Shown piece by piece: positions 1 through 64,000 of a DNA stretch of 64,000 nt (positions are counted from its first letter, which is position 1; every line of letters starts with the position of its first letter). The notes under the pieces were generated by a model. That model was not told where the DNA came from. It did not search any database and saw only the letters and a program-made list of their open reading frames with translations. Location of the stretch: NCBI RefSeq assembly GCF_900107545.1, contig NZ_FNQZ01000002.1, forward strand, positions 372,001 to 436,000, in the 5' to 3' direction. Source of the DNA: Pseudobutyrivibrio sp. ACV-2 (GTDB lineage Bacteria > Bacillota > Clostridia > Lachnospirales > Lachnospiraceae). The translations under genes were made by a program, and so were the position numbers.

Positions 1-1698
1 TACTCTCATAGAAACCAAAAATGCGTCCCTACGGCCTGTTACGTCTGCGCATATATGGCGCACTCTCAGGTTTATGATATGTCCTCCCTTCACAAAATCC
101 ATATTTCCTATCCTGTTTTCTACTTTACTGCTTTCACACACCGCCAAAAACTGTTTGTGATTCATTTCCTTGCCTTCAACAGGGCTATTGAGCAGTTTTT
201 CTAAGTCCTCAATACTATCAGCATTCAGAAAAGATACGGTGTTTTTAAAGTCGTCATTTGCATGAAGAATTGTCCAGGTGTCATTCTCTCTGATATAAAG
301 TGCGAGGGGCAGAGGGCTTTCAACTACTGAGCTGTTCACATTTTGAAGAGGATTTTGGCGCAACACATCCACAAGACCGATGGCCTCGCAAAATAATCTT
401 TGCTCGAAACACTCTAATTCTCTGCCATTTCTTTTAACATTTTTCAAGCTTTCCATATAAGGCATAGGACGACCTATCAGGTAGCCCTGAATCATTTCGC
501 AGCCTATACTTTTCAGGAAATCGTACTGCTCCTGTGTCTCGACGCCTTCTACTAAGGTATGGATTTTTAAGTTTTTAATCATGGAAACGATGTGCTTTAA
601 GATAACCTTTCCGCCATCGTGTGTGTCAAAATCGCTTAGGAAATCCATGTCGATTTTGATAAGATCAAACTCATAGCTTTTTAGGACGTTGAGTGAAGAG
701 TAGCCACTGCCAAAATCGTCCATCCATACTATGTAGCCTTTTTCTCTAAGCTTTTTTATCTGTTCCCTAATAAACAGAGGGCTGTCCATAAGGGCGCTCT
801 CAGTTACTTCAAAATGGAACATATTTTTAGGACACTCGTATTCCTCCATTTTTGCATCCAGGTAGGAAACCACATCCATTGTCTCAAAATCAATTCGGGA
901 CAGATTTATAGATACAGGCACAACCTTCATTTTGCCTCGTACATCGTCCCGATATCTGGAGAATACTTCCTCCATTACATAACAGTCTACCTTTGGAATC
1001 AGGCGATATTCCTCTAAAACCGGGATAAATTCGTTAGGGAATACCACGCCCTTTTTAGGGTCAATCCAACGAACCAGTGCTTCCCAGCCGCATACTTCTC
1101 CTGTGAGAACACGTACAACGGGCTGATAGTAGATTTGTATATATTTATTTTCAATGGCTTCTTCCAAGCTATCGAGGATTTCCTGTTTTCTCTTTAAAGA
1201 GCCTCCCAGGGCATCATCGTAGAAGCGATAGGCCATATCATATTTCTTTTTGATGCTGGTGCAGGCCATTCGAGCCCTGTCGCAACAGCGGATAACGTCT
1301 TTTTCGTCCCCTTCAACCACGTAAATACCAGCTTTTACCTCAATATTGATTGAGCGCTGAACCAGCTTTATACGCTGTCGGATATTTTTGATTGCAGGGA
1401 TAATCTGGGTACTATTTGTAAGAACTGCAAAATGATCCCCCGAGAAACGGGAAACCAGCTGACCATAAAATACATCATTAATGATGTAGCCCAATGAGAT
1501 GAGCAGTTCATCTCCCAGTTCATAGCCATAGTTTGCATTGAATATTTTGAAATTATCTAAATCGAAAAAAACAAAGATATATTCCTGGTCGGGGTCCTTT
1601 TCATCCAACACTTTCTGGGCACACTCGTAGAAGGTCTGCTTATCAAGCAAACCTGTGAGTTCATCTATACATTTTCTCTGTTCACCAGTGTCACCCAT
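1..1698 (-). CDS. EAL-domain cyclic-di-GMP phosphodiesterase with degenerate GGDEF (C-terminus cut by window edge)
   Basis: The frame is open from an ATG at 1698 to the window edge, so the C-terminus is missing. An AGAGGT ribosome-binding site lies just upstream, and another ATG at 1702 hits a stop at once. Residues 10-165 look like a GGDEF domain whose signature reads RFSGDHF, so diguanylate cyclase activity is unlikely. Residues about 180-430 form an EAL domain with the key motifs intact: WEALVRW, the DDFGSGYSSL loop and the VEGVET segment. This is known of families that hydrolyse c-di-GMP. About 130 more residues resemble a PAS-type sensor. No transmembrane segment is seen, so it is probably cytosolic. 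I infer an active phosphodiesterase in which the GGDEF part may only bind GTP. Confidence 0.9.
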   Translation of the reverse strand, partial: MGDTGEQRKCIDELTGLLDKQTFYECAQKVLDEKDPDQEYIFVFFDLDNFKIFNANYGYELGDELLISLGYIINDVFYGQLVSRFSGDHFAVLTNSTQIIPAIKNIRQRIKLVQRSINIEVKAGIYVVEGDEKDVIRCCDRARMACTSIKKKYDMAYRFYDDALGGSLKRKQEILDSLEEAIENKYIQIYYQPVVRVLTGEVCGWEALVRWIDPKKGVVFPNEFIPVLEEYRLIPKVDCYVMEEVFSRYRDDVRGKMKVVPVSINLSRIDFETMDVVSYLDAKMEEYECPKNMFHFEVTESALMDSPLFIREQIKKLREKGYIVWMDDFGSGYSSLNVLKSYEFDLIKIDMDFLSDFDTHDGGKVILKHIVSMIKNLKIHTLVEGVETQEQYDFLKSIGCEMIQGYLIGRPMPYMESLKNVKRNGRELECFEQRLFCEAIGLVDVLRQNPLQNVNSSVVESPLPLALYIRENDTWTILHANDDFKNTVSFLNADSIEDLEKLLNSPVEGKEMNHKQFLAVCESSKVENRIGNMDFVKGGHIINLRVRHICADVTGRRDAFLVSMRV

Positions 1699-1790
1699 AC
1701 ATTTACCTCTAAGTGGATATTCCCAGCCTTTAAAAATTGTAGCATTAAATTGTGAACATTTTGTCTATTAGATATGTAGAAGTGTGATGT

Positions 1791-2735
1791 TTATTCGCCT
1801 GATTGTATCTGATGTGACAAATAGCAGCCTATTTTTGCAATAAAAGCTAAAATATCATCTTTTAGTTCTGGTGGGAAGGAGTCTAAAACCGGGGCAGTTT
1901 CAAAGCTAAGGGTACCATTGAAGCCTATATCTCTCATTGCCTTAATAAAGGCTGGCCAGTTGGTTGAGCTGGTGTTGTCACGGGTCTTTGTGAAGGTGAA
2001 TGGGACCTGGTGGAGATCTCTGACTCCGTCATTGTCATGCAGATGGAGGACTTTGATTCGGTTGCCAAGTGTGTGAAGGAAAAAGTCAAAGTCCAGGTGA
2101 ACCAGATTTCCATGGCCGATGTCAAAACAAAATCCCAGCACTTCTGCGTTATAGCGCTGGTTGAAATCGTCTATGCGTTTTGCTGCCTTGACAGGGTCAC
2201 AGCATGGGCCTTCCGTGAGGTGGCCTGCTCTGCTGTTGTATAGATTTTCAACGCAGATAGTGATGTTATTTTCCGCTGCAAATGGAGCTATTGTATCAAT
2301 AAACTGGGCTGTTTTCTCCCACTCGGCCTCCTCACTGCCTAGTAAATCTGCCAGCTTGAAGCCATGGATTACTATGTAGGGACACTCTAAAAATTTGCAG
2401 ATTTCCATGCTTTTTTTCGCCACCACATTTTGCAAATAATCGTTGGTAGCCTTGGGAGCGCCTGGCACATATGTGGGATATGGCATGTGCATTTGGTTGA
2501 TGCAAATGCCGGCTGCGGTGGCCGCCTGTTTGTGTGGTGTGAAGTAGGCTTCTAACTCTTCTATTGATTTGTCGAAGAAATCATTGATTTCGCCTGCGTA
2601 GATTTTTTTGTTGTAAAGGTAGGCGTTGAGACTAAAGTCGCAGGCTGTGAAGCCGGCGGCTTTAAGCTGATTGAAGCCCTCTGAAGGGTTATCGTCTTTT
2701 ACTACGCCTTTGGTTTGAACTCCTATGTCTAGCAT
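1791..2735 (-). CDS. Sugar phosphate isomerase/epimerase, xylose isomerase-like TIM barrel
   Basis: A 314-residue single-domain protein with the AP-endonuclease-2 / xylose isomerase-like TIM-barrel pattern. Likely metal ligands are the Glu of CVENLYN, the Asp of CFDIGHGN, the His of LHLHDND and the late Glu of LSFETAP. These families isomerise or epimerise sugars or cyclitols with a divalent metal; the substrate cannot be read from sequence. AAAGGAG precedes the ATG. It lies downstream of a second TIM-barrel gene, separated by a 283-bp inverted repeat. With the upstream cytidylyltransferase fusion it probably belongs to a set making or modifying an activated polyol or sugar. Confidence 0.85.
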   Translation of the reverse strand: MLDIGVQTKGVVKDDNPSEGFNQLKAAGFTACDFSLNAYLYNKKIYAGEINDFFDKSIEELEAYFTPHKQAATAAGICINQMHMPYPTYVPGAPKATNDYLQNVVAKKSMEICKFLECPYIVIHGFKLADLLGSEEAEWEKTAQFIDTIAPFAAENNITICVENLYNSRAGHLTEGPCCDPVKAAKRIDDFNQRYNAEVLGFCFDIGHGNLVHLDFDFFLHTLGNRIKVLHLHDNDGVRDLHQVPFTFTKTRDNTSSTNWPAFIKAMRDIGFNGTLSFETAPVLDSFPPELKDDILAFIAKIGCYLSHQIQSGE

Positions 2736-2758
2736 GGTGGGGGTCTCCTTTTTGGTGG

Positions 2759-3041
2759 GTGGCTACTATTCATAGTATACCTGGGCTGGAATGGTTCTGA
2801 GTTACTGGCACTATATATGTGCTCAATAGTTCTAAGTTCAAAAGCATTCTTCAAGGCGCTGGACTTTTCTGCGGAACTCGCTTCAAACATTCTTTAAATG
2901 ACTATACACATCGTGCTCAAACAGTCCTCGAAAAGTCCATTGAAGAATACTTTTTCACTAAGAACTATTGGCTGATTACATATATACTGCCAGTAACTCA
3001 GAACCATTCCTCACTAAACTATAGTACTGAATAGTAGCCAC
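2759..3041. repeat. 283-bp long imperfect inverted repeat (MITE-like or large hairpin)
   Basis: The left arm (2759 to about 2876) and right arm (about 2928 to 3041) are imperfect reverse complements. Both outer ends read GTGGCTACTATTCA towards the centre, and both arms contain GGAATGGTTCTGAGTTACTG, then a TATATATGT block and an ATTCTTCAA block. A spacer of about 50 bases separates them. It starts 4 bases after the stop codon of the upstream gene. It encodes no convincing protein. A non-autonomous transposable element or an intercistronic hairpin are both possible. No second copy and no clear target-site duplication is seen here. Confidence 0.8.
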
Positions 3042-3045
3042 TTCA

Positions 3046-4155
3046 TTACAATATCTCGTCGTTGAATATTACGATTGGGTTTGGTAGGTCCATGGATATG
3101 AGTTGGGTTACGATTTCGTCGTAATACATGTTGCAGATGATGATGGCGGTGTCAGGCGGCAGGTCTTTTAGACTCTTGGGATCTTTGATTTCAAGTCCAT
3201 AAGCTGTTTGGCCCCAAAGTGCAGGATTATTATCGCATGTAAATAGAGGTGTATTATCTACACCAAAATGTTCCATATATACTTTGCACATGTTACCTGC
3301 ACCAAAGAGTGCCCTTGATTCGTATTTGCGGATTGTGTCCTCTATTGATATCAGGTACTCGAAGTAGTGGCCTATCTCAATGATACGGCTCGACATCACA
3401 GGTTTCATCAGGCCTGGGAGGTTCCACTGTGTGGAACTTATATCAATTAAAATGTCACCTTCAAATTTTATTTTTCTGATGGCCTTTATTATGCCTCCCC
3501 AGTTTATCCAGCTTTGACCATTAGAAGCATTTGAAAATGGCAGGGCGGCAGAGTCTTCCTGTCCATTATTTTCTATTGGGATAATCAATCCTAGTTCTTC
3601 TTTGAGGCCATCTATCAACTCTGGAATGTTTTGTCCGCACAGATTTGCTACGCCTGTATCTAATGCCAGTTTAAATGGTTTGTTCGCGTATGCCCTGTTC
3701 AGGTTTTCGATAAAATCCTTTAGTTGGTAGGCATCTGATAGGAAGCCTCTGTTATAACTTCCGTTATATATGTCGTATTGATTTTTGATGAGGATAGTGA
3801 TGTCTGTGTCCTTTAAGAGCTCTGCTACCTCAAGATACATTTGGGTAATTTCATCTTTTTTCAGGGAAGTTTTTTTATCCCATGCATATGGCTCTATCAG
3901 GATAGACCTACAGCCCAAGTCTTTAGCTGATATGATGCTCTCTTTAAAGAGTCGCTCCATGGCTGCCTTGGGACGGGTTTTTATTTCTTTTTCCTGAAAG
4001 CACAAGGCCTTGGATAGTTTTATTTCCTTGCCCTGAGTCACTGATTTTTTCATAAATGCTTCAGCCAGAAAATGAATGCCTTCATCGCCATCCATTACAG
4101 GTGGTTTCTTGAATCGGTTGTAATCTATATAGTCGCTGGTTGTGATTACTTTCAT
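3046..4155 (-). CDS. TIM-barrel epimerase-like protein with C-terminal Rossmann-like module
   Basis: I chose the ATG at 4155 because TGGAG lies about six bases upstream; an in-frame ATG at 4167 is possible. Residues 1-270 follow a xylose isomerase-like TIM-barrel plan (ILIEPYAWD, LALDTGVANLCG, DILIDISS), less well conserved at the metal sites than the neighbouring 314-residue protein. Residues about 280-369 are the island's recurring module: RALFGAGNMCKVYMEHF, then CDNNPALWGQ, then IIICNMYYDEIVTQL. The cytidylyltransferase fusion starts only 28 bases upstream, so the two are probably co-transcribed. Function is inferred as sugar or polyol isomerisation tied to surface-polymer synthesis; the substrate is unknown. 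Confidence 0.8.
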   Translation of the reverse strand: MKVITTSDYIDYNRFKKPPVMDGDEGIHFLAEAFMKKSVTQGKEIKLSKALCFQEKEIKTRPKAAMERLFKESIISAKDLGCRSILIEPYAWDKKTSLKKDEITQMYLEVAELLKDTDITILIKNQYDIYNGSYNRGFLSDAYQLKDFIENLNRAYANKPFKLALDTGVANLCGQNIPELIDGLKEELGLIIPIENNGQEDSAALPFSNASNGQSWINWGGIIKAIRKIKFEGDILIDISSTQWNLPGLMKPVMSSRIIEIGHYFEYLISIEDTIRKYESRALFGAGNMCKVYMEHFGVDNTPLFTCDNNPALWGQTAYGLEIKDPKSLKDLPPDTAIIICNMYYDEIVTQLISMDLPNPIVIFNDEIL

Positions 4156-4183
4156 ATGTTTCTCCATAAAATATGTGTGTTAA

Positions 4184-6556
4184 TCAATCCGTATTTTCGA
4201 TATTTTTTGCAGTTTCGGTATTCTCCCGGAGCTGCTCCTTCAGCATGGTGGAGCTTACCTCCTCGGTGTATGGGAAAAATATCAGGTCACTGCCTCGCTG
4301 CCTTAAGTACTCCCTGGTGGCGAGCCAGTTTGGGTCGTTCTCATAATCACTTCCTGAAAACTGAACGTCAAACTGGTAGGTGTTGTATGCGTATTCCGAG
4401 CCTGCGTCCTCTATTGGAATGGTGACTGCTTCGTCCACATATCTGCAGCCCTGCACTATGGCAAATCGCTGAATGAATGGGATTACAGGTCTGGTCTTTT
4501 TGTATTTAAGAATCTGCTCATCGGTGACAATGCCCACTATCAGATAATCGCACTGCTCCTTGGCACGTCTCAGCAGGTTCAAATGGCCCACATGAAACAT
4601 GTCAAAAACTCCAGCTACGTAGCCTATGTGGTATTTCTTTGGAGGGGCATCTGCAGTGGCTGTTGGAATGTGCTTTGGTGGCTTTGGATAGGTTAGCCAA
4701 GGGTTGAAAATACCTATGTGTGTGATTCCCATTTCTTTTAGCTGAGTTAGAACCTCATCGTAAAATTTGATGCAGATGAACACTTTTAGGCCTGTCTTTT
4801 CGGTGAGAAGATGAGCCGGTTCGTAAATACGTATTCCCTCAAGGTCTTTTCCCCACTTTGCACTATTGTTATCAATTATTCCTGCTATCACATATTGGTC
4901 TCTGAATCTTTTAACAAATTTTGTAGCGTAGTCTCCTGAGCCGAAGATATATAATTTTTTGCCGTCGGCATCTTTGAAAATATCAGTGAATAGTTTTTCG
5001 TATTCCGCTTGTGGATAATCCATACGAAAGCGGTTGTTGGTGAGTGTGCCGTGATGTGGTTGCACCTTTCCATAGTATGCTTGCAGTTCATTGTCATTTA
5101 TGAAATCCAACAAATGTTTTCTTATCTGAAGTCTGAACATTTCTGCATGTGTGGATAGATTGAAATGGTCAAGCACCTGCTGCAAAGGCATTAGTTTTTC
5201 TCCTTCATTCCAACCGGCATAGACCACCTCGATTGTCCTTAAAAATATTGCATTTGCTGGGAACTGCCTGATATAAAACTCCTGGTCAAAATACAGCGGG
5301 CCTGTCTCTGTCCTAAAACAGTTTATCGGGGCAAGATCCAGATAGCCACGCTCTAAGATAACTCCGATTGCAGCTTTATCTTCCTCTGTGCCATGGGCCA
5401 GGTCACGCCATTTATAAAGTTCTGGGTCGTCAGGCTTTCTTTTCTCCCAGTAGGGATCAAACTTTGTCCAGTCCACTTCATCATAGGACAGGTTATTTGA
5501 AGAGTGTTCTATGATATTTTTAATAGTTGTAAGTGTTATGATGAAATCATTCTGACCATTTTTGATAAGAGTGTCACGGAGATAGTCTGTCAAAATCTGG
5601 CCCTTGATGAATGGTGTCTCGTAACCATTTTCCGTGAAGTTTCCTGTAATTACAGGCACGCCGCGGTCATTAAGATATCTGGCATTTTCATCTGTCTCTT
5701 CCAGACTTTTTAGGCCTTCTGGATACATGTTCTTTTTTACAACCTTATCCGTATATACGATAGTGGCCTGGGCAGCCTCAGGCTTACGGCCTGTCTGCAC
5801 AGTGATTTCCTGTATGGATTTTATGTCTGTGATTTCATTGGATATAGCTTCACTTGAATCTATCTGACGGCACACAAACAAATAACCATCTGCCATGGTA
5901 TGTAGCAAGCCATGCTTCATGAAGTCATCATATATGCTTGCTTTATCTAAAAATACTGATTCCGGTGCATTGTAGATTCCCTGAAGTCTTCCGTCAAAGC
6001 GCTCATTTGGCGTCTCCCCATATTTCACCATTATCTGCGGGCGGAAAAGGTTTGGGAATAGGGAAAAGGTGGTAACTGTTTCAAGACCTGCAGTTGTTAA
6101 CATCTCTTCTATTTCAAGCTTTGTATAGCATCTGCCATCCATTTCCTTCATTCTATGTGGGACAATTCTTTTATAATTGTCAAGACCATCCAGCACATGC
6201 CCTGTGGTAACGTCTTTATCGCCCACCACCTGTCCTATATTTAGCCTGTTAAATGTTGCAAGAAAGAGGATGCCGTCACCCTTAAGGAGTTTCCTGATTT
6301 GAGCTAATAATCCTTTTGGCTCCAGCGTGCTTTCCAATCCTGCTGCAACGATGATGTAATCATATCCACCATCTACAGTGCCAATTTCCGAGATATCCAC
6401 ACTTTCTGCCTTGATTCCCACATCTTCAAATACAGAAAAAAGCACCTTAAAGGCAGGATACCTCCCTGTGATTAAAAGTGCTTTTGTATCCTTTTTGAAA
6501 TTGTACCAACTGATGAGCCCCCGTGGTAAATCCTTCACATATCTGTTAACGTCCAT
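4184..6556 (-). CDS. Four-part fusion: methyltransferase-like, kinase-like, Rossmann-like module, TagD-type cytidylyltransferase
   Basis: A 790-residue protein after a strong GGGGAGAG site. Residues 1-235 resemble a class I SAM methyltransferase, but motif I (ALLITGRYPAF) lacks the usual glycines. Residues 270-510 resemble a choline/aminoglycoside kinase fold: LDLAPINCF followed by PLYFDQEF matches the usual Asp...Asn...Asp-x-Glu layout loosely. Residues about 530-620 are the recurring Rossmann-like module (LYIFGSGDYATKF, IDNNSAKWG, DEVLTQLKEMGI). Residues 643-790 are a TagD/LicC-type cytidylyltransferase with GVFDMFHVGHLNLL and SSTMLKEQL. Known members make CDP-alcohols such as CDP-glycerol. 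I infer production of a CDP-activated alcohol for polymer decoration, with the kinase-like part perhaps supplying the phosphate. Confidence 0.85.
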   Translation of the reverse strand: MDVNRYVKDLPRGLISWYNFKKDTKALLITGRYPAFKVLFSVFEDVGIKAESVDISEIGTVDGGYDYIIVAAGLESTLEPKGLLAQIRKLLKGDGILFLATFNRLNIGQVVGDKDVTTGHVLDGLDNYKRIVPHRMKEMDGRCYTKLEIEEMLTTAGLETVTTFSLFPNLFRPQIMVKYGETPNERFDGRLQGIYNAPESVFLDKASIYDDFMKHGLLHTMADGYLFVCRQIDSSEAISNEITDIKSIQEITVQTGRKPEAAQATIVYTDKVVKKNMYPEGLKSLEETDENARYLNDRGVPVITGNFTENGYETPFIKGQILTDYLRDTLIKNGQNDFIITLTTIKNIIEHSSNNLSYDEVDWTKFDPYWEKRKPDDPELYKWRDLAHGTEEDKAAIGVILERGYLDLAPINCFRTETGPLYFDQEFYIRQFPANAIFLRTIEVVYAGWNEGEKLMPLQQVLDHFNLSTHAEMFRLQIRKHLLDFINDNELQAYYGKVQPHHGTLTNNRFRMDYPQAEYEKLFTDIFKDADGKKLYIFGSGDYATKFVKRFRDQYVIAGIIDNNSAKWGKDLEGIRIYEPAHLLTEKTGLKVFICIKFYDEVLTQLKEMGITHIGIFNPWLTYPKPPKHIPTATADAPPKKYHIGYVAGVFDMFHVGHLNLLRRAKEQCDYLIVGIVTDEQILKYKKTRPVIPFIQRFAIVQGCRYVDEAVTIPIEDAGSEYAYNTYQFDVQFSGSDYENDPNWLATREYLRQRGSDLIFFPYTEEVSSTMLKEQLRENTETAKNIENTD

Positions 6557-6755
6557 GCTCTCTCCCCAGATTGTCCTTAATCATCCCTCATTCGTCCTAA
6601 AGTTAAGATGAATATACCACAATGAAGAAATAGTTGGTGATGAAGTTGTGAATTTTTGGTGGGGCAGTAAATAATAATGCAGATTATCGAGCATTATTGC
6701 TGCAATCTACATTGAGTTCTCACTGTTTTAGTGAAATTTTACCTTTCTAATATTT

Positions 6756-6790
6756 AAAAATCACTGTTTTTTCAAAAAACAGTGATTTTT
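6756..6790. repeat. 35-nt perfect palindrome, copy 1 (immediately 3' of fic)
   Basis: Two 17-base arms (AAAAATCACTGTTTTTT and its exact complement) flank one central base. It starts 5 bases beyond the fic stop codon and ends in a T-run when read on the minus strand, so it can serve as an intrinsic terminator for fic. An identical copy lies at 7928-7962. Confidence 0.9.
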
Positions 6791-6794
6791 TGTT

Positions 6795-7868
6795 CTACTC
6801 AATGCCAGAATTCACGAATACATCATAAATCCGTTGATACCTGTATCCCTTTTTCATTACACTGGAATCTGGAATAAGTATACCTAAAGTAACCAACTGA
6901 TCAATTACTTTGGAGACAACATTTACAGATACTCCAGAAGCATCCACTACTTCCTTTTTGGTAAAAACTATTTGTTTAAATATTACCGGCATAATCTTAT
7001 ACACTGAATTTCCTTTTACAGCCTCAATAGTCTGCATATCTTCCTTATAGATTTTTTTGACTTTTTCAAGTTTGTAGATATAGGCTGAACACTGATCAAT
7101 GGTGCATTGTAAAAAGAATTTAATATACCCCATTACGTTTCCTCTTCTCATTTCCATGAGATTTCTCTGGTAGGAAGGTTTGTATAATTCAATAATCTCT
7201 GACATATAAAGCATAGGTCTGGTCTCATCCAAAACTGCCATCTGTACTGGTATAAGTGCCCTTCCTAATCTTCCATTACCATCTTTATAAGCATGTATGG
7301 TCTCAAACTGTGCGTGTGAAAGCGCCACGTTAATTAAAAAAGGGTCTATGAACAAACTATTCATATACTCATATAGGTTTATCAGTAACCCATAGACTTG
7401 CTCTGGAACAGGCGGTACAAATGTAGCCGTTTCCAATGTACATCCTCTTGGTCCAATCCAATTCTGCGTAGTCCTTATTCTTCCTGGCGTCTTCTCTGAG
7501 CCCCTTACACTATCCAATAGTATTTTGTGCATCTCATTTACCAGTTCATAGGTAATTCCGCCTGAAATATTACTCTCTGCGTAGCCAATTGCTCTTTTTA
7601 GATTTTGTATTTCCTTATTATCGTCTGTTTTTTCCATATATTTCAGGTAAAACATTTCATCCTGAGATATCTGAGTTCCTTCAATCTGTGTAGATTTATA
7701 GCTTTCTGTTAATAATACTGAATCTAAGAAATATGATGCATCAAATTCCAAAGTATTAAGCATGGCTTTGTACTCACCATACTTTGTATTCGCCTCAGAT
7801 AGTAATCTAAGAAACTCCTTATCCATTTCATATTCTAAAGGCATTGTTTTTGCAATATACGGTTCCAT
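6795..7868 (-). CDS. Fic-family protein (class II, with own inhibitory helix and C-terminal winged helix)
   Basis: The ATG at 7868 is preceded by TTTAGGAG with good spacing; a TTG 13 codons earlier also opens the frame. The Fic core is HAYKDGNGRLGR at residues 192-203, close to the HxFx(D/E)GNGRxxR consensus, with Tyr for Phe. Known members transfer AMP or other nucleotides to proteins. STQIEG at residues 59-64 matches the [S/T]xxxE[G/N] inhibitory-helix motif placed N-terminally, as in class II Fic. The last 90 residues look like a winged helix (FTKKEVVDASGVSVNVVSKV). Two TATAAT boxes lie upstream between the start and palindrome copy 2. Probably an autoinhibited AMP-transferase; the target is unknown. 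Confidence 0.9.
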   Translation of the reverse strand: MEPYIAKTMPLEYEMDKEFLRLLSEANTKYGEYKAMLNTLEFDASYFLDSVLLTESYKSTQIEGTQISQDEMFYLKYMEKTDDNKEIQNLKRAIGYAESNISGGITYELVNEMHKILLDSVRGSEKTPGRIRTTQNWIGPRGCTLETATFVPPVPEQVYGLLINLYEYMNSLFIDPFLINVALSHAQFETIHAYKDGNGRLGRALIPVQMAVLDETRPMLYMSEIIELYKPSYQRNLMEMRRGNVMGYIKFFLQCTIDQCSAYIYKLEKVKKIYKEDMQTIEAVKGNSVYKIMPVIFKQIVFTKKEVVDASGVSVNVVSKVIDQLVTLGILIPDSSVMKKGYRYQRIYDVFVNSGIE

Positions 7869-7927
7869 TTCTACTCCTAAACAAGATTTTTTCACTATTT
7901 TAATCAAATTATAGTATTATAAGAGCA

Positions 7928-7962
7928 AAAAATCACTGTTTTTTCAAAAAACAGTGATTTTT
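7928..7962. repeat. 35-nt perfect palindrome, copy 2 (upstream of fic)
   Basis: Identical in all 35 bases to the copy at 6756-6790. On the minus strand it lies directly before the two TATAAT boxes of fic, so it could be an operator at the -35 region as well as a terminator for upstream transcription. The two copies bracket fic almost exactly. Confidence 0.9.
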
Positions 7963-7987
7963 CATCTTCTACATATATCCGTCACTC

Positions 7988-8146
7988 TTAAAAACCTGAG
8001 GCATTCGTGATTACACCTTTCATGGAAAATTCTAGTATAAGATGAGCATTATTCTTGATAATTACTTTAAATGAGTTCATTTCGTCCTCTGAATAGCTAA
8101 CTATATCTTTCCATTCATAATCTGGCGAACCGCAAGTAGCCTTAAT
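7988..8146 (-). pseudogene. Short coding-like remnant, about 52 codons, no proper start
   Basis: This frame reads like real protein (SPDYEWKDIVSYSEDEMNSF, then KVIIKNNAHLILEF) but opens just after a stop codon and has no ATG, GTG or TTG with a ribosome site at its head. The only ATGs are internal. It lies between the XRE regulator and fic. I do not recognise the family. The simplest reading is the 3' end of a gene whose 5' part was lost; a small gene starting at the internal ATG is less likely. Confidence 0.4.
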
Positions 8147-8158
8147 TTAATATTGATA

Positions 8159-8491
8159 TTAGTACTCACCGTTCTCCAATAATAACAAATCCAAATATCT
8201 CACAAGTTTCTGCTGCTTACCCAAATCCAACTTTCTAAACTTTTCAATCAAGTCGCTATATTCTGAGTAGGAACTGCTTACAGATGTCTTTTTTTCTGAA
8301 ATCTCTAGTAATTCACTGGGATTAATCTCCAATGCTTTGCATACCTCTACTATTTTATCGGCACCTGGTGTCTTCCCCTTGCGCTTCCAGTCGCTAATTG
8401 TACTCTCTGGTATCCCCGTCATCTGCGACAAACTCTTTTGAGATATTCCTCGTTCTTTAAGTAGTGTAAATATTTTTTCGTTAACTATCAT
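8159..8491 (-). CDS. XRE-family helix-turn-helix regulator
   Basis: A 110-residue protein with a Cro/CI-type HTH in residues 5-60: SQKSLSQMTGIPESTISDWK is the helix-turn-helix core, followed by ICKALEIN-like spacing (VCKALEINPSELLEI). The C-terminal 45 residues are charged and probably helical, as in dimerising XRE repressors. The ribosome site is weak. It follows the JAMM-peptidase gene and its small partner and precedes fic, so it probably regulates this islet; the nearby 35-nt palindromes are candidate operators. The regulated gene is an inference. Confidence 0.85.
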   Translation of the reverse strand: MIVNEKIFTLLKERGISQKSLSQMTGIPESTISDWKRKGKTPGADKIVEVCKALEINPSELLEISEKKTSVSSSYSEYSDLIEKFRKLDLGKQQKLVRYLDLLLLENGEY

Positions 8492-8553
8492 CTCTAGTGC
8501 TTCTCGATTCTTCTAAAAAAAGCGGTACAATAATACCGCTTTAAAAGATAATA

Positions 8554-8736
8554 TTATAAATATGGTAAAAATGTCGTTCCTGCAACAACAAGTTTCTGTG
8601 CCGGCTTGTGCTTAGCTGAGTCGCCAGGCAGTTTTCCCAATTCTTTTAATAATCGCTCTTCTTCTTTTTTCAAGTCTTTAGGAGACATGTTTAAGTACCT
8701 TTCGGAAATCTTAAATGTATCGTTTTCCATTATCAT
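8554..8736 (-). CDS. Small protein of 60 residues encoded just after a JAMM-type peptidase
   Basis: GGAGGTG lies about 7 bases before the ATG at 8736, and the gene overlaps the end of the upstream peptidase gene by 26 bases, which suggests translational coupling. The protein is charged and lysine-rich (SPKDLKKEEERLLKELGKLP is probably helical) and ends in a short hydrophobic tail, VVAGTTFLPYL. No family is recognised. Its position suggests a substrate, partner or inhibitor of the peptidase, but nothing in the sequence proves this. Confidence 0.7.
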   Translation of the reverse strand: MIMENDTFKISERYLNMSPKDLKKEEERLLKELGKLPGDSAKHKPAQKLVVAGTTFLPYL

Positions 8737-9325
8737 CAACACACACCTCCTCAAAATCTATATCAAAATAACTCTTCATATTTTCTAATGCCAGTATCTG
8801 TGCTTCACACTCATTATATCCCCTGGAAAAATAATCAGCAACCTTAATCTCATAATACTGAGGGTTGATATATTCACCTGCCGAATAAAAATATACAGCG
8901 CCATTATGGCAAATAACTAACCCTGCAAAGTATTCATTAGTATAGTTTGTATTAAAATCATCTATACTTGGAGGAAAACTACTTGGATGCGTGTGTACCG
9001 TTAACAAAAAACTATATTGATCCTTTTTATATTTCCTAATTGTTGAGATAGTCTTTCTAGAATACTCAATTCTACCGTCTATAGCAGCATCTGTTTCCTC
9101 AGCAACAATTTGGCATTTTCCAACATCAAGCCAGAACATATCCTCTCTATGTGTTCCGGTTCTGTGTATCAGCATACGTTTTGCTAAATCATATATCAAT
9201 CTGTTCAATGCTGGATTATCTGAAATAGTATCAAACTTTCTCCTGTAATCACTACTATCAATATATGATTTATTAATCTGAGTTTCTTTATTCCTCCCTA
9301 ATCTCTGTTCTTCTTTTTCTAACAC
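8711..9325 (-). CDS. JAB/JAMM-type (MPN) metallopeptidase-like protein
   Basis: A 204-residue protein starting at a GTG with AGG about 8 bases upstream. HTHPSSFPPSIDDF at residues 111-124 gives the His-x-His-Pro...Ser-x-x-Asp pattern of JAMM zinc proteases, though the gap before Ser is about one residue shorter than in many members. The catalytic Glu is probably in the segment near EETDAAIDG. Known JAMM proteins cleave isopeptide bonds or C-terminal tails. No signal peptide is seen, so it is cytosolic. It is coupled to the 60-residue gene and followed by an XRE regulator and fic, a context typical of accessory or defence islets. The defence role is inferred. Confidence 0.7.
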   Translation of the reverse strand: MLEKEEQRLGRNKETQINKSYIDSSDYRRKFDTISDNPALNRLIYDLAKRMLIHRTGTHREDMFWLDVGKCQIVAEETDAAIDGRIEYSRKTISTIRKYKKDQYSFLLTVHTHPSSFPPSIDDFNTNYTNEYFAGLVICHNGAVYFYSAGEYINPQYYEIKVADYFSRGYNECEAQILALENMKSYFDIDFEEVCVDDNGKRYI

Positions 9326-9457
9326 TTTTTAAACCTACTTCTAAAATCAAGTAGATTTATTGTAATTCGCTATAGCGTATTTGTCAATTATAAAATTTTC
9401 CTGCCTGATACAATACCCTTGTGTATAGAAACCATTCTACATAGCAAATCTTGTTTA

Positions 9458-10708
9458 TCATTGTATATATGATACCAACACTTCTATACTTAAACCTTCC
9501 CTTATTTCGAAGATTTTTTCTTCATTCACTCCAGCAGACATTAGCTGGCGCTTTAACTCTGGCGTACTTTTTCGACCGGTGATAATATATCTGTAATCCG
9601 TATTTACGTTTTTCATGTCTGGCTTTTGGACTATATAGCCTAATAAGTTTTGCCCTACTATGGCAGGGTTGTTGTCTACTACTTTTTTTATAGCTTTGAC
9701 ACCAAGGATTTTTTGAGCTAAAAGTACCTCCTGTCCTATGCCTGCCGCACCCCACAGAATGCAATTAGTTTCATTTTTAAGAATTTGAAGCAGACTAGGT
9801 AATCTATCTATTGCTTCTTCTACTAACTTCAGACTGTTTAAATCAACGATGCCTTCTTCTACTGCCTGCAAAAATTTCTGTCTAGGTACAGAATGAAGTC
9901 GCTTGGCATTCCATAAATATGAACCCTTTTTTACCAATTCATAAAATTCTACTGCATCCGGTGTTTCTAAACTCCTGGTTTTCAACTCATTTCTAAGCCA
10001 GTCAAATTCTTCCTTGATACACAAGTACTTGCTGTCATCTTTGGTTGATGATTTTACATTGTCCACCCTGTACAGGTAAATAGGCTTTTGAGAGAATTTT
10101 ATTTTCTGTGCATAAAGCGCGCATAATACACTAAAACCTACATCCTGATAAGATGCTCCTGGGCTTTCGTTGCAGATAATGTGATTGTCTGTGAGGAATT
10201 GTTTTCTGTAGAGACCAGTCCAAATATGGGTGTAGGCATTTATCCTGTATTGCGGTTCATGATTTATCTCTATGATTCTTTCATGATCTTCTGCAGGAAC
10301 CAAAGAGCAAGGCAATAATATCCGCTGAGTGCCTTCTCTGAGGAACATTGTAAAGCTTCCTTTTACATAATCGACTTCTGGCTCCATAGCTGTGATAAGC
10401 TCTTGTAAAAAGCCAGGGTCATATTCATCATCTGATTCTAGAATAGCTATATATTCACCAACAGCTGCTGCAATACCCACATTTATCTTATGACCATAGC
10501 TAGAATTTGAATCTGCAATTATTCTAATACGCTGATCCAATTCAGCATAGCTTTCTAGCATAGTAAGTGAATCATCATCTCCACTTACTATAAAAATGGC
10601 CTCAAAATCAGCAAAAGACTGCACATTTAGGCAGTCTTTTATCCTTGGAATATATTTAGCTGAATTATGAATTGTTATGATGATTGAAATAGTAGTTTTT
10701 CTGTTCAT
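9458..10708 (-). CDS. GT2 glycosyltransferase with C-terminal Rossmann-like module
   Basis: Residues 1-220 are a GT-A fold family 2 transferase: ISIIITIHNSAKYIPRIKD at the start, then NVGIAAAVGEYIAILESDDE, where ESDDE supplies the Asp-rich metal site. Residues 225-305 are helical linker. Residues about 308-400 are the island's module (CILWGAAGIGQEVLLA, VDNNPAIVGQ, YIITGRKSTPELKRQLM). Known GT2 enzymes add one sugar from a nucleotide sugar to a lipid-linked or polymer acceptor at the inner membrane face; no membrane helix is present. Donor and acceptor cannot be assigned. First gene of the polysaccharide island on its downstream side. Confidence 0.88.
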   Translation of the reverse strand: MNRKTTISIIITIHNSAKYIPRIKDCLNVQSFADFEAIFIVSGDDDSLTMLESYAELDQRIRIIADSNSSYGHKINVGIAAAVGEYIAILESDDEYDPGFLQELITAMEPEVDYVKGSFTMFLREGTQRILLPCSLVPAEDHERIIEINHEPQYRINAYTHIWTGLYRKQFLTDNHIICNESPGASYQDVGFSVLCALYAQKIKFSQKPIYLYRVDNVKSSTKDDSKYLCIKEEFDWLRNELKTRSLETPDAVEFYELVKKGSYLWNAKRLHSVPRQKFLQAVEEGIVDLNSLKLVEEAIDRLPSLLQILKNETNCILWGAAGIGQEVLLAQKILGVKAIKKVVDNNPAIVGQNLLGYIVQKPDMKNVNTDYRYIITGRKSTPELKRQLMSAGVNEEKIFEIREGLSIEVLVSYIQ

Positions 10709-10761
10709 GATTTCTCTCTATGAGGCATAAATGTCAAATCCCCTAATAAAATCGCCAACTA

Positions 10762-11440
10762 TTAAAATTGGGGAATAATTATATTGGTAAATCCTAAATC
10801 AGTTGCATTTTTATATAATTCGTCACAATACTTTGTCGATGATATAATGACAACTACATTTTTCTTCATAGGTATCCAGTCACTTATCACAGCCTCGTTG
10901 GAGTTCTCGGATTGAGTTACAACAAATGTGTAATTACTAATTCCTCTTTCTACAAGTAGTTCTTCGACAGCTTCTCCAACTTTACCTCTTCCATATATCA
11001 AAACTCTATTGCTATTTCTAATTATATCCATCTGGCTTTTTGAAAATTTATATGGGAAATAACCTTTGTAGAAACCCGCCTGAATCAGAGGTAATACATG
11101 CTCAGTTTGTATATATTTATACCTATAATCATCTGGGAAGCAATCAATGTCTTTGTATCTACTATATAAAGCATTTGCCAAAGACTTTAAATATGTAAGT
11201 ATCTCATCTCTTAAAGAATAACTAGGCTCATCATCCAATTCGAACGGGATGTGCTAACAAATAATCTTTTCTCTCAGAGTCATCCCCATATCTCTTAGAT
11301 ACTGCAAACCCCAAGAAATTTATATCTTCAGAATTATTTAATTCTTTCGCCACTATCTTTCCTTTATTTCCAATTCCAAACACTATCACTGGTTTCCCGT
11401 TTTTAAATAAACTAGTATCATTAATTAATCTTTCTTAGGA
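10762..11440 (-). pseudogene. Frameshifted protein with two Rossmann-like modules
   Basis: Two overlapping frames make one broken gene. The upstream frame (about 11440 to 11231) encodes KPVIVFGIGNKGKIVAKEL, a typical module start, and then reaches two stops. The downstream frame (11238 to 10762) carries SLRDEILTYLKSLANALY and a second module (RVLIYGRGKVGEAVEELL ... VVVIISSTKYCDELYK). A one-base insertion near 11240-11265 would explain the shift. The downstream part has only a TTG start without a good ribosome site. Either the gene is decaying or the base is a sequencing error. It lies beside another frameshifted gene, which favours decay. Confidence 0.7.
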
Positions 11441-12149
11441 ATAAGTCCTCCGCATACTTTATAAACTTTTTCATCATATTCTAGTAATCTTTTTTCTATT
11501 TCATTACTATCAGTCCTGTTCATAAAATCTAATGTTTTCATATAAATACGATTTATATATTGAATAATAGATTTAGGCAATTTACTCTCATTATCATAAT
11601 GCACTAGCATCAACAGCTCATATATATTTATCCAACCTGCAACACAAAAATCACTTAACTTCTTGAATGTCACCGAATTACTATTTTTATAATAACTATA
11701 TCCGTAGCGTTGAGTATAATACTTTACCCTTTCTGCATTTATTAATACTTTTAATGAAAAAAGCGCATCTTCATTTATATAACCTTCTCCAAAACGAATA
11801 TTATTCTTGTTAAGATAATCCCTATTGATGATATATAAACAAGAAGATTCTCTGATTGTCCCCTTTTTAACTATTATTTCAAATAATTCTTTCCCAGGCA
11901 TATAATCATCGATTGCTTCATCCAACATTGATGAATTTGTCCTGTTAGCATTAGTAATTCTAATGCTGTCAAAAACTGCTACATCTATTTTCTTTTCAAG
12001 CGCTTCATCTATAATCTCATTCCAATTAATATCATTAATTTCATCATCGGCATCAACAAACTGAATAAATACCCCTTTTGCCACACTTATGCTCTATTAC
12101 GAGAATAGCTGTTGACCGCTCCGTTTATTTCATGTATTGCTTTTGCCAT
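11425..12149 (-). pseudogene. Truncated, frameshifted GT2-like glycosyltransferase
   Basis: The intact part (from a GTG at 12084) begins right at GVFIQFVDADDEIN, the metal-binding core of GT2 enzymes, so the nucleotide-binding N-terminus is missing. Just upstream, the other frame from an ATG at 12149 reads EINGAVNSYSRNR, which matches the segment before that core (serine-Arg-Asn motif). Restoring one base near 12093 joins them as SYSRNRSISVAKGVFIQF. The first 60 or so residues are absent altogether: the ATG sits 15 bases after the preceding stop. I conclude a 5' deletion plus a one-base deletion. The C-terminal 150 residues are otherwise intact. Confidence 0.8.
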
Positions 12150-12163
12150 AATAATTGTTTATT

Positions 12164-13036
12164 TTATCTCAATATAACTGATTTGCTACCATGTAATAAC
12201 AACTGAATAATATCAATTTCTGGATTCTTGCCCCATGCAACGCTACTCACAGTTTTATAGTATTCTTCATCTGCTTTTCTTTTTAAATAAATACTATCGT
12301 TCTTCTCCGTATTTAATGAAGTAAAACATACTTTTTTCTTATATGGTAGCTCATAAAATTTTCTTATTATATCTTCATTATTTGTGTACATAGTCACAAA
12401 TAAGTTATTCCATTCTATTCTCTTTTTTCTCTTATTCCAGCAAAAAAGTGCCTGTTCATAGCTACTATAATGATTAAAAAATAGCTTTATATCGTCACAT
12501 AAACACACTGGATAATTAATATCTAAATCTTTATTATATAAATATTCAATCACTTCAAGATTTGTTTCTATATAATGTTTGGGCTCACCTAAAAACTTAA
12601 TATAATCACCTTCTTCTAAAAACATATTAATAAAAGGCGATTTAAACTCTAGTCCCAGTCTATGATAAACTATCCCTCCCCAACAATTCATTGAAAAAAT
12701 CGAAGGGACATTATTTATCAATTTTTTCAAATCATCAAATTTCAAATCTGGATATCTTAATACAGGATAAAAAATTATTTTTCTTTCTGGAAAGCCAACT
12801 TTGATAGCCTCATTTTTTATTTCAGTCACTGATTTTGCCATAATAATAACCAAATCATAGTCTTCCGCATTAATATCCATTTTGTTAATATACTTGTATC
12901 CATAAAAAGTGACTGCATCTTCATTTCCAGTAATGGCTATAACTTTTATGTCTCCTTTTGTTTCAAAATACTTTATTAAATTAATATTCTCTATCAGAAT
13001 TTTTCCCATTCCCCATAGCAAACATTTATACATCAT
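12164..13036 (-). CDS. DUF1919-type exopolysaccharide protein with N-terminal Rossmann-like module
   Basis: Residues 1-95 are a divergent copy of the island's module (CLLWGMGKILIENINL ... YDLVIIMAKSVTEIKNEAIK). Residues about 108-290 match the DUF1919 pattern known from exopolysaccharide loci: FSMNCWGGIVYHRLGLEF, SPFINMFLEEGDYIKFL, YPVCLCDDIKLFFNHYSS and WNKRKKRIEWNNLFV. The activity of DUF1919 is, to my knowledge, not established. It abuts the upstream GT2 gene, whose last codons (GGTGGAG) form its ribosome site, so the two are translationally coupled. A role in adding or transferring a substituent to the same glycan is likely. Confidence 0.85.
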   Translation of the reverse strand: MMYKCLLWGMGKILIENINLIKYFETKGDIKVIAITGNEDAVTFYGYKYINKMDINAEDYDLVIIMAKSVTEIKNEAIKVGFPERKIIFYPVLRYPDLKFDDLKKLINNVPSIFSMNCWGGIVYHRLGLEFKSPFINMFLEEGDYIKFLGEPKHYIETNLEVIEYLYNKDLDINYPVCLCDDIKLFFNHYSSYEQALFCWNKRKKRIEWNNLFVTMYTNNEDIIRKFYELPYKKKVCFTSLNTEKNDSIYLKRKADEEYYKTVSSVAWGKNPEIDIIQLLLHGSKSVILR

Positions 13037-14254
13037 CTATTCTCCACCTAAAAAAAAATCTTTATAATAATTATATGGCTTCTCCCATATTACTTTTTCA
13101 TCATCAATTCCAATCGTTTTCAATTGATTCCACATTTCATCTGCTTGCATTTTGCTATCAACTGAACAAACTATATAGTCATAATCGATTTTCATTAACT
13201 CATTCATATCCAGAGGTTGTACACCTTCATATGTACACCTCTCTTTATTATCTAAATACCCTAATACCTGACACTTGTTATTTTCTTTCAATATTTTTAT
13301 ATATGATTTACCTACATTTCCTAATCCAAATATTATAATGCGCTTATTATAAATTTGATCAATCATTTCACACGAGTACATCGGTAGTAAAGCACAATCA
13401 GAAAAACCCATTTTTACTCCAGCAGAAACAAGTTCATAGGATATTCTTCTCTGCAATTGTATAAGCATAGAAACATTATTAAATTTTTCTATTTCATGCT
13501 TAATGTTTCGGTACAATATCGCTCTTTCAGCTATATAGTTTTCATTACTTTTTTGTGACATACCATTGGTATTAATGACATAATTATAGAAAGCCCTATG
13601 GGATATACAAATACTAGCGCTATTCAATATTGCTAATATATTAAAATAAAAGTCTTCTTCATCTAATATAACTTCCTGTAATTTGTTGAATATATTTTTT
13701 ACTACATCGCTTCTGTACAGTTTATTCACCATGTTATTTGTTATCCCACCTATTACTTTTCCACCGCTATAGTGCGAATATATAATCAAATTATTTTGTA
13801 AATAATCATCATTTACTCTATAAACCCCCTCTGCTAAATTGTCATTCCAAATTTCTATTTGATTAGTGTTTGAATTAACTCGTTTTATTGATGATGATAC
13901 TATATCATTATTTTCGATCATCAATATCAGATTTTCATACATATTACAATCTATCCAGTCATCTGCATCTACAAATCCGATATACTCACCTTTTACATTT
14001 TTTATCCCTTCATTTCTAGCAGATTGTTGCCCACCATTCTCTTTATTAATTATTCTTATTCTACTATCACAAGCAGCTAATTCTGTACATTTCTCTAATG
14101 TTGAATCTGTAGAGCCATCGTTCACCAGTATTATTTCAATATTCTTATATGTTTGATTTACAATACTATTTACACATTTTTCTATTGAACTCTCAGCGTT
14201 ATACATTGGAACAATAACGCTTATCATTTTTATGCTACTCTTAACATCCATCAT
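13037..14254 (-). CDS. GT2 glycosyltransferase with C-terminal Rossmann-like module
   Basis: All hallmarks of a family 2 GT-A enzyme are present in residues 10-110: ISVIVPMYNAESSIEKCV, ILVNDGSTDSTLEKC, QSARNEGIKNVKGEYIGF and VDADDWID. Residues 110-300 are the acceptor-side helical part. Residues about 300-395 are the recurring module (RIIIFGLGNVGKSYIKIL, GYLDNKERC, YDYIVCSVDSKMQADEM). No membrane helix. AAAGGACATT precedes the tandem ATG. It is coupled directly to the DUF1919 gene. The transferred sugar cannot be predicted. Confidence 0.92.
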   Translation of the reverse strand: MMDVKSSIKMISVIVPMYNAESSIEKCVNSIVNQTYKNIEIILVNDGSTDSTLEKCTELAACDSRIRIINKENGGQQSARNEGIKNVKGEYIGFVDADDWIDCNMYENLILMIENNDIVSSSIKRVNSNTNQIEIWNDNLAEGVYRVNDDYLQNNLIIYSHYSGGKVIGGITNNMVNKLYRSDVVKNIFNKLQEVILDEEDFYFNILAILNSASICISHRAFYNYVINTNGMSQKSNENYIAERAILYRNIKHEIEKFNNVSMLIQLQRRISYELVSAGVKMGFSDCALLPMYSCEMIDQIYNKRIIIFGLGNVGKSYIKILKENNKCQVLGYLDNKERCTYEGVQPLDMNELMKIDYDYIVCSVDSKMQADEMWNQLKTIGIDDEKVIWEKPYNYYKDFFLGGE

Positions 14255-14312
14255 AATGTCCTTTACTGATAATTTTACGATTGATACTATTTCAACATAG
14301 CGAATTTATTTT

Positions 14313-15389
14313 TTAAGCCATTTGATTATTTACCGCATACAACACCGTATCCAACATATCCATTGAATAATGCCTTACATAAAAATAATACTCTGGATTA
14401 TACTCCAACAATAGTTCAGGTATTGTCCAAATATCCTCTAACTTATGATACAAACATATAGCCAGTTTAGGCTTTTGCTCGGTTATTATTCGCTTTGCTC
14501 CTTTAATGGCTTCCAGTTCAGAGCCCTCAATATCCATCTTAATAAATGTCACTCTTTCATCTGGCAAATAACTATCTAGCGATGTTACTGGAATATCTAC
14601 CCATTTTTCATCCGAGTAATCTATTCCTTTTAAGCCACTTAAGTTTTGCTCAGTTGCAATATCACTATCGGGTCTATCAAAGAACCTTAAAGTATCTGGC
14701 TTACTCCACAAGCCCTTCTTTATCCATTCACAATTATCCAAGTGCTCAACATTTTTGTAAAAACGATTGTAATAGTCTATAGATGGCTCAAACATATATA
14801 TTTTCTTATATTTGTTATGAGACCACTTCACAAAATCTAAAGTTGTACCTCCATCATAGACTCCTGCATCTACAAACACTTCATTATCATCGTGCCATAT
14901 AAAGGTTTCAAAATATTCATTGACCTCATTATCATATATCTCACCTAAGGCAATAATCTTTGACGCATCAACACCTCTTTTTAATAATAAATTTTTTACC
15001 TCGGCATACCCTTTCTTTATTGAAACAATAAAAAGAACGTTGTTTACACTGTTCGTCAATTCATCTATAGAATAAATCTTTTTTCCACAGTAATACTCCC
15101 CCGCTTTATAGGAATCAACAAATCCCTCTACCGATGCCAAGTCTTTTATTGCGTGGTATAACTTGTCACCCCAAATTCCTGCGCCATAAATATATACAGG
15201 TAGATTCTTGTTATCATTCAACCATGGAAGAACATTTCGCAAATAAGAACCGCTGCAAACTATATCGTTTAGATATTGCACATCCCCAGTCAAATTGTAC
15301 TTTAAACGATTAACGTATAATCTTTTAGATTCTTCATCCAACAGGTGCTCGTATATTTTGTTTGTTTTTTCAATAAAATCTGTATTCAT
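14313..15389 (-). CDS. FkbM-family methyltransferase with N-terminal Rossmann-like module
   Basis: The ATG at 15389 has AAAAGGG at good spacing; the frame also opens from a TTG at 15416. Residues about 45-150 hold the module (LPVYIYGAGIWGDKLYHAI ... VLFIVSIKKGYAEVKNLLL). Residues 155-358 match FkbM SAM-dependent O-methyltransferases: VFVDAGVYDGGTTLDF (SAM site), IYMFEPSIDYY, and FIKMDIEGSELEAIKGAK. Such enzymes commonly methylate sugar hydroxyls in antibiotics or glycans. The radical SAM gene ends just upstream with a 20-base gap to this start. I infer O-methylation of the surface glycan. Confidence 0.9.
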   Translation of the reverse strand: MNTDFIEKTNKIYEHLLDEESKRLYVNRLKYNLTGDVQYLNDIVCSGSYLRNVLPWLNDNKNLPVYIYGAGIWGDKLYHAIKDLASVEGFVDSYKAGEYYCGKKIYSIDELTNSVNNVLFIVSIKKGYAEVKNLLLKRGVDASKIIALGEIYDNEVNEYFETFIWHDDNEVFVDAGVYDGGTTLDFVKWSHNKYKKIYMFEPSIDYYNRFYKNVEHLDNCEWIKKGLWSKPDTLRFFDRPDSDIATEQNLSGLKGIDYSDEKWVDIPVTSLDSYLPDERVTFIKMDIEGSELEAIKGAKRIITEQKPKLAICLYHKLEDIWTIPELLLEYNPEYYFYVRHYSMDMLDTVLYAVNNQMA

Positions 15390-15408
15390 ACACATATCCC
15401 TTTTAACA

Positions 15409-17085
15409 CTATTCAAAAAGTCCTGTTACTTTTCTCTCTAATTCCCACCGATAATAATTCTCTTTACTACCTTTCTCAACATTCATTCTTCCATACTGAA
15501 TAGTTCCCAAATCCACGATTTTCTCTTGCATTATCGGTAGTGACAATATCTCTTTTAATTCTTTTTTAGGAGTAACTCCATCAGATTCCATCATACTAAC
15601 CTGCGCAAATTCCTCCTCCGAATACGTACCCCAATTTAAGATTTTAGTAAAGAAAACCTCATCCACTCCCAATTCAAGTCCCCATTTTACAAAGCCTGGC
15701 ATCTCCTTGTAATTCATAGCTTGAACCACAAAGTTTAACCGCATATACGATAATTCACCATTTTTTCGGAGTGAAGCTGCATATTCCATATTCTTTTTCA
15801 GAATATCAAAATTTCCTCCTCTTCGAATCGCTTCATACGTTGATTTCGTAGCTGCATCAATTGATATTGTTATCATTATTTTTGCTGATGTAGTTTCACG
15901 CAGCATTCTCCAATTTTTCTCATTAAAGAGAAGTCCATTTGAAAGAAGTCTTATCCATTTTGTATCTTTATTTGCCTTGCATGTCAAAAGATTTCGGTAT
16001 TGCTTACTCATTAGAGTTTCACCATTACCTGCAGAAATATAGAACTCACAATCTGGCAATAATTCTTCTTTTATCTTATTGCTAATAATATCTAACTTTT
16101 CCTGTTCTTCTTCACATGCCACCTTATAGCTATCTCGGCAAGTAATACACTTAAGATTACATGTCTCATCGAATCCTACAGCTACTGTTGTGGGACTAGC
16201 TTCCATTTTTTTATATGGAGAAGACAAGTCTGTCCCCGCTTTATTATAAGTTCCAATAAAAAATGGACACATATCTTTTCTACAAAAACTATATGTCTTA
16301 TTCACATTTGAAAGGCACATAATTTTATGAATTGAAGAACTCCAAAGTTCTCCAGCCGACTTATTCAACAGACTACCCAAAGAATGATATATAAATGTTG
16401 AGCAACAACAGATACTATTCCCATCTGTACCAACTTCCATATGATTTAACATTGTTCTGCAACCCAAATCATAGCAACTCTTGTCAAATATCGTCCGCTT
16501 TAATAATTCCGAAGGCAAAGCGATATACTCTTCGTCAGTGCAATAATCCTCCCAGTGTTTAAACCCCCACTGCTGAAGCTGCTGTATTATTTCCTGATTC
16601 TTTCTTATGGCAACTATGATAAAGTGCTTGCTGCATAAATCGATATCTGGTTTTAGTATCTCTACCTCATTAAATTTCTTACCATATTTATATGTATCAA
16701 CATAGCACTGTGGTTTTATTGTCTTGTCCCATTCAAGGAGCTTACCCGCTGCTATTCCTGTTCCCCAGATTAGAATTGGTTTGTTGTTGGAATTAATCCT
16801 ATCTGAATTGAGTTGCTCAAAAAAGGTGTCTTCCGCCGTATAATCACATGAACTCAATCCCAGTTCATTAAGAACTTTTATCTTATCTTTTTTATCGAAA
16901 TCACATACAATTAGCTTATTAAACTCACCTTTATGAGGTATGATGTCTTTCGATGAATAAACTGGTGCTCCTAGAAATCTACTCTCTACATACTCATCAT
17001 CGAAAAAGCACACTATTTCTAGATTGTCAAATATATACAAGAAATCTTTGCTGACTCTGTTTACACCATAAATAGCATACTTCAT
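15409..17085 (-). CDS. Radical SAM protein with two N-terminal Rossmann-like modules and a SPASM-like segment ahead of the radical SAM core
   Basis: The ATG at 17085 follows GTGGGGTGG; the frame opens five codons earlier. Residues 1-85 and 95-185 are two successive modules (YAIYGVNRVSKDFLYIF; PILIWGTGIAAGKLLEW). Residues about 205-285 are cysteine-rich (NSICCCSTFIYHSLGSLL, AGELWSSSI, then CRKDMCPFF), which resembles a SPASM/twitch domain. The radical SAM motif CNLKCITC follows at about residue 308, with ISAGNGETLMSKQYR as the glycine-rich segment. So the accessory cluster domain comes before the core, opposite to the usual order. Reaction unknown; known relatives modify peptides or sugars. 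Context suggests glycan modification. Confidence 0.85.
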   Translation of the reverse strand: MKYAIYGVNRVSKDFLYIFDNLEIVCFFDDEYVESRFLGAPVYSSKDIIPHKGEFNKLIVCDFDKKDKIKVLNELGLSSCDYTAEDTFFEQLNSDRINSNNKPILIWGTGIAAGKLLEWDKTIKPQCYVDTYKYGKKFNEVEILKPDIDLCSKHFIIVAIRKNQEIIQQLQQWGFKHWEDYCTDEEYIALPSELLKRTIFDKSCYDLGCRTMLNHMEVGTDGNSICCCSTFIYHSLGSLLNKSAGELWSSSIHKIMCLSNVNKTYSFCRKDMCPFFIGTYNKAGTDLSSPYKKMEASPTTVAVGFDETCNLKCITCRDSYKVACEEEQEKLDIISNKIKEELLPDCEFYISAGNGETLMSKQYRNLLTCKANKDTKWIRLLSNGLLFNEKNWRMLRETTSAKIMITISIDAATKSTYEAIRRGGNFDILKKNMEYAASLRKNGELSYMRLNFVVQAMNYKEMPGFVKWGLELGVDEVFFTKILNWGTYSEEEFAQVSMMESDGVTPKKELKEILSLPIMQEKIVDLGTIQYGRMNVEKGSKENYYRWELERKVTGLFE

Positions 17086-17192
17086 CGTTCCACCCCACAA
17101 ACTTGTTGCTACTATTTTACTCTATTTTGTCAAAATATACTCTATCATTCACAGAATGTTGAGAATTTTCGCAAAATTCATCATCATAAAGA

Positions 17193-17221
17193 ATTAGCGG
17201 TAGTTTTTGCTACCGCCAATT
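17193..17221 (-). terminator. Hairpin downstream of the WbsX-like gene
   Basis: GGCGGTAG and CTACCGC form a 7-bp GC-rich stem with a short A-rich loop, 18 bases after the stop codon. The T-run on the minus strand is poor, so termination may be partial. Confidence 0.5.
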
Positions 17222-17238
17222 TTCCATTTACACTATCA

Positions 17239-18765
17239 TCAGTTCTCAATCAAAGAGCCAATAACCGTATCTAGTGAAATGATCTTTTTTATTCCTTTTT
17301 CTTCAAGTGATTGTTTGATATTCACATAGTCGTATGTAACTGATACAACAACCATATCAACTTCTGGCAAATCATTTTGCAATGTATAAACCGGAAATGA
17401 TTTCTTTATTGCCTCACCTTTCCCATCAATGCCATACTCAATTGTTATCGATGATCCCTCCAAATCCATTAAAAAATGTGTACCAAGCATTCCCAATCCA
17501 TACACAGCAATTCGCTTTACACCTTTTCGTTCAAAGTATTCTGCTGTTGAAACACCTCTTTCTTTCAACATCATCCATTTATCAAAGATTTTCCAGTAAC
17601 TTCGATATTGAGTTATGGTCTTCTCAACTTTTTCTAATTCTATATCGGATTCCATACTATGTGTTTTTTTATTATCTTCAGAACTCTCATTCTGCGCTTC
17701 ATATATCGCCTCTAAGAATCGATATCCCCATTCCTCATCTGGCTCCAAATACATTGTCTCTCCCCACTCATTCCATGCGTTTATAAATACAAATTCATTT
17801 TCCAAATCTACGCTTTGTTTTATGATTTCCCGTATATAATCCTTAAACACGTCTGGATTTGAGTTGATAACAGCAATTCCCGCTTTATGTCTTCTAGGAG
17901 TGTCATCATACCCAGGGAAGGCTGATAAATATGTTTTCTTCTTCAGATTTCTCACTTGACGCTGAATCTTAATACTTTTTTCAACAATCTCACTATAATC
18001 AATAACTGCTGCAACCTTGTCATCGAGTTTTCTATATCTATCTGGATAACTCCTTCTAAACGAATACTGTGGTTCCATATTTAACCTGGCATCACACGAT
18101 TCACTTTCCACATTCGTCGAAATGAAATATATACCATTAAATCCGTTTTTCCTAGCCAATTTATTCCATAATTCAACCATTTCTGGAAGGCAAAATATCT
18201 CATCAGATTTATATATTAAAAAAAGCGGCTTGTTCCCCACTTTTATATATCTATCATCTTTAAAGAATTTTAAAAGATATTCAAAATGGCTTGCCCAATC
18301 CTCTTCATCTCCATACCCTTGTTCAAGTAATATACCGTCACTACTCTCTTGATTTGAGTCATTTTCCAACGACCATACATTTTTCGAACTCATTTTGCTC
18401 CAGGATCTAGCCCAGGTTTCATTCGCCCAAGAAAAACAAAATGGCATATCAATATCTTTCCATTGCAAAAGATTCTCTGCTGGCTTCTCTAATATTTTGC
18501 GTCCATCTTTAAAATAATAATGGTAAAAACACATACCATACACGCCATATTTATGCATCAAATCAGCCTGCCACTGCATAGTCTCTCTCTCCAAAAGATT
18601 GTAATAATATCCATCTTTTGGAATTTTAGGCATAATATGCCCCTCAAACAGTGGTTCTGCAGATTTTACAGACGTCCATTCTGTAAATCCCTCTCCCCAC
18701 CATTTGTCATTTTCAGGCGTTCTATGAAATTGCGGTAGGTACATTGAGATTATTTTCATATCCAT
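17239..18765 (-). CDS. WbsX / GH99-like protein with C-terminal Rossmann-like module
   Basis: Residues 1-350 match the WbsX-type glycan-locus family (GH99-like TIM barrel): IISMYLPQFHRTPENDKWWG, GFTEWTSV, YGVYGMCFYHYYF, PFCFSWANETWARSW and FVFINAWNEWGE. These proteins are known from O-antigen and capsule loci and are proposed to act on or transfer sugars. Residues about 370-410 are linker and 418-508 the recurring module (RIAVYGLGMLGTHFLMDL ... VDMVVVSVTYDYVNIKQSL). The ribosome site is weak. It stands between a GT2 gene and the radical SAM gene. Hydrolase versus transferase activity cannot be decided here. Confidence 0.85.
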   Translation of the reverse strand: MDMKIISMYLPQFHRTPENDKWWGEGFTEWTSVKSAEPLFEGHIMPKIPKDGYYYNLLERETMQWQADLMHKYGVYGMCFYHYYFKDGRKILEKPAENLLQWKDIDMPFCFSWANETWARSWSKMSSKNVWSLENDSNQESSDGILLEQGYGDEEDWASHFEYLLKFFKDDRYIKVGNKPLFLIYKSDEIFCLPEMVELWNKLARKNGFNGIYFISTNVESESCDARLNMEPQYSFRRSYPDRYRKLDDKVAAVIDYSEIVEKSIKIQRQVRNLKKKTYLSAFPGYDDTPRRHKAGIAVINSNPDVFKDYIREIIKQSVDLENEFVFINAWNEWGETMYLEPDEEWGYRFLEAIYEAQNESSEDNKKTHSMESDIELEKVEKTITQYRSYWKIFDKWMMLKERGVSTAEYFERKGVKRIAVYGLGMLGTHFLMDLEGSSITIEYGIDGKGEAIKKSFPVYTLQNDLPEVDMVVVSVTYDYVNIKQSLEEKGIKKIISLDTVIGSLIEN

Positions 18766-18770
18766 CGGTA

Positions 18771-18853
18771 TATCAAACGATTAAACCAGCACAAAATACA
18801 TATTTTGTTTCGTTCTATATCAATTATCAAACAATTACCAAACGATTAAACCA
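18771..18853. repeat. Three related 16-18-nt repeats upstream of the WbsX-like gene
   Basis: TATCAAACGATTAAACCA (18771-18788) and TACCAAACGATTAAACCA (18836-18853) differ at one base; TATCAAACAATTACC (from about 18825) between them is a partial copy. They fill the 147-bp gap before the gene and could be a regulatory site or replication slippage. Confidence 0.5.
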
Positions 18854-18912
18854 TGTAATTCCTCAATACATTTGTTATCCAAAAACTTGTTGTCGCTCAT
18901 TACTCTACCTCT

Positions 18913-20100
18913 TTACAAATTATATAAATCCAATACTCTTATTATATCTGTGTGCTTCATGTCTAACTTAGCTATCTTATTGCTATCAATCCCTAAAGAA
19001 ATAAGTTCATTTTTTATTGATTCTCTTAACTTAGTTCGCGTTGCCATAATAAGTATTTTGTCCATTTCTTTTTGCCTACGAACTAGTTCTGAGGGTGTGT
19101 CAATTTTGAATCCACTTATCTCTCCTGTTTTTTCTTTATCAACTACCATTACTATATTATTTCTATCATGCCTTGATAGCACGCGCAGATATTCTTGTCC
19201 CATATCTCCACATCCATAAATTGCCACTTTTTCTTCTATTTTAACATTAAACGGGAATATATCATCCTTATAATACGCTTGTAGCAGATTATAATCGGCA
19301 AGCATCATATCTCTTACCATTTGTAAAATTATTTGGTTTTCAACTTTCTTCCATATTTCTTTTTTCAAAAACTGTGCCTTAAGATATTCATAAAACTTCT
19401 TCTCTGATTCCATTAAATCTTTTGAATGTGTTCGGCAAAATGACTCCTCATGAATCCTATAACAATATACTATCTGCCCTGTAGATAATACTTTATCTAC
19501 ATTAGCCATAATATTCCATACACAGGCCACATCCTCCGACATACGAATATCATTTGGGCAACTCATTATTATTTCGCGAATCGACTCTATTTTATACATC
19601 CCGCCCCATAAAGAGGTAATCATTTTGCTCTCGTAAAAGCATTTATCATTTATAAAATCACATGCTAACTCTATACCAGAATAAGTCCCGCGTGCAACGT
19701 TTGTTATCACAGACTCTTTATCCCTATAGACCTTTTTACAATCATAAAGAACTACATCAACATTATTCATTCTGGCTTTATTAACAAGACTCTGTATTAC
19801 ATCATTTTGTTGGACTAACCAATCGTCTGCATCTACAAATAAGCACCATTTTCCTGAAGCTAATTCTAACCCTCTTTTTCTTGCTGCGATTTGACCAGCA
19901 TTATTCTGGTATTCATACTTTATTACTTCTGGGTATTCTTTTTTGAACTCTCGGCATAGTTTCTCCGAATCATCTGTAGAACCATCATTGATTAGTATTA
20001 TCTCTTTGTTTGGATAATCCTGCGCAATAATACTGTTTATGCATTGTCCTAGATATTTCCCAGCATTATATATTGGTATTATTATGCTTACTTTGTCCAT
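18913..20100 (-). CDS. GT2 glycosyltransferase with C-terminal Rossmann-like module
   Basis: Residues 1-105 carry the GT2 signature: VSIIIPIYNAGKYLGQCINS, ILINDGSTDDSEKLC, IAARKRGLELASGKW and LFVDADDWL. Residues 110-280 are the helical acceptor region. Residues about 285-390 hold the module (KVAIYGCGDMGQEYLRVL, MVVDKEKTGEISG, ILIMATRTKLRESIKNEL). GGCGGAA precedes the ATG, and the upstream radical SAM gene ends 22 bases away, so the genes are likely co-transcribed. Inner-face membrane association is expected from the family; no helix is visible. Confidence 0.92.
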   Translation of the reverse strand: MDKVSIIIPIYNAGKYLGQCINSIIAQDYPNKEIILINDGSTDDSEKLCREFKKEYPEVIKYEYQNNAGQIAARKRGLELASGKWCLFVDADDWLVQQNDVIQSLVNKARMNNVDVVLYDCKKVYRDKESVITNVARGTYSGIELACDFINDKCFYESKMITSLWGGMYKIESIREIIMSCPNDIRMSEDVACVWNIMANVDKVLSTGQIVYCYRIHEESFCRTHSKDLMESEKKFYEYLKAQFLKKEIWKKVENQIILQMVRDMMLADYNLLQAYYKDDIFPFNVKIEEKVAIYGCGDMGQEYLRVLSRHDRNNIVMVVDKEKTGEISGFKIDTPSELVRRQKEMDKILIMATRTKLRESIKNELISLGIDSNKIAKLDMKHTDIIRVLDLYNL

Positions 20101-20122
20101 AGTGTTCCGCCATTATCGATAT

Positions 20123-21256
20123 TTACTGAATATTTATCGTGTCACAGTACTTACAGTGCGGCCAATTCCCTCTGCCTTTATATAATGCTTCTCTCACTTC
20201 ATTAAATCTCTTTCCATACCATACTTCTTTTAGTGACTGCGTGCTTAAATCCCCTAAGGTATCTCTCCCTAGTGGATCATTACAACACAGAGAGACCTCA
20301 CCTGTTGGTCTGATTATTAGTTGTTTAAATGGTAGTGCACATCTTACGTCCTCAAATGTACTATCCATTTCATGATTAGGTGCATCTCCACCTCTAGACG
20401 AAAGAACTTCATTCGATTTTCTAAGAACTATAGTAACTTTATTTATTAATTCAGGGTGATTTTCACAATATGCAGCTATTATTTTGTTATTTGATATCAG
20501 TTCTAGTTCTTGGTTATAATTATCAATTATTAACTCATCCAAATAGTCTACCACCTGCAGAAATTTTTCTAACGTCAAAAGGGTACCGTTAGTAAACAAG
20601 TGCATTCTAGCCTTAGGCAACTTTTCTCGTGCATATTTCAACCTATCAATAATATTAGGATCTAAAAACGGTTCATTATTTGAGAAACAAGCTAATTTCC
20701 CCTGATAATCTAGTTCAGATAATTCATCAATTATCTTTTTAAACAATAATTCTGACATAATGGCATATTCTCTAGGGTCTTGATTGCGGTTAACAGGACA
20801 GAATGCACACACGCCATTGCATCGATTTATGGTCTCTATTTCAACATGATCAAATAAAGGAACCTTATCATGTAATTCCTCTACATTAGCATTAATAGTA
20901 TCAATTGCTAAACGTATCCTTTCCTTTTCACTTTCCTCTGTTCTAGAATTCCCATCATATGGATTAAAAACAATCTCGTTTGTTGAATAGTATGCACGAG
21001 GGTCTGAAACAAAGTATTCATAGTTAGTAACCCCCAATTTATCTAGTTGTTTTTTCATCATCTCAACATTTCGACTAGCAATTAATACTTTATAATCGCA
21101 ATCATCTAGCAATACCTCAACTGGTTTGATCTGAATTCCATCGACATTTTTCCCTTGAAGTTCTTTATTATTATCGACTATATATGCAACTTTTGATTTG
21201 TACATTGAAACTGCTTGTTTTCCAATTATTCCAGCGCCAAATACTACTATCTTCAT
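20123..21256 (-). CDS. Radical SAM/SPASM protein with N-terminal Rossmann-like module
   Basis: Residues 1-95 are the module (MKIVVFGAGIIGKQAVSMY, IVDNNKELQG, YKVLIASRNVEMMKKQL). The radical SAM core begins near residue 147 with CNGVCAFC (CxxxCxxC), followed by FSNNEPFLDP and RMHLFTNGTLL. A SPASM-type C-terminus carries VSLCCNDPLGRDTLGDL, LKEVWYGKRF and HCKYC. This is the usual core-then-SPASM order. GGGGT precedes the ATG. Relatives oxidise or rearrange peptides and sugars; the substrate is unknown. A stub nearly identical to its module start lies just upstream at 21535-21591. Confidence 0.88.
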   Translation of the reverse strand: MKIVVFGAGIIGKQAVSMYKSKVAYIVDNNKELQGKNVDGIQIKPVEVLLDDCDYKVLIASRNVEMMKKQLDKLGVTNYEYFVSDPRAYYSTNEIVFNPYDGNSRTEESEKERIRLAIDTINANVEELHDKVPLFDHVEIETINRCNGVCAFCPVNRNQDPREYAIMSELLFKKIIDELSELDYQGKLACFSNNEPFLDPNIIDRLKYAREKLPKARMHLFTNGTLLTLEKFLQVVDYLDELIIDNYNQELELISNNKIIAAYCENHPELINKVTIVLRKSNEVLSSRGGDAPNHEMDSTFEDVRCALPFKQLIIRPTGEVSLCCNDPLGRDTLGDLSTQSLKEVWYGKRFNEVREALYKGRGNWPHCKYCDTINIQ

Positions 21257-21261
21257 CTTTT

Positions 21262-21477
21262 TTACCCCAAATATGCTTCTTCTATCACTTTAATCTGCTC
21301 AAAGAGATTATATCCAGCAACTGTCATAATATCATGCATATTAGTTCTTAAATATCTTTTAGAAGAATCCTGCAATCTTCTTCCCCAAGCTTCTTCAGAA
21401 TCTTCTACCCATATACAATTATCGGTTATCTCTACCCAATGAACAAATATATAAACCTTGTTATTTTTTACAATCAT
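21262..21477 (-). CDS. Small protein of 71 residues, unknown
   Basis: The ATG at 21477 has TTAGGAG at good spacing, so translation is plausible. The sequence (KVYIFVHWVEITDNCIW, DSEEAWGRRLQDSSKRYL, AGYNLFEQIKVIEEAYLG) is not recognised and has no membrane helix. It sits between a Rossmann stub and the intact radical SAM gene, five bases from the latter. It could be a genuine small gene or the 3' end of the gene whose first codons survive as that stub. Confidence 0.5.
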   Translation of the reverse strand: MIVKNNKVYIFVHWVEITDNCIWVEDSEEAWGRRLQDSSKRYLRTNMHDIMTVAGYNLFEQIKVIEEAYLG

Positions 21478-21534
21478 TATAAATATCTCCTAAAGCATTC
21501 AATAGTAAATCGCTATACAATTTTGATTTTTACA

Positions 21535-21591
21535 TCAAGATAAAGCCTGCTTTCCCATTATCCCTGCACCAAATATTATTATCTTTTCCAC
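21535..21591 (-). pseudogene. 18-codon stub of a Rossmann-like module gene
   Basis: From a GTG with AGGTGAT upstream the frame reads VEKIIIFGAGIMGKQALS and stops. It is closely similar to the first residues of the radical SAM protein encoded 0.3 kb downstream (KIVVFGAGIIGKQAVS). The start region and ribosome site are kept while the rest of the gene is gone, so it is a remnant of a second module-bearing gene. Confidence 0.7.
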
Positions 21592-21603
21592 TTAAATATC
21601 ACC

Positions 21604-22782
21604 TCATATACTAATACGTAAAATCTTTTCTTCTTTAATCCTTAAATCTTTTAGTTCTTTTATAATCTGTTCAACCATAGTTCCCCTCAATACCGCTATA
21701 AGCACATAATCATATTTTTTTTCTGCCATTATAGTTTTAATATCATAATCATTATTTCCACCATCTTTTTTATCTAGCCACAAAACAACAGAAATACTGA
21801 ACTTATTCTCCAGAATACCCTTTAGTCTCTTACCAAATCTACCAGCTCCATAAAGTATAATTTGATTCCCCGGTTTAAGATTACCTAATGGATATATTTT
21901 TCCATTTCTGTTTTCTATAATACTCTCTGGTACTTGTAATAAGGTCGAATATAGAATTAACGCGTTCACTCCGTTTAGAATTGAATAATTTTCCTTATCC
22001 AAAAAATTATTAAGATTAATTTTTAAATTTTTCTCTAAACACGCTATTCGCATTTCTTCATCTTTTAAATTGTTATCCATACAAGACCCACTACGTATTC
22101 GATAATGATAAAAAGCTTTATGAATAATCATCATGCTATTAGCAGAATACACACACGGATACACTATTGCTGCATCTTCACCCACATTAATTCGATCATC
22201 TACATTCTTATATAGCGTCTTTATAAGTGCTGATTTAAATAGTTTGTTATATACATGTATATTTATACCAGATTCAAAAAAAACACCCGTATATACGGCA
22301 ATAGGATAAATCTTATTTTCTAAATCATCTCTGTTATAGTACCCTTCTTTACACTGATCAAATTCGTCAACAGTATGTTTTCCATAGTCTCTTTTTACTC
22401 CAGAGGTAATTATATCTGGCATAAAATCCGAAGATAACTCAATCATTTCTTGATACATTACTGGTTCAATCCAGTCGTCTCCATCAACAAATGTTATATA
22501 CTCTCCAGTCGCAATATCTACACCAACTTTACGCGCACCTATAATTCCCCCATTAGATTTATGTACTACTTTTATTCTGCTATCAATTTTCTTATAGTTG
22601 TCAACTATATCTCCTGAGGAATCTGTAGAACCATCATCGACAAGAATTATTTCTAATTTCTTATATGTCTGATTAATAATACTTTCTATACACTCAGGTA
22701 AATATTTCTCAACATTATATATGGGAACAATTACACTAATATATGGTTTCACTAATTCATTATATTTATTTTTATCGTACAT
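21604..22782 (-). CDS. GT2 glycosyltransferase with C-terminal Rossmann-like module
   Basis: Residues 14-115 show ISVIVPIYNVEKYLPECIES, ILVDDGSTDSSGD, GARKVGVDIATGEYITFV and VDGDDWIE, the GT2 signature. Residues 120-290 are the helical part. Residues about 295-390 hold the module (QIILYGAGRFGKRLKGIL, WLDKKDGGN, YDYVLIAVLRGTMVEQI). Cytosolic, probably acting at the membrane on a lipid-linked glycan. A decayed GT2 fragment lies directly upstream. The donor sugar is unknown. Confidence 0.92.
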   Translation of the reverse strand: MYDKNKYNELVKPYISVIVPIYNVEKYLPECIESIINQTYKKLEIILVDDGSTDSSGDIVDNYKKIDSRIKVVHKSNGGIIGARKVGVDIATGEYITFVDGDDWIEPVMYQEMIELSSDFMPDIITSGVKRDYGKHTVDEFDQCKEGYYNRDDLENKIYPIAVYTGVFFESGINIHVYNKLFKSALIKTLYKNVDDRINVGEDAAIVYPCVYSANSMMIIHKAFYHYRIRSGSCMDNNLKDEEMRIACLEKNLKINLNNFLDKENYSILNGVNALILYSTLLQVPESIIENRNGKIYPLGNLKPGNQIILYGAGRFGKRLKGILENKFSISVVLWLDKKDGGNNDYDIKTIMAEKKYDYVLIAVLRGTMVEQIIKELKDLRIKEEKILRISI

Positions 22783-22797
22783 AATGATATCCGCATT

Positions 22798-22937
22798 TCA
22801 CACTATACTTTCTTCACTATTTTTTGATGAATTACAATAACTCTACTATCTATTTTTCAACTTATCTAAATATTTTGCTATCACATTAGATAACCCATCA
22901 TTAACACAAATAATTTCAATAATTAATATATGATTGT
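22798..22937 (-). pseudogene. Decayed fragment of a GT2 glycosyltransferase
   Basis: The gap between the TylF-like and GT2 genes holds two short frames that make sense together. One reads IEIICVNDGLSNVIAKYLDK before stops; the next frame reads IDSRVIVIHQKNSEESIV before a stop. Together they match the stretch from the NDGS motif to the segment before the ARN motif of GT2 enzymes. No start codon or later domains survive. Confidence 0.65.
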
Positions 22938-22979
22938 TTACAAATATTTTGATTCACTTTTAACCTAACTATCTAATAT

Positions 22980-23978
22980 CTATTTCGAAATAACCAATGT
23001 TCCATTTGCATCTGGTATAGGAACTTTTTTTAAACCTCTTCCTGTTTCTATTTCATATCTATCTACAGCTTTTTCTACACCTAACAAACTACTATTGTAG
23101 TCATGAATAAATATATATCCTCCTTCAGACATTTTAGGATAAAAGTACTTTATTCCCTCATATATTGATTCTTCAAAATCCATATCCAAAGAGACAAATG
23201 CAAAACTATCATTTATTCCTTCTGCTGAAGCCGGAAAAAATCCTTGTTTTACTACTATTTGATCAAGATTATCCATTTTTTCTAAGACTGACATTATATT
23301 TGTATCTTTGTACGCTTCAATAAATGCTTCTGTGCAATTTCCATTCTTTTTTTCGCTCACAGCTTCATTAACATCAAAACCATCAAACGTATCAAATAAA
23401 TACAACTTTCTATCCGGAAAAGCTTTGTTTATATATTGAGCAAATTCACCTCTAAAAACTCCAGCTTCTGCGACTTCCCCTTTTATATCTTTTTTTCTTA
23501 TTTCTTTTACTACCAATTCGAATGTTTTTATCCTTACATAATCTGTTTCCATATAAGAATCACTTAGATACTTTGTGTTTTCGAAGCATAAAACACCATA
23601 CGCCTCCGTTCCTCTTACTACGTGATATCGTTTTTCTATAACTTTTGCATATTTTTCACCTACTATTTGTTCCACAAAACTATAGTCTTCATTTATATCC
23701 TTCAGGCAACAGTTTCCATATAAAAAGATAAACTTGTCTAAATCTAATCCAATTTTTTTTGCTTGATTATATATTTCTTTAGATCCTAATGTACATACGA
23801 TTACAGCATCATATTCTTTATCTATTAAATCTTCTGGCGTAAGAACTTTTTTACTAAAGTATTCCTTTTTATTAGGATTGTTATCAATAAACGCTTCTAT
23901 TCTCTCTATTGGTATCCATCTATCGAGGATTTTTCCTGCCAATCGACCTGTTCCCCAAAAGTAAATCTTTCCTGCCAT
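22980..23978 (-). CDS. TylF/MycF-type O-methyltransferase with N-terminal Rossmann-like module
   Basis: The ATG at 23978 follows AAAGGAT; the frame also opens eight codons earlier. Residues 1-95 are the module (KIYFWGTGRLAGKILDRW, FIDNNPNKKEY, YDAVIVCTLGSKEIYNQA). Residues 130-332 match macrocin-type sugar O-methyltransferases: VAEAGVFRGEFAQYINKAF, LYLFDTFDGFD, SLDMDFEESIYEGIKYFYP and YIFIHDYNSSLLGVEKAV. Known members use SAM and Mg2+ to methylate deoxysugar hydroxyls. It is the most upstream gene of this part of the island, followed by the decayed GT2. I infer glycan methylation. Confidence 0.9.
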   Translation of the reverse strand: MAGKIYFWGTGRLAGKILDRWIPIERIEAFIDNNPNKKEYFSKKVLTPEDLIDKEYDAVIVCTLGSKEIYNQAKKIGLDLDKFIFLYGNCCLKDINEDYSFVEQIVGEKYAKVIEKRYHVVRGTEAYGVLCFENTKYLSDSYMETDYVRIKTFELVVKEIRKKDIKGEVAEAGVFRGEFAQYINKAFPDRKLYLFDTFDGFDVNEAVSEKKNGNCTEAFIEAYKDTNIMSVLEKMDNLDQIVVKQGFFPASAEGINDSFAFVSLDMDFEESIYEGIKYFYPKMSEGGYIFIHDYNSSLLGVEKAVDRYEIETGRGLKKVPIPDANGTLVISK

Positions 23979-24004
23979 TAATATTATCCTTTCAAATACC
24001 ACTC

Positions 24005-24133
24005 TTATGTTTCAAATTCAGCTAAGCTAAATTTCAAAACCCACTCTTTTTTATCTCCCAAATCAAGCATGTTTATGACTTCATCATAATGAAGTGAAAT
24101 ATATATTTTTATCATTTGTTCGATTAATTCCAT
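24005..24133 (-). CDS. Possible small protein of 42 residues or gene remnant
   Basis: The frame from an ATG at 24133 reads ELIEQMIKIYISLHYDEVIN and then NMLDLGDKKEWVLKFSLAEF, which looks like real protein. A weak GTGAG site precedes it. I do not recognise it. The 497-bp stretch it lies in otherwise holds terminator hairpins and one 71-bp repeat, so it may be the tail of a lost gene. Confidence 0.35.
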   Translation of the reverse strand: MELIEQMIKIYISLHYDEVINMLDLGDKKEWVLKFSLAEFET

Positions 24134-24156
24134 GCTCACATACTCTCACATAATAA

Positions 24157-24227
24157 AAAACTCCCCATGCAAAGTTCATACCTTACATGAGGAGTTCGTT
24201 CTTCATGTAAAGTATGAAATTTTCAAG
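24157..24227. repeat. 71-bp direct repeat, copy A (left of MNT-HEPN), with terminator hairpin
   Basis: Matches copy B (25385-25455) at 68 of 71 positions. It contains a stem of AACTCC(C/T)CATG against CATGAGGAGTT, followed on the minus strand by T-residues, and an overlapping TTCATAC/GTATGAA pairing. It sits beyond the end of the HEPN gene. Confidence 0.9.
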
Positions 24228-24295
24228 TAAAAATGTAACATTTTGATAATCTACGACTCATTCTTTAATCTTCATAAAACTTCTTTATAAACAAA

Positions 24296-24336
24296 AACTC
24301 CTCATGAAAAGACCTTCATCTATTCCATGAGGAGTT
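24296..24336 (-). terminator. Intrinsic terminator after the MNT-HEPN pair
   Basis: AACTCCTCATG pairs with CATGAGGAGTT around a 19-base loop, with a T-rich tail on the minus strand. The stem is the same as in the two 71-bp repeats, but the loop differs. Confidence 0.7.
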
Positions 24337-24499
24337 ATCCTTCAAAGTAAACTGTTACCCTATTTCTTTATATCTTTCTGCCTCACATCCTTATGAAGTC
24401 ACAATTGATATAACTTTTAGTGTACTTATTATATTTAATTCTATCAGTTGTTTAGGTAGTGTCTGTGAAAAAAGTGTGAAATGAGTCATTGCTAACCAG

Positions 24500-24910
24500 C
24501 TACCAGCGTCTCGTACAATACTTCTCTATTTCATCCAGTAGATTCTTCGCTAAATCTACCTGTTCCTTAGCTTCCTGCTTATTGGCAATATAAAAATCAT
24601 CATAGTCACTTGCATGCCTTATCTGTTCTGCTTCGTTAATCTTACGTCCCCAATCTCTCGAAAATATTTCAGTCTTAATATATTTCTTATTAAAATTGGC
24701 AATGGCATCTTTATGTTTCTTGTAAGACATTCCATCCAAAGCGTGAACCGCGTTTATTCCGTGAAATATCGCATAATATGCTCTATTATTAGCTCCTCTA
24801 TAGTCATCTATTCCAAGTAACACTTTGGCTGACTCGACATCCTTTCTTGCCACCTCAAGTCTATATCTGCATAAGTCACTACGAGTACCTACATCTTCAC
24901 TATGCTGCAT
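24500..24910 (-). CDS. HEPN-domain toxin of an MNT-HEPN pair
   Basis: The ATG at 24910 lies inside the last codons of the MNT gene (overlap 11 bases), with GAGGGAG upstream; an alternative TTG lies at 24919. About 136 residues, all helical. The HEPN core shows RGANNRAYYAIFHGINAV and later RHASDYDDFY, the Arg-x4-6-His-like and SDYxDFY pattern of this family. Known HEPN partners of MNT proteins are RNases or, in HepT/MntA systems, toxins silenced by AMPylation of the Tyr near the end of the motif, present here. Probably the toxin of a type VII-like system. Confidence 0.88.
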   Translation of the reverse strand: MQHSEDVGTRSDLCRYRLEVARKDVESAKVLLGIDDYRGANNRAYYAIFHGINAVHALDGMSYKKHKDAIANFNKKYIKTEIFSRDWGRKINEAEQIRHASDYDDFYIANKQEAKEQVDLAKNLLDEIEKYCTRRW

Positions 24911-25235
24911 ACAACACAACTCCCTCTTTTTGAATATTATAAAAAAATGGATAGTTATTCACCCACTTTTCAAAAAGATCTCTACTATGAGTCATTGGAT
25001 TTATTTCTACATCATTATCCATATTAAAATCATATGTTTCATTAAACAGCTCTTTTTGATATTCTTTAGCTTCATCATCTGAAATATTTACAAGTATCAT
25101 TATGTCTATGTCAGAGCCCTGCTTGTTATCACCCCTTGCATAAGAGCCAAATAAAATAATTTTCGCAAGATTTGAGCCATATATATTTTTTATTTCTTCT
25201 ATATATTTTGTAAGTAATTCATTTATTTCATTCAT
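24900..25235 (-). CDS. MNT-domain nucleotidyltransferase antitoxin
   Basis: About 111 residues from the ATG at 25235 (AAAAGG upstream; the frame opens at a TTG nine codons earlier). The minimal nucleotidyltransferase motif is complete: GSYARGDNKQGSDIDIMI gives GSxxRG...SDxDL-like spacing, and the third acidic residue is in MDNDVEIN. Known MntA proteins add AMP to the partner HEPN toxin and so neutralise it. It overlaps the HEPN gene and is bracketed with it by 71-bp direct repeats, which suggests insertion as a unit. Confidence 0.88.
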   Translation of the reverse strand: MNEINELLTKYIEEIKNIYGSNLAKIILFGSYARGDNKQGSDIDIMILVNISDDEAKEYQKELFNETYDFNMDNDVEINPMTHSRDLFEKWVNNYPFFYNIQKEGVVLYAA

Positions 25236-25384
25236 TTCATTTAACCTTTTCTTATAAAACAATGTTAATCCTATGGAAAATTATACCCGATTATTCTCAT
25301 TTAGCACAGCCACTATAATACCTTTCACTTTTTCACTTGCGTCATGTCCCGTAAACACTACACAAAATCTATGTAGGTATCTAG

Positions 25385-25455
25385 AAAACTCCCCATGCAA
25401 AGTTCATACCTTACATGAGGAGTTCACTCTTCATATAAAGTATGAAATTTTCAAG
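25385..25455. repeat. 71-bp direct repeat, copy B (right of MNT-HEPN), with terminator hairpin
   Basis: Lies 37 bases beyond the stop of the CDP-glycerol-transferase-like gene and carries the same hairpin as copy A, so it is that gene's likely terminator. Weaker similarity between the copies continues for about 30-40 bases to a shared GACTCAT, which in copy B is the end of that gene. Confidence 0.9.
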
Positions 25456-25491
25456 CGGCAATATAACGTTCTAACCAAAGCATCAAGACCG

Positions 25492-26754
25492 CTATGACTC
25501 ATGCAGTCTCTCTATAATCCTATCAGCAATTTTATTGCTAGCCTTTCCATCAAACACTAATCCAATATCATTATGGAAAGACTCTAATCTTTTTTCATAG
25601 ACCGCACTATCAAACCCTAACACATTCTCTTCCAACTCATCATTATTGGTTGCAACCGGAAATGGGAATAGCCACTCCTCTCCAGTAAAAATATCCTGGT
25701 TACAACGAATATCGCTCTTATCTTCTGTTGCCATATTCCAATACAAGGCACCCCTGTCTTTCTCATACTGCTGAATGTCATCCGCATATATAAATACAGG
25801 CATCTTTGTAAAGCCTGCTTCAAAACAGGCGCTGGAATAATCTGTCATATAGGCAGCCATAGCAGCCATAATTTCATACATATCGTCTGCCTGTGATTCA
25901 TTCAAAACACGTCCCCTAATATCAGGATTATCATAATCATCAAATCCTGCTGCAAGCTGCGGATGAACTCTAAAACAGATATACCAGGTACCCCCGAATC
26001 GCTTCTCCAGATTATCAATTAAACGCTTAAAATCTATACTCCATAGCTCAGAATATACAAAGCGTTTTCCGTCCTTTGCTCCCTCTCTAAAAGTAGGTGC
26101 AAATAAGAGAATCTTTGCATCTTCTGGCAAGTTATTTCTTCTACGATATTCTCGTTTCTTTTCAGTTCTGTCTCCGTAAAGCACATCGCATCTGGGCGCG
26201 CCTGTCTTTAAGCAATGGCCATTGTAAACAAGCCCCTTGGGACTATTTAGCTCACAAAACTTTGAATCAATTATCAAATCATCAATCATATCTGAATCGT
26301 TCTTGCTAACCAGATATGCCATCTTTGAAAAACCTTTACCTCTCCATAAGCCAACTGTCTTTATCCCAAGGGTATAGTGATTCGTATTTACGTAGTACTG
26401 ATTTCTTCTTTTTACTGTACCAAATGGTTTTCTGTAGTTATCAATCCATACCTTTGATTTGCTCAACCAATAGGCTCTTGACCACAGAGTATTTGGCACC
26501 TTTTGTATATAGTCAGGGAACTCTTTCTCCCACACATTTTCATTTACAAACCAAACAAACTTAATGGATTCATCCATTTCATGCAGTTTCTCCACCACAT
26601 ACTTAGGATTACAACCAAATCCACCTTTACCCTCAAAAGTACAAACACTGACTAGCTTTTTGTCCACAGGAAAAACTCTACACAAATAAAAGCACATGCT
26701 ATTACACAGTGCCTTCATTCTTCGTTTTAAAATGTATAGTTCTTCTTTGTTCAT
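25492..26754 (-). CDS. CDP-glycerol glycerophosphotransferase-like protein (TagB/TagF family)
   Basis: A 420-residue protein whose whole length fits the CDP-glycerol glycerophosphotransferase family: VWIDNYRKPFGTVKRRNQYY, a TGAPRCDVLYG segment, ILLFAPTFREGAKDGKRF, CFRVHPQLAAGFDDY, and MTDYSSACFEAGFTKMPVFI. The two His-containing donor motifs are only partly visible (VNTNHYTLGIKTVG, RVHP). Known members polymerise or add glycerol phosphate to wall teichoic acid or capsule at the inner membrane face. It is upstream of the MNT-HEPN insertion and shares an upstream sequence motif with the radical SAM gene at 15.4 kb. It links the island to the cytidylyltransferase fusions. Confidence 0.9.
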   Translation of the reverse strand: MNKEELYILKRRMKALCNSMCFYLCRVFPVDKKLVSVCTFEGKGGFGCNPKYVVEKLHEMDESIKFVWFVNENVWEKEFPDYIQKVPNTLWSRAYWLSKSKVWIDNYRKPFGTVKRRNQYYVNTNHYTLGIKTVGLWRGKGFSKMAYLVSKNDSDMIDDLIIDSKFCELNSPKGLVYNGHCLKTGAPRCDVLYGDRTEKKREYRRRNNLPEDAKILLFAPTFREGAKDGKRFVYSELWSIDFKRLIDNLEKRFGGTWYICFRVHPQLAAGFDDYDNPDIRGRVLNESQADDMYEIMAAMAAYMTDYSSACFEAGFTKMPVFIYADDIQQYEKDRGALYWNMATEDKSDIRCNQDIFTGEEWLFPFPVATNNDELEENVLGFDSAVYEKRLESFHNDIGLVFDGKASNKIADRIIERLHES

Positions 26755-26918
26755 GGCTTGATATAACCCTTACATGCTAAAACCACATGAGGTCACTTCG
26801 TACCTTTACTTTTTTGCTATTATCTAAATGATACTCTATTTTACCGCATTTTGTCGCAAAATTCTCTATTGTTCACAAAATGTTGAAATATTTATAACTA
26901 TTCTATATGAACCGTAAT

Positions 26919-27007
26919 GTAACTTTTCCAACTATTTTTAAGGCAAAAATGTAACTTTTTCTGTAACTTTTCCAATGGTTTTTGGGGTGTTTTTGTAACT
27001 TTTCCAA
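26919..27007. repeat. Two tandem copies of a degenerate 44-bp unit
   Basis: GTAACTTTT(C/T)C starts at 26919, 26951, 26963 and 26995, with 32-12-32 spacing. This equals two 44-bp units, each holding the motif twice. It lies in the 309-bp gap (26755-27063) between the CDP-glycerol-type gene and the HipA-type gene, which otherwise holds a terminator and an upstream motif. Confidence 0.75.
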
Positions 27008-27031
27008 GTTTTTTGATTAAATCTGTGGTTT

Positions 27032-27059
27032 AAAAAAGCCACCAGCATCAGCTGGCGGC
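27032..27059 (-). terminator. Intrinsic terminator of the hipB-hipA-type operon
   Basis: GCCGCCAGC pairs with GCTGGTGGC around a TGAT loop, followed by six T residues on the minus strand, starting five bases after the stop codon. Confidence 0.9.
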
Positions 27060-27063
27060 CACG

Positions 27064-28311
27064 TTACTTTTTATTAAAAACTATGCTCATTCTTTCAATC
27101 TCTCCCCTGCTAATGCCATATTTTTTAGCAAGAGTTTCCCAATTATCAACTACTATTCTATTTATTTCCGCACAAATCTGATCTGCCGCGACTTTCTTAA
27201 TGCCATAATAAGGTGCAGCCTTTATTGCTAATTCAAAATCAATAAGCGAATCATCATTGTCCACGTTGAGTGACAGATACTCTCCATATATATCCGGATT
27301 TACATCATACATAGGTGATAAGCACCAACCATTTTTCTCCAAAATGAATCCATGATTTCTAAAGTGATCATCTGTATTAGACACGGCCATACTAAATACT
27401 ATGCGTTTCCATAGTTCCTCTATATCCGCTTTAGGGCTTGCTCCGTTTGCTTTTAAAAATGATACTATCTCTAGATAGCTACTTCCATCTGAAGCATTTG
27501 CCCCGTCTGTTTTTCCTAGCATTGTCATTGCCGATGAAAAATGAACCCTTTGGCTACCAATTCTATCAAATCTTTTTACCAAAAAAGTCGTTCCAAGTTT
27601 TGAAAATCTCTCTGCCTTAGCTTCAGGTACATTCAGTCCGCAGAGTTTTGCCAATTCATGAACAACCATCTCCCATGCCCCAGAATCAACATCATCATGT
27701 TTCGAAGGAAACTTCGCTATCCACAGACTCCCATCAGGAGCAAGAACAGATGCTTTTGGTCTGGCTCCACCTAAAGACGAACCGGGAGCCAATAATTGTC
27801 TCAGCCACTTTTCCTCTAGAGCATTATCCTCTTGTTCAAATGCAATAGATGCTTGCTCTAATTCTCGAAGTGAAGTCCACGGAGGAGTTGCATAATCTTT
27901 ATCATTGGAAAGGAATTCTCCATCTACTTCTGTTTTAAAACGTAATCCACCCATCCTAGATTCATCATATACGCCCAAAAGATAGTCACTTTCCAATAGT
28001 TTCTTAGGACGCTCTTTAACAGCCTTAGCACGCATTTCCTCACGTCTGTTCATTAGTTTTCGTCCCCATCTATCTGGACAGGAATCTGCGAATACGCCAA
28101 ATATTGATTTTTCATCATTTATGTAATGCCGACCTTTAAATAACTGTAAGTCTGGATCTAACACCATTTGCTGATTTTTTAACCAACTATCTGCGTATTC
28201 AAAACCATAAAACTCTTTTCCTCTTAATTGAGATACAAAAATGGTTCCTACTAACTCTTCTTTATAAGGTTCAAAATCCGCATATACATATATTCGTTTC
28301 TCTTCCGACAT
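27064..28311 (-). CDS. HipA-type serine/threonine kinase toxin-like protein
   Basis: A 415-residue protein with the HipA plan. Residues 1-105 are the HipA N-terminal subdomain (LVGTIFVSQLRGKEFYGFEY, SIFGVFADSCPDRWGRKLM). The glycine-rich loop is PGSSLGGARPKASV at about residue 176. The catalytic part has NTDDHFRNHGFIL and the metal-binding SPMYDVNPD. Known HipA kinases phosphorylate tRNA synthetases and are silenced by HipB. The gene follows the HTH gene after 12 bases. All kinase motifs look intact, so activity is likely; the target is unknown. Confidence 0.9.
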   Translation of the reverse strand: MSEEKRIYVYADFEPYKEELVGTIFVSQLRGKEFYGFEYADSWLKNQQMVLDPDLQLFKGRHYINDEKSIFGVFADSCPDRWGRKLMNRREEMRAKAVKERPKKLLESDYLLGVYDESRMGGLRFKTEVDGEFLSNDKDYATPPWTSLRELEQASIAFEQEDNALEEKWLRQLLAPGSSLGGARPKASVLAPDGSLWIAKFPSKHDDVDSGAWEMVVHELAKLCGLNVPEAKAERFSKLGTTFLVKRFDRIGSQRVHFSSAMTMLGKTDGANASDGSSYLEIVSFLKANGASPKADIEELWKRIVFSMAVSNTDDHFRNHGFILEKNGWCLSPMYDVNPDIYGEYLSLNVDNDDSLIDFELAIKAAPYYGIKKVAADQICAEINRIVVDNWETLAKKYGISRGEIERMSIVFNKK

Positions 28312-28323
28312 CTAGACCTCTCC

Positions 28324-28635
28324 TTACTTCGAAATACGCTTTCTTACAGGTAAATCTAAATCTTGAAGTTTTCTTCCTAATTCATCGTCCCTGGCTATTA
28401 AAAGTAAGTCTTTATCCATGTAATTTAGAGCATGCAGTACAGCGGCATAACACCCCATAGCAACAGATGGAGCTCCTTTTTCTATAGCTACTAATGTTGC
28501 TCTGCTTATACCTGCCCTTTCAGCAACCAGCTCCGCTGTGAGTTTTCTTCGTAATCTAGCATATTTTATCTGCATCCCCATTTGCGAAAGAATATCTTCA
28601 GTTTCCGGTAATAATACAATTGACTTTTTAGGCAT
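28324..28635 (-). CDS. HipB-type XRE-family antitoxin-like regulator
   Basis: A 103-residue XRE HTH protein; the core is LTAELVAERAGISRATLVAI, followed by GAPSVAMGCYAAVLHALN, which is typical of HipB. AAGGAGGGCG precedes the ATG, and a sigma-A-like promoter lies at 28659-28688. It is the first gene of a two-gene operon with the HipA-type kinase. Known HipB proteins bind HipA and repress their own promoter. Confidence 0.9.
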   Translation of the reverse strand: MPKKSIVLLPETEDILSQMGMQIKYARLRRKLTAELVAERAGISRATLVAIEKGAPSVAMGCYAAVLHALNYMDKDLLLIARDDELGRKLQDLDLPVRKRISK

Positions 28636-28658
28636 ATTTCGCCCTCCTTATGTCTATA

Positions 28659-28688
28659 ATATTAAACATAACTATTGGTATTTGTCAA
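28659..28688 (-). promoter_or_regulatory. Sigma-A-like promoter of the hipB-hipA-type operon
   Basis: TTGACA at 28683-28688 and TAATAT at 28659-28664, spacer 18, about 25 bases before the start codon and upstream of AAGGAGGG. Confidence 0.65.
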
Positions 28689-28699
28689 TTTATATCTAC

Positions 28700-28803
28700 T
28701 TAATCGTCTGACTTGACATCTTTTCTTGCCACCTCAAGTCTATATTTGCATAAATCACTACTAGTACCTACATCTTCACTATGCTGCATACAATACTTCT
28801 CCC
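28700..28803 (-). pseudogene. Truncated copy of the MNT-HEPN junction
   Basis: The last six or so codons of an MNT gene (GEVLYAA then stop) overlap the ATG (28789) of a HEPN start: QHSEDVGTSSDLCKYRLEV, then VARKDVKSDD and a stop. About 85 bases match the intact HEPN gene at 24.83-24.91 kb with only about five differences. The rest of both genes is gone, and the HipB promoter begins directly after. Confidence 0.85.
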
Positions 28804-28805
28804 GC

Positions 28806-28839
28806 AAAAATTGCCCCCAGGCTGAGAGTTCCTGGGGGC
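28806..28839 (-). terminator. Intrinsic terminator after the ABC permease gene
   Basis: GCCCCCAGG pairs with CCTGGGGGC around a 9-base loop, then AATTTTT on the minus strand. It ends the GntR-ABC operon. Confidence 0.9.
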
Positions 28840-28882
28840 GGTTTGAGAATTGTATCGGATAGAGAATTAAGAAATAAGCAAT

Positions 28883-30889
28883 TTAATCATTGTAGAGATG
28901 GATAGGCTCACCGCCGTCTCCTCCCGTTTGGCTGTCGTACTCTTCGTAAGTCAGGATATCGTCGTCGCTTTCGTAGAAGCCTTCGTCCTTGAGAGCTTTC
29001 AGCGTGTTATCACAGTTTTTGTTGAGTGAGACAGTTATGTTTTGTTCATATCTTGGATATGAATTGAAATAATCATCAGCGTAATCCCAGAAATGTTCAG
29101 TGTCTGAGAAATATGGATGTTCTTTGTCTGTTATAGTAAAGTCAAAGTCGTTATACAAGGCTTCTTCATCATATTCATAGCCATCATGACCATTGAATTT
29201 CTGTACAAATACTTTACCTTCGTCTACATCCTTAAGCAAAGCCTTGTAAACTCTGCCATACTTTTCTTTTTTCTCATTGGTGCTAAGCTCATCAAAGCTG
29301 TTAGCCTGATACTCGTAGTCTAGGATGTTATCGTTGTATTTGTATACTGAAAATGTCATCTGTGTAATCTCGCCTGTGTTCCAGGTGTTGCCTATGACAT
29401 GTTCTTTTATTCGTGATGGCTCATTTATGAAGTCCAGTATTGGCTGTGTAGCTGCCACATATTCAGGACTCACCTCTGGCGCTTCAGTGTCTACAACAGT
29501 GTAATCTCTGATAATGATGTCACCATTTTTCAGCTTGTATCTTATGCTATATCTTGTACTATCAGTATCAGGATAAATCACACTTACATCTCTAAGTTCC
29601 TTTTTATCCTCAAGGAAATTCTGGTGAAGCTTTCTCACCTGTTCAATCTCATCAGGATTTGTAAATACCATCTCATAGTGGTCTGAAATGCCGGCCCACG
29701 CAATATCCTTTGCATTTGGAATCTTGTTTTCTATTTTGACAACATCAAAACGCATTCCAAGCAACACTACTAAAGCTGCCAGGCTATATATGCAGGCATG
29801 GACTAGATTCTTCAATCTGAAGACTCTTAAGGTCTTTTCGATAAGCATCTGTGTGGCATAATAAATGATGATGCCAATGATAATAGCAGAAACTATCGCT
29901 ATAGCGTACCTTGCATTGTATCTCAGAGGCTTTACTGCCTCAATCATTCCTGCCACGTATGCACCTGCCACCATGGAAATGAAAAATGACATTCCCACTG
30001 AAAAGATTGGCTTCATAAATGGAACAGCGATAAAATCAAGGACTGTTTCAAGCTTCTTGCGGCTGTACATCAAATAGCTGACAAGGAAAATAACCACTGC
30101 TGCAACTGCATAAATTGCAAGATATTTACCACCTATAAATTCGTGGGTAAAGCCGATAACGCGGTTTCCCATTTCGTCTGTCTGGACATTTGAAATAACT
30201 TTGATTTTGTTGCCGATAAAAAATATCGGAGTCCATATTTTGTAATTGATGCCATTCAATGCTGCGCTCATGCCAAACATCAGCAGGCTTGCAGTGATTC
30301 TGAAGGCAATTTCCATCAATATGTATAAAAAATTAAATATAAAATAAAATATTATGGCTGTCACAATCTGACCTGTGGTCATCAGCGAAAACATGGCCAC
30401 CGACATGAAGAGACATGTGGATACTATCACTATAAGTGCCCAATACCATATGCATCCCAGGCCTGAGGCGCCTGAAATAGCTGCTGCAATAGTCAAAAAA
30501 ATTGATACTAAAAGCACTGGCACAATGGCAACAACAAAGCTGGATAGCAATCCTGTAAAATAAAGGCTTTTTCTGCCAACTGGAAATGCGTGCATCATGT
30601 AATTGTCACGCCTATTAAACAGATACCAGAAGGTGACTCCTGTTACAACTATGGCAACAACTATGGCAATGCTGGCTGTTGGCTGATATGCCATGTGCTC
30701 GTACAGGCGCATTTCCATGGTGTAGCCCATTTCTGCCATCCAATCATCCTCACTGTGAGCAGTGTTTATGATAAATGAAACAGGCAACATCAACATTAGA
30801 AGGATGAAATACAGCAAGCCAGCAATCCAGGTACGGCTTATGTTCTTTTTAAACAAAGCCATATTAAAAAATGATGTCTTTGACTGCAT
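28883..30889 (-). CDS. ABC-2-type transporter permease with large C-terminal soluble domain
   Basis: The ATG at 30889 follows TAGGAGGTG, overlapping the ATPase gene by 26 bases. Residues 15-395 contain about ten hydrophobic helices (for example IAGLLYFILLMLMLPVSFII and SIAIVVAIVVTGVTFWYLF). Residues 400-668 are soluble and acidic (SDHYEMVFTNPDEIEQVRKL...), probably extracytoplasmic. The gene order GntR-ATPase-permease resembles the YtrABC type known from Firmicutes, where such exporters respond to cell-wall stress or peptides. Substrate unknown. A terminator follows. Confidence 0.85.
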   Translation of the reverse strand: MQSKTSFFNMALFKKNISRTWIAGLLYFILLMLMLPVSFIINTAHSEDDWMAEMGYTMEMRLYEHMAYQPTASIAIVVAIVVTGVTFWYLFNRRDNYMMHAFPVGRKSLYFTGLLSSFVVAIVPVLLVSIFLTIAAAISGASGLGCIWYWALIVIVSTCLFMSVAMFSLMTTGQIVTAIIFYFIFNFLYILMEIAFRITASLLMFGMSAALNGINYKIWTPIFFIGNKIKVISNVQTDEMGNRVIGFTHEFIGGKYLAIYAVAAVVIFLVSYLMYSRKKLETVLDFIAVPFMKPIFSVGMSFFISMVAGAYVAGMIEAVKPLRYNARYAIAIVSAIIIGIIIYYATQMLIEKTLRVFRLKNLVHACIYSLAALVVLLGMRFDVVKIENKIPNAKDIAWAGISDHYEMVFTNPDEIEQVRKLHQNFLEDKKELRDVSVIYPDTDSTRYSIRYKLKNGDIIIRDYTVVDTEAPEVSPEYVAATQPILDFINEPSRIKEHVIGNTWNTGEITQMTFSVYKYNDNILDYEYQANSFDELSTNEKKEKYGRVYKALLKDVDEGKVFVQKFNGHDGYEYDEEALYNDFDFTITDKEHPYFSDTEHFWDYADDYFNSYPRYEQNITVSLNKNCDNTLKALKDEGFYESDDDILTYEEYDSQTGGDGGEPIHLYND

Positions 30890-31763
30890 AGTTCTCACCT
30901 CCTAATTCGTAAATAAATATTTCTTCAAGGGTGAGTGGCAGGATGTCCATCAAAAGCGGATTCATCTGACCGATAGCATGTTCAGCAGCTCGTGGCTCTC
31001 CCTTTACAATAAGCGTATGAACGCGACCGTTTGTGATTTTCTTTAATACCTTTATCTCAGGTGGAAGTGCAGGCATTTCTCCCTCAAAGGCTATCTGTAC
31101 CTTTGTGATGGATGTCTGCAGTTCATCCAATGAACGCTCGATTAAAATCTTGCCATTGTTCATGATGCCCACGTGGTCGCACACATCCTCAAGCTCTCTA
31201 AGGTTGTGAGAGCTGACAAGAACTGTCAGGCCATTTTCTGCCACATCTGACATAATAAGGCTCCAAATCTGACGGCGCATAACAGGATCAAGACCGTCCA
31301 CCGGCTCATCCAAAATCATAAGCTCCGGTCTGGCAGCGATGGAAAGCATAAATGCCACCTGCTTTTGCATACCCTTTGAAAGAGTTCTAACCATCTTTTT
31401 AGGGTTGATGGCAGGAAAGCAATCCATGATTTTTTTGAACAATGTCTCGTCAAACCTTGGATACATGTTTTTGTAGAATTTCATCATATCCAGTGTATTT
31501 GCCTGAGTGAAATAGAAAATGTCGTCTGGAATGATGGTATATCTCTGTTTGAGAGCTTCATTTTCATATACTGACTGACCATCTATAAGCACCTGGCCTG
31601 CATCCTGCTTGTAAACACCACAGAGATGGCGGATGATAGTGGATTTGCCAGCACCGTTTGGACCAACAAGACCATAAATTGCGCCCTTGGGCACATTCAT
31701 ATTTAAATCGTCGAGGGCCACAAAATCACCGAATTTTTTCGTAACATTATTTACTTCTATCAC
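30864..31763 (-). CDS. ABC transporter ATP-binding protein
   Basis: A 299-residue ATPase: Walker A GPNGAGKST, Q-loop near TIIPDDIFYFTQ, signature LSKGMQKQVAF, Walker B LMILDEPVDGLD and switch His in VLVSSHN. The C-terminal 80 residues are a small regulatory domain, as in ABC-2 drug or peptide exporters. It starts four bases inside the end of the GntR gene and its 3' end overlaps the permease gene, so one operon is clear. It energises the permease at the cytosolic face. Confidence 0.93.
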   Translation of the reverse strand: MIEVNNVTKKFGDFVALDDLNMNVPKGAIYGLVGPNGAGKSTIIRHLCGVYKQDAGQVLIDGQSVYENEALKQRYTIIPDDIFYFTQANTLDMMKFYKNMYPRFDETLFKKIMDCFPAINPKKMVRTLSKGMQKQVAFMLSIAARPELMILDEPVDGLDPVMRRQIWSLIMSDVAENGLTVLVSSHNLRELEDVCDHVGIMNNGKILIERSLDELQTSITKVQIAFEGEMPALPPEIKVLKKITNGRVHTLIVKGEPRAAEHAIGQMNPLLMDILPLTLEEIFIYELGGENYAVKDIIF

Positions 31764-32134
31764 TTCTGCGCCCCTCCCTTCGCTAATTCTTCGATTCGTT
31801 TGATAAGGATATCCTTATCCTGACAAAGGTATAGAAGTTCTTTGACAATTTCATCAAATTCTTTCATAAGTTCTTCATTCCTCCCTGATGCAACATCTGC
31901 ACGCTCGGCAGCATAACTGCCCTTTCCCGCAATGGTGTAAATGTAGCCTTCCTGCTCTAGCTCCCTATAAGCCTTTTGGATGGTGTTTGGGTTGATGGAC
32001 AGGCTGGTGGCAAGTTCTCTAACGCTTGGCAGCTTCTCGTCCTTTTTTACAGCGCCGGATACAACCAGCTTGCGTAGACCGTCTTTGATTTGCTCATAGA
32101 TTGGCTTAGAGTCCCTGTAGTTCAGTTGGATCAT
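31760..32134 (-). CDS. GntR-family repressor, YtrA type
   Basis: A 124-residue protein with a winged helix only and a short tail, as in the YtrA subfamily: YRDSKPIYEQIKDGLRKLV, LPSVRELATSLSINPNTIQK and AYRELEQEGYIYTIAGKGSY. AGAGGAGGG precedes the ATG. Known YtrA members repress their own ABC operon and are released by cell-wall-active compounds. The gene overlaps the ATPase gene by four bases. The operator is not identified. Confidence 0.92.
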   Translation of the reverse strand: MIQLNYRDSKPIYEQIKDGLRKLVVSGAVKKDEKLPSVRELATSLSINPNTIQKAYRELEQEGYIYTIAGKGSYAAERADVASGRNEELMKEFDEIVKELLYLCQDKDILIKRIEELAKGGAQK

Positions 32135-32220
32135 CTAATACCCTCCTCTTGAAAGATGTACAGAAGTGCGCCAGACTAAAAGCTGTATTGGGATGTGTGT
32201 TTTGATTATTGTAAAATGTA

Positions 32221-32277
32221 AAAAACCTAGCGCACTAAACTGTATTATCTGTTCTAATACACTTATAGCACGCTAGG
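32221..32277 (-). terminator. Long-stem intrinsic terminator after the Gfo/Idh gene
   Basis: CTAGCGTGCTATAAGTGTAT and its near-complement form a stem of about 21 bp around a short loop, followed by GG and six T on the minus strand. A-rich sequence on the other side could allow function in both directions. It separates the polymer block from the GntR-ABC operon. Confidence 0.85.
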
Positions 32278-32309
32278 ATTTTCTTGTCAACGATTTTTAT
32301 TTAGTTTGA

Positions 32310-33296
32310 TTAGGATTTTTTGAATTTTGCCATTGTAGCTGCCATGGCAATGCTTAATGGTTCATTGTCTATTTCCGGGGCAACCTTATTCTGAACACGT
32401 TCCACAAATTCGCGAATTTCATATCGCAAACCGTCACCTTTTAGCTCATCGTCATATGAGATTACTTTATTTGCATCCTCAAAATGAACTTCAAAGTGCT
32501 TGGTATACCACCAAGGCGCCGGCACTGTGATGTAGCCCTTTGTTCCTGCAACAACCAGGTTTCCCTCGGATTTAACTCCAAGTCCTGCTGTAGCTGTGGC
32601 AAAAGCGTTGCCATAGTCAAAATGAGCCACCGTATATAAATCCACGCCCTTTTTATTTTTCATACTGTCAAAATGAACAGCTTTATAGTTTGTGCCAAGC
32701 AGGCTAAATGTCGCCAGCATTCCATAGGTGCCAAGTTCAATAAAGCTTCCAGCCTCTTTGCCGTTCAACTCCCTGCTGTCCTCTGGCACAAGCTTTGTAA
32801 AAGTAGAATTTACCTGAACTATATCACCAATAACTCCACTTTTTGCCACCTGAAGCATCTGCCTGAAGCCCGGCATATAGGCGGTTTTCAGACCTTCCAT
32901 TACAATCAGCCCTTTTTTCTCGGCAAGCTTGAATGCCTTTTTTGCATCAGCTTCATTTAACGCAAATGGCTTTTCGCAAAGTACATGTTTGTCCTTCTCC
33001 AATGCCTCTATCGTATATGCGATATGAGTCTCATGTGGTGATGCAATGTACACAGCATCAACCATATCCCAGAATTCACTTATATCAGCACAGGCCTGCG
33101 GCAATTGTGTCAGAGAAAGCCCTCTAACTGCATTTTTCATGGTCTCAACTACAGAGTCCTGCAGCTTTCCTACAAATCTTGTAGCACTGCCCTCGTGTGG
33201 ATTATAAACCGCGGATACTGTGGCACCTTCCACATATTCTAACTCTGTTAAAAATTTTCCAGCAATTCTTCCAGTTCCAATGATTCCAATTCGCAT
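32310..33296 (-). CDS. Gfo/Idh/MocA-family oxidoreductase
   Basis: A 328-residue NAD(P)-dependent dehydrogenase: Rossmann start RIGIIGTGRIAGKFLTEL, then DAVYIASPHETHIAYTIEAL and the family signature KHVLCEKPFALNEADA. The C-terminal domain holds the GSFIELGTYGMLATF segment with the expected catalytic region. Known members oxidise or reduce sugars and cyclitols. The neighbouring fusion protein carries a paralogous domain with nearly the same architecture (AGLGVKSEGNLVVAGTKGYI versus AGAGVKSEGALIIAGTQGYI). Five bases separate the genes. Confidence 0.92.
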   Translation of the reverse strand: MRIGIIGTGRIAGKFLTELEYVEGATVSAVYNPHEGSATRFVGKLQDSVVETMKNAVRGLSLTQLPQACADISEFWDMVDAVYIASPHETHIAYTIEALEKDKHVLCEKPFALNEADAKKAFKLAEKKGLIVMEGLKTAYMPGFRQMLQVAKSGVIGDIVQVNSTFTKLVPEDSRELNGKEAGSFIELGTYGMLATFSLLGTNYKAVHFDSMKNKKGVDLYTVAHFDYGNAFATATAGLGVKSEGNLVVAGTKGYITVPAPWWYTKHFEVHFEDANKVISYDDELKGDGLRYEIREFVERVQNKVAPEIDNEPLSIAMAATMAKFKKS

Positions 33297-33301
33297 ATAC
33301 G

Positions 33302-34651
33302 TTAGTCTCCTTGATTCTTTTTTCTAAGCTTCATAAATTGCTCAATAACCTTTGCCATTTCCTTCGACTCTCCGGCTGTCAGTTTATAATCCGACTGCCC
33401 CACGCCGTTGATTTTTGAAATAAATTCGGCGATTTCGTATCTGAAGCCATCACCTTTAAACTCTGAGCGATACCGCTCTACTATGTTTGGGTCTTCGTGA
33501 CGAACCTCAAAACTATCTGCCATCCACCACGGAGCCGGCACGTATATATACCCCTGTGTGCCTGCAATTATCAGTGCGCCTTCAGATTTGACCCCAGCCC
33601 CTGCCTTTGCTGTGGCAAGTGCGCCACTATACTGAAAATGAATCTCTGTGAATATGTCTATGCCGCTGTCGCCCAGTATGGATTTGATTTCCACGTCCTC
33701 ATAATCAGTTCCTAATATTTTAAAAATAGGCAACATGCCGTAACAACCATACTCTAAAAATGCTCCACTGTATTTGTAATCACATTGCTCTCTTGAACCA
33801 ATTGCAGGCAATCTTGTAAATGTGGCATCAATACCTACCACTCTGCCAATGGAGCCATTTTTTGCCACCGCGAGTATTTGCTGAAAAGCCGGCAGATAGG
33901 CTGCTCTGATACCTTCCATAAGCCGCAGTCCGTGGAGTTTTGCAAAGGTGTACAGCTCTAGCGCCTCGTCGTAAGTAAATGTCATAGGCTTTTCACACAG
34001 CACATGCTTTCCTGCCATCAGGCTTCTTCGAACGTATTCCGCATGTGTCTCATTTGGCGATGCAATGTAGACCGCATCTATTTTATCTAAGAATTTTTCA
34101 AAATTATCCACGTAGGTTGGCAGCTTGTATTTCTCATTAAACTCCATGGCAGAATCTACATCTGGATTGTATGCAGCCACCACTTCTGCGCCTGAAACGT
34201 AGCTGGATTCCTCGAAAAATCTAGGCGCAACGCGGCCTGTTCCAATGATGCCAATTCTTATAAGCTGGCCCCTGCCATGACGAATAATAGTAGAGGAAAT
34301 ATCCGGTGTCCTCTCTAAGTAGATAACCTTGCAGTAGGCATTTAAATAATCAAATTTGCCAGTCCAATCAGAGCCTACCGTAAAAATATCGATATTGTAC
34401 CTTTGAATATCCTCTATTTTTTGTCCCTCATGGTCTTCCACTATTATTTCATCTGCAAAACCAGTGGCACGAACATTTTCGATGCGGGTCATAATAGGGT
34501 CGATAAGATTCAGCTTTCCCCTGGAATAATCAAAATGTTCCGTGGTTACTCCCACTATCAGGTAATCCCCAAGTTCCTTGGCTCTTTTCAACAGTTTATA
34601 ATGGCCCTCATGGAATAAATCAAAAGAACCATAGGTTATGACTTTCTTCAT
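33302..34651 (-). CDS. Fusion of TagD-type cytidylyltransferase and Gfo/Idh/MocA oxidoreductase
   Basis: Residues 1-130 are a TagD-type cytidylyltransferase: VITYGSFDLFHEGHYKLLKR, with HEGH for the HxGH motif, and the closing ISSTIIR. Residues 131-449 are a complete Gfo/Idh/MocA enzyme: IRIGIIGTGRVAPRFFEE, DAVYIASPNETHAEYVRRSL and KHVLCEKPMTF. One protein may therefore reduce a sugar or ketone to an alcohol phosphate and also activate it with CTP. Known TagD makes CDP-glycerol. The following 328-residue Gfo/Idh gene is a paralog of the second half. The substrate is inferred, not shown. Confidence 0.9.
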   Translation of the reverse strand: MKKVITYGSFDLFHEGHYKLLKRAKELGDYLIVGVTTEHFDYSRGKLNLIDPIMTRIENVRATGFADEIIVEDHEGQKIEDIQRYNIDIFTVGSDWTGKFDYLNAYCKVIYLERTPDISSTIIRHGRGQLIRIGIIGTGRVAPRFFEESSYVSGAEVVAAYNPDVDSAMEFNEKYKLPTYVDNFEKFLDKIDAVYIASPNETHAEYVRRSLMAGKHVLCEKPMTFTYDEALELYTFAKLHGLRLMEGIRAAYLPAFQQILAVAKNGSIGRVVGIDATFTRLPAIGSREQCDYKYSGAFLEYGCYGMLPIFKILGTDYEDVEIKSILGDSGIDIFTEIHFQYSGALATAKAGAGVKSEGALIIAGTQGYIYVPAPWWMADSFEVRHEDPNIVERYRSEFKGDGFRYEIAEFISKINGVGQSDYKLTAGESKEMAKVIEQFMKLRKKNQGD

Positions 34652-34736
34652 AGCTAATGCCCTCCGGCTAAATAGCGCCCGTTACAACCATTGTTAAATA
34701 ATGATTAAACATCCTATTTACATGTTTTTTCATTAC

Positions 34737-37271
34737 CTACTTCAAATACTCATAAACCTTTTCGCCACAATCCCCTGCAGGACTTGCATTGATTTTCTTG
34801 TAGGCTTCAAGCTGTTCTTCCACTGAATGCTTGTTGCCATGAATGGTGCCATCGATGAAATCTACCAGAGTGTTGAATTCATTTTCAAAGCACATATAGG
34901 TAAGATTTCTTGCCTGATTTCCAAAACCATAGGTATGTGAAATCACCTCATCTTTATCAAAGAACTGCTCCTCCAGGACCGCATCCATGGTATTTAATTC
35001 AATGGTATAGTGCTTGCGATTTATCTGATCCATGTAGCTGTATGTGTTATTTTTAGCATGATAAATAAATTGGCCCACGGCTTCGTTTACCTGATATTGG
35101 CTTTTATCTTCTGCTGTTACCTCAAATGGGGCATCCCATTTTTTTACCTTTCCTGTTTTCCTGTCAAATGAAACAAACATATTTCCCCAATATGGCGCGA
35201 AAATCAACTCATCTCCATTAAATGCCAGGTTTGAAAAAAGTCGTCTGGTAGATTCACACTTAAATTCACGATCAAAGCCATTTAAGCCATCAACTGCTAT
35301 ATTAAAGTCCTTTGATTCCCCTGTCTTGTAGTTAAATCGCTTCCACACAGTGCCTTCGTATGGATTTAACCACACGCTAGTTCCGCCCTTTTCCTTGACT
35401 GCGCCCCAATAGACGCCTTTTAATCCGGTAGATTTCTTTTGGGTAGACATCGTTTTTTTATCTACTATCAAAAGCTCATCAGCGATGGCAGACAGGATAT
35501 AAATCTTTTCCTCATTTTCCCAGACCGGAGCAGGGACTTCCTGGTTGTCTTCCGTCTTTAGGATGTTAAATTCTCCCACATTTGTGAGACACACAAACTC
35601 ATACTTATCCATATCAAATCTAACCATATATGGATATTTATTTGGCAGCAGAAATACATAATTTTTGTCAATCAAGTACCCCCAGAATGCGCCTGCTATG
35701 TTCATCTGCTTATCCATAAATACTCGTTTGACTTTCTTATTTTTATCTATGATTAGGAAATCCTGGGCATTTAACGGTATCAAAACCACATGACCTTTAT
35801 ACTCAATTGCCCTGCCATAATCTCCCGGGTACACATCCTTTGGCAAATCACAGTAAAACTCGAAATGCATGTCATCCTTTGGGGACCAGAAAACTTTAAT
35901 ATCACCTACCAGGCAATACTTGTTGAAGGTGTCCCCCCGATAGTTTTCCAGATATGGCTGCCAGACGTTATCCTGCCAGTCATTTTCATCAGGCAATACA
36001 TCGATATTGTTATTTATGACAAATACAGGCTTTCCTGCCACGCCAAATAATGCTGTGACACTACTTGCCGAATCCCCCACATAGGCATCGCACAGTGCAA
36101 TAGTATCCTCAATACTTGGAGTGGTGTCGTAAATTCCCCAATTTTCGTTTATATATTTATCTCGAAGATCCTTAAAAATCGGTACAAATTCCTGCTCCAT
36201 GGACTCCAAAGTGGATTCAAACAAAGGATGAGGTCTCCATAACAGACAAACATCCTGCCTCGCTCTAAAAGTATTAAATACATACAGCATCTTTTTCATG
36301 AAATTGAGAGGATTATAAAGCATGCCATTTAGGCTGGTATTGTAGAAATATACTTTCTTGCCAGTCATTTTTTCCTTCCAATCCTCAGGTAGCTGTGGCG
36401 GGTTTTTGCATTTTCTGATGACACTGTCAAATTTTGGCGAGCCCAGTGGCAACAGTTTTGCCATATCTATATTCTTGTAATATTCCTTTAGGCTGTCAGA
36501 CTGGACCACAATATAGTCAAACACATCAAATGACGGGCTATATGCCTGTGCATCTCCCATGCCGCCTGTAGTGGCAAAATATGGCATATACACAAGACAT
36601 TCTGTATATTTCTTTATTTCGTAGGAATAGAAGAATGGATGTATGGATGTCACATAATTGTACTGATCATAAGGGTTATGCACAAAAATTAAATCAGGAT
36701 GAATTTTTCCAAAATCAAATTCTTCGTACTTTGTAACAGGCACATAGTCAGGCATAAGCTCGCCTTCGTAGTGCATCTTGCCAAAGCTCCTGTCCGGATT
36801 TCTGTCATAATAAGGGATTGGAATTACATAAGCTTCACAGTGTTCATCTGCATTTGCTGCCATCCAGACAGACTCTAAAGAATCCCACATAGAAGCCTTA
36901 TATGGAAGAAATACTACTACTCTGGTGATAGTGATGTCAGCGGCGGCGGTTCGTTCTATATTGTTCACAGCATGCTCCAAACGCCCCTTTGCAGAGCTTG
37001 CTGCCAGGCCTCGCTCGGATAGTATTTCTTCATGAATCTGGTATAGCACCTCGCAAAACTCCTCCAGAGTCTTTATTACAGATACTGCCTCGGGCTCTTC
37101 TTTTTCGATAAATTCCCCCAGTTCAATAGCCTTCTGCTGTATTTTTTCTAAATACACACAGGCTCCCTCAATATCTGAATCCTTTTTTGCCAGCAGTTCA
37201 TAAATCTCATTGTTTACTTTTTTGAAAATTTTAATATAGTTTTCTATCACCTTAAACTTATATTTTCTCAT
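34737..37271 (-). CDS. CDP-glycerol-transferase-like protein with C-terminal propeller-like domain
   Basis: I prefer the ATG at 37271 (GGGGATTAAGAGA upstream); the frame opens eight codons earlier. Residues 1-120 are helical. Residues 125-475 look like the GT-B-type CDP-glycerol glycerophosphotransferase fold: YMPYFATTGGMGDAQAYS, LLPLGSPKFDSVIRK, CLLWRPHPLFESTLESM, and AYVGDSASSVTALFGVAGKP. Residues 480-800 show repeated beta-rich units with Trp and aromatic residues, like a beta-propeller (GAFWGYLIDKNYVFLLPNKY, GVYWGAVKEKGGTSVWLN). It is in one block with the two Gfo/Idh genes. It probably transfers a CDP-activated alcohol phosphate to a glycan; the propeller may bind polymer. Confidence 0.8.
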   Translation of the reverse strand: MRKYKFKVIENYIKIFKKVNNEIYELLAKKDSDIEGACVYLEKIQQKAIELGEFIEKEEPEAVSVIKTLEEFCEVLYQIHEEILSERGLAASSAKGRLEHAVNNIERTAAADITITRVVVFLPYKASMWDSLESVWMAANADEHCEAYVIPIPYYDRNPDRSFGKMHYEGELMPDYVPVTKYEEFDFGKIHPDLIFVHNPYDQYNYVTSIHPFFYSYEIKKYTECLVYMPYFATTGGMGDAQAYSPSFDVFDYIVVQSDSLKEYYKNIDMAKLLPLGSPKFDSVIRKCKNPPQLPEDWKEKMTGKKVYFYNTSLNGMLYNPLNFMKKMLYVFNTFRARQDVCLLWRPHPLFESTLESMEQEFVPIFKDLRDKYINENWGIYDTTPSIEDTIALCDAYVGDSASSVTALFGVAGKPVFVINNNIDVLPDENDWQDNVWQPYLENYRGDTFNKYCLVGDIKVFWSPKDDMHFEFYCDLPKDVYPGDYGRAIEYKGHVVLIPLNAQDFLIIDKNKKVKRVFMDKQMNIAGAFWGYLIDKNYVFLLPNKYPYMVRFDMDKYEFVCLTNVGEFNILKTEDNQEVPAPVWENEEKIYILSAIADELLIVDKKTMSTQKKSTGLKGVYWGAVKEKGGTSVWLNPYEGTVWKRFNYKTGESKDFNIAVDGLNGFDREFKCESTRRLFSNLAFNGDELIFAPYWGNMFVSFDRKTGKVKKWDAPFEVTAEDKSQYQVNEAVGQFIYHAKNNTYSYMDQINRKHYTIELNTMDAVLEEQFFDKDEVISHTYGFGNQARNLTYMCFENEFNTLVDFIDGTIHGNKHSVEEQLEAYKKINASPAGDCGEKVYEYLK

Positions 37272-37326
37272 TCTCTTAATCCCCACTGTGTGCAATTGAC
37301 CATATTATCATTGTATACTTTTAGAG

Positions 37327-37367
37327 AAAAAAAAGGCAAAATTCACAGAATGTTGCGAATTTTGCCT
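37327..37367 (-). terminator. Intrinsic terminator after coaBC
   Basis: AGGCAAAATTC and GAATTTTGCCT form an 11-bp stem, followed on the minus strand by eight T. Its loop carries CAACATTCTGTGAA, a motif also found upstream of two polysaccharide genes. Confidence 0.9.
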
Positions 37368-37372
37368 TTTGG

Positions 37373-38560
37373 CTATTTTATTATTTTATCTAATATTGCG
37401 TGAGCCACATCTTCTTTTGACATCTTTGGTAGCTCATCGGCGCTATCTGCTGTGATGAGTGTCACTACATTGGTGTCGGTACCAAAGCCTGCGCCTGCGG
37501 TCCTAAGATTGTTTGCCACAATCATGTCCACATTTTTCTTTTTAAGCTTTTTCTGCGAATTTTCCAGCATATTTTCGGTTTCCATGGAAAATCCGCATAT
37601 AAACTGTCCGTCTCTTTTATGTGATCCCAAATAGCTCAGGATATCTTCTGTACGCTCCAGCTCTATGGTTGAGCCTTCGCCGTCCTTTTTCTTGATTTTT
37701 TCAGTAGCAACAGTCGTTGGTCTGTAATCAGCCACTGCCGCACTTTTTATAATGATATCGCACTCCCCGGCTCTGGATTTTACCGCATCAGCCATCTCAG
37801 CAGCACTTGTTATATTAACCACATCTACAAACATAGGCGGGGTGATGTTTACTGGCCCACTGACCAGAGTTACTTCAGCACCGCGCTCCATAGCAGCCTT
37901 TGCTATGGCATAGCCCATTTTACCTGTGCTGTGATTGGTGATGAATCGAACCGGATCAATGGCCTCTGCCGTAGGTCCGGCAGTGACAAGTACCTTTTTG
38001 CCTGTTAAATCATGCTCGTGGGAAATCTCCCTTAAAATGTACTGAAGTAACACTTCTGGGTCAGGCATTTTGCCGGCACCAGTATCTCCGCAGGCCAAAT
38101 ATCCGCTGGCTGGTTCGATAATCTCAAAGCCATATTTTTTTAATGTTTGTAAGTTGTCCTGAACTATTGGATTTTCAAACATGTTGGTGTTCATCGCAGG
38201 ACTTACAAGCTTCTTGCATTTAGCTGCAAGAATTGTAGTGGTAAGCATATCATCTGCTATACCATGAGCCATCTTGCCGATTACGTTTGCACTGGCTGGT
38301 GCCACCATGAAAATGTCTGCTCTTTTTGCCAATGCCACATGCTCAACATTAAATTGAAAATTCCTGTCAAAAGTATCTACAAGACACTTATTGCTAGTCA
38401 AAGTTTCAAAGGTAATCGGGTTAATGAAATTGGTAGCATTTTTTGTCATGATGACATTTACATCTGCTCCTAACTTTACAAGGGCTGATGCCAAATTTGC
38501 TATTTTGTATGCCGCAATGGAGCCTGTTACTCCAAGGACAACACATTTACCTTTTAACAT
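37373..38560 (-). CDS. coaBC: Bifunctional phosphopantothenoylcysteine decarboxylase / phosphopantothenate-cysteine ligase
   Basis: A 395-residue protein of the usual CoaBC length. CoaC half: VLGVTGSIAAYKIANLAS, the catalytic His region VEHVALAKRADIFMVAPASA, PAMNTNMFENPIVQDN and the Cys flap ACGDTGAGKMPDP. CoaB half from about residue 185: VTAGPTAEAIDPVRFITNHS, TGKMGYAIAKAAMERGA and IIKSAAVADYRP. It makes 4'-phosphopantetheine for coenzyme A in two steps. The next gene upstream is a PanT-like ECF component, which suggests a vitamin B5 uptake and CoA unit. A strong terminator follows. Confidence 0.96.
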   Translation of the reverse strand: MLKGKCVVLGVTGSIAAYKIANLASALVKLGADVNVIMTKNATNFINPITFETLTSNKCLVDTFDRNFQFNVEHVALAKRADIFMVAPASANVIGKMAHGIADDMLTTTILAAKCKKLVSPAMNTNMFENPIVQDNLQTLKKYGFEIIEPASGYLACGDTGAGKMPDPEVLLQYILREISHEHDLTGKKVLVTAGPTAEAIDPVRFITNHSTGKMGYAIAKAAMERGAEVTLVSGPVNITPPMFVDVVNITSAAEMADAVKSRAGECDIIIKSAAVADYRPTTVATEKIKKKDGEGSTIELERTEDILSYLGSHKRDGQFICGFSMETENMLENSQKKLKKKNVDMIVANNLRTAGAGFGTDTNVVTLITADSADELPKMSKEDVAHAILDKIIK

Positions 38561-38638
38561 TTAATGATTACCTCCAGGTTTGATTGTTGATGCTGTTTTA
38601 TTAGCTTACTTGAATGATTTCCCCTACGGGAATGCTAT

Positions 38639-39556
38639 TTATGCCATCTTTTTAGATGCGTCACTATTATTATTTACTGATTTAATTTTTGCATTTTTGC
38701 CAGAATACATGCCGGCTGGCTTAATCTTGTCGAGTACGATACCTACAAGATATACGATTACCGCACCTACAACGGCCTCGATAACACCGTTGAAGCTGAT
38801 GATTCCACCAATTACACCCATAAGTGCATTTGGATCAATCTGAAGAACTTCAGAATATGGAATTCTGTAAAATGCATAAATACTTCCCATAACAAGAAGT
38901 GTATTTGTCATAGCTCCAGAAATACCTGCTGTGATAAAACCAAGTGCCTTTGCATCTTTATTCATAAATAAGTATTCAATTACAGCAAATATTACTATTC
39001 CGACAACTGCTCCGATAACCTGAGCAACTGTAGCAGAAAAACCTAACTTGCCTTCTGAAACCATCTTATTAAAGAATGCGTAACCACCAAATCCCATGAT
39101 GAAAGAAATAATTAAGTTGATGATTGTTCCATAAACAACTTTTTTCTCTGAGCTGATAGCTTTCTTAATTCCTATGTAAACAAAATAAGGAACTACACCT
39201 ATAAGAATTCTAGGAACAATTGCAATAAATGTGCTCTTAAATACAAGTGCTATTGCCTGTCCTACAGTATCATGTGGAAGCATAGTAAGAGCTGCCACTG
39301 GTGAAAAAGCGAAAGCTGATGGAGTTGGTGTAAGAGAACTCTTTATAAAACTTGTCAGTCCAAACACGCCTCCAAGGAATCCGCCCTTCTTTGGTCCTAA
39401 AAAGATGGAACCAATGATAACTGGGATGTGAAGTGTTGTTGCATTGATAACTACGAGTGGAATATATCCGAGTGGGGTTGAAGCCATAACTACAATAATG
39501 GCTACGAATAACGCTGTGAGCACAAGCTCATAGGTCTTAGAATTGTTGCTTTGCAT
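38639..39556 (-). CDS. ECF transporter substrate-binding S component, probably pantothenate
   Basis: A 305-residue membrane protein with about six helices. The start resembles PanT: VVMASTPLGYIPLVVINATT, LHIPVIIGSIFLGPKKGGFL and GLTSFIKSSLTPTPSAFAFS. S components bind a vitamin and work with a shared EcfA-EcfT energising module encoded elsewhere. The substrate is inferred from the sequence style and from coaBC directly downstream. The charged C-terminal tail (about 20 residues) is cytosolic. The leader upstream contains alternative hairpins near the ribosome site. Confidence 0.85.
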   Translation of the reverse strand: MQSNNSKTYELVLTALFVAIIVVMASTPLGYIPLVVINATTLHIPVIIGSIFLGPKKGGFLGGVFGLTSFIKSSLTPTPSAFAFSPVAALTMLPHDTVGQAIALVFKSTFIAIVPRILIGVVPYFVYIGIKKAISSEKKVVYGTIINLIISFIMGFGGYAFFNKMVSEGKLGFSATVAQVIGAVVGIVIFAVIEYLFMNKDAKALGFITAGISGAMTNTLLVMGSIYAFYRIPYSEVLQIDPNALMGVIGGIISFNGVIEAVVGAVIVYLVGIVLDKIKPAGMYSGKNAKIKSVNNNSDASKKMA

Positions 39557-39564
39557 ATGTTTCC

Positions 39565-39612
39565 TCCTTCTGGTAGAAGCCTTTTACAGGTCTCCTCCTG
39601 TTAAAAACAGGT
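39565..39612 (-). promoter_or_regulatory. Leader with mutually exclusive hairpins before the ECF gene
   Basis: On the minus strand CCTGT-TTTTA-ACAGG and ACAGG-AGGAG-ACCTGT share the same ACAGG strand, so only one can form at a time. A further CTTCT/AGAAG hairpin overlaps the AAGGAGG ribosome site. This could control translation; no known riboswitch class was recognised. Confidence 0.4.
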
Positions 39613-39680
39613 TTTGCAAGCTAATTAATTGATAAAATTTTAACAGCATCTGCATTCTATCACATACATCCATATGTGTC

Positions 39681-39724
39681 AAAAGCCCGGTACAAGTCAC
39701 AAAAAAGGATCTTGTCTGGGCTTT
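39681..39724 (-). terminator. Terminator after the chemotaxis receptor gene
   Basis: AAAGCCCAGACAAG pairs with CTTGTACCGGGCTTT around an A/T-rich loop, 36 bases after the stop codon; the T-tail is short. Confidence 0.7.
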
Positions 39725-39759
39725 GGACACATTTCAGATGAAATAGAATCTATTTAGTT

Positions 39760-41250
39760 TTATTTCAGGGCCATTTCTTCCATCTCACGGGCAATCTTAT
39801 TGATTACCTCTAAAGTCACATTCATGTTGTCAAGTGCGTCCATCGCATCATTACTTACTGCACCTACTGTATCGGCAGCTGCAGCAACTTCTTGAGATGT
39901 AGCAGAAAGATTCGTGATATTGTCCATAATCTGCGAGTTGGCATCGATAACCTCATCTACAGAGCCTTTAACCTGAACAACACCACCTCTGAGCTCGTCT
40001 GTACCTTCTTTGATGGCATCAAGCTTTGTACCTGTTTCTTCGATAAGGTCATTCTGCTTTGTTGCATATTCAGCAGATTTTGACATTGCTGATGATGCTG
40101 ATTTTGCATCGTTTGTAAGTCTTTCAATAATGCGAGAAATCTCTTCTGTAGCCTCTCTTGTGCTCTCAGAAAGGGCTCTGATTTCATCAGCAACAACTGC
40201 GAAGCCTTTTCCTGCCTCACCTGCTCTGGCAGCTTCGATTGAAGCGTTAAGAGCAAGCAGATTTGTCTGACTTGAAATACCAAGGATAGTTTCTGTAATA
40301 GCCTGAACATCCTGAATACTGTCGTTAAGAGCTCTTGTTGTATTACTTGTCTCTATATTAATCTTGGCAACTTCTTCAGCCTGTTTCTTTAACTGATTAA
40401 TTAAATCAACACCGCCATTAACCGACTCTTCTACTCTGCTTGAAACATCATCAATGTTTGAAGCTTCCATACCAACAGTCTGAATACTTTCCTGAATAAT
40501 AGCTGTTTTGTTAGTCTGATTTTCAATGGCTTCGGCCGTATGTTTGGTGCCTTGCACGATTTCATTTACTGAAGAATTTGATGCTCGCATTGCATCGTTA
40601 AGTCGTGAAGATACTTCATTTGCTTCTTCAAATTTGATATTAAGCTGCTCTGCCAGATTTACGATTGTATCTGAAGTCTCTTTTAAGTCAGCAGCATGCT
40701 CTTTGATAGTATCTAAAGTCTCTGTAGTCTGACGTCTTTGCATCTTACATACGATAACTGCTATTGTGCAGCCAATGACTGAAAATACAAGCTCTGTTAC
40801 AAGCTCTCGTCCTGTAATATTACCTTTTTTCAGCTCAATATAGCCAGATGTAATGAGGCAGAAATTTGCGATGAAGCAACCAATTCTAACTGTGCTTGCT
40901 TCACCATAAATCATTACAATCAGGATAATTGTGTACATGAAAATGTACATGTTTTTATCTGCTGGAGCATAGATATTAAGTATAAAAAGGGCACACATTG
41001 AAAGAGTAACAGTATATTTATATTTATACTTATCTCCAAATGGTGCATATAAAACCTGAAATAGAATGACATCGAGTACTGCTATTGCAAGTCTTATAAT
41101 ATCAAGCAGATTCACACCGTCAAGTACGATAGACCTTGCCGTACAAAAAATTAAAGCAATACATGAAATCGTACCGGCATATCTTCCTAAACGATTTCGT
41201 TCAATCATTTGCCTGGTTTTTATATCCATATTTTCTTCTCTCTCTGGCAT
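39760..41250 (-). CDS. Methyl-accepting chemotaxis protein without large extracellular sensor
   Basis: A 496-residue receptor. Residues 15-185 contain six or so hydrophobic helices with short loops ([50 protein letters not shown]), so the ligand is probably sensed in or near the membrane. Residues 190-496 are a coiled-coil signalling domain with the highly conserved tip: [20 protein letters not shown] then [18 protein letters not shown]. No HAMP domain is evident. GGAGGGGTAAGAG precedes the ATG. It stands alone between terminators and signals to CheA, encoded elsewhere. Confidence 0.93.
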
Positions 41251-41383
41251 ACTCTTACCCCTCCAATACTTGTTTAAATCATTTGTACACCATCTCCCTA
41301 TCGTAATATCATTAGTATATCAACTAAAGTGTGAAAATAGTGTTAATTTACAGAATTTTCACATTCAATATGTTCTGTATAAC

Positions 41384-41420
41384 AAAAAAGCCTGCAATCA
41401 CAAAATCGGATTGCAAGCTT
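41384..41420 (-). terminator. Intrinsic terminator after the murA operon
   Basis: AAGCTTGCAATC pairs with GATTGCAGGCTT with one mismatch around a 9-base loop, followed by T6 on the minus strand. Confidence 0.88.
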
Positions 41421-41436
41421 TAATAATCACCTAGTT

Positions 41437-41658
41437 TTATTCGCCTGGGGCGCTATTTATAACCTTTCCAGTATTCCAGAGCATTGCTGCTCTTTCCGCA
41501 GCTTCAAGACGCTTAGATTCATCCTTGAAACCAACTGTTCCTGTGTAGCTACCACAATCAAGGCAGGCTACATAATATCCCTGAGCCTCCGCTTCGATGA
41601 GGCCGGCACCGCCGCAGATTGGGCAGTCATGAATTTCAATATTTTCTGTAATGTCCAT
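41437..41658 (-). CDS. Small zinc-ribbon protein, Lar (restriction alleviation)-like fold
   Basis: A 73-residue protein with CPICGG and CLDCGS, a four-cysteine zinc ribbon, followed by a helix ending in AAERAAMLWNTG. This arrangement (zinc ribbon, then an Ala-rich helix with Trp-Asn) is typical of the Lar-like family of phage and host small proteins. The Lar family name comes from relief of restriction by type I enzymes, but most chromosomal members have no shown function. It starts one base after murA ends, so it is co-transcribed. Confidence 0.75.
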   Translation of the reverse strand: MDITENIEIHDCPICGGAGLIEAEAQGYYVACLDCGSYTGTVGFKDESKRLEAAERAAMLWNTGKVINSAPGE

Positions 41659-41659
41659 T

Positions 41660-42955
41660 TTAACTTACCTTTAATTTAAATTTCTGTAAATCGTGTTCTG
41701 AATCAACTTCTGCCATGTCAGCGCCAAGCTTGACAAACTTGCCAACGATGTCCTCGTATCCGCGCTGGATATATTTGATATCGTCGATAACTGTAATGCC
41801 ATCAGCTGAAAGGCCTGCAATGATAAGTGCTGCACCTGCACGAAGGTCTGGTGCCTGCACTCTGGCGCCTGTGTATTTCTCAACACCAGTTACGATAGCT
41901 ACTGTACCTTCAACCTTGATGTTGGCACCCATTCTGGCAAGCTCGTCCACGTATTTGAAACGGTTTTCAAAGATGGACTCAGTAACTGTGCTGGTACCCT
42001 CTGATATAGCAAGCACTGCTGTGATTTCAGGCTGCATATCTGTAGGGAAGCCTGGATAAGGAAGCGTGGTGATGTGTGTACTGCTGAGCTTTCTGCCCTT
42101 GCCGATTACACGAACTGCATCATCGTATTCTTCTATAATACAGCCAGCCTCGATTAGCTTTGCTGATGTAGCCTCCAAATGCTTAGGAATAACATTTTTA
42201 ATGAGAACGTCACCGTGTGTAGCAGCTGCTGCGCACATGTATGTTCCTGCCTCAATCTGATCTGGAATAACTGCGTATGTGGTGCCGTGAAGCTTTGGCA
42301 CACCTACGATACGGATAACATCTGTACCAGCGCCACGAATGTTGGCACCCATACTGTTGAGGAATGATGCCACATCTACTACGTGTGGCTCTTTTGCTGC
42401 ATTTTCAATAGTGGTCTTGCCCTCTGCAAGCGCTGCAGCAAGCATGATATTGATAGTTGCACCAACAGAAACCTTGTCCAGATAGATGTGATTTCCCACA
42501 AGTCTGTCTGCTCTGGCTGACCAAAGGCCGTAGCTGACATCTACATTGGCACCAAGTGCTTTAAGACCCTTTACGTGTAAATCGATAGGTCTTGAACCGA
42601 TAAGGCATCCACCTGGAAGTGCGACCTCGGCACTCTTGTATTTGCCAAGGAGAGCTCCCATTAAATAGTAAGAAGCTCTAATCTTTTTGATGTACTCGTA
42701 GTCTACTGAAAGTCTGTTAATGCTTTTACCATTAATCTTTACGGTGTGTTCGTCTACCCTTTCAACAGCTGCGCCGATGTCCTCAATGGCTCCAATAAGT
42801 ACATTTATATCTTTAACGTTTGGCAGATTCTCAATAGTAACAGTTTCGTCTGTCATTATGGCGCCGGCCAAAATACCAAGGGCTGCATTTTTAGCGCCGC
42901 TGATTTCGACCTCTCCCGAAAGGGCAGTGCCACCTTTAATTACATACTGCTCCAT
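41660..42955 (-). CDS. murA: UDP-N-acetylglucosamine 1-carboxyvinyltransferase
   Basis: The ATG at 42955 has TAGGAG upstream; the frame opens seven codons earlier. About 431 residues, the usual length. Features: VIKGGTALSGEVEISGAKNA with the conserved Lys-Asn, the active-site Cys in LPGGCLIGSRPIDLHVKGL, and GFPTDMQPEITAVLAISEG. It transfers enolpyruvate from PEP to UDP-GlcNAc, the first committed step of peptidoglycan synthesis. The Cys implies normal fosfomycin sensitivity. It is co-transcribed with the small zinc-ribbon gene. Confidence 0.97.
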   Translation of the reverse strand: MEQYVIKGGTALSGEVEISGAKNAALGILAGAIMTDETVTIENLPNVKDINVLIGAIEDIGAAVERVDEHTVKINGKSINRLSVDYEYIKKIRASYYLMGALLGKYKSAEVALPGGCLIGSRPIDLHVKGLKALGANVDVSYGLWSARADRLVGNHIYLDKVSVGATINIMLAAALAEGKTTIENAAKEPHVVDVASFLNSMGANIRGAGTDVIRIVGVPKLHGTTYAVIPDQIEAGTYMCAAAATHGDVLIKNVIPKHLEATSAKLIEAGCIIEEYDDAVRVIGKGRKLSSTHITTLPYPGFPTDMQPEITAVLAISEGTSTVTESIFENRFKYVDELARMGANIKVEGTVAIVTGVEKYTGARVQAPDLRAGAALIIAGLSADGITVIDDIKYIQRGYEDIVGKFVKLGADMAEVDSEHDLQKFKLKVS

Positions 42956-43026
42956 ATTATCTCCTACAATTCTCAATTACTGCTCTCTCACAAGCAGCTT
43001 TTTTGTCAAAAGGGCATAGTTAACCC

Positions 43027-44763
43027 CTAATTAATCTGACTCCGATATAATTTAGCATAAAAGCCATTTTTCTGCAACAATTCAAAATGAGTACCCTGCT
43101 CCACAATCTGACCATTCTTGACAAACAAAATAACATCAGCTTCCCTTATGGTAGACAATCTGTGGGCAACTACAAATGTGGTTCTTCCCTCCATCATTTT
43201 CGCAAATGCAGATTGAATTTTTTGCTCTGTACGCGTATCTATGGAGCTTGTAGCTTCATCCAAAATCAGCATTGGCGGAATGTTTAACATTACTCGTGTG
43301 ATACACAATAGCTGCATTTGGCCTTGGGATAACAATCCGTTATCACCTGACAGCACTGTATCATAACCCTTAGGCATTCTTTTTATAAAGCTATGTGAAT
43401 GGGTTTCCTTTGCCGCTGCTATTATTTCTTCATCAGTGGCTGTAGGATTTGCCATTTTAAGATTTTCTTTTATTGTGCCTTCCTTAAGCCATGTTTCCTG
43501 AAGCACCATGCCAAAGTTCTTGCGCAGATTATCAATGTCAATATCCCTGATATCTGTTCCATCAATGAGAATCTGTCCCTTGTCGATGTCATAAAATCTC
43601 ATCAGAAGATTTATGATTGTACTTTTTCCTGCACCTGTTGGTCCAACAATGGCAATCCTCTGACCAGGTTTTACGTCCAGGTTTAGATTTTCAATAAGCT
43701 TTTTATTTTTATCATATGAAAAAGATACATTTTTAAATTCAATGTGGCCCTTCACATCATCGATAAGCTTGCTGCCATCGTTGATTTCTACATCAGCATC
43801 AATCATTTCAAATAAACGTCCTGCACAGGCTAGAGCGTTCTGAAACTCTGTAATGACGCCGGAAATCTCGTTAAATGGCTTGCCGTAGGTGCTTGCATAA
43901 GATAAGAAGCTAGTAAGACCTCCCACAGTTATGCCACCGCTTACCGCCATCAGACCGCCTACCACACCAACAGCAGCGTAAATGATATTGTTTATAAGTC
44001 TGGTGCTTGGATTGACAATAGATGAATAAAATGTAGCTTTCATGGAAGCATCTGCCAGATTATCATTCATCATCTCAAAATGATTAAGTGCATCATCCTC
44101 GTAGTCCATATTTCTGACTATGTTTTTATTAATAATCATTTCTTCTATATAAGAAGTGGTATCTCCTCGAAGGCTGGCCTGCTTGCCAAAGTATTTATAT
44201 GTTTTGCCTGAAATAAATCTGGCAAGAAGTAATGAGAACGGTGTGGCAATAATGACAATGAGTGCTATCTTCCAGGAAATCATCAGCATAAAATATATGG
44301 TGCCAATGATAGTAAGCACTCCTGTGAACAGCTGTGTAAATCCCATCAAAAGACCATCTGAAAATGTATCTGCATCGGACACAATTCTGCTGACATAATC
44401 TCCGTGAGGATGACTATCAATATCTGACAGTCTCATGTTTTGAAGCTTGTTAAAAGCTCGCTCTCTGAGATTTTTAGTAACCGTATAGGTGATCTTATTA
44501 TTTACACGATTCATGATCCACTGAGAAAAAAATGTAATGGCAACCGCTACAGACATCTTCTTTAAAATAAGTAAAAGTCCATCGTAGTCGATGTTGCCTG
44601 CGCCAATAATGCAATCCACAGCTTTACCTGTGAGAATTGGTATCCTCAGTGTGAAATATACCGTCACAAGGGCACATAATATAGAAACTAAAAGACTAAT
44701 ATTATATGATTTAAGTTCTTTTAAAACACGTTTTAATATTTGCGATTGAGGCTTATTATTCAA
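43027..44763 (-). CDS. ABC exporter half-transporter with consensus catalytic site
   Basis: A 578-residue protein: six membrane helices in residues 20-310, then an ATPase with Walker A GPTGAGKST, signature LLSQGQMQLLC, Walker B MLILDEATSSID and VVAHRLSTI. The catalytic Glu is present. It overlaps the upstream half-transporter gene by 8 bases. In known heterodimeric exporters (BmrCD, TM287/288) one partner holds the active Glu and the other a degenerate site; this is the active partner. It probably exports drugs or lipids; the substrate is unknown. Confidence 0.93.
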   Translation of the reverse strand: MNNKPQSQILKRVLKELKSYNISLLVSILCALVTVYFTLRIPILTGKAVDCIIGAGNIDYDGLLLILKKMSVAVAITFFSQWIMNRVNNKITYTVTKNLRERAFNKLQNMRLSDIDSHPHGDYVSRIVSDADTFSDGLLMGFTQLFTGVLTIIGTIYFMLMISWKIALIVIIATPFSLLLARFISGKTYKYFGKQASLRGDTTSYIEEMIINKNIVRNMDYEDDALNHFEMMNDNLADASMKATFYSSIVNPSTRLINNIIYAAVGVVGGLMAVSGGITVGGLTSFLSYASTYGKPFNEISGVITEFQNALACAGRLFEMIDADVEINDGSKLIDDVKGHIEFKNVSFSYDKNKKLIENLNLDVKPGQRIAIVGPTGAGKSTIINLLMRFYDIDKGQILIDGTDIRDIDIDNLRKNFGMVLQETWLKEGTIKENLKMANPTATDEEIIAAAKETHSHSFIKRMPKGYDTVLSGDNGLLSQGQMQLLCITRVMLNIPPMLILDEATSSIDTRTEQKIQSAFAKMMEGRTTFVVAHRLSTIREADVILFVKNGQIVEQGTHFELLQKNGFYAKLYRSQIN

Positions 44764-46522
44764 GGGTTGCCTCCTCTCTAGGATACTGGCAATAATATAT
44801 CTCCTGATAAGTTTCGCAGGACTCTAATAGCTTGTCATGTGATCCAAGTCCTACACACTTGCCATCATCCAGTACTAGTATCTGGTCTGCATCCTTTACT
44901 GAAGATGCTCTTTGAGAAACTATAACAATGGTTGGTTTCCAGCTCAAGTGTGCCAGTTCCTTTTTCAATTTTGCTTCCGTCGATAAATCCAGTGCTGATG
45001 TCGAATCATCCATCATCAAAATGGAAGGCTTATTAACCAGGGCTCTTGCAATGGTCAGTCTCTGTTTTTGACCGCCAGAGAAATTGTTTCCTCTACCTGT
45101 TACTATGGCGTCAAGACCACCATCTTTAGCTTCAACGAAATCTATCGCTTGAGATATATTAAGTGCAGTTTTAATATCTTCATTTTTTACTTTATTTTCA
45201 GCCATTGTTAGGTTAGTCCTGATTGTCCCAGAAAATAATGAAGCTTTTTGTGGAACTATTCCAAACAATCTTGCCAGCTTTTTATCACTTAGCGCTTTTA
45301 CATTTATTCCATCTATCTCTACTGAACCTCTTGTAGCATCATAGGTATGATTCAACAGTTTAAGCAAAGTACTTTTTCCTGAACCAGTTCCTCCAATAAT
45401 ACCTATTGTAGAACCTGCTGGAATCTCAAGTGATATATTTTCAATATCGTAATCCTCTGTTCCGTTGTAGCTAAAGGAAACATTTTTAAGGGAGATTCTT
45501 CCACTTTTTTTAGACTCCAAGGCTTTTGAAACTTCATTATTGCCAGCCTCTTGCCCGTCTAGGATATGCTCTCTTTCATCAGATTTCATATCCATAAGCT
45601 CTTTAACTCTATCAGCAGAAGGGAATACTTTTATTAAAAGTACAATTAAGTTTGCCAATTTTATCAGTTCTATCAATATCTGTCCCATGTAATTAACGAT
45701 GGCAACAACATCACCTCTTAGTATAAAACCGGCATCAACTCTTCTAGCCGCTAGGTATATCAGACCTACTGTTCCAAGATTAACTACAACATATGTGACC
45801 GGGTTGAGTAACGCTGCGATTTTGCCCGTAGATATCTGCATTGTGGTTAAATCCGATGTAATCTGACCGAACCTGTTTCTCTCAGCATCGGTTTGTGAGA
45901 ATGCTCTCAGGACTCTTACACCCTCTAAGTTTTCTGATGTTGTCTTTAATACTTTTTCCAACTTTGCAGCAATTTGCTTGTATCTAGGCAGGGTGTATTT
46001 CATGATTAAAAATACTATTATTGATAGCAATGCCACTACAGCCAAAAAAATTAATGATGATTTAACATCAACTATAAATGCCATAATTGTAGCACCTGCC
46101 ACAATAAATGGTGAACGCAAAAACAGTCTTAAAACCATGTTTATGCCATTTTGAATCTGGTTGATATCGCTGGTTATTCTGGTGGTAAGAACATCCTCTC
46201 CCACCTTCTCTTTCATTCCCTGTGACAATGAAAGAATCTTTTCAAACAGGTCTCTTCTTATTTCTGCTGCTGAATATACTGCCACATAGGCACTGAAATA
46301 TTGGGCTGTGATAGAAAATACAAGACCCACAACTGCCAGAAACAATAAAACCCCACTCATCCTTAAGATGTAGTGGGTATCTGAGTTTCCAATTCCCTTG
46401 TTGATGATCGCTGCCATCACAAGGGGAACTAAAAGCTCAAATATCGCCTCTAACATTTTGAATAGTGGGGCTAATATTGCTCTGAATTTATATTTTTTAA
46501 CGTAATTAATTATAAAATTCAT
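44756..46522 (-). CDS. ABC exporter half-transporter with degenerate catalytic site
   Basis: A 588-residue protein with six helices and an ATPase domain: Walker A GGTGSGKST, signature FSGGQKQRLTIARAL, Walker B SILMMDDSTSALD. The residue after Walker B is Asp rather than Glu and the switch region is VIVSQRASSV (Gln for His), the mark of the non-hydrolysing partner in heterodimeric exporters. It overlaps the partner gene, and the lipoprotein gene ends only three bases upstream, so the three genes are probably co-transcribed. Confidence 0.93.
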   Translation of the reverse strand: MNFIINYVKKYKFRAILAPLFKMLEAIFELLVPLVMAAIINKGIGNSDTHYILRMSGVLLFLAVVGLVFSITAQYFSAYVAVYSAAEIRRDLFEKILSLSQGMKEKVGEDVLTTRITSDINQIQNGINMVLRLFLRSPFIVAGATIMAFIVDVKSSLIFLAVVALLSIIVFLIMKYTLPRYKQIAAKLEKVLKTTSENLEGVRVLRAFSQTDAERNRFGQITSDLTTMQISTGKIAALLNPVTYVVVNLGTVGLIYLAARRVDAGFILRGDVVAIVNYMGQILIELIKLANLIVLLIKVFPSADRVKELMDMKSDEREHILDGQEAGNNEVSKALESKKSGRISLKNVSFSYNGTEDYDIENISLEIPAGSTIGIIGGTGSGKSTLLKLLNHTYDATRGSVEIDGINVKALSDKKLARLFGIVPQKASLFSGTIRTNLTMAENKVKNEDIKTALNISQAIDFVEAKDGGLDAIVTGRGNNFSGGQKQRLTIARALVNKPSILMMDDSTSALDLSTEAKLKKELAHLSWKPTIVIVSQRASSVKDADQILVLDDGKCVGLGSHDKLLESCETYQEIYYCQYPREEATLE

Positions 46523-46525
46523 AGA

Positions 46526-47728
46526 TTATTCTGCATCTGACTCCTCTGCAGTTTCCTCGGTTGAGTCTTCATTTTGTTCTTCTGTAGTTTCTTCTGTTTC
46601 TTCTGTTGTCTCCTCAGTAGTCTCCTCTACTTTCTCTGAGTCATCTTCTACAGTCTCTTCTGTAGTAGTTTCTGTAGTAGCTTCAGTAGATTCTGTTGTT
46701 TCTGTAGACTCCTCCTCTTCCTTTTCAGGAGCTTTGAACAATGTATCAAACTCTACCTTCTTCCACTGATCTTCATCAACGGTCCAGGTGATTTCTGCCT
46801 TCCATGTGTCAAGGAGCTTTGTGAATGCTTCTGTCTGAAGTGCTGAACGCTTATTTGCTGATGCATCCTCATCGTGATCTTTGTCGAGGCGGAGAACATA
46901 ATATCCTACATCTTCAATCTCGATAACAGATGAAACATCACCTTCGTTAAGCTTTTCAGCAGCCTTAATGATTTTCATATCCATTGTGTCATCTTCTTTT
47001 TCACCCTTTAAATAAGAGAACTTAGAAGTTGTAACACCAAGCTTTTCTGCATCTTTGTCAAAGTCTTCAGATTTGCTTAAATCCTCTGCCTGAGACTTAA
47101 GATTTGCGATTTCTTCCTCTGTATATTCTACAGTATTTCCGTCTTCATCCTTTTTGCCATTTGTATCGAATAATACATATGTGAAGCTTCTCATCCATGT
47201 ATCTTTTTCTGAAATATCTGGATCTGCAGCTTCCTTGGCAGCTTTTTCAACTAATGTGTAGTAGGTTCTGTTTTCGAGGTATTCTTTTACGATATCCTCA
47301 GTAGCACCCATTTCTTTTATAGTCTCTTCTGGATTGTCTGAGATAAATTTGGCAGCAGCATCTGCAATCGCCTTTTTCTGGTCATCGGTAAGTGAAACAT
47401 TGTAATCTGCTGCGTGAGCTTTTGCCAAATACTGATTTTCTATTTCATCAAGTACATTGTCCTTTGTCTCATCCTGCATGGTTGAGCCAGAGCCTGTCAT
47501 GTCGCTGCTCCACATACCCTCTCCATAGTATGAAAGCAAAAACTGATCGTACATTGACTGCTGATATCTTGCAGCAAAATTGCCATAGCCAAGGCTTATT
47601 GTGTCTGTAGTGTCTCCATTTTTAATGGTAACCAGTGTTGCATTCTGGTCAAGCTTACCGCAGCCGGTTAGTAATACTGCAGCGGAAAGAGCCGCAAGGC
47701 CAGCGGATTTAATCTTAAAATTCATCAT
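46526..47728 (-). CDS. PPIase-type (PrsA/SurA-like) lipoprotein with acidic repetitive tail
   Basis: A signal peptide with lipobox LLTGC (AALSAAVLLTGCGKL) directs lipid attachment outside the membrane. Residues 30-340 resemble SurA_N / parvulin foldases (YLAKAHAADYNVSL, KLNEGDVSSVIEIEDVGYYV). Residues about 340-400 are Thr/Glu-rich (TETTESTEATTETTTEETV), low in complexity and probably unstructured. Such proteins assist folding of secreted proteins. The gene lies between mfd and the ABC exporter genes; AAGGAC precedes the start. Whether the parvulin core is catalytically active cannot be told. Confidence 0.85.
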   Translation of the reverse strand: MMNFKIKSAGLAALSAAVLLTGCGKLDQNATLVTIKNGDTTDTISLGYGNFAARYQQSMYDQFLLSYYGEGMWSSDMTGSGSTMQDETKDNVLDEIENQYLAKAHAADYNVSLTDDQKKAIADAAAKFISDNPEETIKEMGATEDIVKEYLENRTYYTLVEKAAKEAADPDISEKDTWMRSFTYVLFDTNGKKDEDGNTVEYTEEEIANLKSQAEDLSKSEDFDKDAEKLGVTTSKFSYLKGEKEDDTMDMKIIKAAEKLNEGDVSSVIEIEDVGYYVLRLDKDHDEDASANKRSALQTEAFTKLLDTWKAEITWTVDEDQWKKVEFDTLFKAPEKEEEESTETTESTEATTETTTEETVEDDSEKVEETTEETTEETEETTEEQNEDSTEETAEESDAE

Positions 47729-47796
47729 TATGTCCTTCTTCCTGGGTCCGTATCCCCTTTTTGTTCAACTTCTTAATTATAGTTAAACTTGAAGGT

Positions 47797-50700
47797 TTAT
47801 TCAACTTTCAAACTCTTTAGGTCAAGCAGGAAATCCTGTAAATAATCATAGACCTCGTTAGGCTTTATTCTGGTGTTGGCCTTTGTATTAAAGATAAATG
47901 CCGGATTTTTAGAATCTGCGGCAAAGGTGATGTGCGGATTGTTACGCTCAAGAAGTGATGGAATCTGTGCCACATCTATTTTTGCCTTCTCATACATCAC
48001 GATTCTGATTATATCTCCCTTTTGCTCAATGGCTGAAACGTAGGCATCGTGAGCCTTTACCCTGAGCATTGCCACCCAAAGCAGATTCTGCACACAGCGT
48101 TTTGGCTCGCCAAATCTGTCCACAAGCTCATCTAGCATCTCATCCCTTGATTCTTCGGAATCGATGGCTGCGATACGTTTGTAAATATCAATACGCTGCT
48201 CTTCATTAGATACATAAGTATCTGGCAGGTATGCTTCTATATTTACGTCCACAGATGTATTGAAGATATCCTCTTTTACCTCGCCCTTTTCTATTTTGAC
48301 AGCCTCGTTAAGCATCTTGCAGTACAGGTCGTAACCTACCGCAGTCATGTTTCCGTGCTGTTCCACGCCAAGTAAGTTGCCAGCACCGCGGATTTCCAGG
48401 TCTCGCATGGCAATTTTAAAGCCCGAACCTAAATCTGTGAACTCCTTAATTGCTGCCAGTCTCTTTTCTGCCACTTCTTTAAGAAGCTTGTCACGTTTGT
48501 ACATTAAAAATGCATAGGCTGTTCTGTTGCTTCTGCCAACACGTCCTCTCAATTGATACAACTGTGACAGACCCATGTTGTCAGCATCATGGATGATGAT
48601 TGTGTTGACATTTGAAATATCAAGACCGATTTCGATGATTGTTGTTGCAACTAAAACATCTATCTCATGGTTGATAAATTGCATCATGACATCCTCAACT
48701 TTTGCCTCTGTCATCTGCCCATGAATGTATCCTACCGTTGATTCAGGTACCAACCTCTCGATTTCAGCCGCTACATCCTGTATGCCACGCACCCTGTTGA
48801 ACACGTAATAAACCTGCCCGTCTCTTGACATTTCGCGCACAATTGCCTCTCTAACCATCTCCTCGTTGTATTCAAATACAAAAGTTTGGATAGGTGTTCT
48901 TTCCATTGGAGCCTCATCCAAGACGCTCATGTCACGAATTCCAACCAATGACATGTGAAGTGTTCTTGGAATTGGTGTGGCAGAAAGTGAAAGTACATCC
49001 ACAGTTTTCTTCATCTGTTTAATTTTTTCTTTGTGATTTACACCAAATCGCTGCTCTTCATCGATGATTAACAGGCCTAAATCCTTGAATTCCACGTCCT
49101 TTGATATCAGTCTGTGGGTACCGATAACTATGTCCACCATGCCGCTTTTCAGGCCTTCTATGGTCTTTTTCTGCTCTGCTGCAGATCTAAAACGACATAG
49201 CAAGCCTACGTTGACTGGATAGCCACCCATTCTTTGTACGAAATTGTTGTAGTGCTGCTGGGCAAGAATGGTAGTTGGTACAAGATACGCCACCTGCTTT
49301 CCTTCCTGAACAGCCTTGAAGGCAGCTCGCATTGCCACCTCAGTCTTTCCAAATCCTACATCTCCACAAATCAATCTGTCCATAATCTTGGTGGATTCCA
49401 TGTCAGCTTTCACCGCATCAATTGCAGAAATTTGCCCCTCTGTTTCCTCATAAGGGAAACTTTCTTCGAATTCTCGCTGCCATACGGTATCAGGCCCATA
49501 CACAAATCCATCGGTGTTTTGTCGGAGGGCGTACAAGTCAACTAACTCTTTTGCCACCACACCAACAGCAGATTGAACTTTCTGTTTTGTTCTGGTCCAT
49601 TCCTGTGTGCCTGCACCAAGTGAGTTAAGTTTTGGCTTCTTGCCATCAGGTCCAGAATATTTCTGAATCATATCAAGCTGGGATGTCAGCACATACAGAT
49701 TGCTACCTTTGGCATATTCTATCTTGATGTAATCACGAATCACCTTGTCAAGCTCCATCTGCTCTGTACCCTTGTACACGCCAAGGCCGTAGTTTTCGTG
49801 AACTACATAATCCCCTACATGCAAGTCAGAGAATGATGAAATGCTTTCACCCTCGTACTTCTTTACACGATGCTTTTTCTTTCGCACATGGCCGAAAATA
49901 TCGCCATCTGACAGCATTACAAAGGCAGAATCAGGATAATCAAAGCCTCGCTTGATATTTCCTGTGCAAATCATTGTCTCCCCAGGATTAATCCTATGGT
50001 CTAAATCGGTGGTAAAATATGAATTCAAGCCTTCATCCAGCAAATCTTCTGCCAGACGCTGTCCCTTTGTGGTGGAGCTAGTCACCAACAGCACCTTGTA
50101 TTTGTGCTTTTTATACTGCAGCAATTCCTTTGTTAAAAGCTCAAAGCTGCCATTGTAGGCATTTACGCCCTTTACTACAATGCTGTAGTGCTCCTCAGAC
50201 TTTAACAGCTTATTTTTGGCATCTAAAACAGACATAAGTGTAGTAGGGAATCTTTCGATTTTGCCAAAGATTTCTGATATGTCATAAAGCATTTCCATCT
50301 GACCCTTTAGCATATATCCCTGCTCTACGCGCCTGGTCATGGCATCGGAAAACTCGCTAAAGGTCACCTCTGCTTTGTTAATGACCTTCTGAACCTCATC
50401 TACAAACACATAGGTGCCCTTTGGCATGAAATCTATAAATGAGCCCAAATTATCACAAAAATATGTCAGATTAGTCTCAAGCTCCTGGCTTAAGCCCCAT
50501 TCTCTGGTCTCCTCAACCACTCTGTCAGCGTAAGTTTTAAGATGATAAGCCTCCTCTGTTTTCATTTCCTTACGATAGGCTTCATATCTCTCATCACGCT
50601 CTTTTTCAATTCGGGCCAGACCGGCTTCCACCTGCTCCGCTGTTAATATAAGCTCTACTGCAGGGAAAATCAGGACAGAATTGATATTTTCTATAGACTT

Positions 50701-51321
50701 CTGATTGGATGGGTCATAGGAACGAATGCTGTCTACCTCATCACCCCATAGTTCGACTCTAACAGGAAAATCTGAAGTAAGTGGGTACACATCTATGATG
50801 CCGCCTCGGACGGCAAATTCTCCAGGGTGCTCGCAGGTACCCACGTGTTCATAGCCCATGGCAACAAGTTTTTTCCTCAGGGCCTCCAGTTCCACACTAT
50901 CAGTATCAGAAATGGCTACCACACCTTCCTCGAAATAAGACATGGCTGGCAGCTTGTTCATAAGCGCGTCGATAGTGGTAATGACTGTACAACTATTGTT
51001 GCTTATAACGGCCTCTATAGCCTTCATTCGCTCTCTTGTAAGGGCATTTCCTCGGATATCCGACTGATAAAACAGAAAATCCTTGGCTGGAAAATACACT
51101 ACATCATTGTCAAAGAATCTGTACTCCTCGTACAGCTCTCTGGCCTTCAACTCGTCACTTGAGATGATAAGCTTGTATTTTACATCGTGGCCTATACCAA
51201 AAATAAGGTGCGCCTTATCAGCGCACCCAGTAATATCATATATCTTTCCATGCTTCTGTAGAGCCTCTCTAAGAGACTCCACAGCTGTAAGTGATTCAAA
51301 AGGTTCTAAAAATGCTTTCAT
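47797..51321 (-). CDS. mfd: Transcription-repair coupling factor
   Basis: A 1174-residue protein of normal Mfd length. Domains in order: UvrB-like damage-recruitment region (residues 1-480), RNA-polymerase-interaction/CarD-like domain (GDYVVHENYGLGVYKGTEQM), then the superfamily 2 translocase with GDVGFGKTEVAMRAAFKA, DEEQRFG and SATPIPRTL, and the TRG motif segment near the C-terminal helicase half (QLRGRVGRSNRTAYAFLMY). It removes stalled RNA polymerase and recruits UvrA. It starts 25 bases after the SulP gene ends. Confidence 0.98.
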   Translation of the reverse strand: MKAFLEPFESLTAVESLREALQKHGKIYDITGCADKAHLIFGIGHDVKYKLIISSDELKARELYEEYRFFDNDVVYFPAKDFLFYQSDIRGNALTRERMKAIEAVISNNSCTVITTIDALMNKLPAMSYFEEGVVAISDTDSVELEALRKKLVAMGYEHVGTCEHPGEFAVRGGIIDVYPLTSDFPVRVELWGDEVDSIRSYDPSNQKSIENINSVLIFPAVELILTAEQVEAGLARIEKERDERYEAYRKEMKTEEAYHLKTYADRVVEETREWGLSQELETNLTYFCDNLGSFIDFMPKGTYVFVDEVQKVINKAEVTFSEFSDAMTRRVEQGYMLKGQMEMLYDISEIFGKIERFPTTLMSVLDAKNKLLKSEEHYSIVVKGVNAYNGSFELLTKELLQYKKHKYKVLLVTSSTTKGQRLAEDLLDEGLNSYFTTDLDHRINPGETMICTGNIKRGFDYPDSAFVMLSDGDIFGHVRKKKHRVKKYEGESISSFSDLHVGDYVVHENYGLGVYKGTEQMELDKVIRDYIKIEYAKGSNLYVLTSQLDMIQKYSGPDGKKPKLNSLGAGTQEWTRTKQKVQSAVGVVAKELVDLYALRQNTDGFVYGPDTVWQREFEESFPYEETEGQISAIDAVKADMESTKIMDRLICGDVGFGKTEVAMRAAFKAVQEGKQVAYLVPTTILAQQHYNNFVQRMGGYPVNVGLLCRFRSAAEQKKTIEGLKSGMVDIVIGTHRLISKDVEFKDLGLLIIDEEQRFGVNHKEKIKQMKKTVDVLSLSATPIPRTLHMSLVGIRDMSVLDEAPMERTPIQTFVFEYNEEMVREAIVREMSRDGQVYYVFNRVRGIQDVAAEIERLVPESTVGYIHGQMTEAKVEDVMMQFINHEIDVLVATTIIEIGLDISNVNTIIIHDADNMGLSQLYQLRGRVGRSNRTAYAFLMYKRDKLLKEVAEKRLAAIKEFTDLGSGFKIAMRDLEIRGAGNLLGVEQHGNMTAVGYDLYCKMLNEAVKIEKGEVKEDIFNTSVDVNIEAYLPDTYVSNEEQRIDIYKRIAAIDSEESRDEMLDELVDRFGEPKRCVQNLLWVAMLRVKAHDAYVSAIEQKGDIIRIVMYEKAKIDVAQIPSLLERNNPHITFAADSKNPAFIFNTKANTRIKPNEVYDYLQDFLLDLKSLKVE

Positions 51322-51346
51322 TTAAACGACCCATCTTTCTACTTAT

Positions 51347-52996
51347 CTACTTAAGCCAAAGCAATTCCTCTGCTCTTGCAATTGCCGCATCGATATTTGG
51401 CCTAAAGTTGTCCTCACCAACTCGTTTGATAAAATCTGCCTTTTCCATCATGTGTCTAGGCTGTTCATTAACGTGTGAGAATACTACTGTAACACCCTTC
51501 TTTTCTGCCTTATCTACCAGGTCTCTGAGGGCTCTAAGTGCAGTAACATCAATAGCTGGCACAGAACGCATTCTGATGATAAGGACTTTTGTGAAATCCT
51601 TTACATTGATGCTTTCTGCAAGAAGATCTGAAACTCCAAAGAAAAGAGGACCTGTGATTTCGTAAACACGGATTTCCTTGGCAACTGGGCGAAGGTCATC
51701 AACAAATTCCTCATCATCGCTAGCATAAGTCCAACCGCTTACCTGTGTCTCCTCGCTCATTCTCTTGATGAAGAGGATGCAGGCAACAATCATACCCCAC
51801 TCGATAGCAACAACCAAATCAAATACTACTGTAAGGATGAATGTAAGCACAAGTACGATAATATCTGACTTTGGAGCATATTTTACAAGACGGACAAATG
51901 GTCTCCACTGACACATGTTGTAAGCTACCTGGAAAAGGATTGCTGCGATACATGGCATTGGAATGAATTTTGCGTATGGCATAAGCACTACAAGAATAAT
52001 AAGAAGTGTCACTGAGTGAACCATACCTGCGACTGGTGTACGACCACCGTTTTTGATATTGGCAGCTGTTCTTGCGATGGCGCCAGTAGCTGGGATACCG
52101 CCAAAGAGTACTGAACCTATATTTCCGATACCCTGTCCGATAAGCTCCTGATTACTTCTGTGCTTGCTGTTTACCATTCCATCGGCAACGACAGCTGAAA
52201 GAAGTGACTCGATAGCTGCGAGAATTGCGATTGTAAATGCATTTGGCATCTCATTTCTGATAACCTTAAGGCTGAAATGTGGTACTGAAATGCTTGGCAA
52301 ACCAGCCTTTAAATCAGGATAAAGTACACCGATTGTATTAACGTTAAGCTTAAGCCCCTGCACCATAGCGATGGCTACAAATACAGCGATGATAGATGCT
52401 GGAACCTTGCTGAAAAATTTAGGCCATATAATAAGGATAGCCAGACAAACAACACCTACAAGCACTGCCTGCCAGTTGATTGTATCTAGGTTTGCAAAGA
52501 AAAGTCTAAGCTTATCCATAGTTTCGATTGGCTTTTCACCGTGGAAATCCATTCCAAAGAAATCCTTGAACTGACCAATCAAAATAGTAACGGCGATACC
52601 TGCGGTAAAACCTGTGGTGATGGTATAAGGGATAAACTTGATAAGAGCTCCTGCCTTTACAAGACCGAGGATAATGAGGATGATACCAGCCATGATTGTG
52701 GCGATGATAAGGCCATCCATACCATCTGTAGCAATGATACCTGCTACGATTGTGGCAAAAGCAGCGGTCGGACCAGCTATCTGAACCGTGCTACCACCGA
52801 AAAACGAAATCAAAAAACCAGCCACTATTGCGGTGTAAAGGCCAGGCTCAGGACCGACACCTGATGCCAATGCCAGGGCAATAGAAAGTGGCAATGCTAT
52901 GATTGCCACAATGATACCTGAAATAACATCTTTGACAAACTGCTCCTTACTGTACTTTTTCATACAGGTGAACAGCATTGGATTAAAAAATTCCAT
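51347..52996 (-). CDS. SulP-family anion transporter with STAS domain
   Basis: A 549-residue protein. Residues 15-425 hold about 10-12 helices typical of SulP (FVKDVISGIIVAIIALPLSI, GPEPGLYTAIVAGFLISFFG, GPTAAFATIVAGI). Residues 440-549 form a STAS domain (VYEITGPLFFGVSDLLAESI, DVTALRALRDLVDKAEKKGV). Known members move sulfate, bicarbonate or other anions; the ion is not predictable here. It starts three bases after the PilT-like gene ends and is followed by mfd, so co-transcription with the pilus-like operon is likely although the functions seem unrelated. Confidence 0.93.
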   Translation of the reverse strand: MEFFNPMLFTCMKKYSKEQFVKDVISGIIVAIIALPLSIALALASGVGPEPGLYTAIVAGFLISFFGGSTVQIAGPTAAFATIVAGIIATDGMDGLIIATIMAGIILIILGLVKAGALIKFIPYTITTGFTAGIAVTILIGQFKDFFGMDFHGEKPIETMDKLRLFFANLDTINWQAVLVGVVCLAILIIWPKFFSKVPASIIAVFVAIAMVQGLKLNVNTIGVLYPDLKAGLPSISVPHFSLKVIRNEMPNAFTIAILAAIESLLSAVVADGMVNSKHRSNQELIGQGIGNIGSVLFGGIPATGAIARTAANIKNGGRTPVAGMVHSVTLLIILVVLMPYAKFIPMPCIAAILFQVAYNMCQWRPFVRLVKYAPKSDIIVLVLTFILTVVFDLVVAIEWGMIVACILFIKRMSEETQVSGWTYASDDEEFVDDLRPVAKEIRVYEITGPLFFGVSDLLAESINVKDFTKVLIIRMRSVPAIDVTALRALRDLVDKAEKKGVTVVFSHVNEQPRHMMEKADFIKRVGEDNFRPNIDAAIARAEELLWLK

Positions 52997-52999
52997 ACA

Positions 53000-54106
53000 C
53001 TAAACTCCTAATCTTCTTCCTAACATTTCTGGATTCACTGCAAATTCCATTGCAACGTCCCTATCGATTGTACCATCCTTTACCAACTTGTAAAGACTAG
53101 AATCCATAGAAATCATCTCATTTGTGTCAGAAGAATAGATTACGCCCTCAATTTGTGGAACTTTATTCTCTCGAATCATATTTCTAATGGCAGGAGTCAC
53201 GGTCATAACCTCAAATGCAGGCACAAGCCTTCCATCAAATGACGGCACTAACTGCTGTGATACAACAGCCTTTATTACCATGGAAAGCTGCAGTGCAATC
53301 TGGTGTTGCTGCTCAGATGGAAATACATCAATAATACGGTCGATTGTGTTGGCAGCACCAATAGTATGAAGTGTGGATAAAATCAAATGACCTGTTTCTG
53401 CCGCCGTCATTGCAACAGAAATGGTCTCTGCATCTCGCATTTCACCTAGCAAAATTACATCAGGACTTTGGCGCAGCGAAGCCCTGAGGGCTGTTACATA
53501 ATTTTCCGTATCCAGATGAATCTCTCGCTGTGAAACGATAGATTTATTATGCTTGTGCAGGTATTCCACAGGGTCCTCTAGAGTGATAATATGCTTATTA
53601 TAATTTTTATTAATCTTATCTACTATGCAGGACAAAGTTGTAGACTTACCGCTTCCGGCAGGGCCTGTCACAAGCACAAGTCCCTTGGATTCATTGGCAA
53701 GATTGATTACTGCCTCCGGGATTTTAAGCTGCTGATAGTCAGGCAGTGAGAATGTGATTACACGAACTACTGCTGCATATGTACCTCTTTGTTTAAAGGC
53801 ATTAACACGAAATCTGGATACATTTTTGATAGCAAAAGAAAAATCATCATCACCAGTTTCTCTATAATGAGTAGGATCGCGCTTTGCCAGCTCGTATATC
53901 TGCTCCACCAGCTCATTTGCCTTTGCAGGCATAACAGGTCCATCATCAGGCTCCGATTTTATGATACAACTCTCCTCCAGCTCAGATCTGGTCATTACCA
54001 AATCATTGACTCTAAAGGACACTTCACGACCTGTGATGATAAACACATCTGAAGCCCTGTATTTCTTAACTGCATCAGTCAAATAGGTTACGATATCAAT
54101 AGCCAT
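53000..54106 (-). CDS. PilT-type retraction/secretion ATPase
   Basis: A 368-residue GspE/PilT-superfamily ATPase: Walker A GPAGSGKSTTLSC, Asp box IITLEDPVEYLHKHN, Walker B SPDVILLGEMRDAETI and His box GHLILSTLHT. The N-terminal PAS-like part is short, and the tetracysteine zinc motif of PilB/GspE is absent, so it fits PilT/PilU better than an assembly ATPase. It drives pilus retraction or twitching at the inner membrane. It is downstream of the pseudopilin-like genes and PilC-like protein in the same operon. Confidence 0.92.
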   Translation of the reverse strand: MAIDIVTYLTDAVKKYRASDVFIITGREVSFRVNDLVMTRSELEESCIIKSEPDDGPVMPAKANELVEQIYELAKRDPTHYRETGDDDFSFAIKNVSRFRVNAFKQRGTYAAVVRVITFSLPDYQQLKIPEAVINLANESKGLVLVTGPAGSGKSTTLSCIVDKINKNYNKHIITLEDPVEYLHKHNKSIVSQREIHLDTENYVTALRASLRQSPDVILLGEMRDAETISVAMTAAETGHLILSTLHTIGAANTIDRIIDVFPSEQQHQIALQLSMVIKAVVSQQLVPSFDGRLVPAFEVMTVTPAIRNMIRENKVPQIEGVIYSSDTNEMISMDSSLYKLVKDGTIDRDVAMEFAVNPEMLGRRLGV

Positions 54107-54123
54107 AGTCCCCTCCTTGCCCC

Positions 54124-54486
54124 TTATTCTTCAAGTATCAATACAGGTTGTGAGCTCTGCGCATCCCAATCGCCAGTATTTTCCACCTGCCAGGTTTCAA
54201 TCTCCCCATCTGAAACCTTTACGCTCAGCACCTGATTTTCATTAATATCTACAGTGAATTCCTGATTTTTCCAGTTGCTCTCAGCTATCTTTTCATAGGC
54301 CTGATTGCTGGCTGCGTAGTAGTCCTGCGTGCGCTCTGCCATCTTTTTTGTCAGTTCATAATCGTGATGACTGGAAGATATGGACAATGCAGCAATTACA
54401 GCAAAAGCCATTCCTATCAGGATAACCACCATAAGAGCCGTTCCAATATTTATTATTGTCCGGTTTTCACGTTTCTTTCGTTCCAT
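54124..54486 (-). CDS. Pseudopilin-like membrane protein
   Basis: A 120-residue protein with an N-terminal helix (IGTALMVVILIGMAFAVIAA) after a basic KKRENR start, then a soluble C-terminus. The architecture is that of a type IV pilin or pseudopilin, but no canonical G-F-T-x-x-E cleavage motif is present. It overlaps no gene: 13 bases separate it from the next upstream ORF. Probably a minor subunit or accessory membrane protein of the same machine. Confidence 0.7.
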   Translation of the reverse strand: MERKKRENRTIINIGTALMVVILIGMAFAVIAALSISSSHHDYELTKKMAERTQDYYAASNQAYEKIAESNWKNQEFTVDINENQVLSVKVSDGEIETWQVENTGDWDAQSSQPVLILEE

Positions 54487-54499
54487 AAACCTTCAACCC

Positions 54500-54889
54500 C
54501 TAGCGTTTAGCCTTTTCTACCACCAGTGAATAAATCTCTTCATCATTCATATTTGATATGACAATATGCATTGATTCACATTTCTTATTTCCGTCAGCCG
54601 CAGTGATGATTCCCGTGGCCTTGTACCCATCATCAGATGTAGTTTCAGACACTTGATTCCACTTGCCATCATAATATTCTGTGAACCCTGAGTCTCCCTT
54701 AGATGCCAGATATTCCTCGGCAGCGTTTGTGGCCACATTTATAGCCTTCGTCAACTCCTTTGCATCTCTGCTCTGGGAGACTGACAATGCAAAGCACTGC
54801 ACGCATATTGCAGCAACAATTATAAAAAACATTATGGAAAACATTAGCTCAGTCAAAAAAATTCTGGAGCCATTGTTTCTGTTCTTCAT
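54500..54889 (-). CDS. Pseudopilin-like membrane protein
   Basis: A 129-residue protein with an N-terminal helix (FLTELMFSIMFFIIVAAICV) whose Glu lies near the start of the helix, as in pilins, though the preceding residue pattern (GSRIFLTEL) lacks the usual Gly directly before the helix. The soluble part has a Tyr-rich segment (FTEYYDGKWNQVSE). It is in line with the other pilin-like genes, after a 55-base gap. Confidence 0.7.
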   Translation of the reverse strand: MKNRNNGSRIFLTELMFSIMFFIIVAAICVQCFALSVSQSRDAKELTKAINVATNAAEEYLASKGDSGFTEYYDGKWNQVSETTSDDGYKATGIITAADGNKKCESMHIVISNMNDEEIYSLVVEKAKR

Positions 54890-54944
54890 TTTTCTGCCAT
54901 CCCCTTCCTACATCACATACCAAAATATTACACAAAGATTTTAT

Positions 54945-55427
54945 CTAATTAATATTTGATTTAATTCCAATTTTTACAATTTCTTTATTATCTGATGCAT
55001 CAACTACATCCACTTCCAACAGCTGATTATTAATCCAATTAAAGTCTATATCCTTTACTTCGATGATTTTATTGCCAAAATCAGGAGTAACATCTGCTCC
55101 CTCTTTTGTCTCCATTTCCATCAAATAACCATCGTAGCTGTATATATACAGGATAATTCCGTCATCCTTTTTGATTTTGATTGCCTTTGTACCATCAAAA
55201 TTTCCTATTTCAATGGCACCTGCGTTGTCATTGGCTCTTACCTGCTCTCTCACGTATGCCACAGCAGTTCTTGTATTTGCATTCTCCTCGTTGGCATACA
55301 CTACAGAGCGATAGGAATTTACAGCCATCAAAAGCACACTCACGGCCGAAAACGTGAAAATCAGGAACAAAACCATCAAAAAGATGATGTCCATGCTATG
55401 TTTTTTTACCTTATTTTCCATTGCCAT
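54945..55427 (-). CDS. Pseudopilin-like membrane protein (DUF4860-like)
   Basis: A 160-residue protein with one N-terminal helix (IIFLMVLFLIFTFSAVSVLL) and a beta-rich soluble domain (IKKDDGIILYIYSYDGYLME). It resembles the DUF4860 type found in Lachnospiraceae, from memory. No prepilin cleavage site is evident. It lies between two other pilin-like genes, with 17 bases to the upstream one, so it is probably a subunit of the same assembly. Confidence 0.7.
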   Translation of the reverse strand: MAMENKVKKHSMDIIFLMVLFLIFTFSAVSVLLMAVNSYRSVVYANEENANTRTAVAYVREQVRANDNAGAIEIGNFDGTKAIKIKKDDGIILYIYSYDGYLMEMETKEGADVTPDFGNKIIEVKDIDFNWINNQLLEVDVVDASDNKEIVKIGIKSNIN

Positions 55428-55444
55428 ATTTGAGCCTCTTTACA

Positions 55445-55795
55445 CTACTGTAGCTTGATTATCGTTACATCCGGCTTCATATTTGAGCCGTAAATCACAT
55501 AATCCACCCTGAAAAGCTCGTCATCGTAGATAATTCCATAGTTATCCTTTAGATATTCAAAGCTCTCCGGATATCTGCCCTCTGTCACATAACACTGGAT
55601 AATAGCCCTGTCTACGGCATCTGACAGGTTTTTCTGCTGCTCCTGAACACTTCCTTCTGATGCCTTTGAAACAGCATATAAAAACACTACAAATACAACC
55701 AAAAACATACCTGCCGATATCAGTGTTGTGCTTAGGACGTTCTTCTTTTTTATCTGATGAATTCCATCTAAATTTCCGAACCTTGTTTTTGCCAT
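55445..55795 (-). CDS. Pseudopilin-like membrane protein
   Basis: A 116-residue protein with a single helix (LISAGMFLVVFVVFLYAVSK) after a basic N-terminus and a soluble tail (YPESFEYLKDNYGIIYDDEL), similar in layout to major-pilin-like proteins that keep a Tyr-Pro-x-Ser/Thr segment after the helix. It is preceded after one base by the PilC-like gene's end. No canonical cleavage motif. Confidence 0.7.
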   Translation of the reverse strand: MAKTRFGNLDGIHQIKKKNVLSTTLISAGMFLVVFVVFLYAVSKASEGSVQEQQKNLSDAVDRAIIQCYVTEGRYPESFEYLKDNYGIIYDDELFRVDYVIYGSNMKPDVTIIKLQ

Positions 55796-55796
55796 A

Positions 55797-56849
55797 TTAA
55801 ATCATCCCTGACATAATGTTTAACAGCGGTAACATTACTGAAAACAGAATAATTCCTACTATTACAGACAAAATGATAACTAAAGTAGGCTCTACAACAG
55901 CGATAAAGTCGTTAATTTCCTCGTCTGCCTCTTCCTGATATGTTGTAGCCACCTTCTCTAAAACATTTTCCATATTACCTGTTTTTGCGCCCAGGATTGC
56001 CATACGTCCGTACAATCCGCCAAATATTCCTGACACGGAAAATGCTTTTCCTATATCCATGGTCTCTGCAAAGGAATCCTTGCATTTTTCCACTTTATTC
56101 TCAAACTCAGGAGCTTCAACTATCCTTCCGCTCACATCTAAAGATTGCATTACATCCATACCACTTGATAAAGTCATAGCCATTGCCGATGCAAAGCGGC
56201 TTGTTGCAATCTTTGAATGAATGGATTTAAACCTTCTGCTCTTGTAAAGAATAGCGTTTCTGTGATTCTTTCCCCATGTACTTTTATTTAAAATTATGAG
56301 ATATACTACGACAGCAATTAGAATGAGTAGCAAAACTACCCCGTGTGCCTTCATGAATTTGCCCAATGAAAGAAAGCCCGCTGAAAGTCCATCCATGGTG
56401 CCTCCCAGCTGCCTAAAGACCCTGTCAAAGACAGGCATAATTTCTGTAACTAATACGATTATGATGACAAGCATCATCGCAACCATCATCAGCGGATATG
56501 TAACCGCACTTCTGATGGCGTTGCTGATTGCCATTTCTCGCGAATAATGAGCCGCAAGATTAGTGAGAACAGAGTCCATTTTACCGGTCTGCTCACCCAT
56601 TTTAGCCATTTCAACAAAATAGTCAGGGAAAACCTCGGCCTTTTCAATAGCCTTTGAAAGAGAGCCTGTTTCACCTACTACCTGTTCCATTTCTGTGAGA
56701 AGCTCTTTTTCCTCGCCTCCCTCAGATTCATCAATCATCATGGTGAGGCCCTGAATGGCCGATACACCACTTGATATCATCATTCCCATTTCATCGGAGA
56801 ATGCATAGAGTTCTTCTGACGTTAAGATTTTTCTAGATTTATTGCTCAT
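55797..56849 (-). CDS. Type II secretion F / PilC-like inner-membrane platform protein
   Basis: A 350-residue protein with two T2SSF repeats: ELYAFSDEMGMMISSGVSAI to the first helix pair (VTYPLMMVAMMLVIIIVLVT, VVLLLILIAVVVYLIILNKS), and RFASAMAMTLSSGMDVMQSL to the last helix (VEPTLVIILSVIVGIILFSV). Known members form the membrane platform for pilus or pseudopilus assembly with PilB/PilT ATPases. It starts 11 bases after the transglutaminase-like gene ends and is followed by the pilin-like genes. Confidence 0.92.
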   Translation of the reverse strand: MSNKSRKILTSEELYAFSDEMGMMISSGVSAIQGLTMMIDESEGGEEKELLTEMEQVVGETGSLSKAIEKAEVFPDYFVEMAKMGEQTGKMDSVLTNLAAHYSREMAISNAIRSAVTYPLMMVAMMLVIIIVLVTEIMPVFDRVFRQLGGTMDGLSAGFLSLGKFMKAHGVVLLLILIAVVVYLIILNKSTWGKNHRNAILYKSRRFKSIHSKIATSRFASAMAMTLSSGMDVMQSLDVSGRIVEAPEFENKVEKCKDSFAETMDIGKAFSVSGIFGGLYGRMAILGAKTGNMENVLEKVATTYQEEADEEINDFIAVVEPTLVIILSVIVGIILFSVMLPLLNIMSGMI

Positions 56850-56860
56850 AGTCCCACCCT

Positions 56861-57850
56861 TTAGTATTTATACTTTAATTGATAGTAACTGTCGTCTTCT
56901 CTAAATTTCTTAACCGTGCTGGTATTGGCATAGGAACCAAGTGTTGGATCCATAAGTGTCCACTGAGTACCATCGAACTGTATAACACTGTCAATCCAGC
57001 CCTGTTCAGCCGTATATACTGAAATCCAGGCGTGATACTGTGTACCTGCGTAACCAATCTCCAGTCTCGTTGGTATACCTTGCGACCTAAGCATCGCTCC
57101 CATGAGGGATGCATAGTCAAAGCAGATACCCGTGCATGTAGCAAGGGTGTCATCCACCTTTGGGATGTACCCGGATTGCACCGTTTCCGCCTTGTTGTAG
57201 TCATAGGTTACATTTTCGATGATGTAATGATATACATTTTCCACCACCTCAAGGTCGGTCGTTGCACCACTTGCCAGCTCTTGTCCTTTCTTTACCGCCG
57301 CGGAATTCGCATTGAAATCCACGTAGGCATTAGGATACAAAAACATACTGTATTCATCTTTCAGATTAACGCTCACTGACTGAGTAAATGCTGCTGCATA
57401 TTGGTCGTCATGTAGGTTCTCGTAGACACCAATTTTATAAGTACCACTACCTTCAGACAGCGGATAGACATCGTATTGCCCATCCAAATCCATCAGATAA
57501 TTGTAGGTATTCTTTGCAGGTGTCTCTATTAGCATTCTCACCTTTGCTGCAGAACCTGTGTATTTGACCATCACATATCCATCTGTCGCATTGCTGGCAT
57601 CTATTGTCGCATCTTTATTTGAATAAACCGTAACTCCACTTGCCACAGGCTCCAAAACTGTAATGGAATTGTCCCTGTTTCCGTTGGATTCCTTGGCTTT
57701 AGTTGCGCCACCAGCTGGTTTATCCGCGTTCTGTGTGATGTTTGGTGATGGTCCCTCTAAGGTTCCACAAGCAACCAGGCTAATACTCAGAACAATCAGT
57801 GAAAGCAAATATTTACATCTTCTCACTTGCTTCCTCCATCCTTGTTCCAT
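56861..57850 (-). CDS. Transglutaminase-like lipoprotein
   Basis: The ATG at 57850 has TTGGGAG upstream and gives a clean signal peptide; the frame opens 19 codons earlier. Lipobox LVACG (LIVLSISLVACGTLEG) predicts attachment to the outer face of the membrane. The last 110 residues are a transglutaminase-like domain with Cys in ATCTGICFDYASLM, His in GTQYHAWISVY and Asp in WTLMDPT. Such domains hydrolyse or crosslink peptides. It is the gene before the PilC-like protein, so it may process pilus or wall peptides. Confidence 0.87.
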   Translation of the reverse strand: MEQGWRKQVRRCKYLLSLIVLSISLVACGTLEGPSPNITQNADKPAGGATKAKESNGNRDNSITVLEPVASGVTVYSNKDATIDASNATDGYVMVKYTGSAAKVRMLIETPAKNTYNYLMDLDGQYDVYPLSEGSGTYKIGVYENLHDDQYAAAFTQSVSVNLKDEYSMFLYPNAYVDFNANSAAVKKGQELASGATTDLEVVENVYHYIIENVTYDYNKAETVQSGYIPKVDDTLATCTGICFDYASLMGAMLRSQGIPTRLEIGYAGTQYHAWISVYTAEQGWIDSVIQFDGTQWTLMDPTLGSYANTSTVKKFREDDSYYQLKYKY

Positions 57851-57937
57851 TATTCTCCCAAAATAATTGTTTAGCCTCGAATGTTTTAACCTGTGGACAG
57901 TTTTCACTAGTTTGCCCTGTCCACAAAATATTAAATT

Positions 57938-58360
57938 TTATTTTAGATATTTAATTAACTCTACCTCACTGTTAAAGCTATATTCCTCGTCCGCCTTTTT
58001 GTTATAGACAAAGCCCTGCCAGGTAGCATTGTCGCGGCCTGTAACCATGATTACATAGCCCTCTTTTTCCATATCTGGCAAAAGCCCTTCTGCATCAACA
58101 AGCTGTTTTTCCACATCAATTTTCTTAGGAACAAAATAGCTTTCAGTCCTTTTAAACTGCCTGCTCTTGGTTTTTAATGCTGGAAAATTAAGGGCATCCA
58201 TAACGCTTTCAACTATATAGAATAGCTCGTTGATATCGTTAAAATGCTGTGGATTTTTATCAAAGCAGTTGTAAACTCTACCCTTGAAGCCCTTCTTTGA
58301 CTCGTCGATAATCACCCCTACGCAATTTGGGGTTCTTTTCATTCTTCCTGAAACTGGCAT
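57938..58360 (-). CDS. Protein of unknown function, 140 residues, coupled to the BTAD regulator
   Basis: A soluble 140-residue protein (NCFDKNPQHFNDINELFYIV, MEKEGYVIMVTGRDNATWQG, FNSEVELIKYLK) without membrane or signal segments. The Trp-Gln-Gly-x-Val segment and the ending typical of short CheW-unrelated regulators do not identify a family to me. It shares one base with the end of the BTAD regulator gene, so the two are translationally coupled. A role in the same regulatory unit is inferred. Confidence 0.7.
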   Translation of the reverse strand: MPVSGRMKRTPNCVGVIIDESKKGFKGRVYNCFDKNPQHFNDINELFYIVESVMDALNFPALKTKSRQFKRTESYFVPKKIDVEKQLVDAEGLLPDMEKEGYVIMVTGRDNATWQGFVYNKKADEEYSFNSEVELIKYLK

Positions 58361-59607
58361 TACTCATCACCCCTTACGATATCCTTAAGCTCATCTGTAT
58401 CGTTGTCTGTGCCTGCACTTGCAAGGTTAACTGGCGCAAGATGATACTTGATATAACGCTTTCTTGACTCCTTGCTGAGGTTCTCATTGATACGAGCTTC
58501 TACAAGCACGCAGTCTTCCTGAGTAATATCCAAAAGAAGAACTACAAACTGGTTGTTGCTATATCTGGCATACATGTCACCGCCACGGGCTGATGTTCTG
58601 ATGGCCTCTGAAAGTTCATCAGACAAAGTGTTGAGTCTATCTGAATCGTTAAGAGCAAAGCCCTTGCCATCTGTGATGGTGCAAAGCATGAGCCATGCTG
58701 ACTGGCCGGAACGGCGAATAACACGCTTGATATATCTGTAGCTTTCCACAAAAATAGGGTATGTGCAGTAGAAAGCACCTTCGATATCTTCCTTTGATGT
58801 ATCCAGGTTTTTCTTAACCTCGCTGATAACATCAGTATTATTTTTAATCTGCTCTCCAAGCTTATCCAGCTGCTTTGTCATATCAGCTGATACGGAAACA
58901 CCAAGCTCTTCAAACATAAGAGCTTCTGTGTCCTCATAAAGCTTTAAAGCTTCCCTTGATTTGCCCAGCTCAATAAGCGCCTGCATCTCGTAGGTCTGCC
59001 AATTATCGTATGGATAAAGCTGGTCCGCCTTGTGGCTCACCTGGTAGAGCTTGTCATATTTTTCCTGAAGGGCATATGTTTCAAGAAGCTGTTTTACACA
59101 ACGGTCGTAGAGTTTCTTCAGTCTTACCTGAACTGTAACAACCCATTCAACTCCGCTTAATCCTGGGAGGAAATCACCTCCATAGATTTCACAGGCTTCC
59201 TCTAAAAGCTTTTGCTGCTCATTTGTATCTTCAGATCCCAATGCCTTTTTAGCTGTTTCTTCAAACTCAATAGCATCGCAATCCACAGCTACATTTGGGC
59301 TGATGCGATAGGTTCCGCGCTTAACATGAACATAATCTTCATCCGGAAGTCCCACACTTGGAAGCGCTTTTCTAAGTCTAAAAACCAAAGCTCTTAAACT
59401 GTTTGATTCATCAGCTATATCTTCGTTGTGGAAGAGATTATACATAACCTGCTCTCTAGCCAATCCATTAGGATAATATAGAAGCATCTGAAAAAGCTGA
59501 TTTACCTTAGTGGTGTTGTTGCGCTCTATTGTGAAGGGTTTTCCTTGATAAGAAATCTCCACATTTCCTAACATTCTTGCTTTTATTACAATGTTTTCAT
59601 TTACCAT
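58360..59607 (-). CDS. SARP/BTAD transcriptional regulator with degenerate GGDEF domain
   Basis: A 415-residue protein. Residues 1-100 are an OmpR-like winged helix (MLLYYPNGLAREQVMYNLFH, DESNSLRALVFRLRKALPSV). Residues 105-255 are a bacterial transcriptional activator domain of TPR-like helices (SHKADQLYPYDNWQTYEMQA, ALIELGKSREALKLYED). Residues about 285-400 align in layout with GGDEF (LMLCTITDGKGFALNDSDRL, then ARGGDMYARYSNNQFVVLLL), with the catalytic GGDEF replaced by SNNQF, so no cyclase activity is expected. Probably activates the pilus-like operon just downstream; a ligand such as c-di-GMP or GTP is conceivable. Confidence 0.88.
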   Translation of the reverse strand: MVNENIVIKARMLGNVEISYQGKPFTIERNNTTKVNQLFQMLLYYPNGLAREQVMYNLFHNEDIADESNSLRALVFRLRKALPSVGLPDEDYVHVKRGTYRISPNVAVDCDAIEFEETAKKALGSEDTNEQQKLLEEACEIYGGDFLPGLSGVEWVVTVQVRLKKLYDRCVKQLLETYALQEKYDKLYQVSHKADQLYPYDNWQTYEMQALIELGKSREALKLYEDTEALMFEELGVSVSADMTKQLDKLGEQIKNNTDVISEVKKNLDTSKEDIEGAFYCTYPIFVESYRYIKRVIRRSGQSAWLMLCTITDGKGFALNDSDRLNTLSDELSEAIRTSARGGDMYARYSNNQFVVLLLDITQEDCVLVEARINENLSKESRKRYIKYHLAPVNLASAGTDNDTDELKDIVRGDE

Positions 59608-59693
59608 TATACTGCCCTTTTCTATTTACGAGTTCTTTCTAGTTACAACCCTAGTATAGTTTTCTTAAACGTTATTGTAAATAACATTGTTAT

Positions 59694-59725
59694 AAAAAAG
59701 GGCACACTAGAAAGTGTACCCTTTT
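59694..59725 (-). terminator. Intrinsic terminator of the glgC-glgD-spoVG-pth operon
   Basis: AAAAGGGTACACT pairs with AGTGTGCCCTTTT around TTCT, followed by T residues on the minus strand, nine bases after the pth stop codon. It isolates that operon from the BTAD gene. Confidence 0.9.
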
Positions 59726-59733
59726 GTTCTACT

Positions 59734-60303
59734 CTATTTCTCTTTGATATTGTATTTATTCATGGCTGTGTCAAGGTCGTTTTCTAAGAATAATTCAACA
59801 GCACCTATAACCTTCTCCATGGAGGCATCCACCTTTTCTCTGTCTTCCTTGTCGTAGTGTCCCAAAACATGTGCTACCATATCTCCGTTTTGGCACTCGC
59901 CAACTCCAACTCTGATTCGAGGGAATTCATTGGTTCCAAGCAGGTTGATTATACTTTTCAACCCGTTGTGACCACCTGCACTGCCCTTCTTTCGCACCCT
60001 GATATTTCCTGTGGAAAGTGATACATCATCAGATATAATCACAAGCTCCGTCTCAGGATCCACCTCGTAGTACTCAGTCATTGGGAAAACGCATTCTCCA
60101 CTAAGGTTCATGTAAGTCATTGGCTTAACAAGAATTACCTTGTGTCCATTTATCATACCCTTTCCCACTAGACCTTTATGTTCTTTGTGGTTAACCTCAA
60201 TCCCATAATGCTTGGAAAGGACATCTATTGCCTCAAAACCTACATTATGTCTGGTTCCATCATACTTCTTCTCAGGATTACCTAGACCAACAATTAAATA
60301 CAT
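59734..60303 (-). CDS. pth: Peptidyl-tRNA hydrolase
   Basis: A 189-residue protein of the standard bacterial Pth length. Conserved: VGLGNPEKKYDGTRHNVGFE with the catalytic His of RHNVGF, KPMTYMNLSGE, and GSAGGHNGLKSI. It releases tRNA from stalled peptidyl-tRNA and is essential. It is the last gene of the glgC-glgD-spoVG-pth operon, three bases after spoVG. Confidence 0.97.
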   Translation of the reverse strand: MYLIVGLGNPEKKYDGTRHNVGFEAIDVLSKHYGIEVNHKEHKGLVGKGMINGHKVILVKPMTYMNLSGECVFPMTEYYEVDPETELVIISDDVSLSTGNIRVRKKGSAGGHNGLKSIINLLGTNEFPRIRVGVGECQNGDMVAHVLGHYDKEDREKVDASMEKVIGAVELFLENDLDTAMNKYNIKEK

Positions 60304-60306
60304 ATC

Positions 60307-60567
60307 TTACTCTGGGAACTCTTCCTTAAATTTGTTGAGAATCATTGTTTGCATCTGCTCTCTTGTAGTTGAACGGATAGGATGAGCAATATCCTTGTAT
60401 CCGCCCTCAGAACCACGTCTACTAGGCATAGCGATAAAGAGTCCCTTATCTCCTTCAATAATCTTAATGTCGTGAATTACAAACTCCTCATCAATAGTAA
60501 CTGAAACAACTGCTTTCATTTTGCCTTCTTTTTCGATCTTACGTATTCTGATGTCTGTAATTTGCAT
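60307..60567 (-). CDS. spoVG: SpoVG-family RNA/DNA-binding regulator
   Basis: I place the start at the ATG at 60567, with GGGGAGG upstream; the frame stays open further 5' but into glgD. The 86-residue protein begins [19 protein letters not shown], has [20 protein letters not shown] with the conserved Pro-Ser-Arg, and ends with [11 protein letters not shown]. Known SpoVG is a global regulator that binds nucleic acid and affects sporulation and cell-wall genes. It is four bases after glgD and three before pth. Confidence 0.95.
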
Positions 60568-60571
60568 TGTG

Positions 60572-61705
60572 TTATACCTCCCCAACTGGCATATCGTATC
60601 TGTTCTTGTTACCGGTAACAATGCGGACTCCATTTTCCCCAATATATGTAGATCCGCTGAGCAATGTCTCATGGCTTTCAACAATGCAATTCTCAACGTG
60701 CACGTTGTCCCCTATGTATGCTCCATTTAAAATGACGCAATTCTTAACAACTGAATTGTTGCCAACAAATGCCTTTTTAAATAATACTGAATTTTCTACC
60801 GTACTATTGATGATACATCCTCCTGCGATGAGTGAGTTTGACACCTTCGAACCTGAATTGTATTTTGCAGGTGGAAGGTCGTGAGTCTTAGAGAAGACTC
60901 CTGGCTCAGTGTGGAAGAAATTATCTCTAACATCCTTTCTTAAGAAATCCATGTTAGCCTTGAAGTAGCTGTCTACGTCTGCGATGTTTGACCAGTAGCC
61001 TTCCATCTTGTAGCCGTAGATCTTCTTCATGCTCTTGTATCTAATAAGAATGTCGGTAACGAAGTTGTAACGTCCCTCACGATTGCACTCCTCCAATAAA
61101 TCGATAAGGGCTCTTCTTCTGATGATGTAAACACCAGCAGAAACTAAATCTGATGTAGCCACCATAGGCTTTTCTTCAAATTCAGTAATTCTGCCATCTC
61201 TGTCCATTGAAACGACACCGTATCTGTTGATGTCATCACCCTCAGGAAGCTTTGCACAAACAACTGTGATATCTGCCTGCTTTGCGATATGGTAATCGAG
61301 AACCTTGTTAAAGTCAAGCTTGTAAACTCCATCACCGCTGGCAATGATAACATATGGCTCGTGTCTCTTCTTAAGGAAGTCAATGTTCTGCCAAATGGCA
61401 TCGGCAGTACCGCGGTACCACCAGCTATTATTTGTGGTTACGGTAGGTGTGAAGAGGAAAAGTCCTCCCTGCTTTCTACCGAAATTCCACCATTTTGATG
61501 AATTAAGATGCTCATTTAATGAGCGTGCGTTGTACTGTGAAAGTACTGCTACTGTCTGGATGTGCGAGTTTGTCATGTTTGAAAGGACAAAATCAATACA
61601 TCTGTAGCTTCCTCCTATTGGCATAGCAGCGATTGCTCTCTTGTCTGTGAGTTGCTGCATTCTGCTGCTGTTTCCGCCTGCTAGTATAATTCCTAATGCT
61701 TTCAT
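60572..61705 (-). CDS. glgD: Glucose-1-phosphate adenylyltransferase subunit GlgD
   Basis: A 377-residue nucleotidyltransferase-like protein. The N-terminus is [20 protein letters not shown], and the catalytic region keeps [19 protein letters not shown] and FEEKPM; the C-terminal third is a left-handed beta-helix ([20 protein letters not shown]). In Firmicutes GlgD is known as the partner that tunes the active GlgC. The start overlaps the glgC stop by four bases, so coupling is tight. Confidence 0.93.
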
Positions 61706-62976
61706 ACTCGATCACCTGCCTTGATAATATAGCCGCCACTAGCTAACTGTCCGTCAGGATAATCTGCCTCGCTAGTCTCGCCCTTGATAGCTGTATTCTT
61801 TCCTATTGTAACATTTGGTGGGATTATAGAATTCTCGCCAATAACTGCCAATCCATATGAATAGATGCTGGCATTCAGCTTGCTTTCTGCCTCCTCGCCC
61901 TGTCCAATCTTGGCTCCTGCGCCAACGACTGTATTCTCAGCGATAATCGATTTATCAATAACACAATCTTTTCCGATTGTAACGCCTTCCATAATAATAG
62001 AATCGCGGATAACTGCGCCTTCTTCAACTACTACACCAGCGCCTAAAACTGAGTTGTAAATCTCGCCATAAATCTGAGCACCCGCACCTACAATCGCCTT
62101 TTCAACAACTGCTGTGTTTGCTACAAACTGAGGCTCAATGATGTTCTGATTAGTGTAGATCTTCCAGAACTCCTCATATAAATTGAACTCTGGAATTAAA
62201 TCTATAAGCTCCATATTGGCTTCCCAATATGAACCAAGTGTTCCAACGTCCTTCCAATAGCTGTTAAACTCATACGCATACATTGGAGAACCCTTCTCGT
62301 GAAGGTATGGCAATACATGCTTACCAAAATCGCAATTGCTCTGATCTCTAAGTGCTAAAAGTGATTCCTTTAATGCCTTCCAGCTAAAAATATAAATACC
62401 CATTGAAGCCAGGTTACTACGTGGTTTTGGTGGCTTCTCTTCAAACTCGCTGATGCGCTTTTCTTCATCAGCAATAACAACACCGAATCGCGATGCCTCT
62501 TCAATTGGAACTGGTATTACAGCGATTGTAACATCAGCACCCTTTGCCTTATGAAAATCTAACATGGCCTCGTAATCCATCTTGTAAATGTGGTCTCCTG
62601 AAAGGATAAGCACATACTCAGGATTATAGTTCTCCATGTACTTAAGGTTTTGGAAAATTGCGTTAGCGGTACCAGAATACCACTCAGATGTATCGCTCTT
62701 CTCGTATGGAGGAAGAACGGTTACGCCACCATTATTTCTGTCCAAATCCCATGGAATACCAATTCCAATGTGTGAATTTAAAACAAGTGGCTGGTACTGA
62801 GTAAGTACGCCAACGGTATCAATCCCCGAATTGATACAATTTGATAGAGGGAAGTCGATAATTCGATACTTTCCTCCGAAAGAGACGGCTGGCTTTGCAA
62901 CATCAGACGTCAGTACGCCTAATCTGCTTCCTTGCCCACCAGCCAGAAGCATTGCGATCATTTCTTTTCTAATCAT
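61702..62976 (-). CDS. glgC: Glucose-1-phosphate adenylyltransferase subunit GlgC
   Basis: About 424 residues; an in-frame ATG nine bases earlier is possible, and the ribosome site does not decide. It shows [40 protein letters not shown], the catalytic [20 protein letters not shown], and [10 protein letters not shown], plus a C-terminal beta-helix. It makes ADP-glucose from glucose 1-phosphate and ATP, the committing step of glycogen synthesis. First gene of its operon, with a sigma-A-like promoter upstream. Confidence 0.96.
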
Positions 62977-63084
62977 CCCTATCATCTGCCTTTCTCGTGG
63001 TGTCAGTCAAGGATGTGCCTAGTTTTGCCCATAGCACTCCCCTAAGTGTGTCTTTTTATCCAAAAAACGCACTCTTATGCATTT

Positions 63085-63113
63085 AGTATAACAAAGTGCC
63101 TATTTTCACGCAA
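63085..63113 (-). promoter_or_regulatory. Sigma-A-like promoter of glgC
   Basis: TTGCGT at 63108-63113 and TATACT at 63085-63090 with a 17-base spacer, about 100 bases upstream of glgC. The 313-bp gap between glgC and murC holds only this and the murC leader as far as I can see. Confidence 0.55.
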
Positions 63114-63298
63114 TATTATTCTTATTTTTACTCATTCAATGTTAATTTTTTGACAATAAATGGTAAGATTACACAAAATTATGGCTATTATTTCACAAGT
63201 TGACCCTTGAAAGTCACTTCAATAGGGTTTATCTTTAGGTTTAGCGTTAAAAAATTGTAGCAACAATAATAAATAATTAAGAAGGAAAACGAAAATCA

Positions 63299-64000
63299 AT
63301 GTATAAACTTAATTTCAACGAACAGATACATGTTCATTTTATAGGTATCGGCGGCATCAGCATGAGCGGCCTTGCCGAAATATTGCTTGGTGCCGGCTTT
63401 ACCATCTCAGGCTCTGACAGAAGTGCCTCTGAATTGACAAATCACCTTGAGGCTCTTGGCGCTACCATTCATTATCCACAGGCAGCATCAAACATCACAG
63501 ATGATATAGATCTTATCGTCTACACCGCTGCTATCCGCGAGGACAATCCAGAATTCATCGCTGCCAAGGAAAGCGGCAAGCCAATGCTTACCCGAGCTGA
63601 ACTTCTTGGTGAGATAATGGAAAACTACGCCCGTTCCATCACCGTTGCAGGAACCCACGGCAAGACTACCACTACTTCCATGATTAGCCAGATTCTTTTA
63701 GAGACTGCAGATGAACCTACTATATCTGTAGGAGGTATTTTAGATGCCATCCACAGCAACGTTCATGTTGGCCACAGCGATGTATTTATCACAGAAGCCT
63801 GTGAATACACCAACAGCTACCATTCATTTTTCCCCAAATACAATGTCATCTTAAATGTAGAAGCAGATCATTTGGATTTCTTCAAAAATCTTGAAAATGT
63901 CCGCGCTTCATTTAAGAAATTTGCCGGAAATACTTCAGATGATGGAATTCTTATCATCAATAACGAAATAGATGATGTTAAGTTCTTTACCGAAGGATTA
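63299..64000 (+). CDS. murC: UDP-N-acetylmuramate-L-alanine ligase (C-terminus beyond window)
   Basis: The only plus-strand gene, open from the ATG at 63299 to the edge (234 codons shown). It has HFIGIGGISMSGLAEILLGA (nucleotide-binding start), the P-loop VAGTHGKTTTTSMISQILL, and NVEADHLDFF with the catalytic acidic residue. MurC adds L-Ala to UDP-MurNAc in peptidoglycan synthesis. The AAGGA site lies about 13 bases before the ATG, a longer spacing than usual. It is divergent from glgC. Confidence 0.96.
   Translation, partial: MYKLNFNEQIHVHFIGIGGISMSGLAEILLGAGFTISGSDRSASELTNHLEALGATIHYPQAASNITDDIDLIVYTAAIREDNPEFIAAKESGKPMLTRAELLGEIMENYARSITVAGTHGKTTTTSMISQILLETADEPTISVGGILDAIHSNVHVGHSDVFITEACEYTNSYHSFFPKYNVILNVEADHLDFFKNLENVRASFKKFAGNTSDDGILIINNEIDDVKFFTEGL

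Follow-up and report, generated by a model that had tools for sequence, protein, structure and literature searches.

The window analyzed here, a 64,000-nucleotide stretch from Pseudobutyrivibrio sp. ACV-2 (genome size 3.66 Mb), carries on its minus strand (3046-24002) 12 intact genes that encode a module of ∼80 to 90 residues, one of them twice, together with a remnant ORF and a short module trace (Table 1). An iterated profile detected 14 modules in 13 ORFs (the 12 intact genes and the remnant ORF; weakest E value 3e-6), in agreement with the ∼13 genes or remnants counted in a preliminary description of this DNA, which also placed the module correctly as C-terminal, N-terminal, internal, or tandem in every gene it named. 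With the remnant ORF included, the module is found in 13 of the 17 ORFs of this stretch. A truncated GT2 (ORF 11425-12084) lies upstream of the remnant on this strand. The 790-aa fusion is laid out as a methyltransferase-like part, an unassigned part, the module, and a cytidylyltransferase; its middle had been read by eye as kinase-like, and one stretch of it compared with PDB sequences gave no useful match. The first tandem module lacks the second glycine of the GxG motif.

Table 1. Positions of module copies in the window, with the genes that carry them
Feature	Gene	Position	Strand	Evidence
Module, C-terminal, xylose-isomerase-like TIM-barrel protein	3046-4167	3055..3327	-	profile/Pfam scans
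Module, internal, 790-aa fusion, residues 534-611	4184-6556	4697..4966	-	profile; structure model
Module, C-terminal, GT2	9458-10708	9500..9775	-	profile
Module in remnant ORF, catalytic domain absent	10762-11238	10765..11016	-	profile
Module, N-terminal, DUF1919	12164-13036	12764..13036	-	profile; C2185-like_N 45.9 bits, cut-off 27
Module, C-terminal, GT2	13037-14254	13079..13351	-	profile
Module, N-terminal after 73 residues, 5' of FkbM methyltransferase domain	14313-15416	14943..15209	-	profile
Second module of tandem, N-terminal, radical SAM protein	15409-17100	16534..16788	-	profile; tandem model
First module of tandem, N-terminal, radical SAM protein	15409-17100	16825..17091	-	profile; tandem model
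Module, C-terminal, WbsX	17239-18765	17263..17523	-	profile
Module, C-terminal, GT2	18913-20100	18961..19239	-	profile; PglD_N 25.0 bits, cut-off 23.4
Module, N-terminal, radical SAM/SPASM protein	20123-21256	21002..21256	-	profile
Module trace with internal TGA stop		21505..21588	-	profile, E 0.002
Module, C-terminal, GT2	21604-22782	21607..21876	-	profile
Module, N-terminal, TylF O-methyltransferase	22980-24002	23715..23978	-	profile

The partners in the window belong to eight Pfam families, namely GT2 (four genes), AP_endonuc_2 (under the Pfam cut-off for the TIM-barrel gene, E 2e-4), cytidylyltransferase, DUF1919, FkbM, TylF, radical SAM (two genes, one just under the cut-off), and WbsX. 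The number of partners proposed earlier therefore stands at the level of families, but the statement that they share no fold is too strong, because one SAM-methyltransferase fold is common to FkbM and TylF, and a TIM-barrel-like fold to AP_endonuc_2 and radical SAM.

When a profile of 13 copies was searched against the organism's own genome, 16 places were found at E ≤ 0.01, 15 of them in the window locus and one, a weak match, outside; the E values of the copies themselves (1e-16 to 1e-27) are partly circular, since these copies trained the profile. The same genome contains 38 GT2 matches at E ≤ 1e-10 (some being two in one frame). All four in the window locus carry the module, versus none in frame among the 34 elsewhere, a split corresponding to a 1 in 73,815 draw if the matches are independent. 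The module marks the locus rather than the enzyme type.

Relatedness, predicted fold, and conserved positions

Single-sequence comparisons linked 30 of the 91 pairs of window copies at E ≤ 1e-3, values that are lenient for a database of 14 sequences. Further evidence of relatedness, by the kind of test that the preliminary description had called for, came from profile-profile alignment of modules from 17 partner classes (first partner labels, module classes only), in which 125 of 136 hhalign pairs reached a probability of 95 or more. The remaining 11 pairs included three under 5 (lowest 3), and the ten weakest involved the TIM, DUF1919, WbsX, LicD, RgpF, CTP, GT2_N, and Glyphos sets. The module copies are related to one another across partner classes.

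A generic Rossmann match was considered and rejected as the source of the signal: seven non-module proteins from the same loci, picked mainly by size as likely nucleotide-sugar dehydratases, scored at most 7.1 bits with the module profile. Rex proteins, however, scored like modules, with 32.5 to 43.8 bits for 24 fetched controls assigned to Rex by layout only and 45.2 bits for one protein of PglD-like layout, compared with 20 to 75 bits (median 48) for the modules. A profile of the Rex-layout proteins scored 179 of 750 modules above 20 bits. The module profile thus recognizes the Rex/PglD/module group as a whole instead of modules alone; as the hhalign comparison covered module classes only and Rex falls in the module score range, the case for one family holds at the level of this group rather than for a clade separate from Rex.

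The AlphaFold model obtained from 109 modules (pLDDT 96, pTM 0.86) has the order strand-helix-strand-strand-helix-strand-helix-strand. Foldseek returned 3nkl as the best match (TM 0.76), Rex (up to 0.76), WbaP 8t53 (0.73), and 2g6t (0.69), with 3nkl, Rex, and WbaP within the top ten, and complexes of VioB and PerB were also among the fold matches. In PDB sequences the module profile matched 3nkl (E 2.7e-10), Rex (5.5e-10), 2g6t (1.7e-8), and VioB (4.3e-6), and more weakly WbaP (0.004) and the hexapeptide transferase 4m9c (0.0097). We take 3nkl to be a CoA_binding_3 protein (PF13727), 2g6t from C. acetobutylicum to be CAC2185, and PerB, VioB, and WeeI to be PglD_N members (PF17836). The tandem pair of the radical SAM protein, both members of which are divergent, is predicted to adopt the same fold (pLDDT 90.6, pTM 0.69), so that both predicted structures show the one fold that the earlier proposal called for; the first tandem module was modeled from an alignment of only four sequences, and with a pTM of 0.69 the relative placing of the two modules, including any fixed packing, is tentative. 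Compared with PDB structures, the tandem model matched 2g6t first, and its other matches were mostly poor globally.

Pfam searches of the 109 isolated modules (E ≤ 1e-3) yielded PglD_N for 28, C2185-like_N for 12, CoA_binding for 10, Methyltransf_14 (PF08484) for 4, and six other Rossmann-type models in small numbers; the kinship with PglD_N, CoA-binding, and C-methyltransferase C-terminal families that had been guessed at is seen in 28, 10, and 4 of these modules. Since all family matches sum to 66, at least 43 of the 109 match no Pfam model. PF13727 (CoA_binding_3) was not among the 10 families matched, though the module profile does match the chains of 3nkl and WbaP. With the Pfam cut-offs applied, C2185-like_N (PF22674, 27 bits) passed, among the window ORFs scanned, for the DUF1919 copy only (FkbM 16.5, GT2 15.1), for one place in the whole genome, and elsewhere for a GT4 module (L061:14911, 31.7 bits). 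PglD_N (PF17836) passed for the GT2 at 18913 and for L036:10533 (28.0 bits), with the GT2 copies at 13037 (18.8) and 21604 (13.4) below. Window copies fell below the CoA_binding cut-off (PF02629, 22.3 bits) at 19.3, 14.2, and 13.0, and the TIM-barrel copy (17.7) and L060:12028 (20.7) were both below the cut-off of PF08484 (23.5 bits). No single Pfam model covers the module. Sequence profiles and the structure model together place it in the nucleotide-binding mini-Rossmann group of PglD_N, CoA_binding_3, Rex, and C2185_N.

Conservation was examined over 551 modules, non-redundant at 70%. In the secondary structure of the model, strand 1 ends at Gly6 (96%) and Gly8 (95%), strand 2 at position 30 (Asp in 80%, Val in 12%), and strand 4 at position 62, where the residue is small (A, T, C, or S) in 87%. 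The eight most informative columns comprise both GxG glycines, the preceding aromatic residue, position 30, and the small residue ending strand 4, with the other three elsewhere; many modules have neither Gly nor Ala at the third glycine position. The predicted nucleotide-binding edge includes several of the most conserved positions. In 77 of 81 modules with Val30 the next residue is Ser or Thr, a pairing that perhaps reflects a second ligand class. The nucleotide-binding-like signature is kept in most partner classes, which favors the reading of a shared ligand; Asp30 is less frequent in the modules of RgpF (14%, n = 7), LicD (40%, n = 5), and DUF1919 (50%, n = 6). The median dN/dS over 54 related pairs, many of them CDP fusion or TIM pairs and not independent, was 0.128 in modules versus 0.108 in partner domains, and in close pairs (n = 31) the identity was 0.84 for the module versus 0.88 for the partner. 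The modules are under purifying selection that is nearly as strong as that on the catalytic parts.

Distribution, partner enzymes, and inheritance

The module-rich arrangement recurs in loci of other genomes. A scan with the 790-aa fusion identified 480 stretches encoding a relative, from which 80 loci were kept; by title, 49 are from Lachnospiraceae, 16 are other or uninformative (one Selenomonadaceae), and 15 are from further genera that we place in Lachnospiraceae. The closest named relatives by this fusion are Pseudobutyrivibrio sp. OR37 (67% identity) and P. ruminis AD2017 (66%), with very near records possibly omitted. All 80 loci contain at least one module, for a total of 501 with the fusion itself counted. 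For the 72 loci that have at least three module genes, the span from first to last module comprises 616 genes, of which 474 carry the module and another 15 match it weakly, a proportion that is not an unbiased density because the loci were picked via a module-bearing fusion gene. The Pseudobutyrivibrio set, with the window excluded, gave 174 of 266 genes. Four named loci (L073, L074, L076, and L077) duplicate genomes already in the set; they were dropped for the label, tree, and selection tests (750 of 773 modules kept) and are still included in the 501-module, 551-module, and 474/616 counts.

Module matches at E ≤ 1e-6 occurred in 24 of 29 Pseudobutyrivibrio genomes and in 5 of 32 genomes of other genera. 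A family survey (120 genomes from 120 genera) gave 44 with a match at E ≤ 1e-9 and 16 with four or more, some of the single matches probably being Rex. In a phylum survey 151 of 299 genomes matched at E ≤ 1e-7; many of these matches are ∼210 to 240 aa long and probably Rex, so they are not countable as fusions, and 24 of 25 that were fetched and scored had a Rex-like layout. Module clusters are also present in a few other families. No recognized description of the module or its spread was found in the open-access literature, covered mostly as titles and the starts of abstracts, with subscription journals largely outside.

Two sets of partner labels were used. The first underlies the hhalign pairs, the dN/dS values, the Asp30 frequencies by partner class, the first test of locus similarity, the pairs at 45% identity, and the 415-change tree count; the strict set covers 750 modules with labels propagated by similarity and does not count as GT2 the ∼670-aa proteins with an N-terminal module, three of which were scanned and gave no GT2 match. 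Scans of cluster representatives and samples revealed ∼22 Pfam partner families over the related loci, including, beyond the eight of the window, GT4, GT8, GT9, GT10, GT-D, RgpF, TOD1/MUCI70, LicD, CDP-glycerol glycerophosphotransferase, methyltransferase models (counted once), MptE-like, TupA ATP-grasp, GNAT acetyltransferase, and DUF4422. The end that bears the module is nearly fixed in most partners by strict labels (GT2, 195 C-terminal and 0 N-terminal; TIM barrel, 62 C-terminal; FkbM, 27 N-terminal and 1 C-terminal), and both ends are used by GT4 (26 N-terminal, 18 C-terminal) and radical SAM (22 N-terminal, 2 C-terminal), with Pfam confirming examples at both ends. These placements are most simply read as many independent attachments of one and the same domain. 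Two modules are present in ten listed ORFs, with two of these entries being the same protein from a single genome.

Among 102 sampled module proteins (of 474), the commonest partners included GT2 (35), cytidylyltransferase (13), GT4 (10), AP_endonuc_2 (8), and FkbM (6), and Epimerase, IspD, and NTP_transferase were all absent from the best 25 of 37 families. Non-module genes of the same loci (110 sampled of the 127 remaining after 15 weak-match genes were removed; one protein may match several families) gave NTP_transf_3 (13), Epimerase (10), IspD (10), GDP_Man_Dehyd (9), and NTP_transferase (6), along with 8 GT2 and 4 LicD matches. By the family counts in these two samples, enzymes that build or decorate the polymer mostly carry the module and makers of nucleotide sugars mostly do not; the exceptions are the cytidylyltransferase fusion and TIM barrels, which carry it, and some GT2 and LicD proteins, which lack it.

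On a weakly resolved FastTree phylogeny (451 modules, 79 columns), strict labels (433 rows) changed 89 times for partner and 39 times for terminus, compared with 241 and 162 after shuffling. Genome labels did not cluster on this tree with either the strict labels (399 versus 400.5 shuffled, 433 rows) or the first labels (415 versus 416.6). The modules are inherited with their enzymes and are not homogenized within a locus. Modules sharing at least 45% identity were also found on partners that have no detectable similarity to each other, in 21 pairs (e.g., GT2 and radical SAM, 47%), some of them involving different parts of one fusion family or partners without a label; such similar modules on dissimilar partners suggest that re-fusion continued over time. 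A docking code private to each locus, with locus-wise co-evolution, was weakly indicated at first (within-locus similarity excess z 1.7, reached by 15 of 500 shuffles, first labels), was nearly or fully gone with strict labels (z 1.25, reached by 34 of 300), and was absent on the tree; as modules of the same locus are little or no more alike than expected, this code is not favored.

The flanks of nine loci were compared. A phosphoglucose isomerase gene and two neighbors are common to six of the nine and the content of the loci is variable, as in variable surface-antigen loci; the window locus is low in GC and contains gene remnants. In four flanks a weak glycerophosphotransferase match is accompanied by genes for a ribulose-phosphate epimerase, an IspD-type protein, and an alcohol-dehydrogenase-type protein, a set that we infer to be a CDP-ribitol cassette. 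This putative cassette, the CDP-glycerol-type transferases, and LicD point to a polymer that is teichoic-acid-like. A flagellin glycosylation island was rejected as a general reading: Flagellin_N is present in 22 of 22 genomes, yet among the matches listed it lies within ∼25 kb of a module cluster only in G002 and G013. MptE-like proteins are Maf-type, and the flagellin reading may hold for some loci because MptE-like fusions occur in two.

Proposed role and rival explanations

The best explanation, which we hold tentatively and by analogy, is that the module acts as a nucleotide-sensing, probably dimerizing regulatory domain over a teichoic-acid-like assembly line, mainly in Lachnospiraceae. 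It would be shared by most of the enzymes that build or decorate one variable surface glycan, and each enzyme would read the same small nucleotide. This could be a by-product of the pathway (UMP, CMP, or a nucleoside diphosphate, for instance) or, as for Rex, NAD(H), and the whole assembly line could then be slowed or grouped regardless of the glycan enzyme set of the strain. The analogy is drawn with the PF13727 domain of WbaP, which is reported to make most inter-chain contacts of the dimer and, when isolated, to be stabilized by UMP, UDP, and UTP and destabilized by the substrate UDP-Gal (PMC10942596). In the same source UMP inhibits full-length WbaP with an IC50 of 4.1 μM, and its authors raise the possibility that domains of this kind exert feedback on glycan flux more generally (PMC10942596). 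Destabilization by UDP-Gal implies that the ligand logic may differ between enzymes. In favor of this explanation are the kinship with 3nkl, Rex, and WbaP, the conserved positions at the strand ends and their retention in most partner classes, the scarcity of nucleotide-sugar enzymes among the partners, and purifying selection. Several points count against it: the GxG glycines may be conserved purely for folding; the Asp30 signature is not universal, as seen in the RgpF, LicD, and DUF1919 sets; two apparent precursor enzymes, the CDP-forming fusion and the TIM barrel, bear the module; the 8 GT2 and 4 LicD matches among the 110 sampled genes are without it; and the Rex-like sequence could equally fit NAD(H), WbaP itself being a weak profile match.

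The main rival, somewhat unlikely in our estimate, is a docking tag, by which modules would bind each other or one common partner and gather the enzymes, the pocket being a structural relic. One module per enzyme, at either end and over most of the locus, is the pattern expected of such a tag, and it is in keeping with the ORFs that carry two modules, with the tandem model, with a WbaP dimer held mainly by a comparable domain (PMC10942596), and with the slight within-locus similarity excess under the first labels. This excess is smaller with strict labels, however, and genome labels are unclustered on the tree; a family that could serve as the hub is too rare, the top non-module family occurring in 13 of the 110 sampled non-module genes; and a docking tag should not need conserved pocket residues.

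An auxiliary substrate domain, which would bind the donor nucleotide sugar or nucleotide product and aid catalysis as PglD_N does with a UDP-sugar, seems improbable. PglD_N is the most often matched Pfam model, it is known for a nucleotide-sugar site in acetyltransferases, and the structures matched by fold include complexes of VioB and PerB, but methyltransferase and radical SAM partners should need no nucleotide-sugar donor and the 34 GT2 matches elsewhere in the genome do without the module. A neutral leftover of fusion or domain shuffling in a recombining locus, to which the low GC and remnants of the locus, the 21 similar modules on dissimilar partners, and the slightly lower conservation of module than partner in close pairs might point, is already disfavored and highly improbable given purifying selection near that of the catalytic parts, conserved pocket positions, and a module in 474 of the 616 genes of 72 loci.

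Meaning and comparison with known systems

Such surface-sugar loci are a feature of certain bacteria of the gut and rumen, chiefly Lachnospiraceae, and the module on most of their enzymes has the appearance of a tag for regulation or assembly across the pathway. Should a single small domain prove to regulate or gather a complete glycan pathway, it would offer a handle on how interchangeable enzymes are coordinated in bacteria with variable surface polymers, and the regulatory domain known from WbaP would be extended to a full pathway. Its presence in a gene of unknown function within such a locus is a strong hint of pathway membership, which would aid the naming of unannotated genes from gut and rumen Lachnospiraceae.

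Rex (PF02629) resembles the module in sequence and fold; one half of Rex is DNA-binding. An aromatic residue precedes GxG in 95% of the modules, whereas in the Rex rows displayed in the alignment this place is taken by Val, Ile, or Ile-Gly, with no aromatic. PglD_N (PF17836), known on hexapeptide acetyltransferases, is matched by 28 of the 109 modules and has a nucleotide-sugar site near glycan enzymes, but it is not known as a pathway-wide domain. C2185-like_N (PF22674) shares the fold (TM 0.69) and has the DUF1919 copy above its cut-off, although the model fits a minority of modules. PF13727, found on WbaP-type phosphoglycosyl transferases and PglF-type dehydratases, is likewise a small Rossmann-like domain on glycan enzymes; as far as the WbaP report describes it, it goes with membrane bundles and two enzyme types, whereas the module is joined at either end to about 22 partner families. 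On a wider reading, rather unlikely in our judgment, the module would mark the glycan assembly pathway inside the cell: a nucleotide-gated, self-associating Rossmann module would have been recruited by dozens of unrelated enzymes, leaving these free to be swapped within a variable surface-polymer locus while each stays under one metabolic signal and in one complex, and it would then be a cytosolic counterpart of the cellulosome dockerins that also senses.

The ~670-aa protein and the CDP fusion

A protein of ~670 aa with an N-terminal module was found in eight loci of other genomes (L047, L060, L035, L041, L053, L058, L063, and L069), in each of which the module run begins or ends with its gene. 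HAD-type matches were obtained for two of the three ~670-aa proteins scanned, one of the two being below the cut-off. The 790-aa CDP fusion, in which the module precedes the cytidylyltransferase, was present in 7 of the 34 locus groups, and the ~670-aa protein, which was assigned by size in 9 locus groups (L064, among these, has a different protein), co-occurred with the fusion in 0/34. Genome G012 possesses one of each, at separate sites.

Signature and copies of the module

Val occupied alignment column 30 in 81 of the 750 modules of the set without repeated genomes, as part of a second signature, Val-Ser/Thr, that replaces Asp-Asn where strand 2 ends. This signature was common on RgpF modules (5/7), was also observed on GT2 and glycerophosphotransferase modules, and maybe reflects another ligand. 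Because the 14 module matches of genome G445, a member of the window's family, are spread over several contigs, more than one module locus per genome is possible. The module stood alone in 31 ORFs (e.g., L034:7202-7465 and L067:5947-6201), which are putative genes or remnants.

Apparently decayed or inserted genes and neighboring genes in the window

Coordinates of selected window features
Feature	Position	Strand	Remark
Module ORF without catalytic part	10762-11238	-	follows truncated GT2
Truncated GT2	11425-12084	-	within 10762-12084
Fic/DOC protein, Cro/C1-type regulator, 204-aa protein	6795-9325	-	inside module locus
HEPN + nucleotidyltransferase pair	24500-25262	-	upstream edge of module locus
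671-aa protein	28883-30898	-	
852-aa protein	34737-37295	-	

The truncated GT2 and the subsequent module ORF look like a single decayed GT2-module gene split in two pieces. For the 671-aa and 852-aa proteins, no Pfam match was detected at E<=1e-3; the interval between the two contains an ABC ATPase gene as well as Gfo/Idh/MocA genes. The Fic/DOC protein, the regulator, and the 204-aa protein, for which the Pfam scan gave no match, resemble inserted cargo, and the HEPN/nucleotidyltransferase pair is toxin-antitoxin-like.

Follow-up and report, generated by a model that had tools for sequence, protein, structure and literature searches.

A shared Rossmann-like module on unlike enzymes of a probable flagellin-glycosylation island in Pseudobutyrivibrio

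The Type A flagellin glycan of Clostridioides difficile is associated with cd0240-cd0244, described as a glycosyltransferase, a proposed CTP-dependent cytidylyltransferase, an N-methyltransferase, and a TagF-like phosphotransferase (PMC10714395). A locus of Pseudobutyrivibrio sp. ACV-2 is like this set, by description, in its GT2 enzymes, its fusion of CTP_transf_like and methyltransferase-like regions, and its Glyphos_transf protein. However, the C. difficile cytidylyltransferase was modeled on GDP-mannose pyrophosphorylase, a member of another family, and the parts of that account drawn on here make no mention of a module such as the one described below (PMC10714395). A second precedent is PF13727 (CoA_binding_3), the accessory domain of large phosphoglycosyl transferases such as WbaP, which is likewise Rossmann-like, has a strand-GxGxxG...D..G pattern, and lies beside a glycoconjugate catalytic part. 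In the sections of the WbaP study consulted, this domain forms a dimer contact and is stabilized by uridine nucleotides, and UMP inhibits the enzyme (PMC10942596). WbaP is a membrane enzyme, whereas the modules described here are mostly soluble, are joined to either end of 25 enzyme families, and also occur alone.

The window, by which we mean the whole 64,000-nucleotide stretch analyzed (contig NZ_FNQZ01000002.1, positions 372,001 to 436,000), carries between 3046 and 24002 a Rossmann-like module of ~90 residues in 14 copies, which are spread over 13 minus-strand ORFs, besides two partial remnants (Table 1). A sequence-only reading had proposed some 13 genes or gene remnants with a common module, and profile searches recovered the copies at the genes it named. 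The placements that it gave also stand: C-terminal on four GT2 enzymes, the WbsX protein, and the TIM-barrel protein; internal in the 790-residue fusion; N-terminal on the DUF1919, TylF, and radical SAM 20123 proteins (named, as elsewhere, by start position); and twice N-terminal in radical SAM 15409. On FkbM the module is indeed near the N terminus, but it follows a 65-residue lead. Of the GxGxxG turn ascribed to the module, the GxG is incomplete in 2 of 14 copies (GT2 9458 and the first copy of radical SAM 15409); the strand-2 acid is absent from the DUF1919 copy and from fragment 10762, the latter probably a remnant of a GT2 gene. The WbsX protein joins its module through a linker of the type found in stand-alone modules. 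Farther along, ORF 28883-30898, which crosses position 30000, resembles a membrane protein and lies beside an ABC ATPase; we place it outside the island.

Table 1. Modules, module remnants, and selected genes of the window
Feature	Position	Strand	Setting	Evidence
Module-free AP_endonuc_2 protein	1791..2735	-		Homologue with 62.5% identity at the corresponding place of the G213 flagellin-linked locus
Module 1	3052..3330	-	C-terminal on TIM-barrel (AP_endonuc_2-like) protein 3046-4167	Own-genome profile search, E 8.9e-27; Pfam AP_endonuc_2 below cut-off
Fusion protein	4184-6556	-	N terminus methyltransferase-like; C terminus CTP_transf_like	Methyltransf_23 below cut-off; CTP_transf_like above cut-off
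Module 2	4688..4966	-	Internal in 790-aa fusion 4184-6556	Profile E 1.5e-27; AlphaFold2 pLDDT 89.7; Foldseek
Module 3	9497..9778	-	C-terminal on GT2 9458-10708	Pfam and profile search
Module 4	10765..11019	-	In 158-aa ORF 10762-11238	Profile E 2.8e-15; leave-one-out 21.9 bits
Half module (model positions 4-43)	11234..11434	-	Open stretch, remnant	Profile 22.4 bits
GT2 fragment	11425-12084		Beside half-module remnant	Pfam GT2 below cut-off
Module 5	12761..13036	-	N-terminal on DUF1919 protein 12164-13036	Sole window copy above C2185-like_N cut-off
Module 6	13073..13351	-	C-terminal on GT2 13037-14254	Pfam 2-Hacid_dh_C 25.7 bits (cut-off 25.1); profile search
Module 7	14934..15212	-	Residues 66-164 of FkbM methyltransferase 14313-15416	Pfam and profile search
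Module 8	16525..16791	-	Second copy in radical SAM/SPASM-like protein 15409-17100	The protein's two Pfam matches fall below cut-off
Module 9	16822..17094	-	First copy in radical SAM/SPASM-like protein 15409-17100	GxG motif degenerate
Module 10	17263..17526	-	C-terminal on WbsX protein 17239-18765	Pfam and profile search; model pLDDT 85.9
Module 11	18958..19242	-	C-terminal on GT2 18913-20100	PglD_N 25.0 bits (cut-off 23.4); profile search
Module 12	20999..21256	-	N-terminal on radical SAM/SPASM protein 20123-21256	Pfam and profile search
Short module remnant	21505..21591	-	One TGA inside	Profile 19.4 bits
Module 13	21610..21876	-	C-terminal on GT2 21604-22782	Pfam and profile search
Module 14	23721..23978	-	N-terminal on TylF-type methyltransferase 22980-24002	Pfam and profile search
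CDP-glycerol glycerophosphotransferase-like protein (Glyphos_transf)	25492..26754	-	No module called	58% homologue in G052 locus
CTP_transf_like + GFO/IDH/MocA fusion	33302..34651	-	True dehydrogenase-type domain, not the module	Homologues in flagellin-linked loci of G213, G052, G061
852-aa protein	34737..37295	-		No Pfam match at E<=0.001; homologues in flagellin-linked loci of G052, G213, G061, G072, G116, G149, G161

The copies are almost certainly one homologous module, to judge from profile comparisons. Each of the 14 is found by a profile built from the other 13 (21.4-54.9 bits; E 1.6e-15 to 5e-5, computed with Z set to 3500), and after shuffling of the window proteins none of 2800 copies reached 1e-3. 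In the whole genome of 3.66 Mb, the profile at E<=0.1 has 16 matches: the 14 modules, the TGA-bearing remnant, and, as the only match outside the locus, a weak one (E 0.0016) in a frame of 672 aa on another contig. Two distant GT2 matches from a direct protein search of genome_contigs were left unused. With just ~20-27% identity between modules, a common docking surface is not evident. True GFO/IDH/MocA dehydrogenase domains, a family matched by 5 of 60 sampled modules in Pfam, are collected by the iterated profile as well; six such proteins were removed (three from the near set and three from the other), leaving 187 + 175 = 362 modules in 354 proteins.

The partners are unlike one another, as had been claimed, but the count of at least eight folds was generous: seven families in the window exceed their Pfam cut-offs (GT2, DUF1919, FkbM, WbsX, TylF, Radical_SAM/SPASM in 20123, and CTP_transf_like), with AP_endonuc_2 in 3046, Methyltransf_23 in 4184, and Radical_SAM in 15409 (28.2 versus 29.5) falling below. 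FkbM and TylF, moreover, share a fold, since both are class I methyltransferases. Window and relatives together give 25 partner families in Pfam, with the module at either end of the partner; these names rest on one protein per cluster, with 50 of 59 clusters scanned and the window's own proteins treated separately (cluster 53 is the window fragment). Ten short proteins have the module behind a hydrophobic N terminus, and these stand-alone versions are probably membrane-anchored; another ORF (G149), which also answers to the WbsX motif, was excluded for its length of only 83 aa. Searching the PDB with this stand-alone family returned nothing convincing (best E 0.0036).

The sequence-only reading had likened the module to the CoA-binding, PglD-N, and C-methyltransferase C-terminal families, and it is indeed related to these, though mostly not filed there. 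A single Pfam family could be rejected, the matches being scattered over PglD_N, CoA_binding, C2185-like_N, Methyltransf_14, and general NAD domains. PglD_N (PF17836), the N-terminal domain of the NeuD/PglD/VioB sugar acetyltransferases, is the commonest match (17 of 60 sampled modules at E<=0.01; 4 of 14 window copies at E<=1), and of the window proteins only GT2 18913 exceeds its cut-off; its known partners have a single fold, the left-handed beta-helix, whereas the module here has many. C2185-like_N (PF22674), solved together with DUF1919 as 2g6t, has the same architecture as window protein 12164, and 2g6t is found at 4.1e-6 by a profile built without the DUF1919 copy; however, matches to the family are confined to 5 of the 14 window modules (E<=1) and 7 of the 60 sampled ones (E<=0.01), its cut-off is passed by one window copy, and at E<=0.001 the genome yields a single match. 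Methyltransf_14 (PF08484) is matched weakly by 3 of 14 window modules (best 4e-4; 17.7 bits versus a cut-off of 23.5 in 3046), and its partners differ. The best PDB profile match is 3nkl (E 4.5e-11), which we take to be a domain of the PF13727 kind; PF13727 is absent from the families listed for the 14 window and 60 sampled modules, and WbaP is only a weak match to the profile (E ~0.009).

AlphaFold2 models of the copies in the 790-aa fusion and the WbsX protein are Rossmann folds, and Rex (3wg9) is in the Foldseek match lists of both. Rex NAD(H)-sensing repressors are the best structural neighbors of module 2, which also matches WbaP (8t53, E 1.5e-3) and the VioB and PerB complexes; for the WbsX model, Foldseek gives no match at E<=0.001. 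Rex differs from the module in being a DNA-binding repressor with no known glycan role. The modules follow the NAD(P)/nucleotide-binding Rossmann-like pattern of strand, GxGxx[GA], helix, and strand ending in an acid, and the site residues are among their most conserved positions. In 364 modules, a number that, like the conservation, clustering, and nearest-neighbor analyses, predates contaminant removal, the fingerprint GxGxx[GA]...D retains its first G in 95%, second G in 85%, [GA] in 77%, and D in 79-80%; GxG is kept in 80%, and GxG, [GA], and acid together in 51%; among the window copies, 9 of 14 have all three. Certain groups have lost parts of the site: the acid is absent from 5 of 5 RgpF modules, GxG from 3 of 3 DUF4422 modules, and the third small residue from 4 of 4 TIM modules. 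This conservation fits a shared ligand, and the module is likely to bind a nucleotide or nucleotide sugar while, we infer, remaining non-catalytic, outside its partner's chemistry.

Judged by their sequences, the modules travel with their partner enzymes. In 198 of 329 cases the nearest-neighbor module is attached to a homologous partner, whereas random pairs reach 6.5%, and it belongs to the same genome for only 19 of 364 modules (relationships being nearest neighbors, not a tree). Another count gave 12 of 190 from the same genome, against a shuffle mean of 10.6. The expectation of one clade meeting many partner folds within the same loci is thus not supported, and recent spread of one module within a locus can be rejected. 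Recent partner swaps are rare, because 95 of 98 module pairs with at least 45% identity have homologous partners; there are three exceptions.

The flagellin context of module-bearing genes is newly recognized here. In 30 other genera of the family, flagellin lies less than 20 kb from 11 of 45 module clusters, among the matches listed, versus 2.06 expected, and the P of 5e-6 is post hoc because the flagellin idea came from the same family genomes. This set comprises genomes with at least three module matches, minus G176 and G199, which were excluded on no particular ground, with 22 genomes of one or two matches lying outside the test; its cluster spans are minimum spans, because positions come from the matches listed, and 105 of 135 Flagellin_N matches entered the calculation, after the 30 weakest (E of 1.8e-20 or more) had been left out by hand. 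Many of those 30 look like FlgL. In a separate phylum-wide set of 25 further genomes (two from the window's own family), where flagellin was sought in all non-own genomes with a module match and all 66 Flagellin_N matches were used, 11 of 29 clusters are within 20 kb of flagellin versus 0.72 expected, a value matched in 0 of 300,000 simulations; some of the matches kept in this set, with frames of 204-250 or 630-640 aa, could belong to other Rossmann proteins. Both calculations treat each genome as one interval. Within the family, 47 of 47 module-bearing genomes tested have flagellin, versus 9 of 16 without modules; phylum-wide the figures are 25 of 25 and 13 of 20, the module-free controls being non-random (20 for the phylum and 14 for the family, from the matches listed; the 16 add G001 and G006 of the own genus). 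Counting against the link are the clusters not within 20 kb of flagellin, 34 of 45 in the family and 18 of 29 phylum-wide.

Several relatives' clusters lie inside islands with FliD, FliS, and Maf. By Pfam, the G155 island has FlgK, FliW, FliD, FliS, and an MptE-like (Maf-type) protein, and G195 has a second MptE-like protein, with Maf_flag10_N; several genes of such islands lack the module. These maps show arrangement, not frequency, because the loci were chosen for flagellin proximity. A counterpart of the window locus is the module locus of G213, which ends in flagellin and keeps the order of window genes 1791, 3046, 4184, 9458, 13037, and 17239, together with 33302 and 34737; the in-order homologues cover both ends of the locus and three genes between, the rest being out of order or sharing a best hit. 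The flagellin-linked loci of G052 and G061 have fewer homologues of window genes. The window's own contig has no flagellin, the 10 Flagellin_N matches of the genome being on other contigs, and within the genus the nearest flagellin is ~50 kb away, among matches listed; an island contiguous with flagellin or flagellar genes is seen in several other genera, not in this genome. A role in flagellin glycosylation is very probable across the relatives and probable for the window locus. The sequence-only reading spoke of polymer enzymes; from the flagellin proximity, the islands, and the G213 order, the genes look more like genes for flagellin glycosylation than like generic polymer genes.

It is rather improbable that the locus is instead a generic exported capsule or exopolysaccharide cluster in which accessory domains simply accumulate. 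Partner families such as RgpF, LicD, and WbsX do occur in capsule loci; in the own-genus loci G011 and G012a there are ORFs with as many as 10-11 hydrophobic segments, and in another four stretches one ORF has 5-8, so that 6 of 25 stretches (window and near relatives) have ORFs with four or more; and phylum-wide the clusters of G414, G370, and G257 are 27-46 kb from flagellin, with others unlinked. However, by a crude hydropathy count used to look for a flippase, polymerase, or polysaccharide ABC transporter, no ORF in window 1-30000 has four or more hydrophobic segments; no membrane segment is predicted in 334 of the 354 module proteins; the module is itself joined to MptE-like (Maf-type) proteins (cluster 18, with two members, of which one was examined with Pfam); and flagellin proximity recurs in both genome sets.

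The remaining alternatives differ in what the module does. It might sense a UMP, UDP, or CMP product and tune its own enzyme, with no assembly, as proposed for WbaP. The conserved GxGxx[GA]...D site, the structural match to WbaP 8t53, and the PF13727 precedent, as far as the consulted sections go (PMC10942596), speak for such feedback alone. Yet a stand-alone module lacks an enzyme that it could regulate in cis, and some groups have lost the site. The radical SAM, deacetylase, GNAT, and isomerase-like partners are not known to yield nucleotide products, and we consider feedback as the sole function unlikely. Still less probable is that the module holds a nucleotide-sugar substrate, as the N-terminal domain of PglD does in sugar acetyltransferases: PglD_N is the commonest Pfam match, and VioB and PerB complexes are among the structural ones, but many partners (GT2, GT4, class I methyltransferases) have donor sites of their own and unlike donors, and the module occurs at either protein end and also alone. 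Equally doubtful is a purely docking module contacting flagellin or an export chaperone, its Rossmann site vestigial. The flagellar context, the hydrophobic N termini of stand-alone versions, and the site losses would accord with it, but the site is among the best-conserved parts of the module.

A shared module on unlike enzymes, in genes that in relatives are often beside flagellin, looks like a tag of flagellin-glycosylation machinery. The flagellar context is well supported, and the mechanism we infer. We would give about even chances to the window being a flagellin-type (cytoplasmic, protein-linked) glycosylation island whose non-catalytic module senses nucleotides, assembles enzymes, or does both. 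On this explanation, modules would pair with each other and with stand-alone copies, the pairing would gather enzymes that act successively on flagellin near the export machinery, and a nucleotide product would modulate pairing or activity. An assembly or docking role, which the stand-alone modules with their hydrophobic N termini fit, is conceivable at somewhat less than even chances, and nucleotide feedback slightly less so; the two can both hold. More speculative, and on balance unlikely, is a general enzyme tag: a nucleotide-binding module on ~25 families, at either end, which, by pairing with itself and with membrane-anchored stand-alone copies in a nucleotide-set manner, would build a flagellin-glycosylation line at the membrane.

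In gut bacteria, the glycans on flagellin influence motility and recognition by the immune system, and we know of no account of how many unlike enzymes are organized to modify one exported protein. With the shared module as a sequence handle, such islands can be searched for, and it can be predicted which of their genes, where the function is unknown, act on flagellin; the module also suggests a possible role for accessory domains (PglD_N, PF13727, C2185-like_N) that are usually annotated as CoA-binding or unknown. If the tag reading were true, the module would amount to a plug-in rule letting islands swap in new enzymes.

In the sequence-only reading, about 13 genes or gene remnants of the locus carried a module of 80-90 residues. 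The count was confirmed: 13 ORFs bear 14 copies of about 90 residues each, the radical SAM protein 15409 (window ORFs are named here by their start coordinates) carrying two, and in leave-one-out profiles of 13 copies each the left-out copy was recovered in 14 of 14 cases, at 21.4 to 54.9 bits and E-values of 1.6e-15 to 5e-5 (computed with Z = 3500). A shuffled-protein control gave 0/2800 at 1e-3. The 14-copy profile, which recovers its own members by construction, matched two extra places in the genome at E<=0.1, namely a remnant within the locus and a weak match on another contig. Therefore, the clustering of the module is real and its copies are homologous.

Features of the window with their coordinates and assignments
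Coordinates	Strand	Feature	Assignment
3046-24002	-	Module-bearing locus	
4184-6556		790-aa fusion	Methyltransferase-like N-terminus, internal module, CTP_transf_like C-terminus
6795-9325		Fic protein, HTH regulator, JAB-like ORF (weak Pfam match), between 790-aa fusion and GT2 9458	Looks like an insertion into the island
10762-12084		GT2 fragment, half module, 158-aa ORF with complete module	One or two decayed GT2+module genes
11234-11434		Half module	Second remnant
24500-25262		HEPN protein (Pfam) beside small ORF, MNT-type nucleotidyltransferase by eye	Probable toxin-antitoxin pair at island edge
27064-28635		Gene pair resembling HipA and a HipB-type HTH protein (by eye)	Larger gene with homologues at three other own-genus loci
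34737-37295		852-aa protein	0 Pfam matches at E<=0.001

The same reading had the module fused to at least eight enzyme folds. Pfam gives 25 partner families for the window and its relatives together; three partner matches in the window itself remain below the Pfam cut-off (those to the TIM barrel, to the methyltransferase-like part of the 790-aa fusion, and to the radical SAM domain of 15409). Window partners over the cut-off are GT2 (four), DUF1919, FkbM, WbsX, TylF, radical SAM/SPASM (20123), and CTP_transf_like. Of 19 genomes from the genus, counting the window's own, 17 have modules. In loci of the window and of 17 relatives, 16 of them congeners and one, G019, from elsewhere in the order, an iterated profile picked up 190 modules; these lie in 184 ORFs of 25 locus segments, and three of them are true dehydrogenase domains that were later taken out. 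A partner of at least 60 residues is present in 179 ORFs, which group into 59 clusters by sequence; the most populous cluster is GT2-like (n = 52). A Pfam scan of 50 proteins, one each from 50 clusters, added over the cut-off Glycos_transf_1, GT8, GT9, GT10 (fucosyltransferase), LicD, RgpF, DUF4422, Glyphos_transf, TOD1_MUCI70, and MptE-like, along with general class I methyltransferases (counted as one family), TupA ATP-grasp, GNAT, DUF362, PIG-L, FrhB_FdhB, APH kinase, and sulfatase; the total thus comprises 18 families from relatives' clusters and seven of the window. Some scanned proteins had matches below the cut-off only, and 7 of the 50 had none at E<=0.01, two of these being stand-alone modules. 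Across the 362 cases left after cleaning both locus sets, the module stands at the N-terminus in 172, at the C-terminus in 157, inside the protein in 22, and almost by itself in 11.

For 101 of 190 modules, the nearest module relative is attached to an identically labeled partner (shuffle mean 17, maximum 33); for 12 of the 190, it belongs to the same genome (shuffle mean 10.6). In the larger set, a module and its nearest relative have homologous partners in 198 of 329 cases, compared with 6.5% of random pairs, and 19 of 364 modules have that relative in their own genome. On these nearest-neighbor counts, as distinct from a tree, module and enzyme travel together as one gene, the fusions appear to be old, and nothing points to a clade specific to the locus.

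Ten stand-alone proteins of 157 to 169 residues, from nine genomes, start with a hydrophobic stretch, continue with a linker whose consensus is close to YY.LLN.WL..K..G.....YF..N.Y, and end in the module; 8 of the 10 pass a simple membrane-segment threshold. A linker of this type also precedes the WbsX module in the window and in relatives. The module is present in eight of nine full-length WbsX-like proteins observed; the ninth, in genome G174, lacks it and directly adjoins two stand-alone modules with hydrophobic N-termini (L115:15104-16089). This gene-fusion pattern, fused module versus separate neighbors, suggests that the module can act in trans.

AlphaFold2 models of the modules of the 790-aa fusion (pLDDT 89.7) and of WbsX (85.9), compared with each other through their Foldseek lists only, are both Rossmann-type. 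The former matches Rex, 3nkl, three acetyltransferases (VioB, PerB, and PglB), WbaP, and succinyl-CoA synthetase; the latter has 0 matches at 0.001, its list being topped by general NAD-binding folds, with 2g6t and Rex among the matches. A sequence profile without the DUF1919 copy matched 3nkl and 2g6t at 4.1e-6, and a 60-member profile matched 3nkl at 4.5e-11 and Rex at 1e-10. Across 364 modules, the best-kept well-covered positions are two glycines (95% and 85%), followed by the acid closing strand 2 (D in 79%), a last-helix leucine (78%), and a third small residue (G or A, 77%). The glycines, acid, and small residue fit nucleotide binding; GxG, small residue, and acid are all retained in just 51% of the modules, and the RgpF, DUF4422, and TIM groups deviate from the pattern. 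While the homology, the partner range, the conserved site, the setting, and the stand-alone forms are shown directly, we infer that the module would bind a nucleotide in a non-catalytic role, perhaps serving assembly, feedback, or both. Among experimentally tested cases, the nearest is WbaP, whose PF13727 domain is reported to make most of its dimer contacts and to be stabilized by UMP, UDP, and UTP, WbaP being inhibited by UMP with an apparent IC50 of 4.1 uM (PMC10942596). The 790-aa fusion, with its cytidylyltransferase and methyltransferase-like domains, and the glycerophosphotransferase-like 25492 recall, as an analogy, the Clostridioides difficile Type A pathway, for which a CDP-threonine intermediate and a TagF-like transferase are proposed (PMC10714395). 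A description of the module was not found in titles and abstract openings of the open-licence papers listed for C2185-like/DUF1919 proteins, fusions, flagellin glycosylation in these bacteria, and Rossmann domains.

The source of the window is probably a bacterium of Lachnospiraceae type, within Bacillota. At E<=1e-6, module matches occur in 56 of 200 family genomes and 26 of 299 phylum genomes, counting the window's own. Of 45 module clusters in 30 genera of the family besides the window's, 11 have a Flagellin_N match no more than 20 kb away (2.06 expected; post hoc P 5e-6), and so do 11 of 29 clusters from the phylum-wide set of 25 genomes, own excluded (0.72 expected). Mere presence of flagellin is weaker evidence because 13 of 20 module-free phylum genomes have it too. 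Among the gene-mapped loci, which were picked for flagellin proximity, that of G155 reads on one strand FlgK-FlgL-FliW-CsrA-FlaG-FliD-FliS-flagellin (two)-Maf-sugar-nucleotide genes-module proteins; Pfam confirms FlgK, FliW, FliD, FliS, and the MptE-like Maf-type protein, the remaining names (e.g., FlgL, CsrA, FlaG) being read from sequence. The G195 counterpart of the Maf-type protein also matches Maf_flag10_N, and cluster 18 (two own-genus module proteins) is itself MptE-like (one member tested). Flagellin-linked segments L123-L124 (G213) and L126-L127 (G052) hold genes of KdsA/KdsB/KdsD type by eye, i.e., for KDO synthesis, which is unusual for Gram-positive-type bacteria. Nine of the ten Flagellin_N frames of the window's own genome span 533-688 aa, versus 270-300 aa for the flagellins of many relatives.

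The G213 locus has matches, with order and strand preserved, to window genes 1791, 3046, 4184, 9458, 13037, 17239, 33302, and 34737, of which 1791-3046-4184 and 33302-34737 are consecutive in both; its matches to 33302 and 34737 are followed by a GT2-like gene and then flagellin. Other window genes have out-of-order matches or a common best match there. Against this, all 10 Flagellin_N matches of the own genome lie on contigs other than the window's (C6, C24, C27, C40, and C43). In seven other genera, flagellin-linked loci encode homologues of the 852-aa product of 34737, at 31-44% identity in alignments of 302-860 columns, and this product is a good candidate for a flagellin-modifying enzyme of unknown family. 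On balance between the shared gene order and the placement of the own flagellins on other contigs, the window locus probably has a flagellin role.
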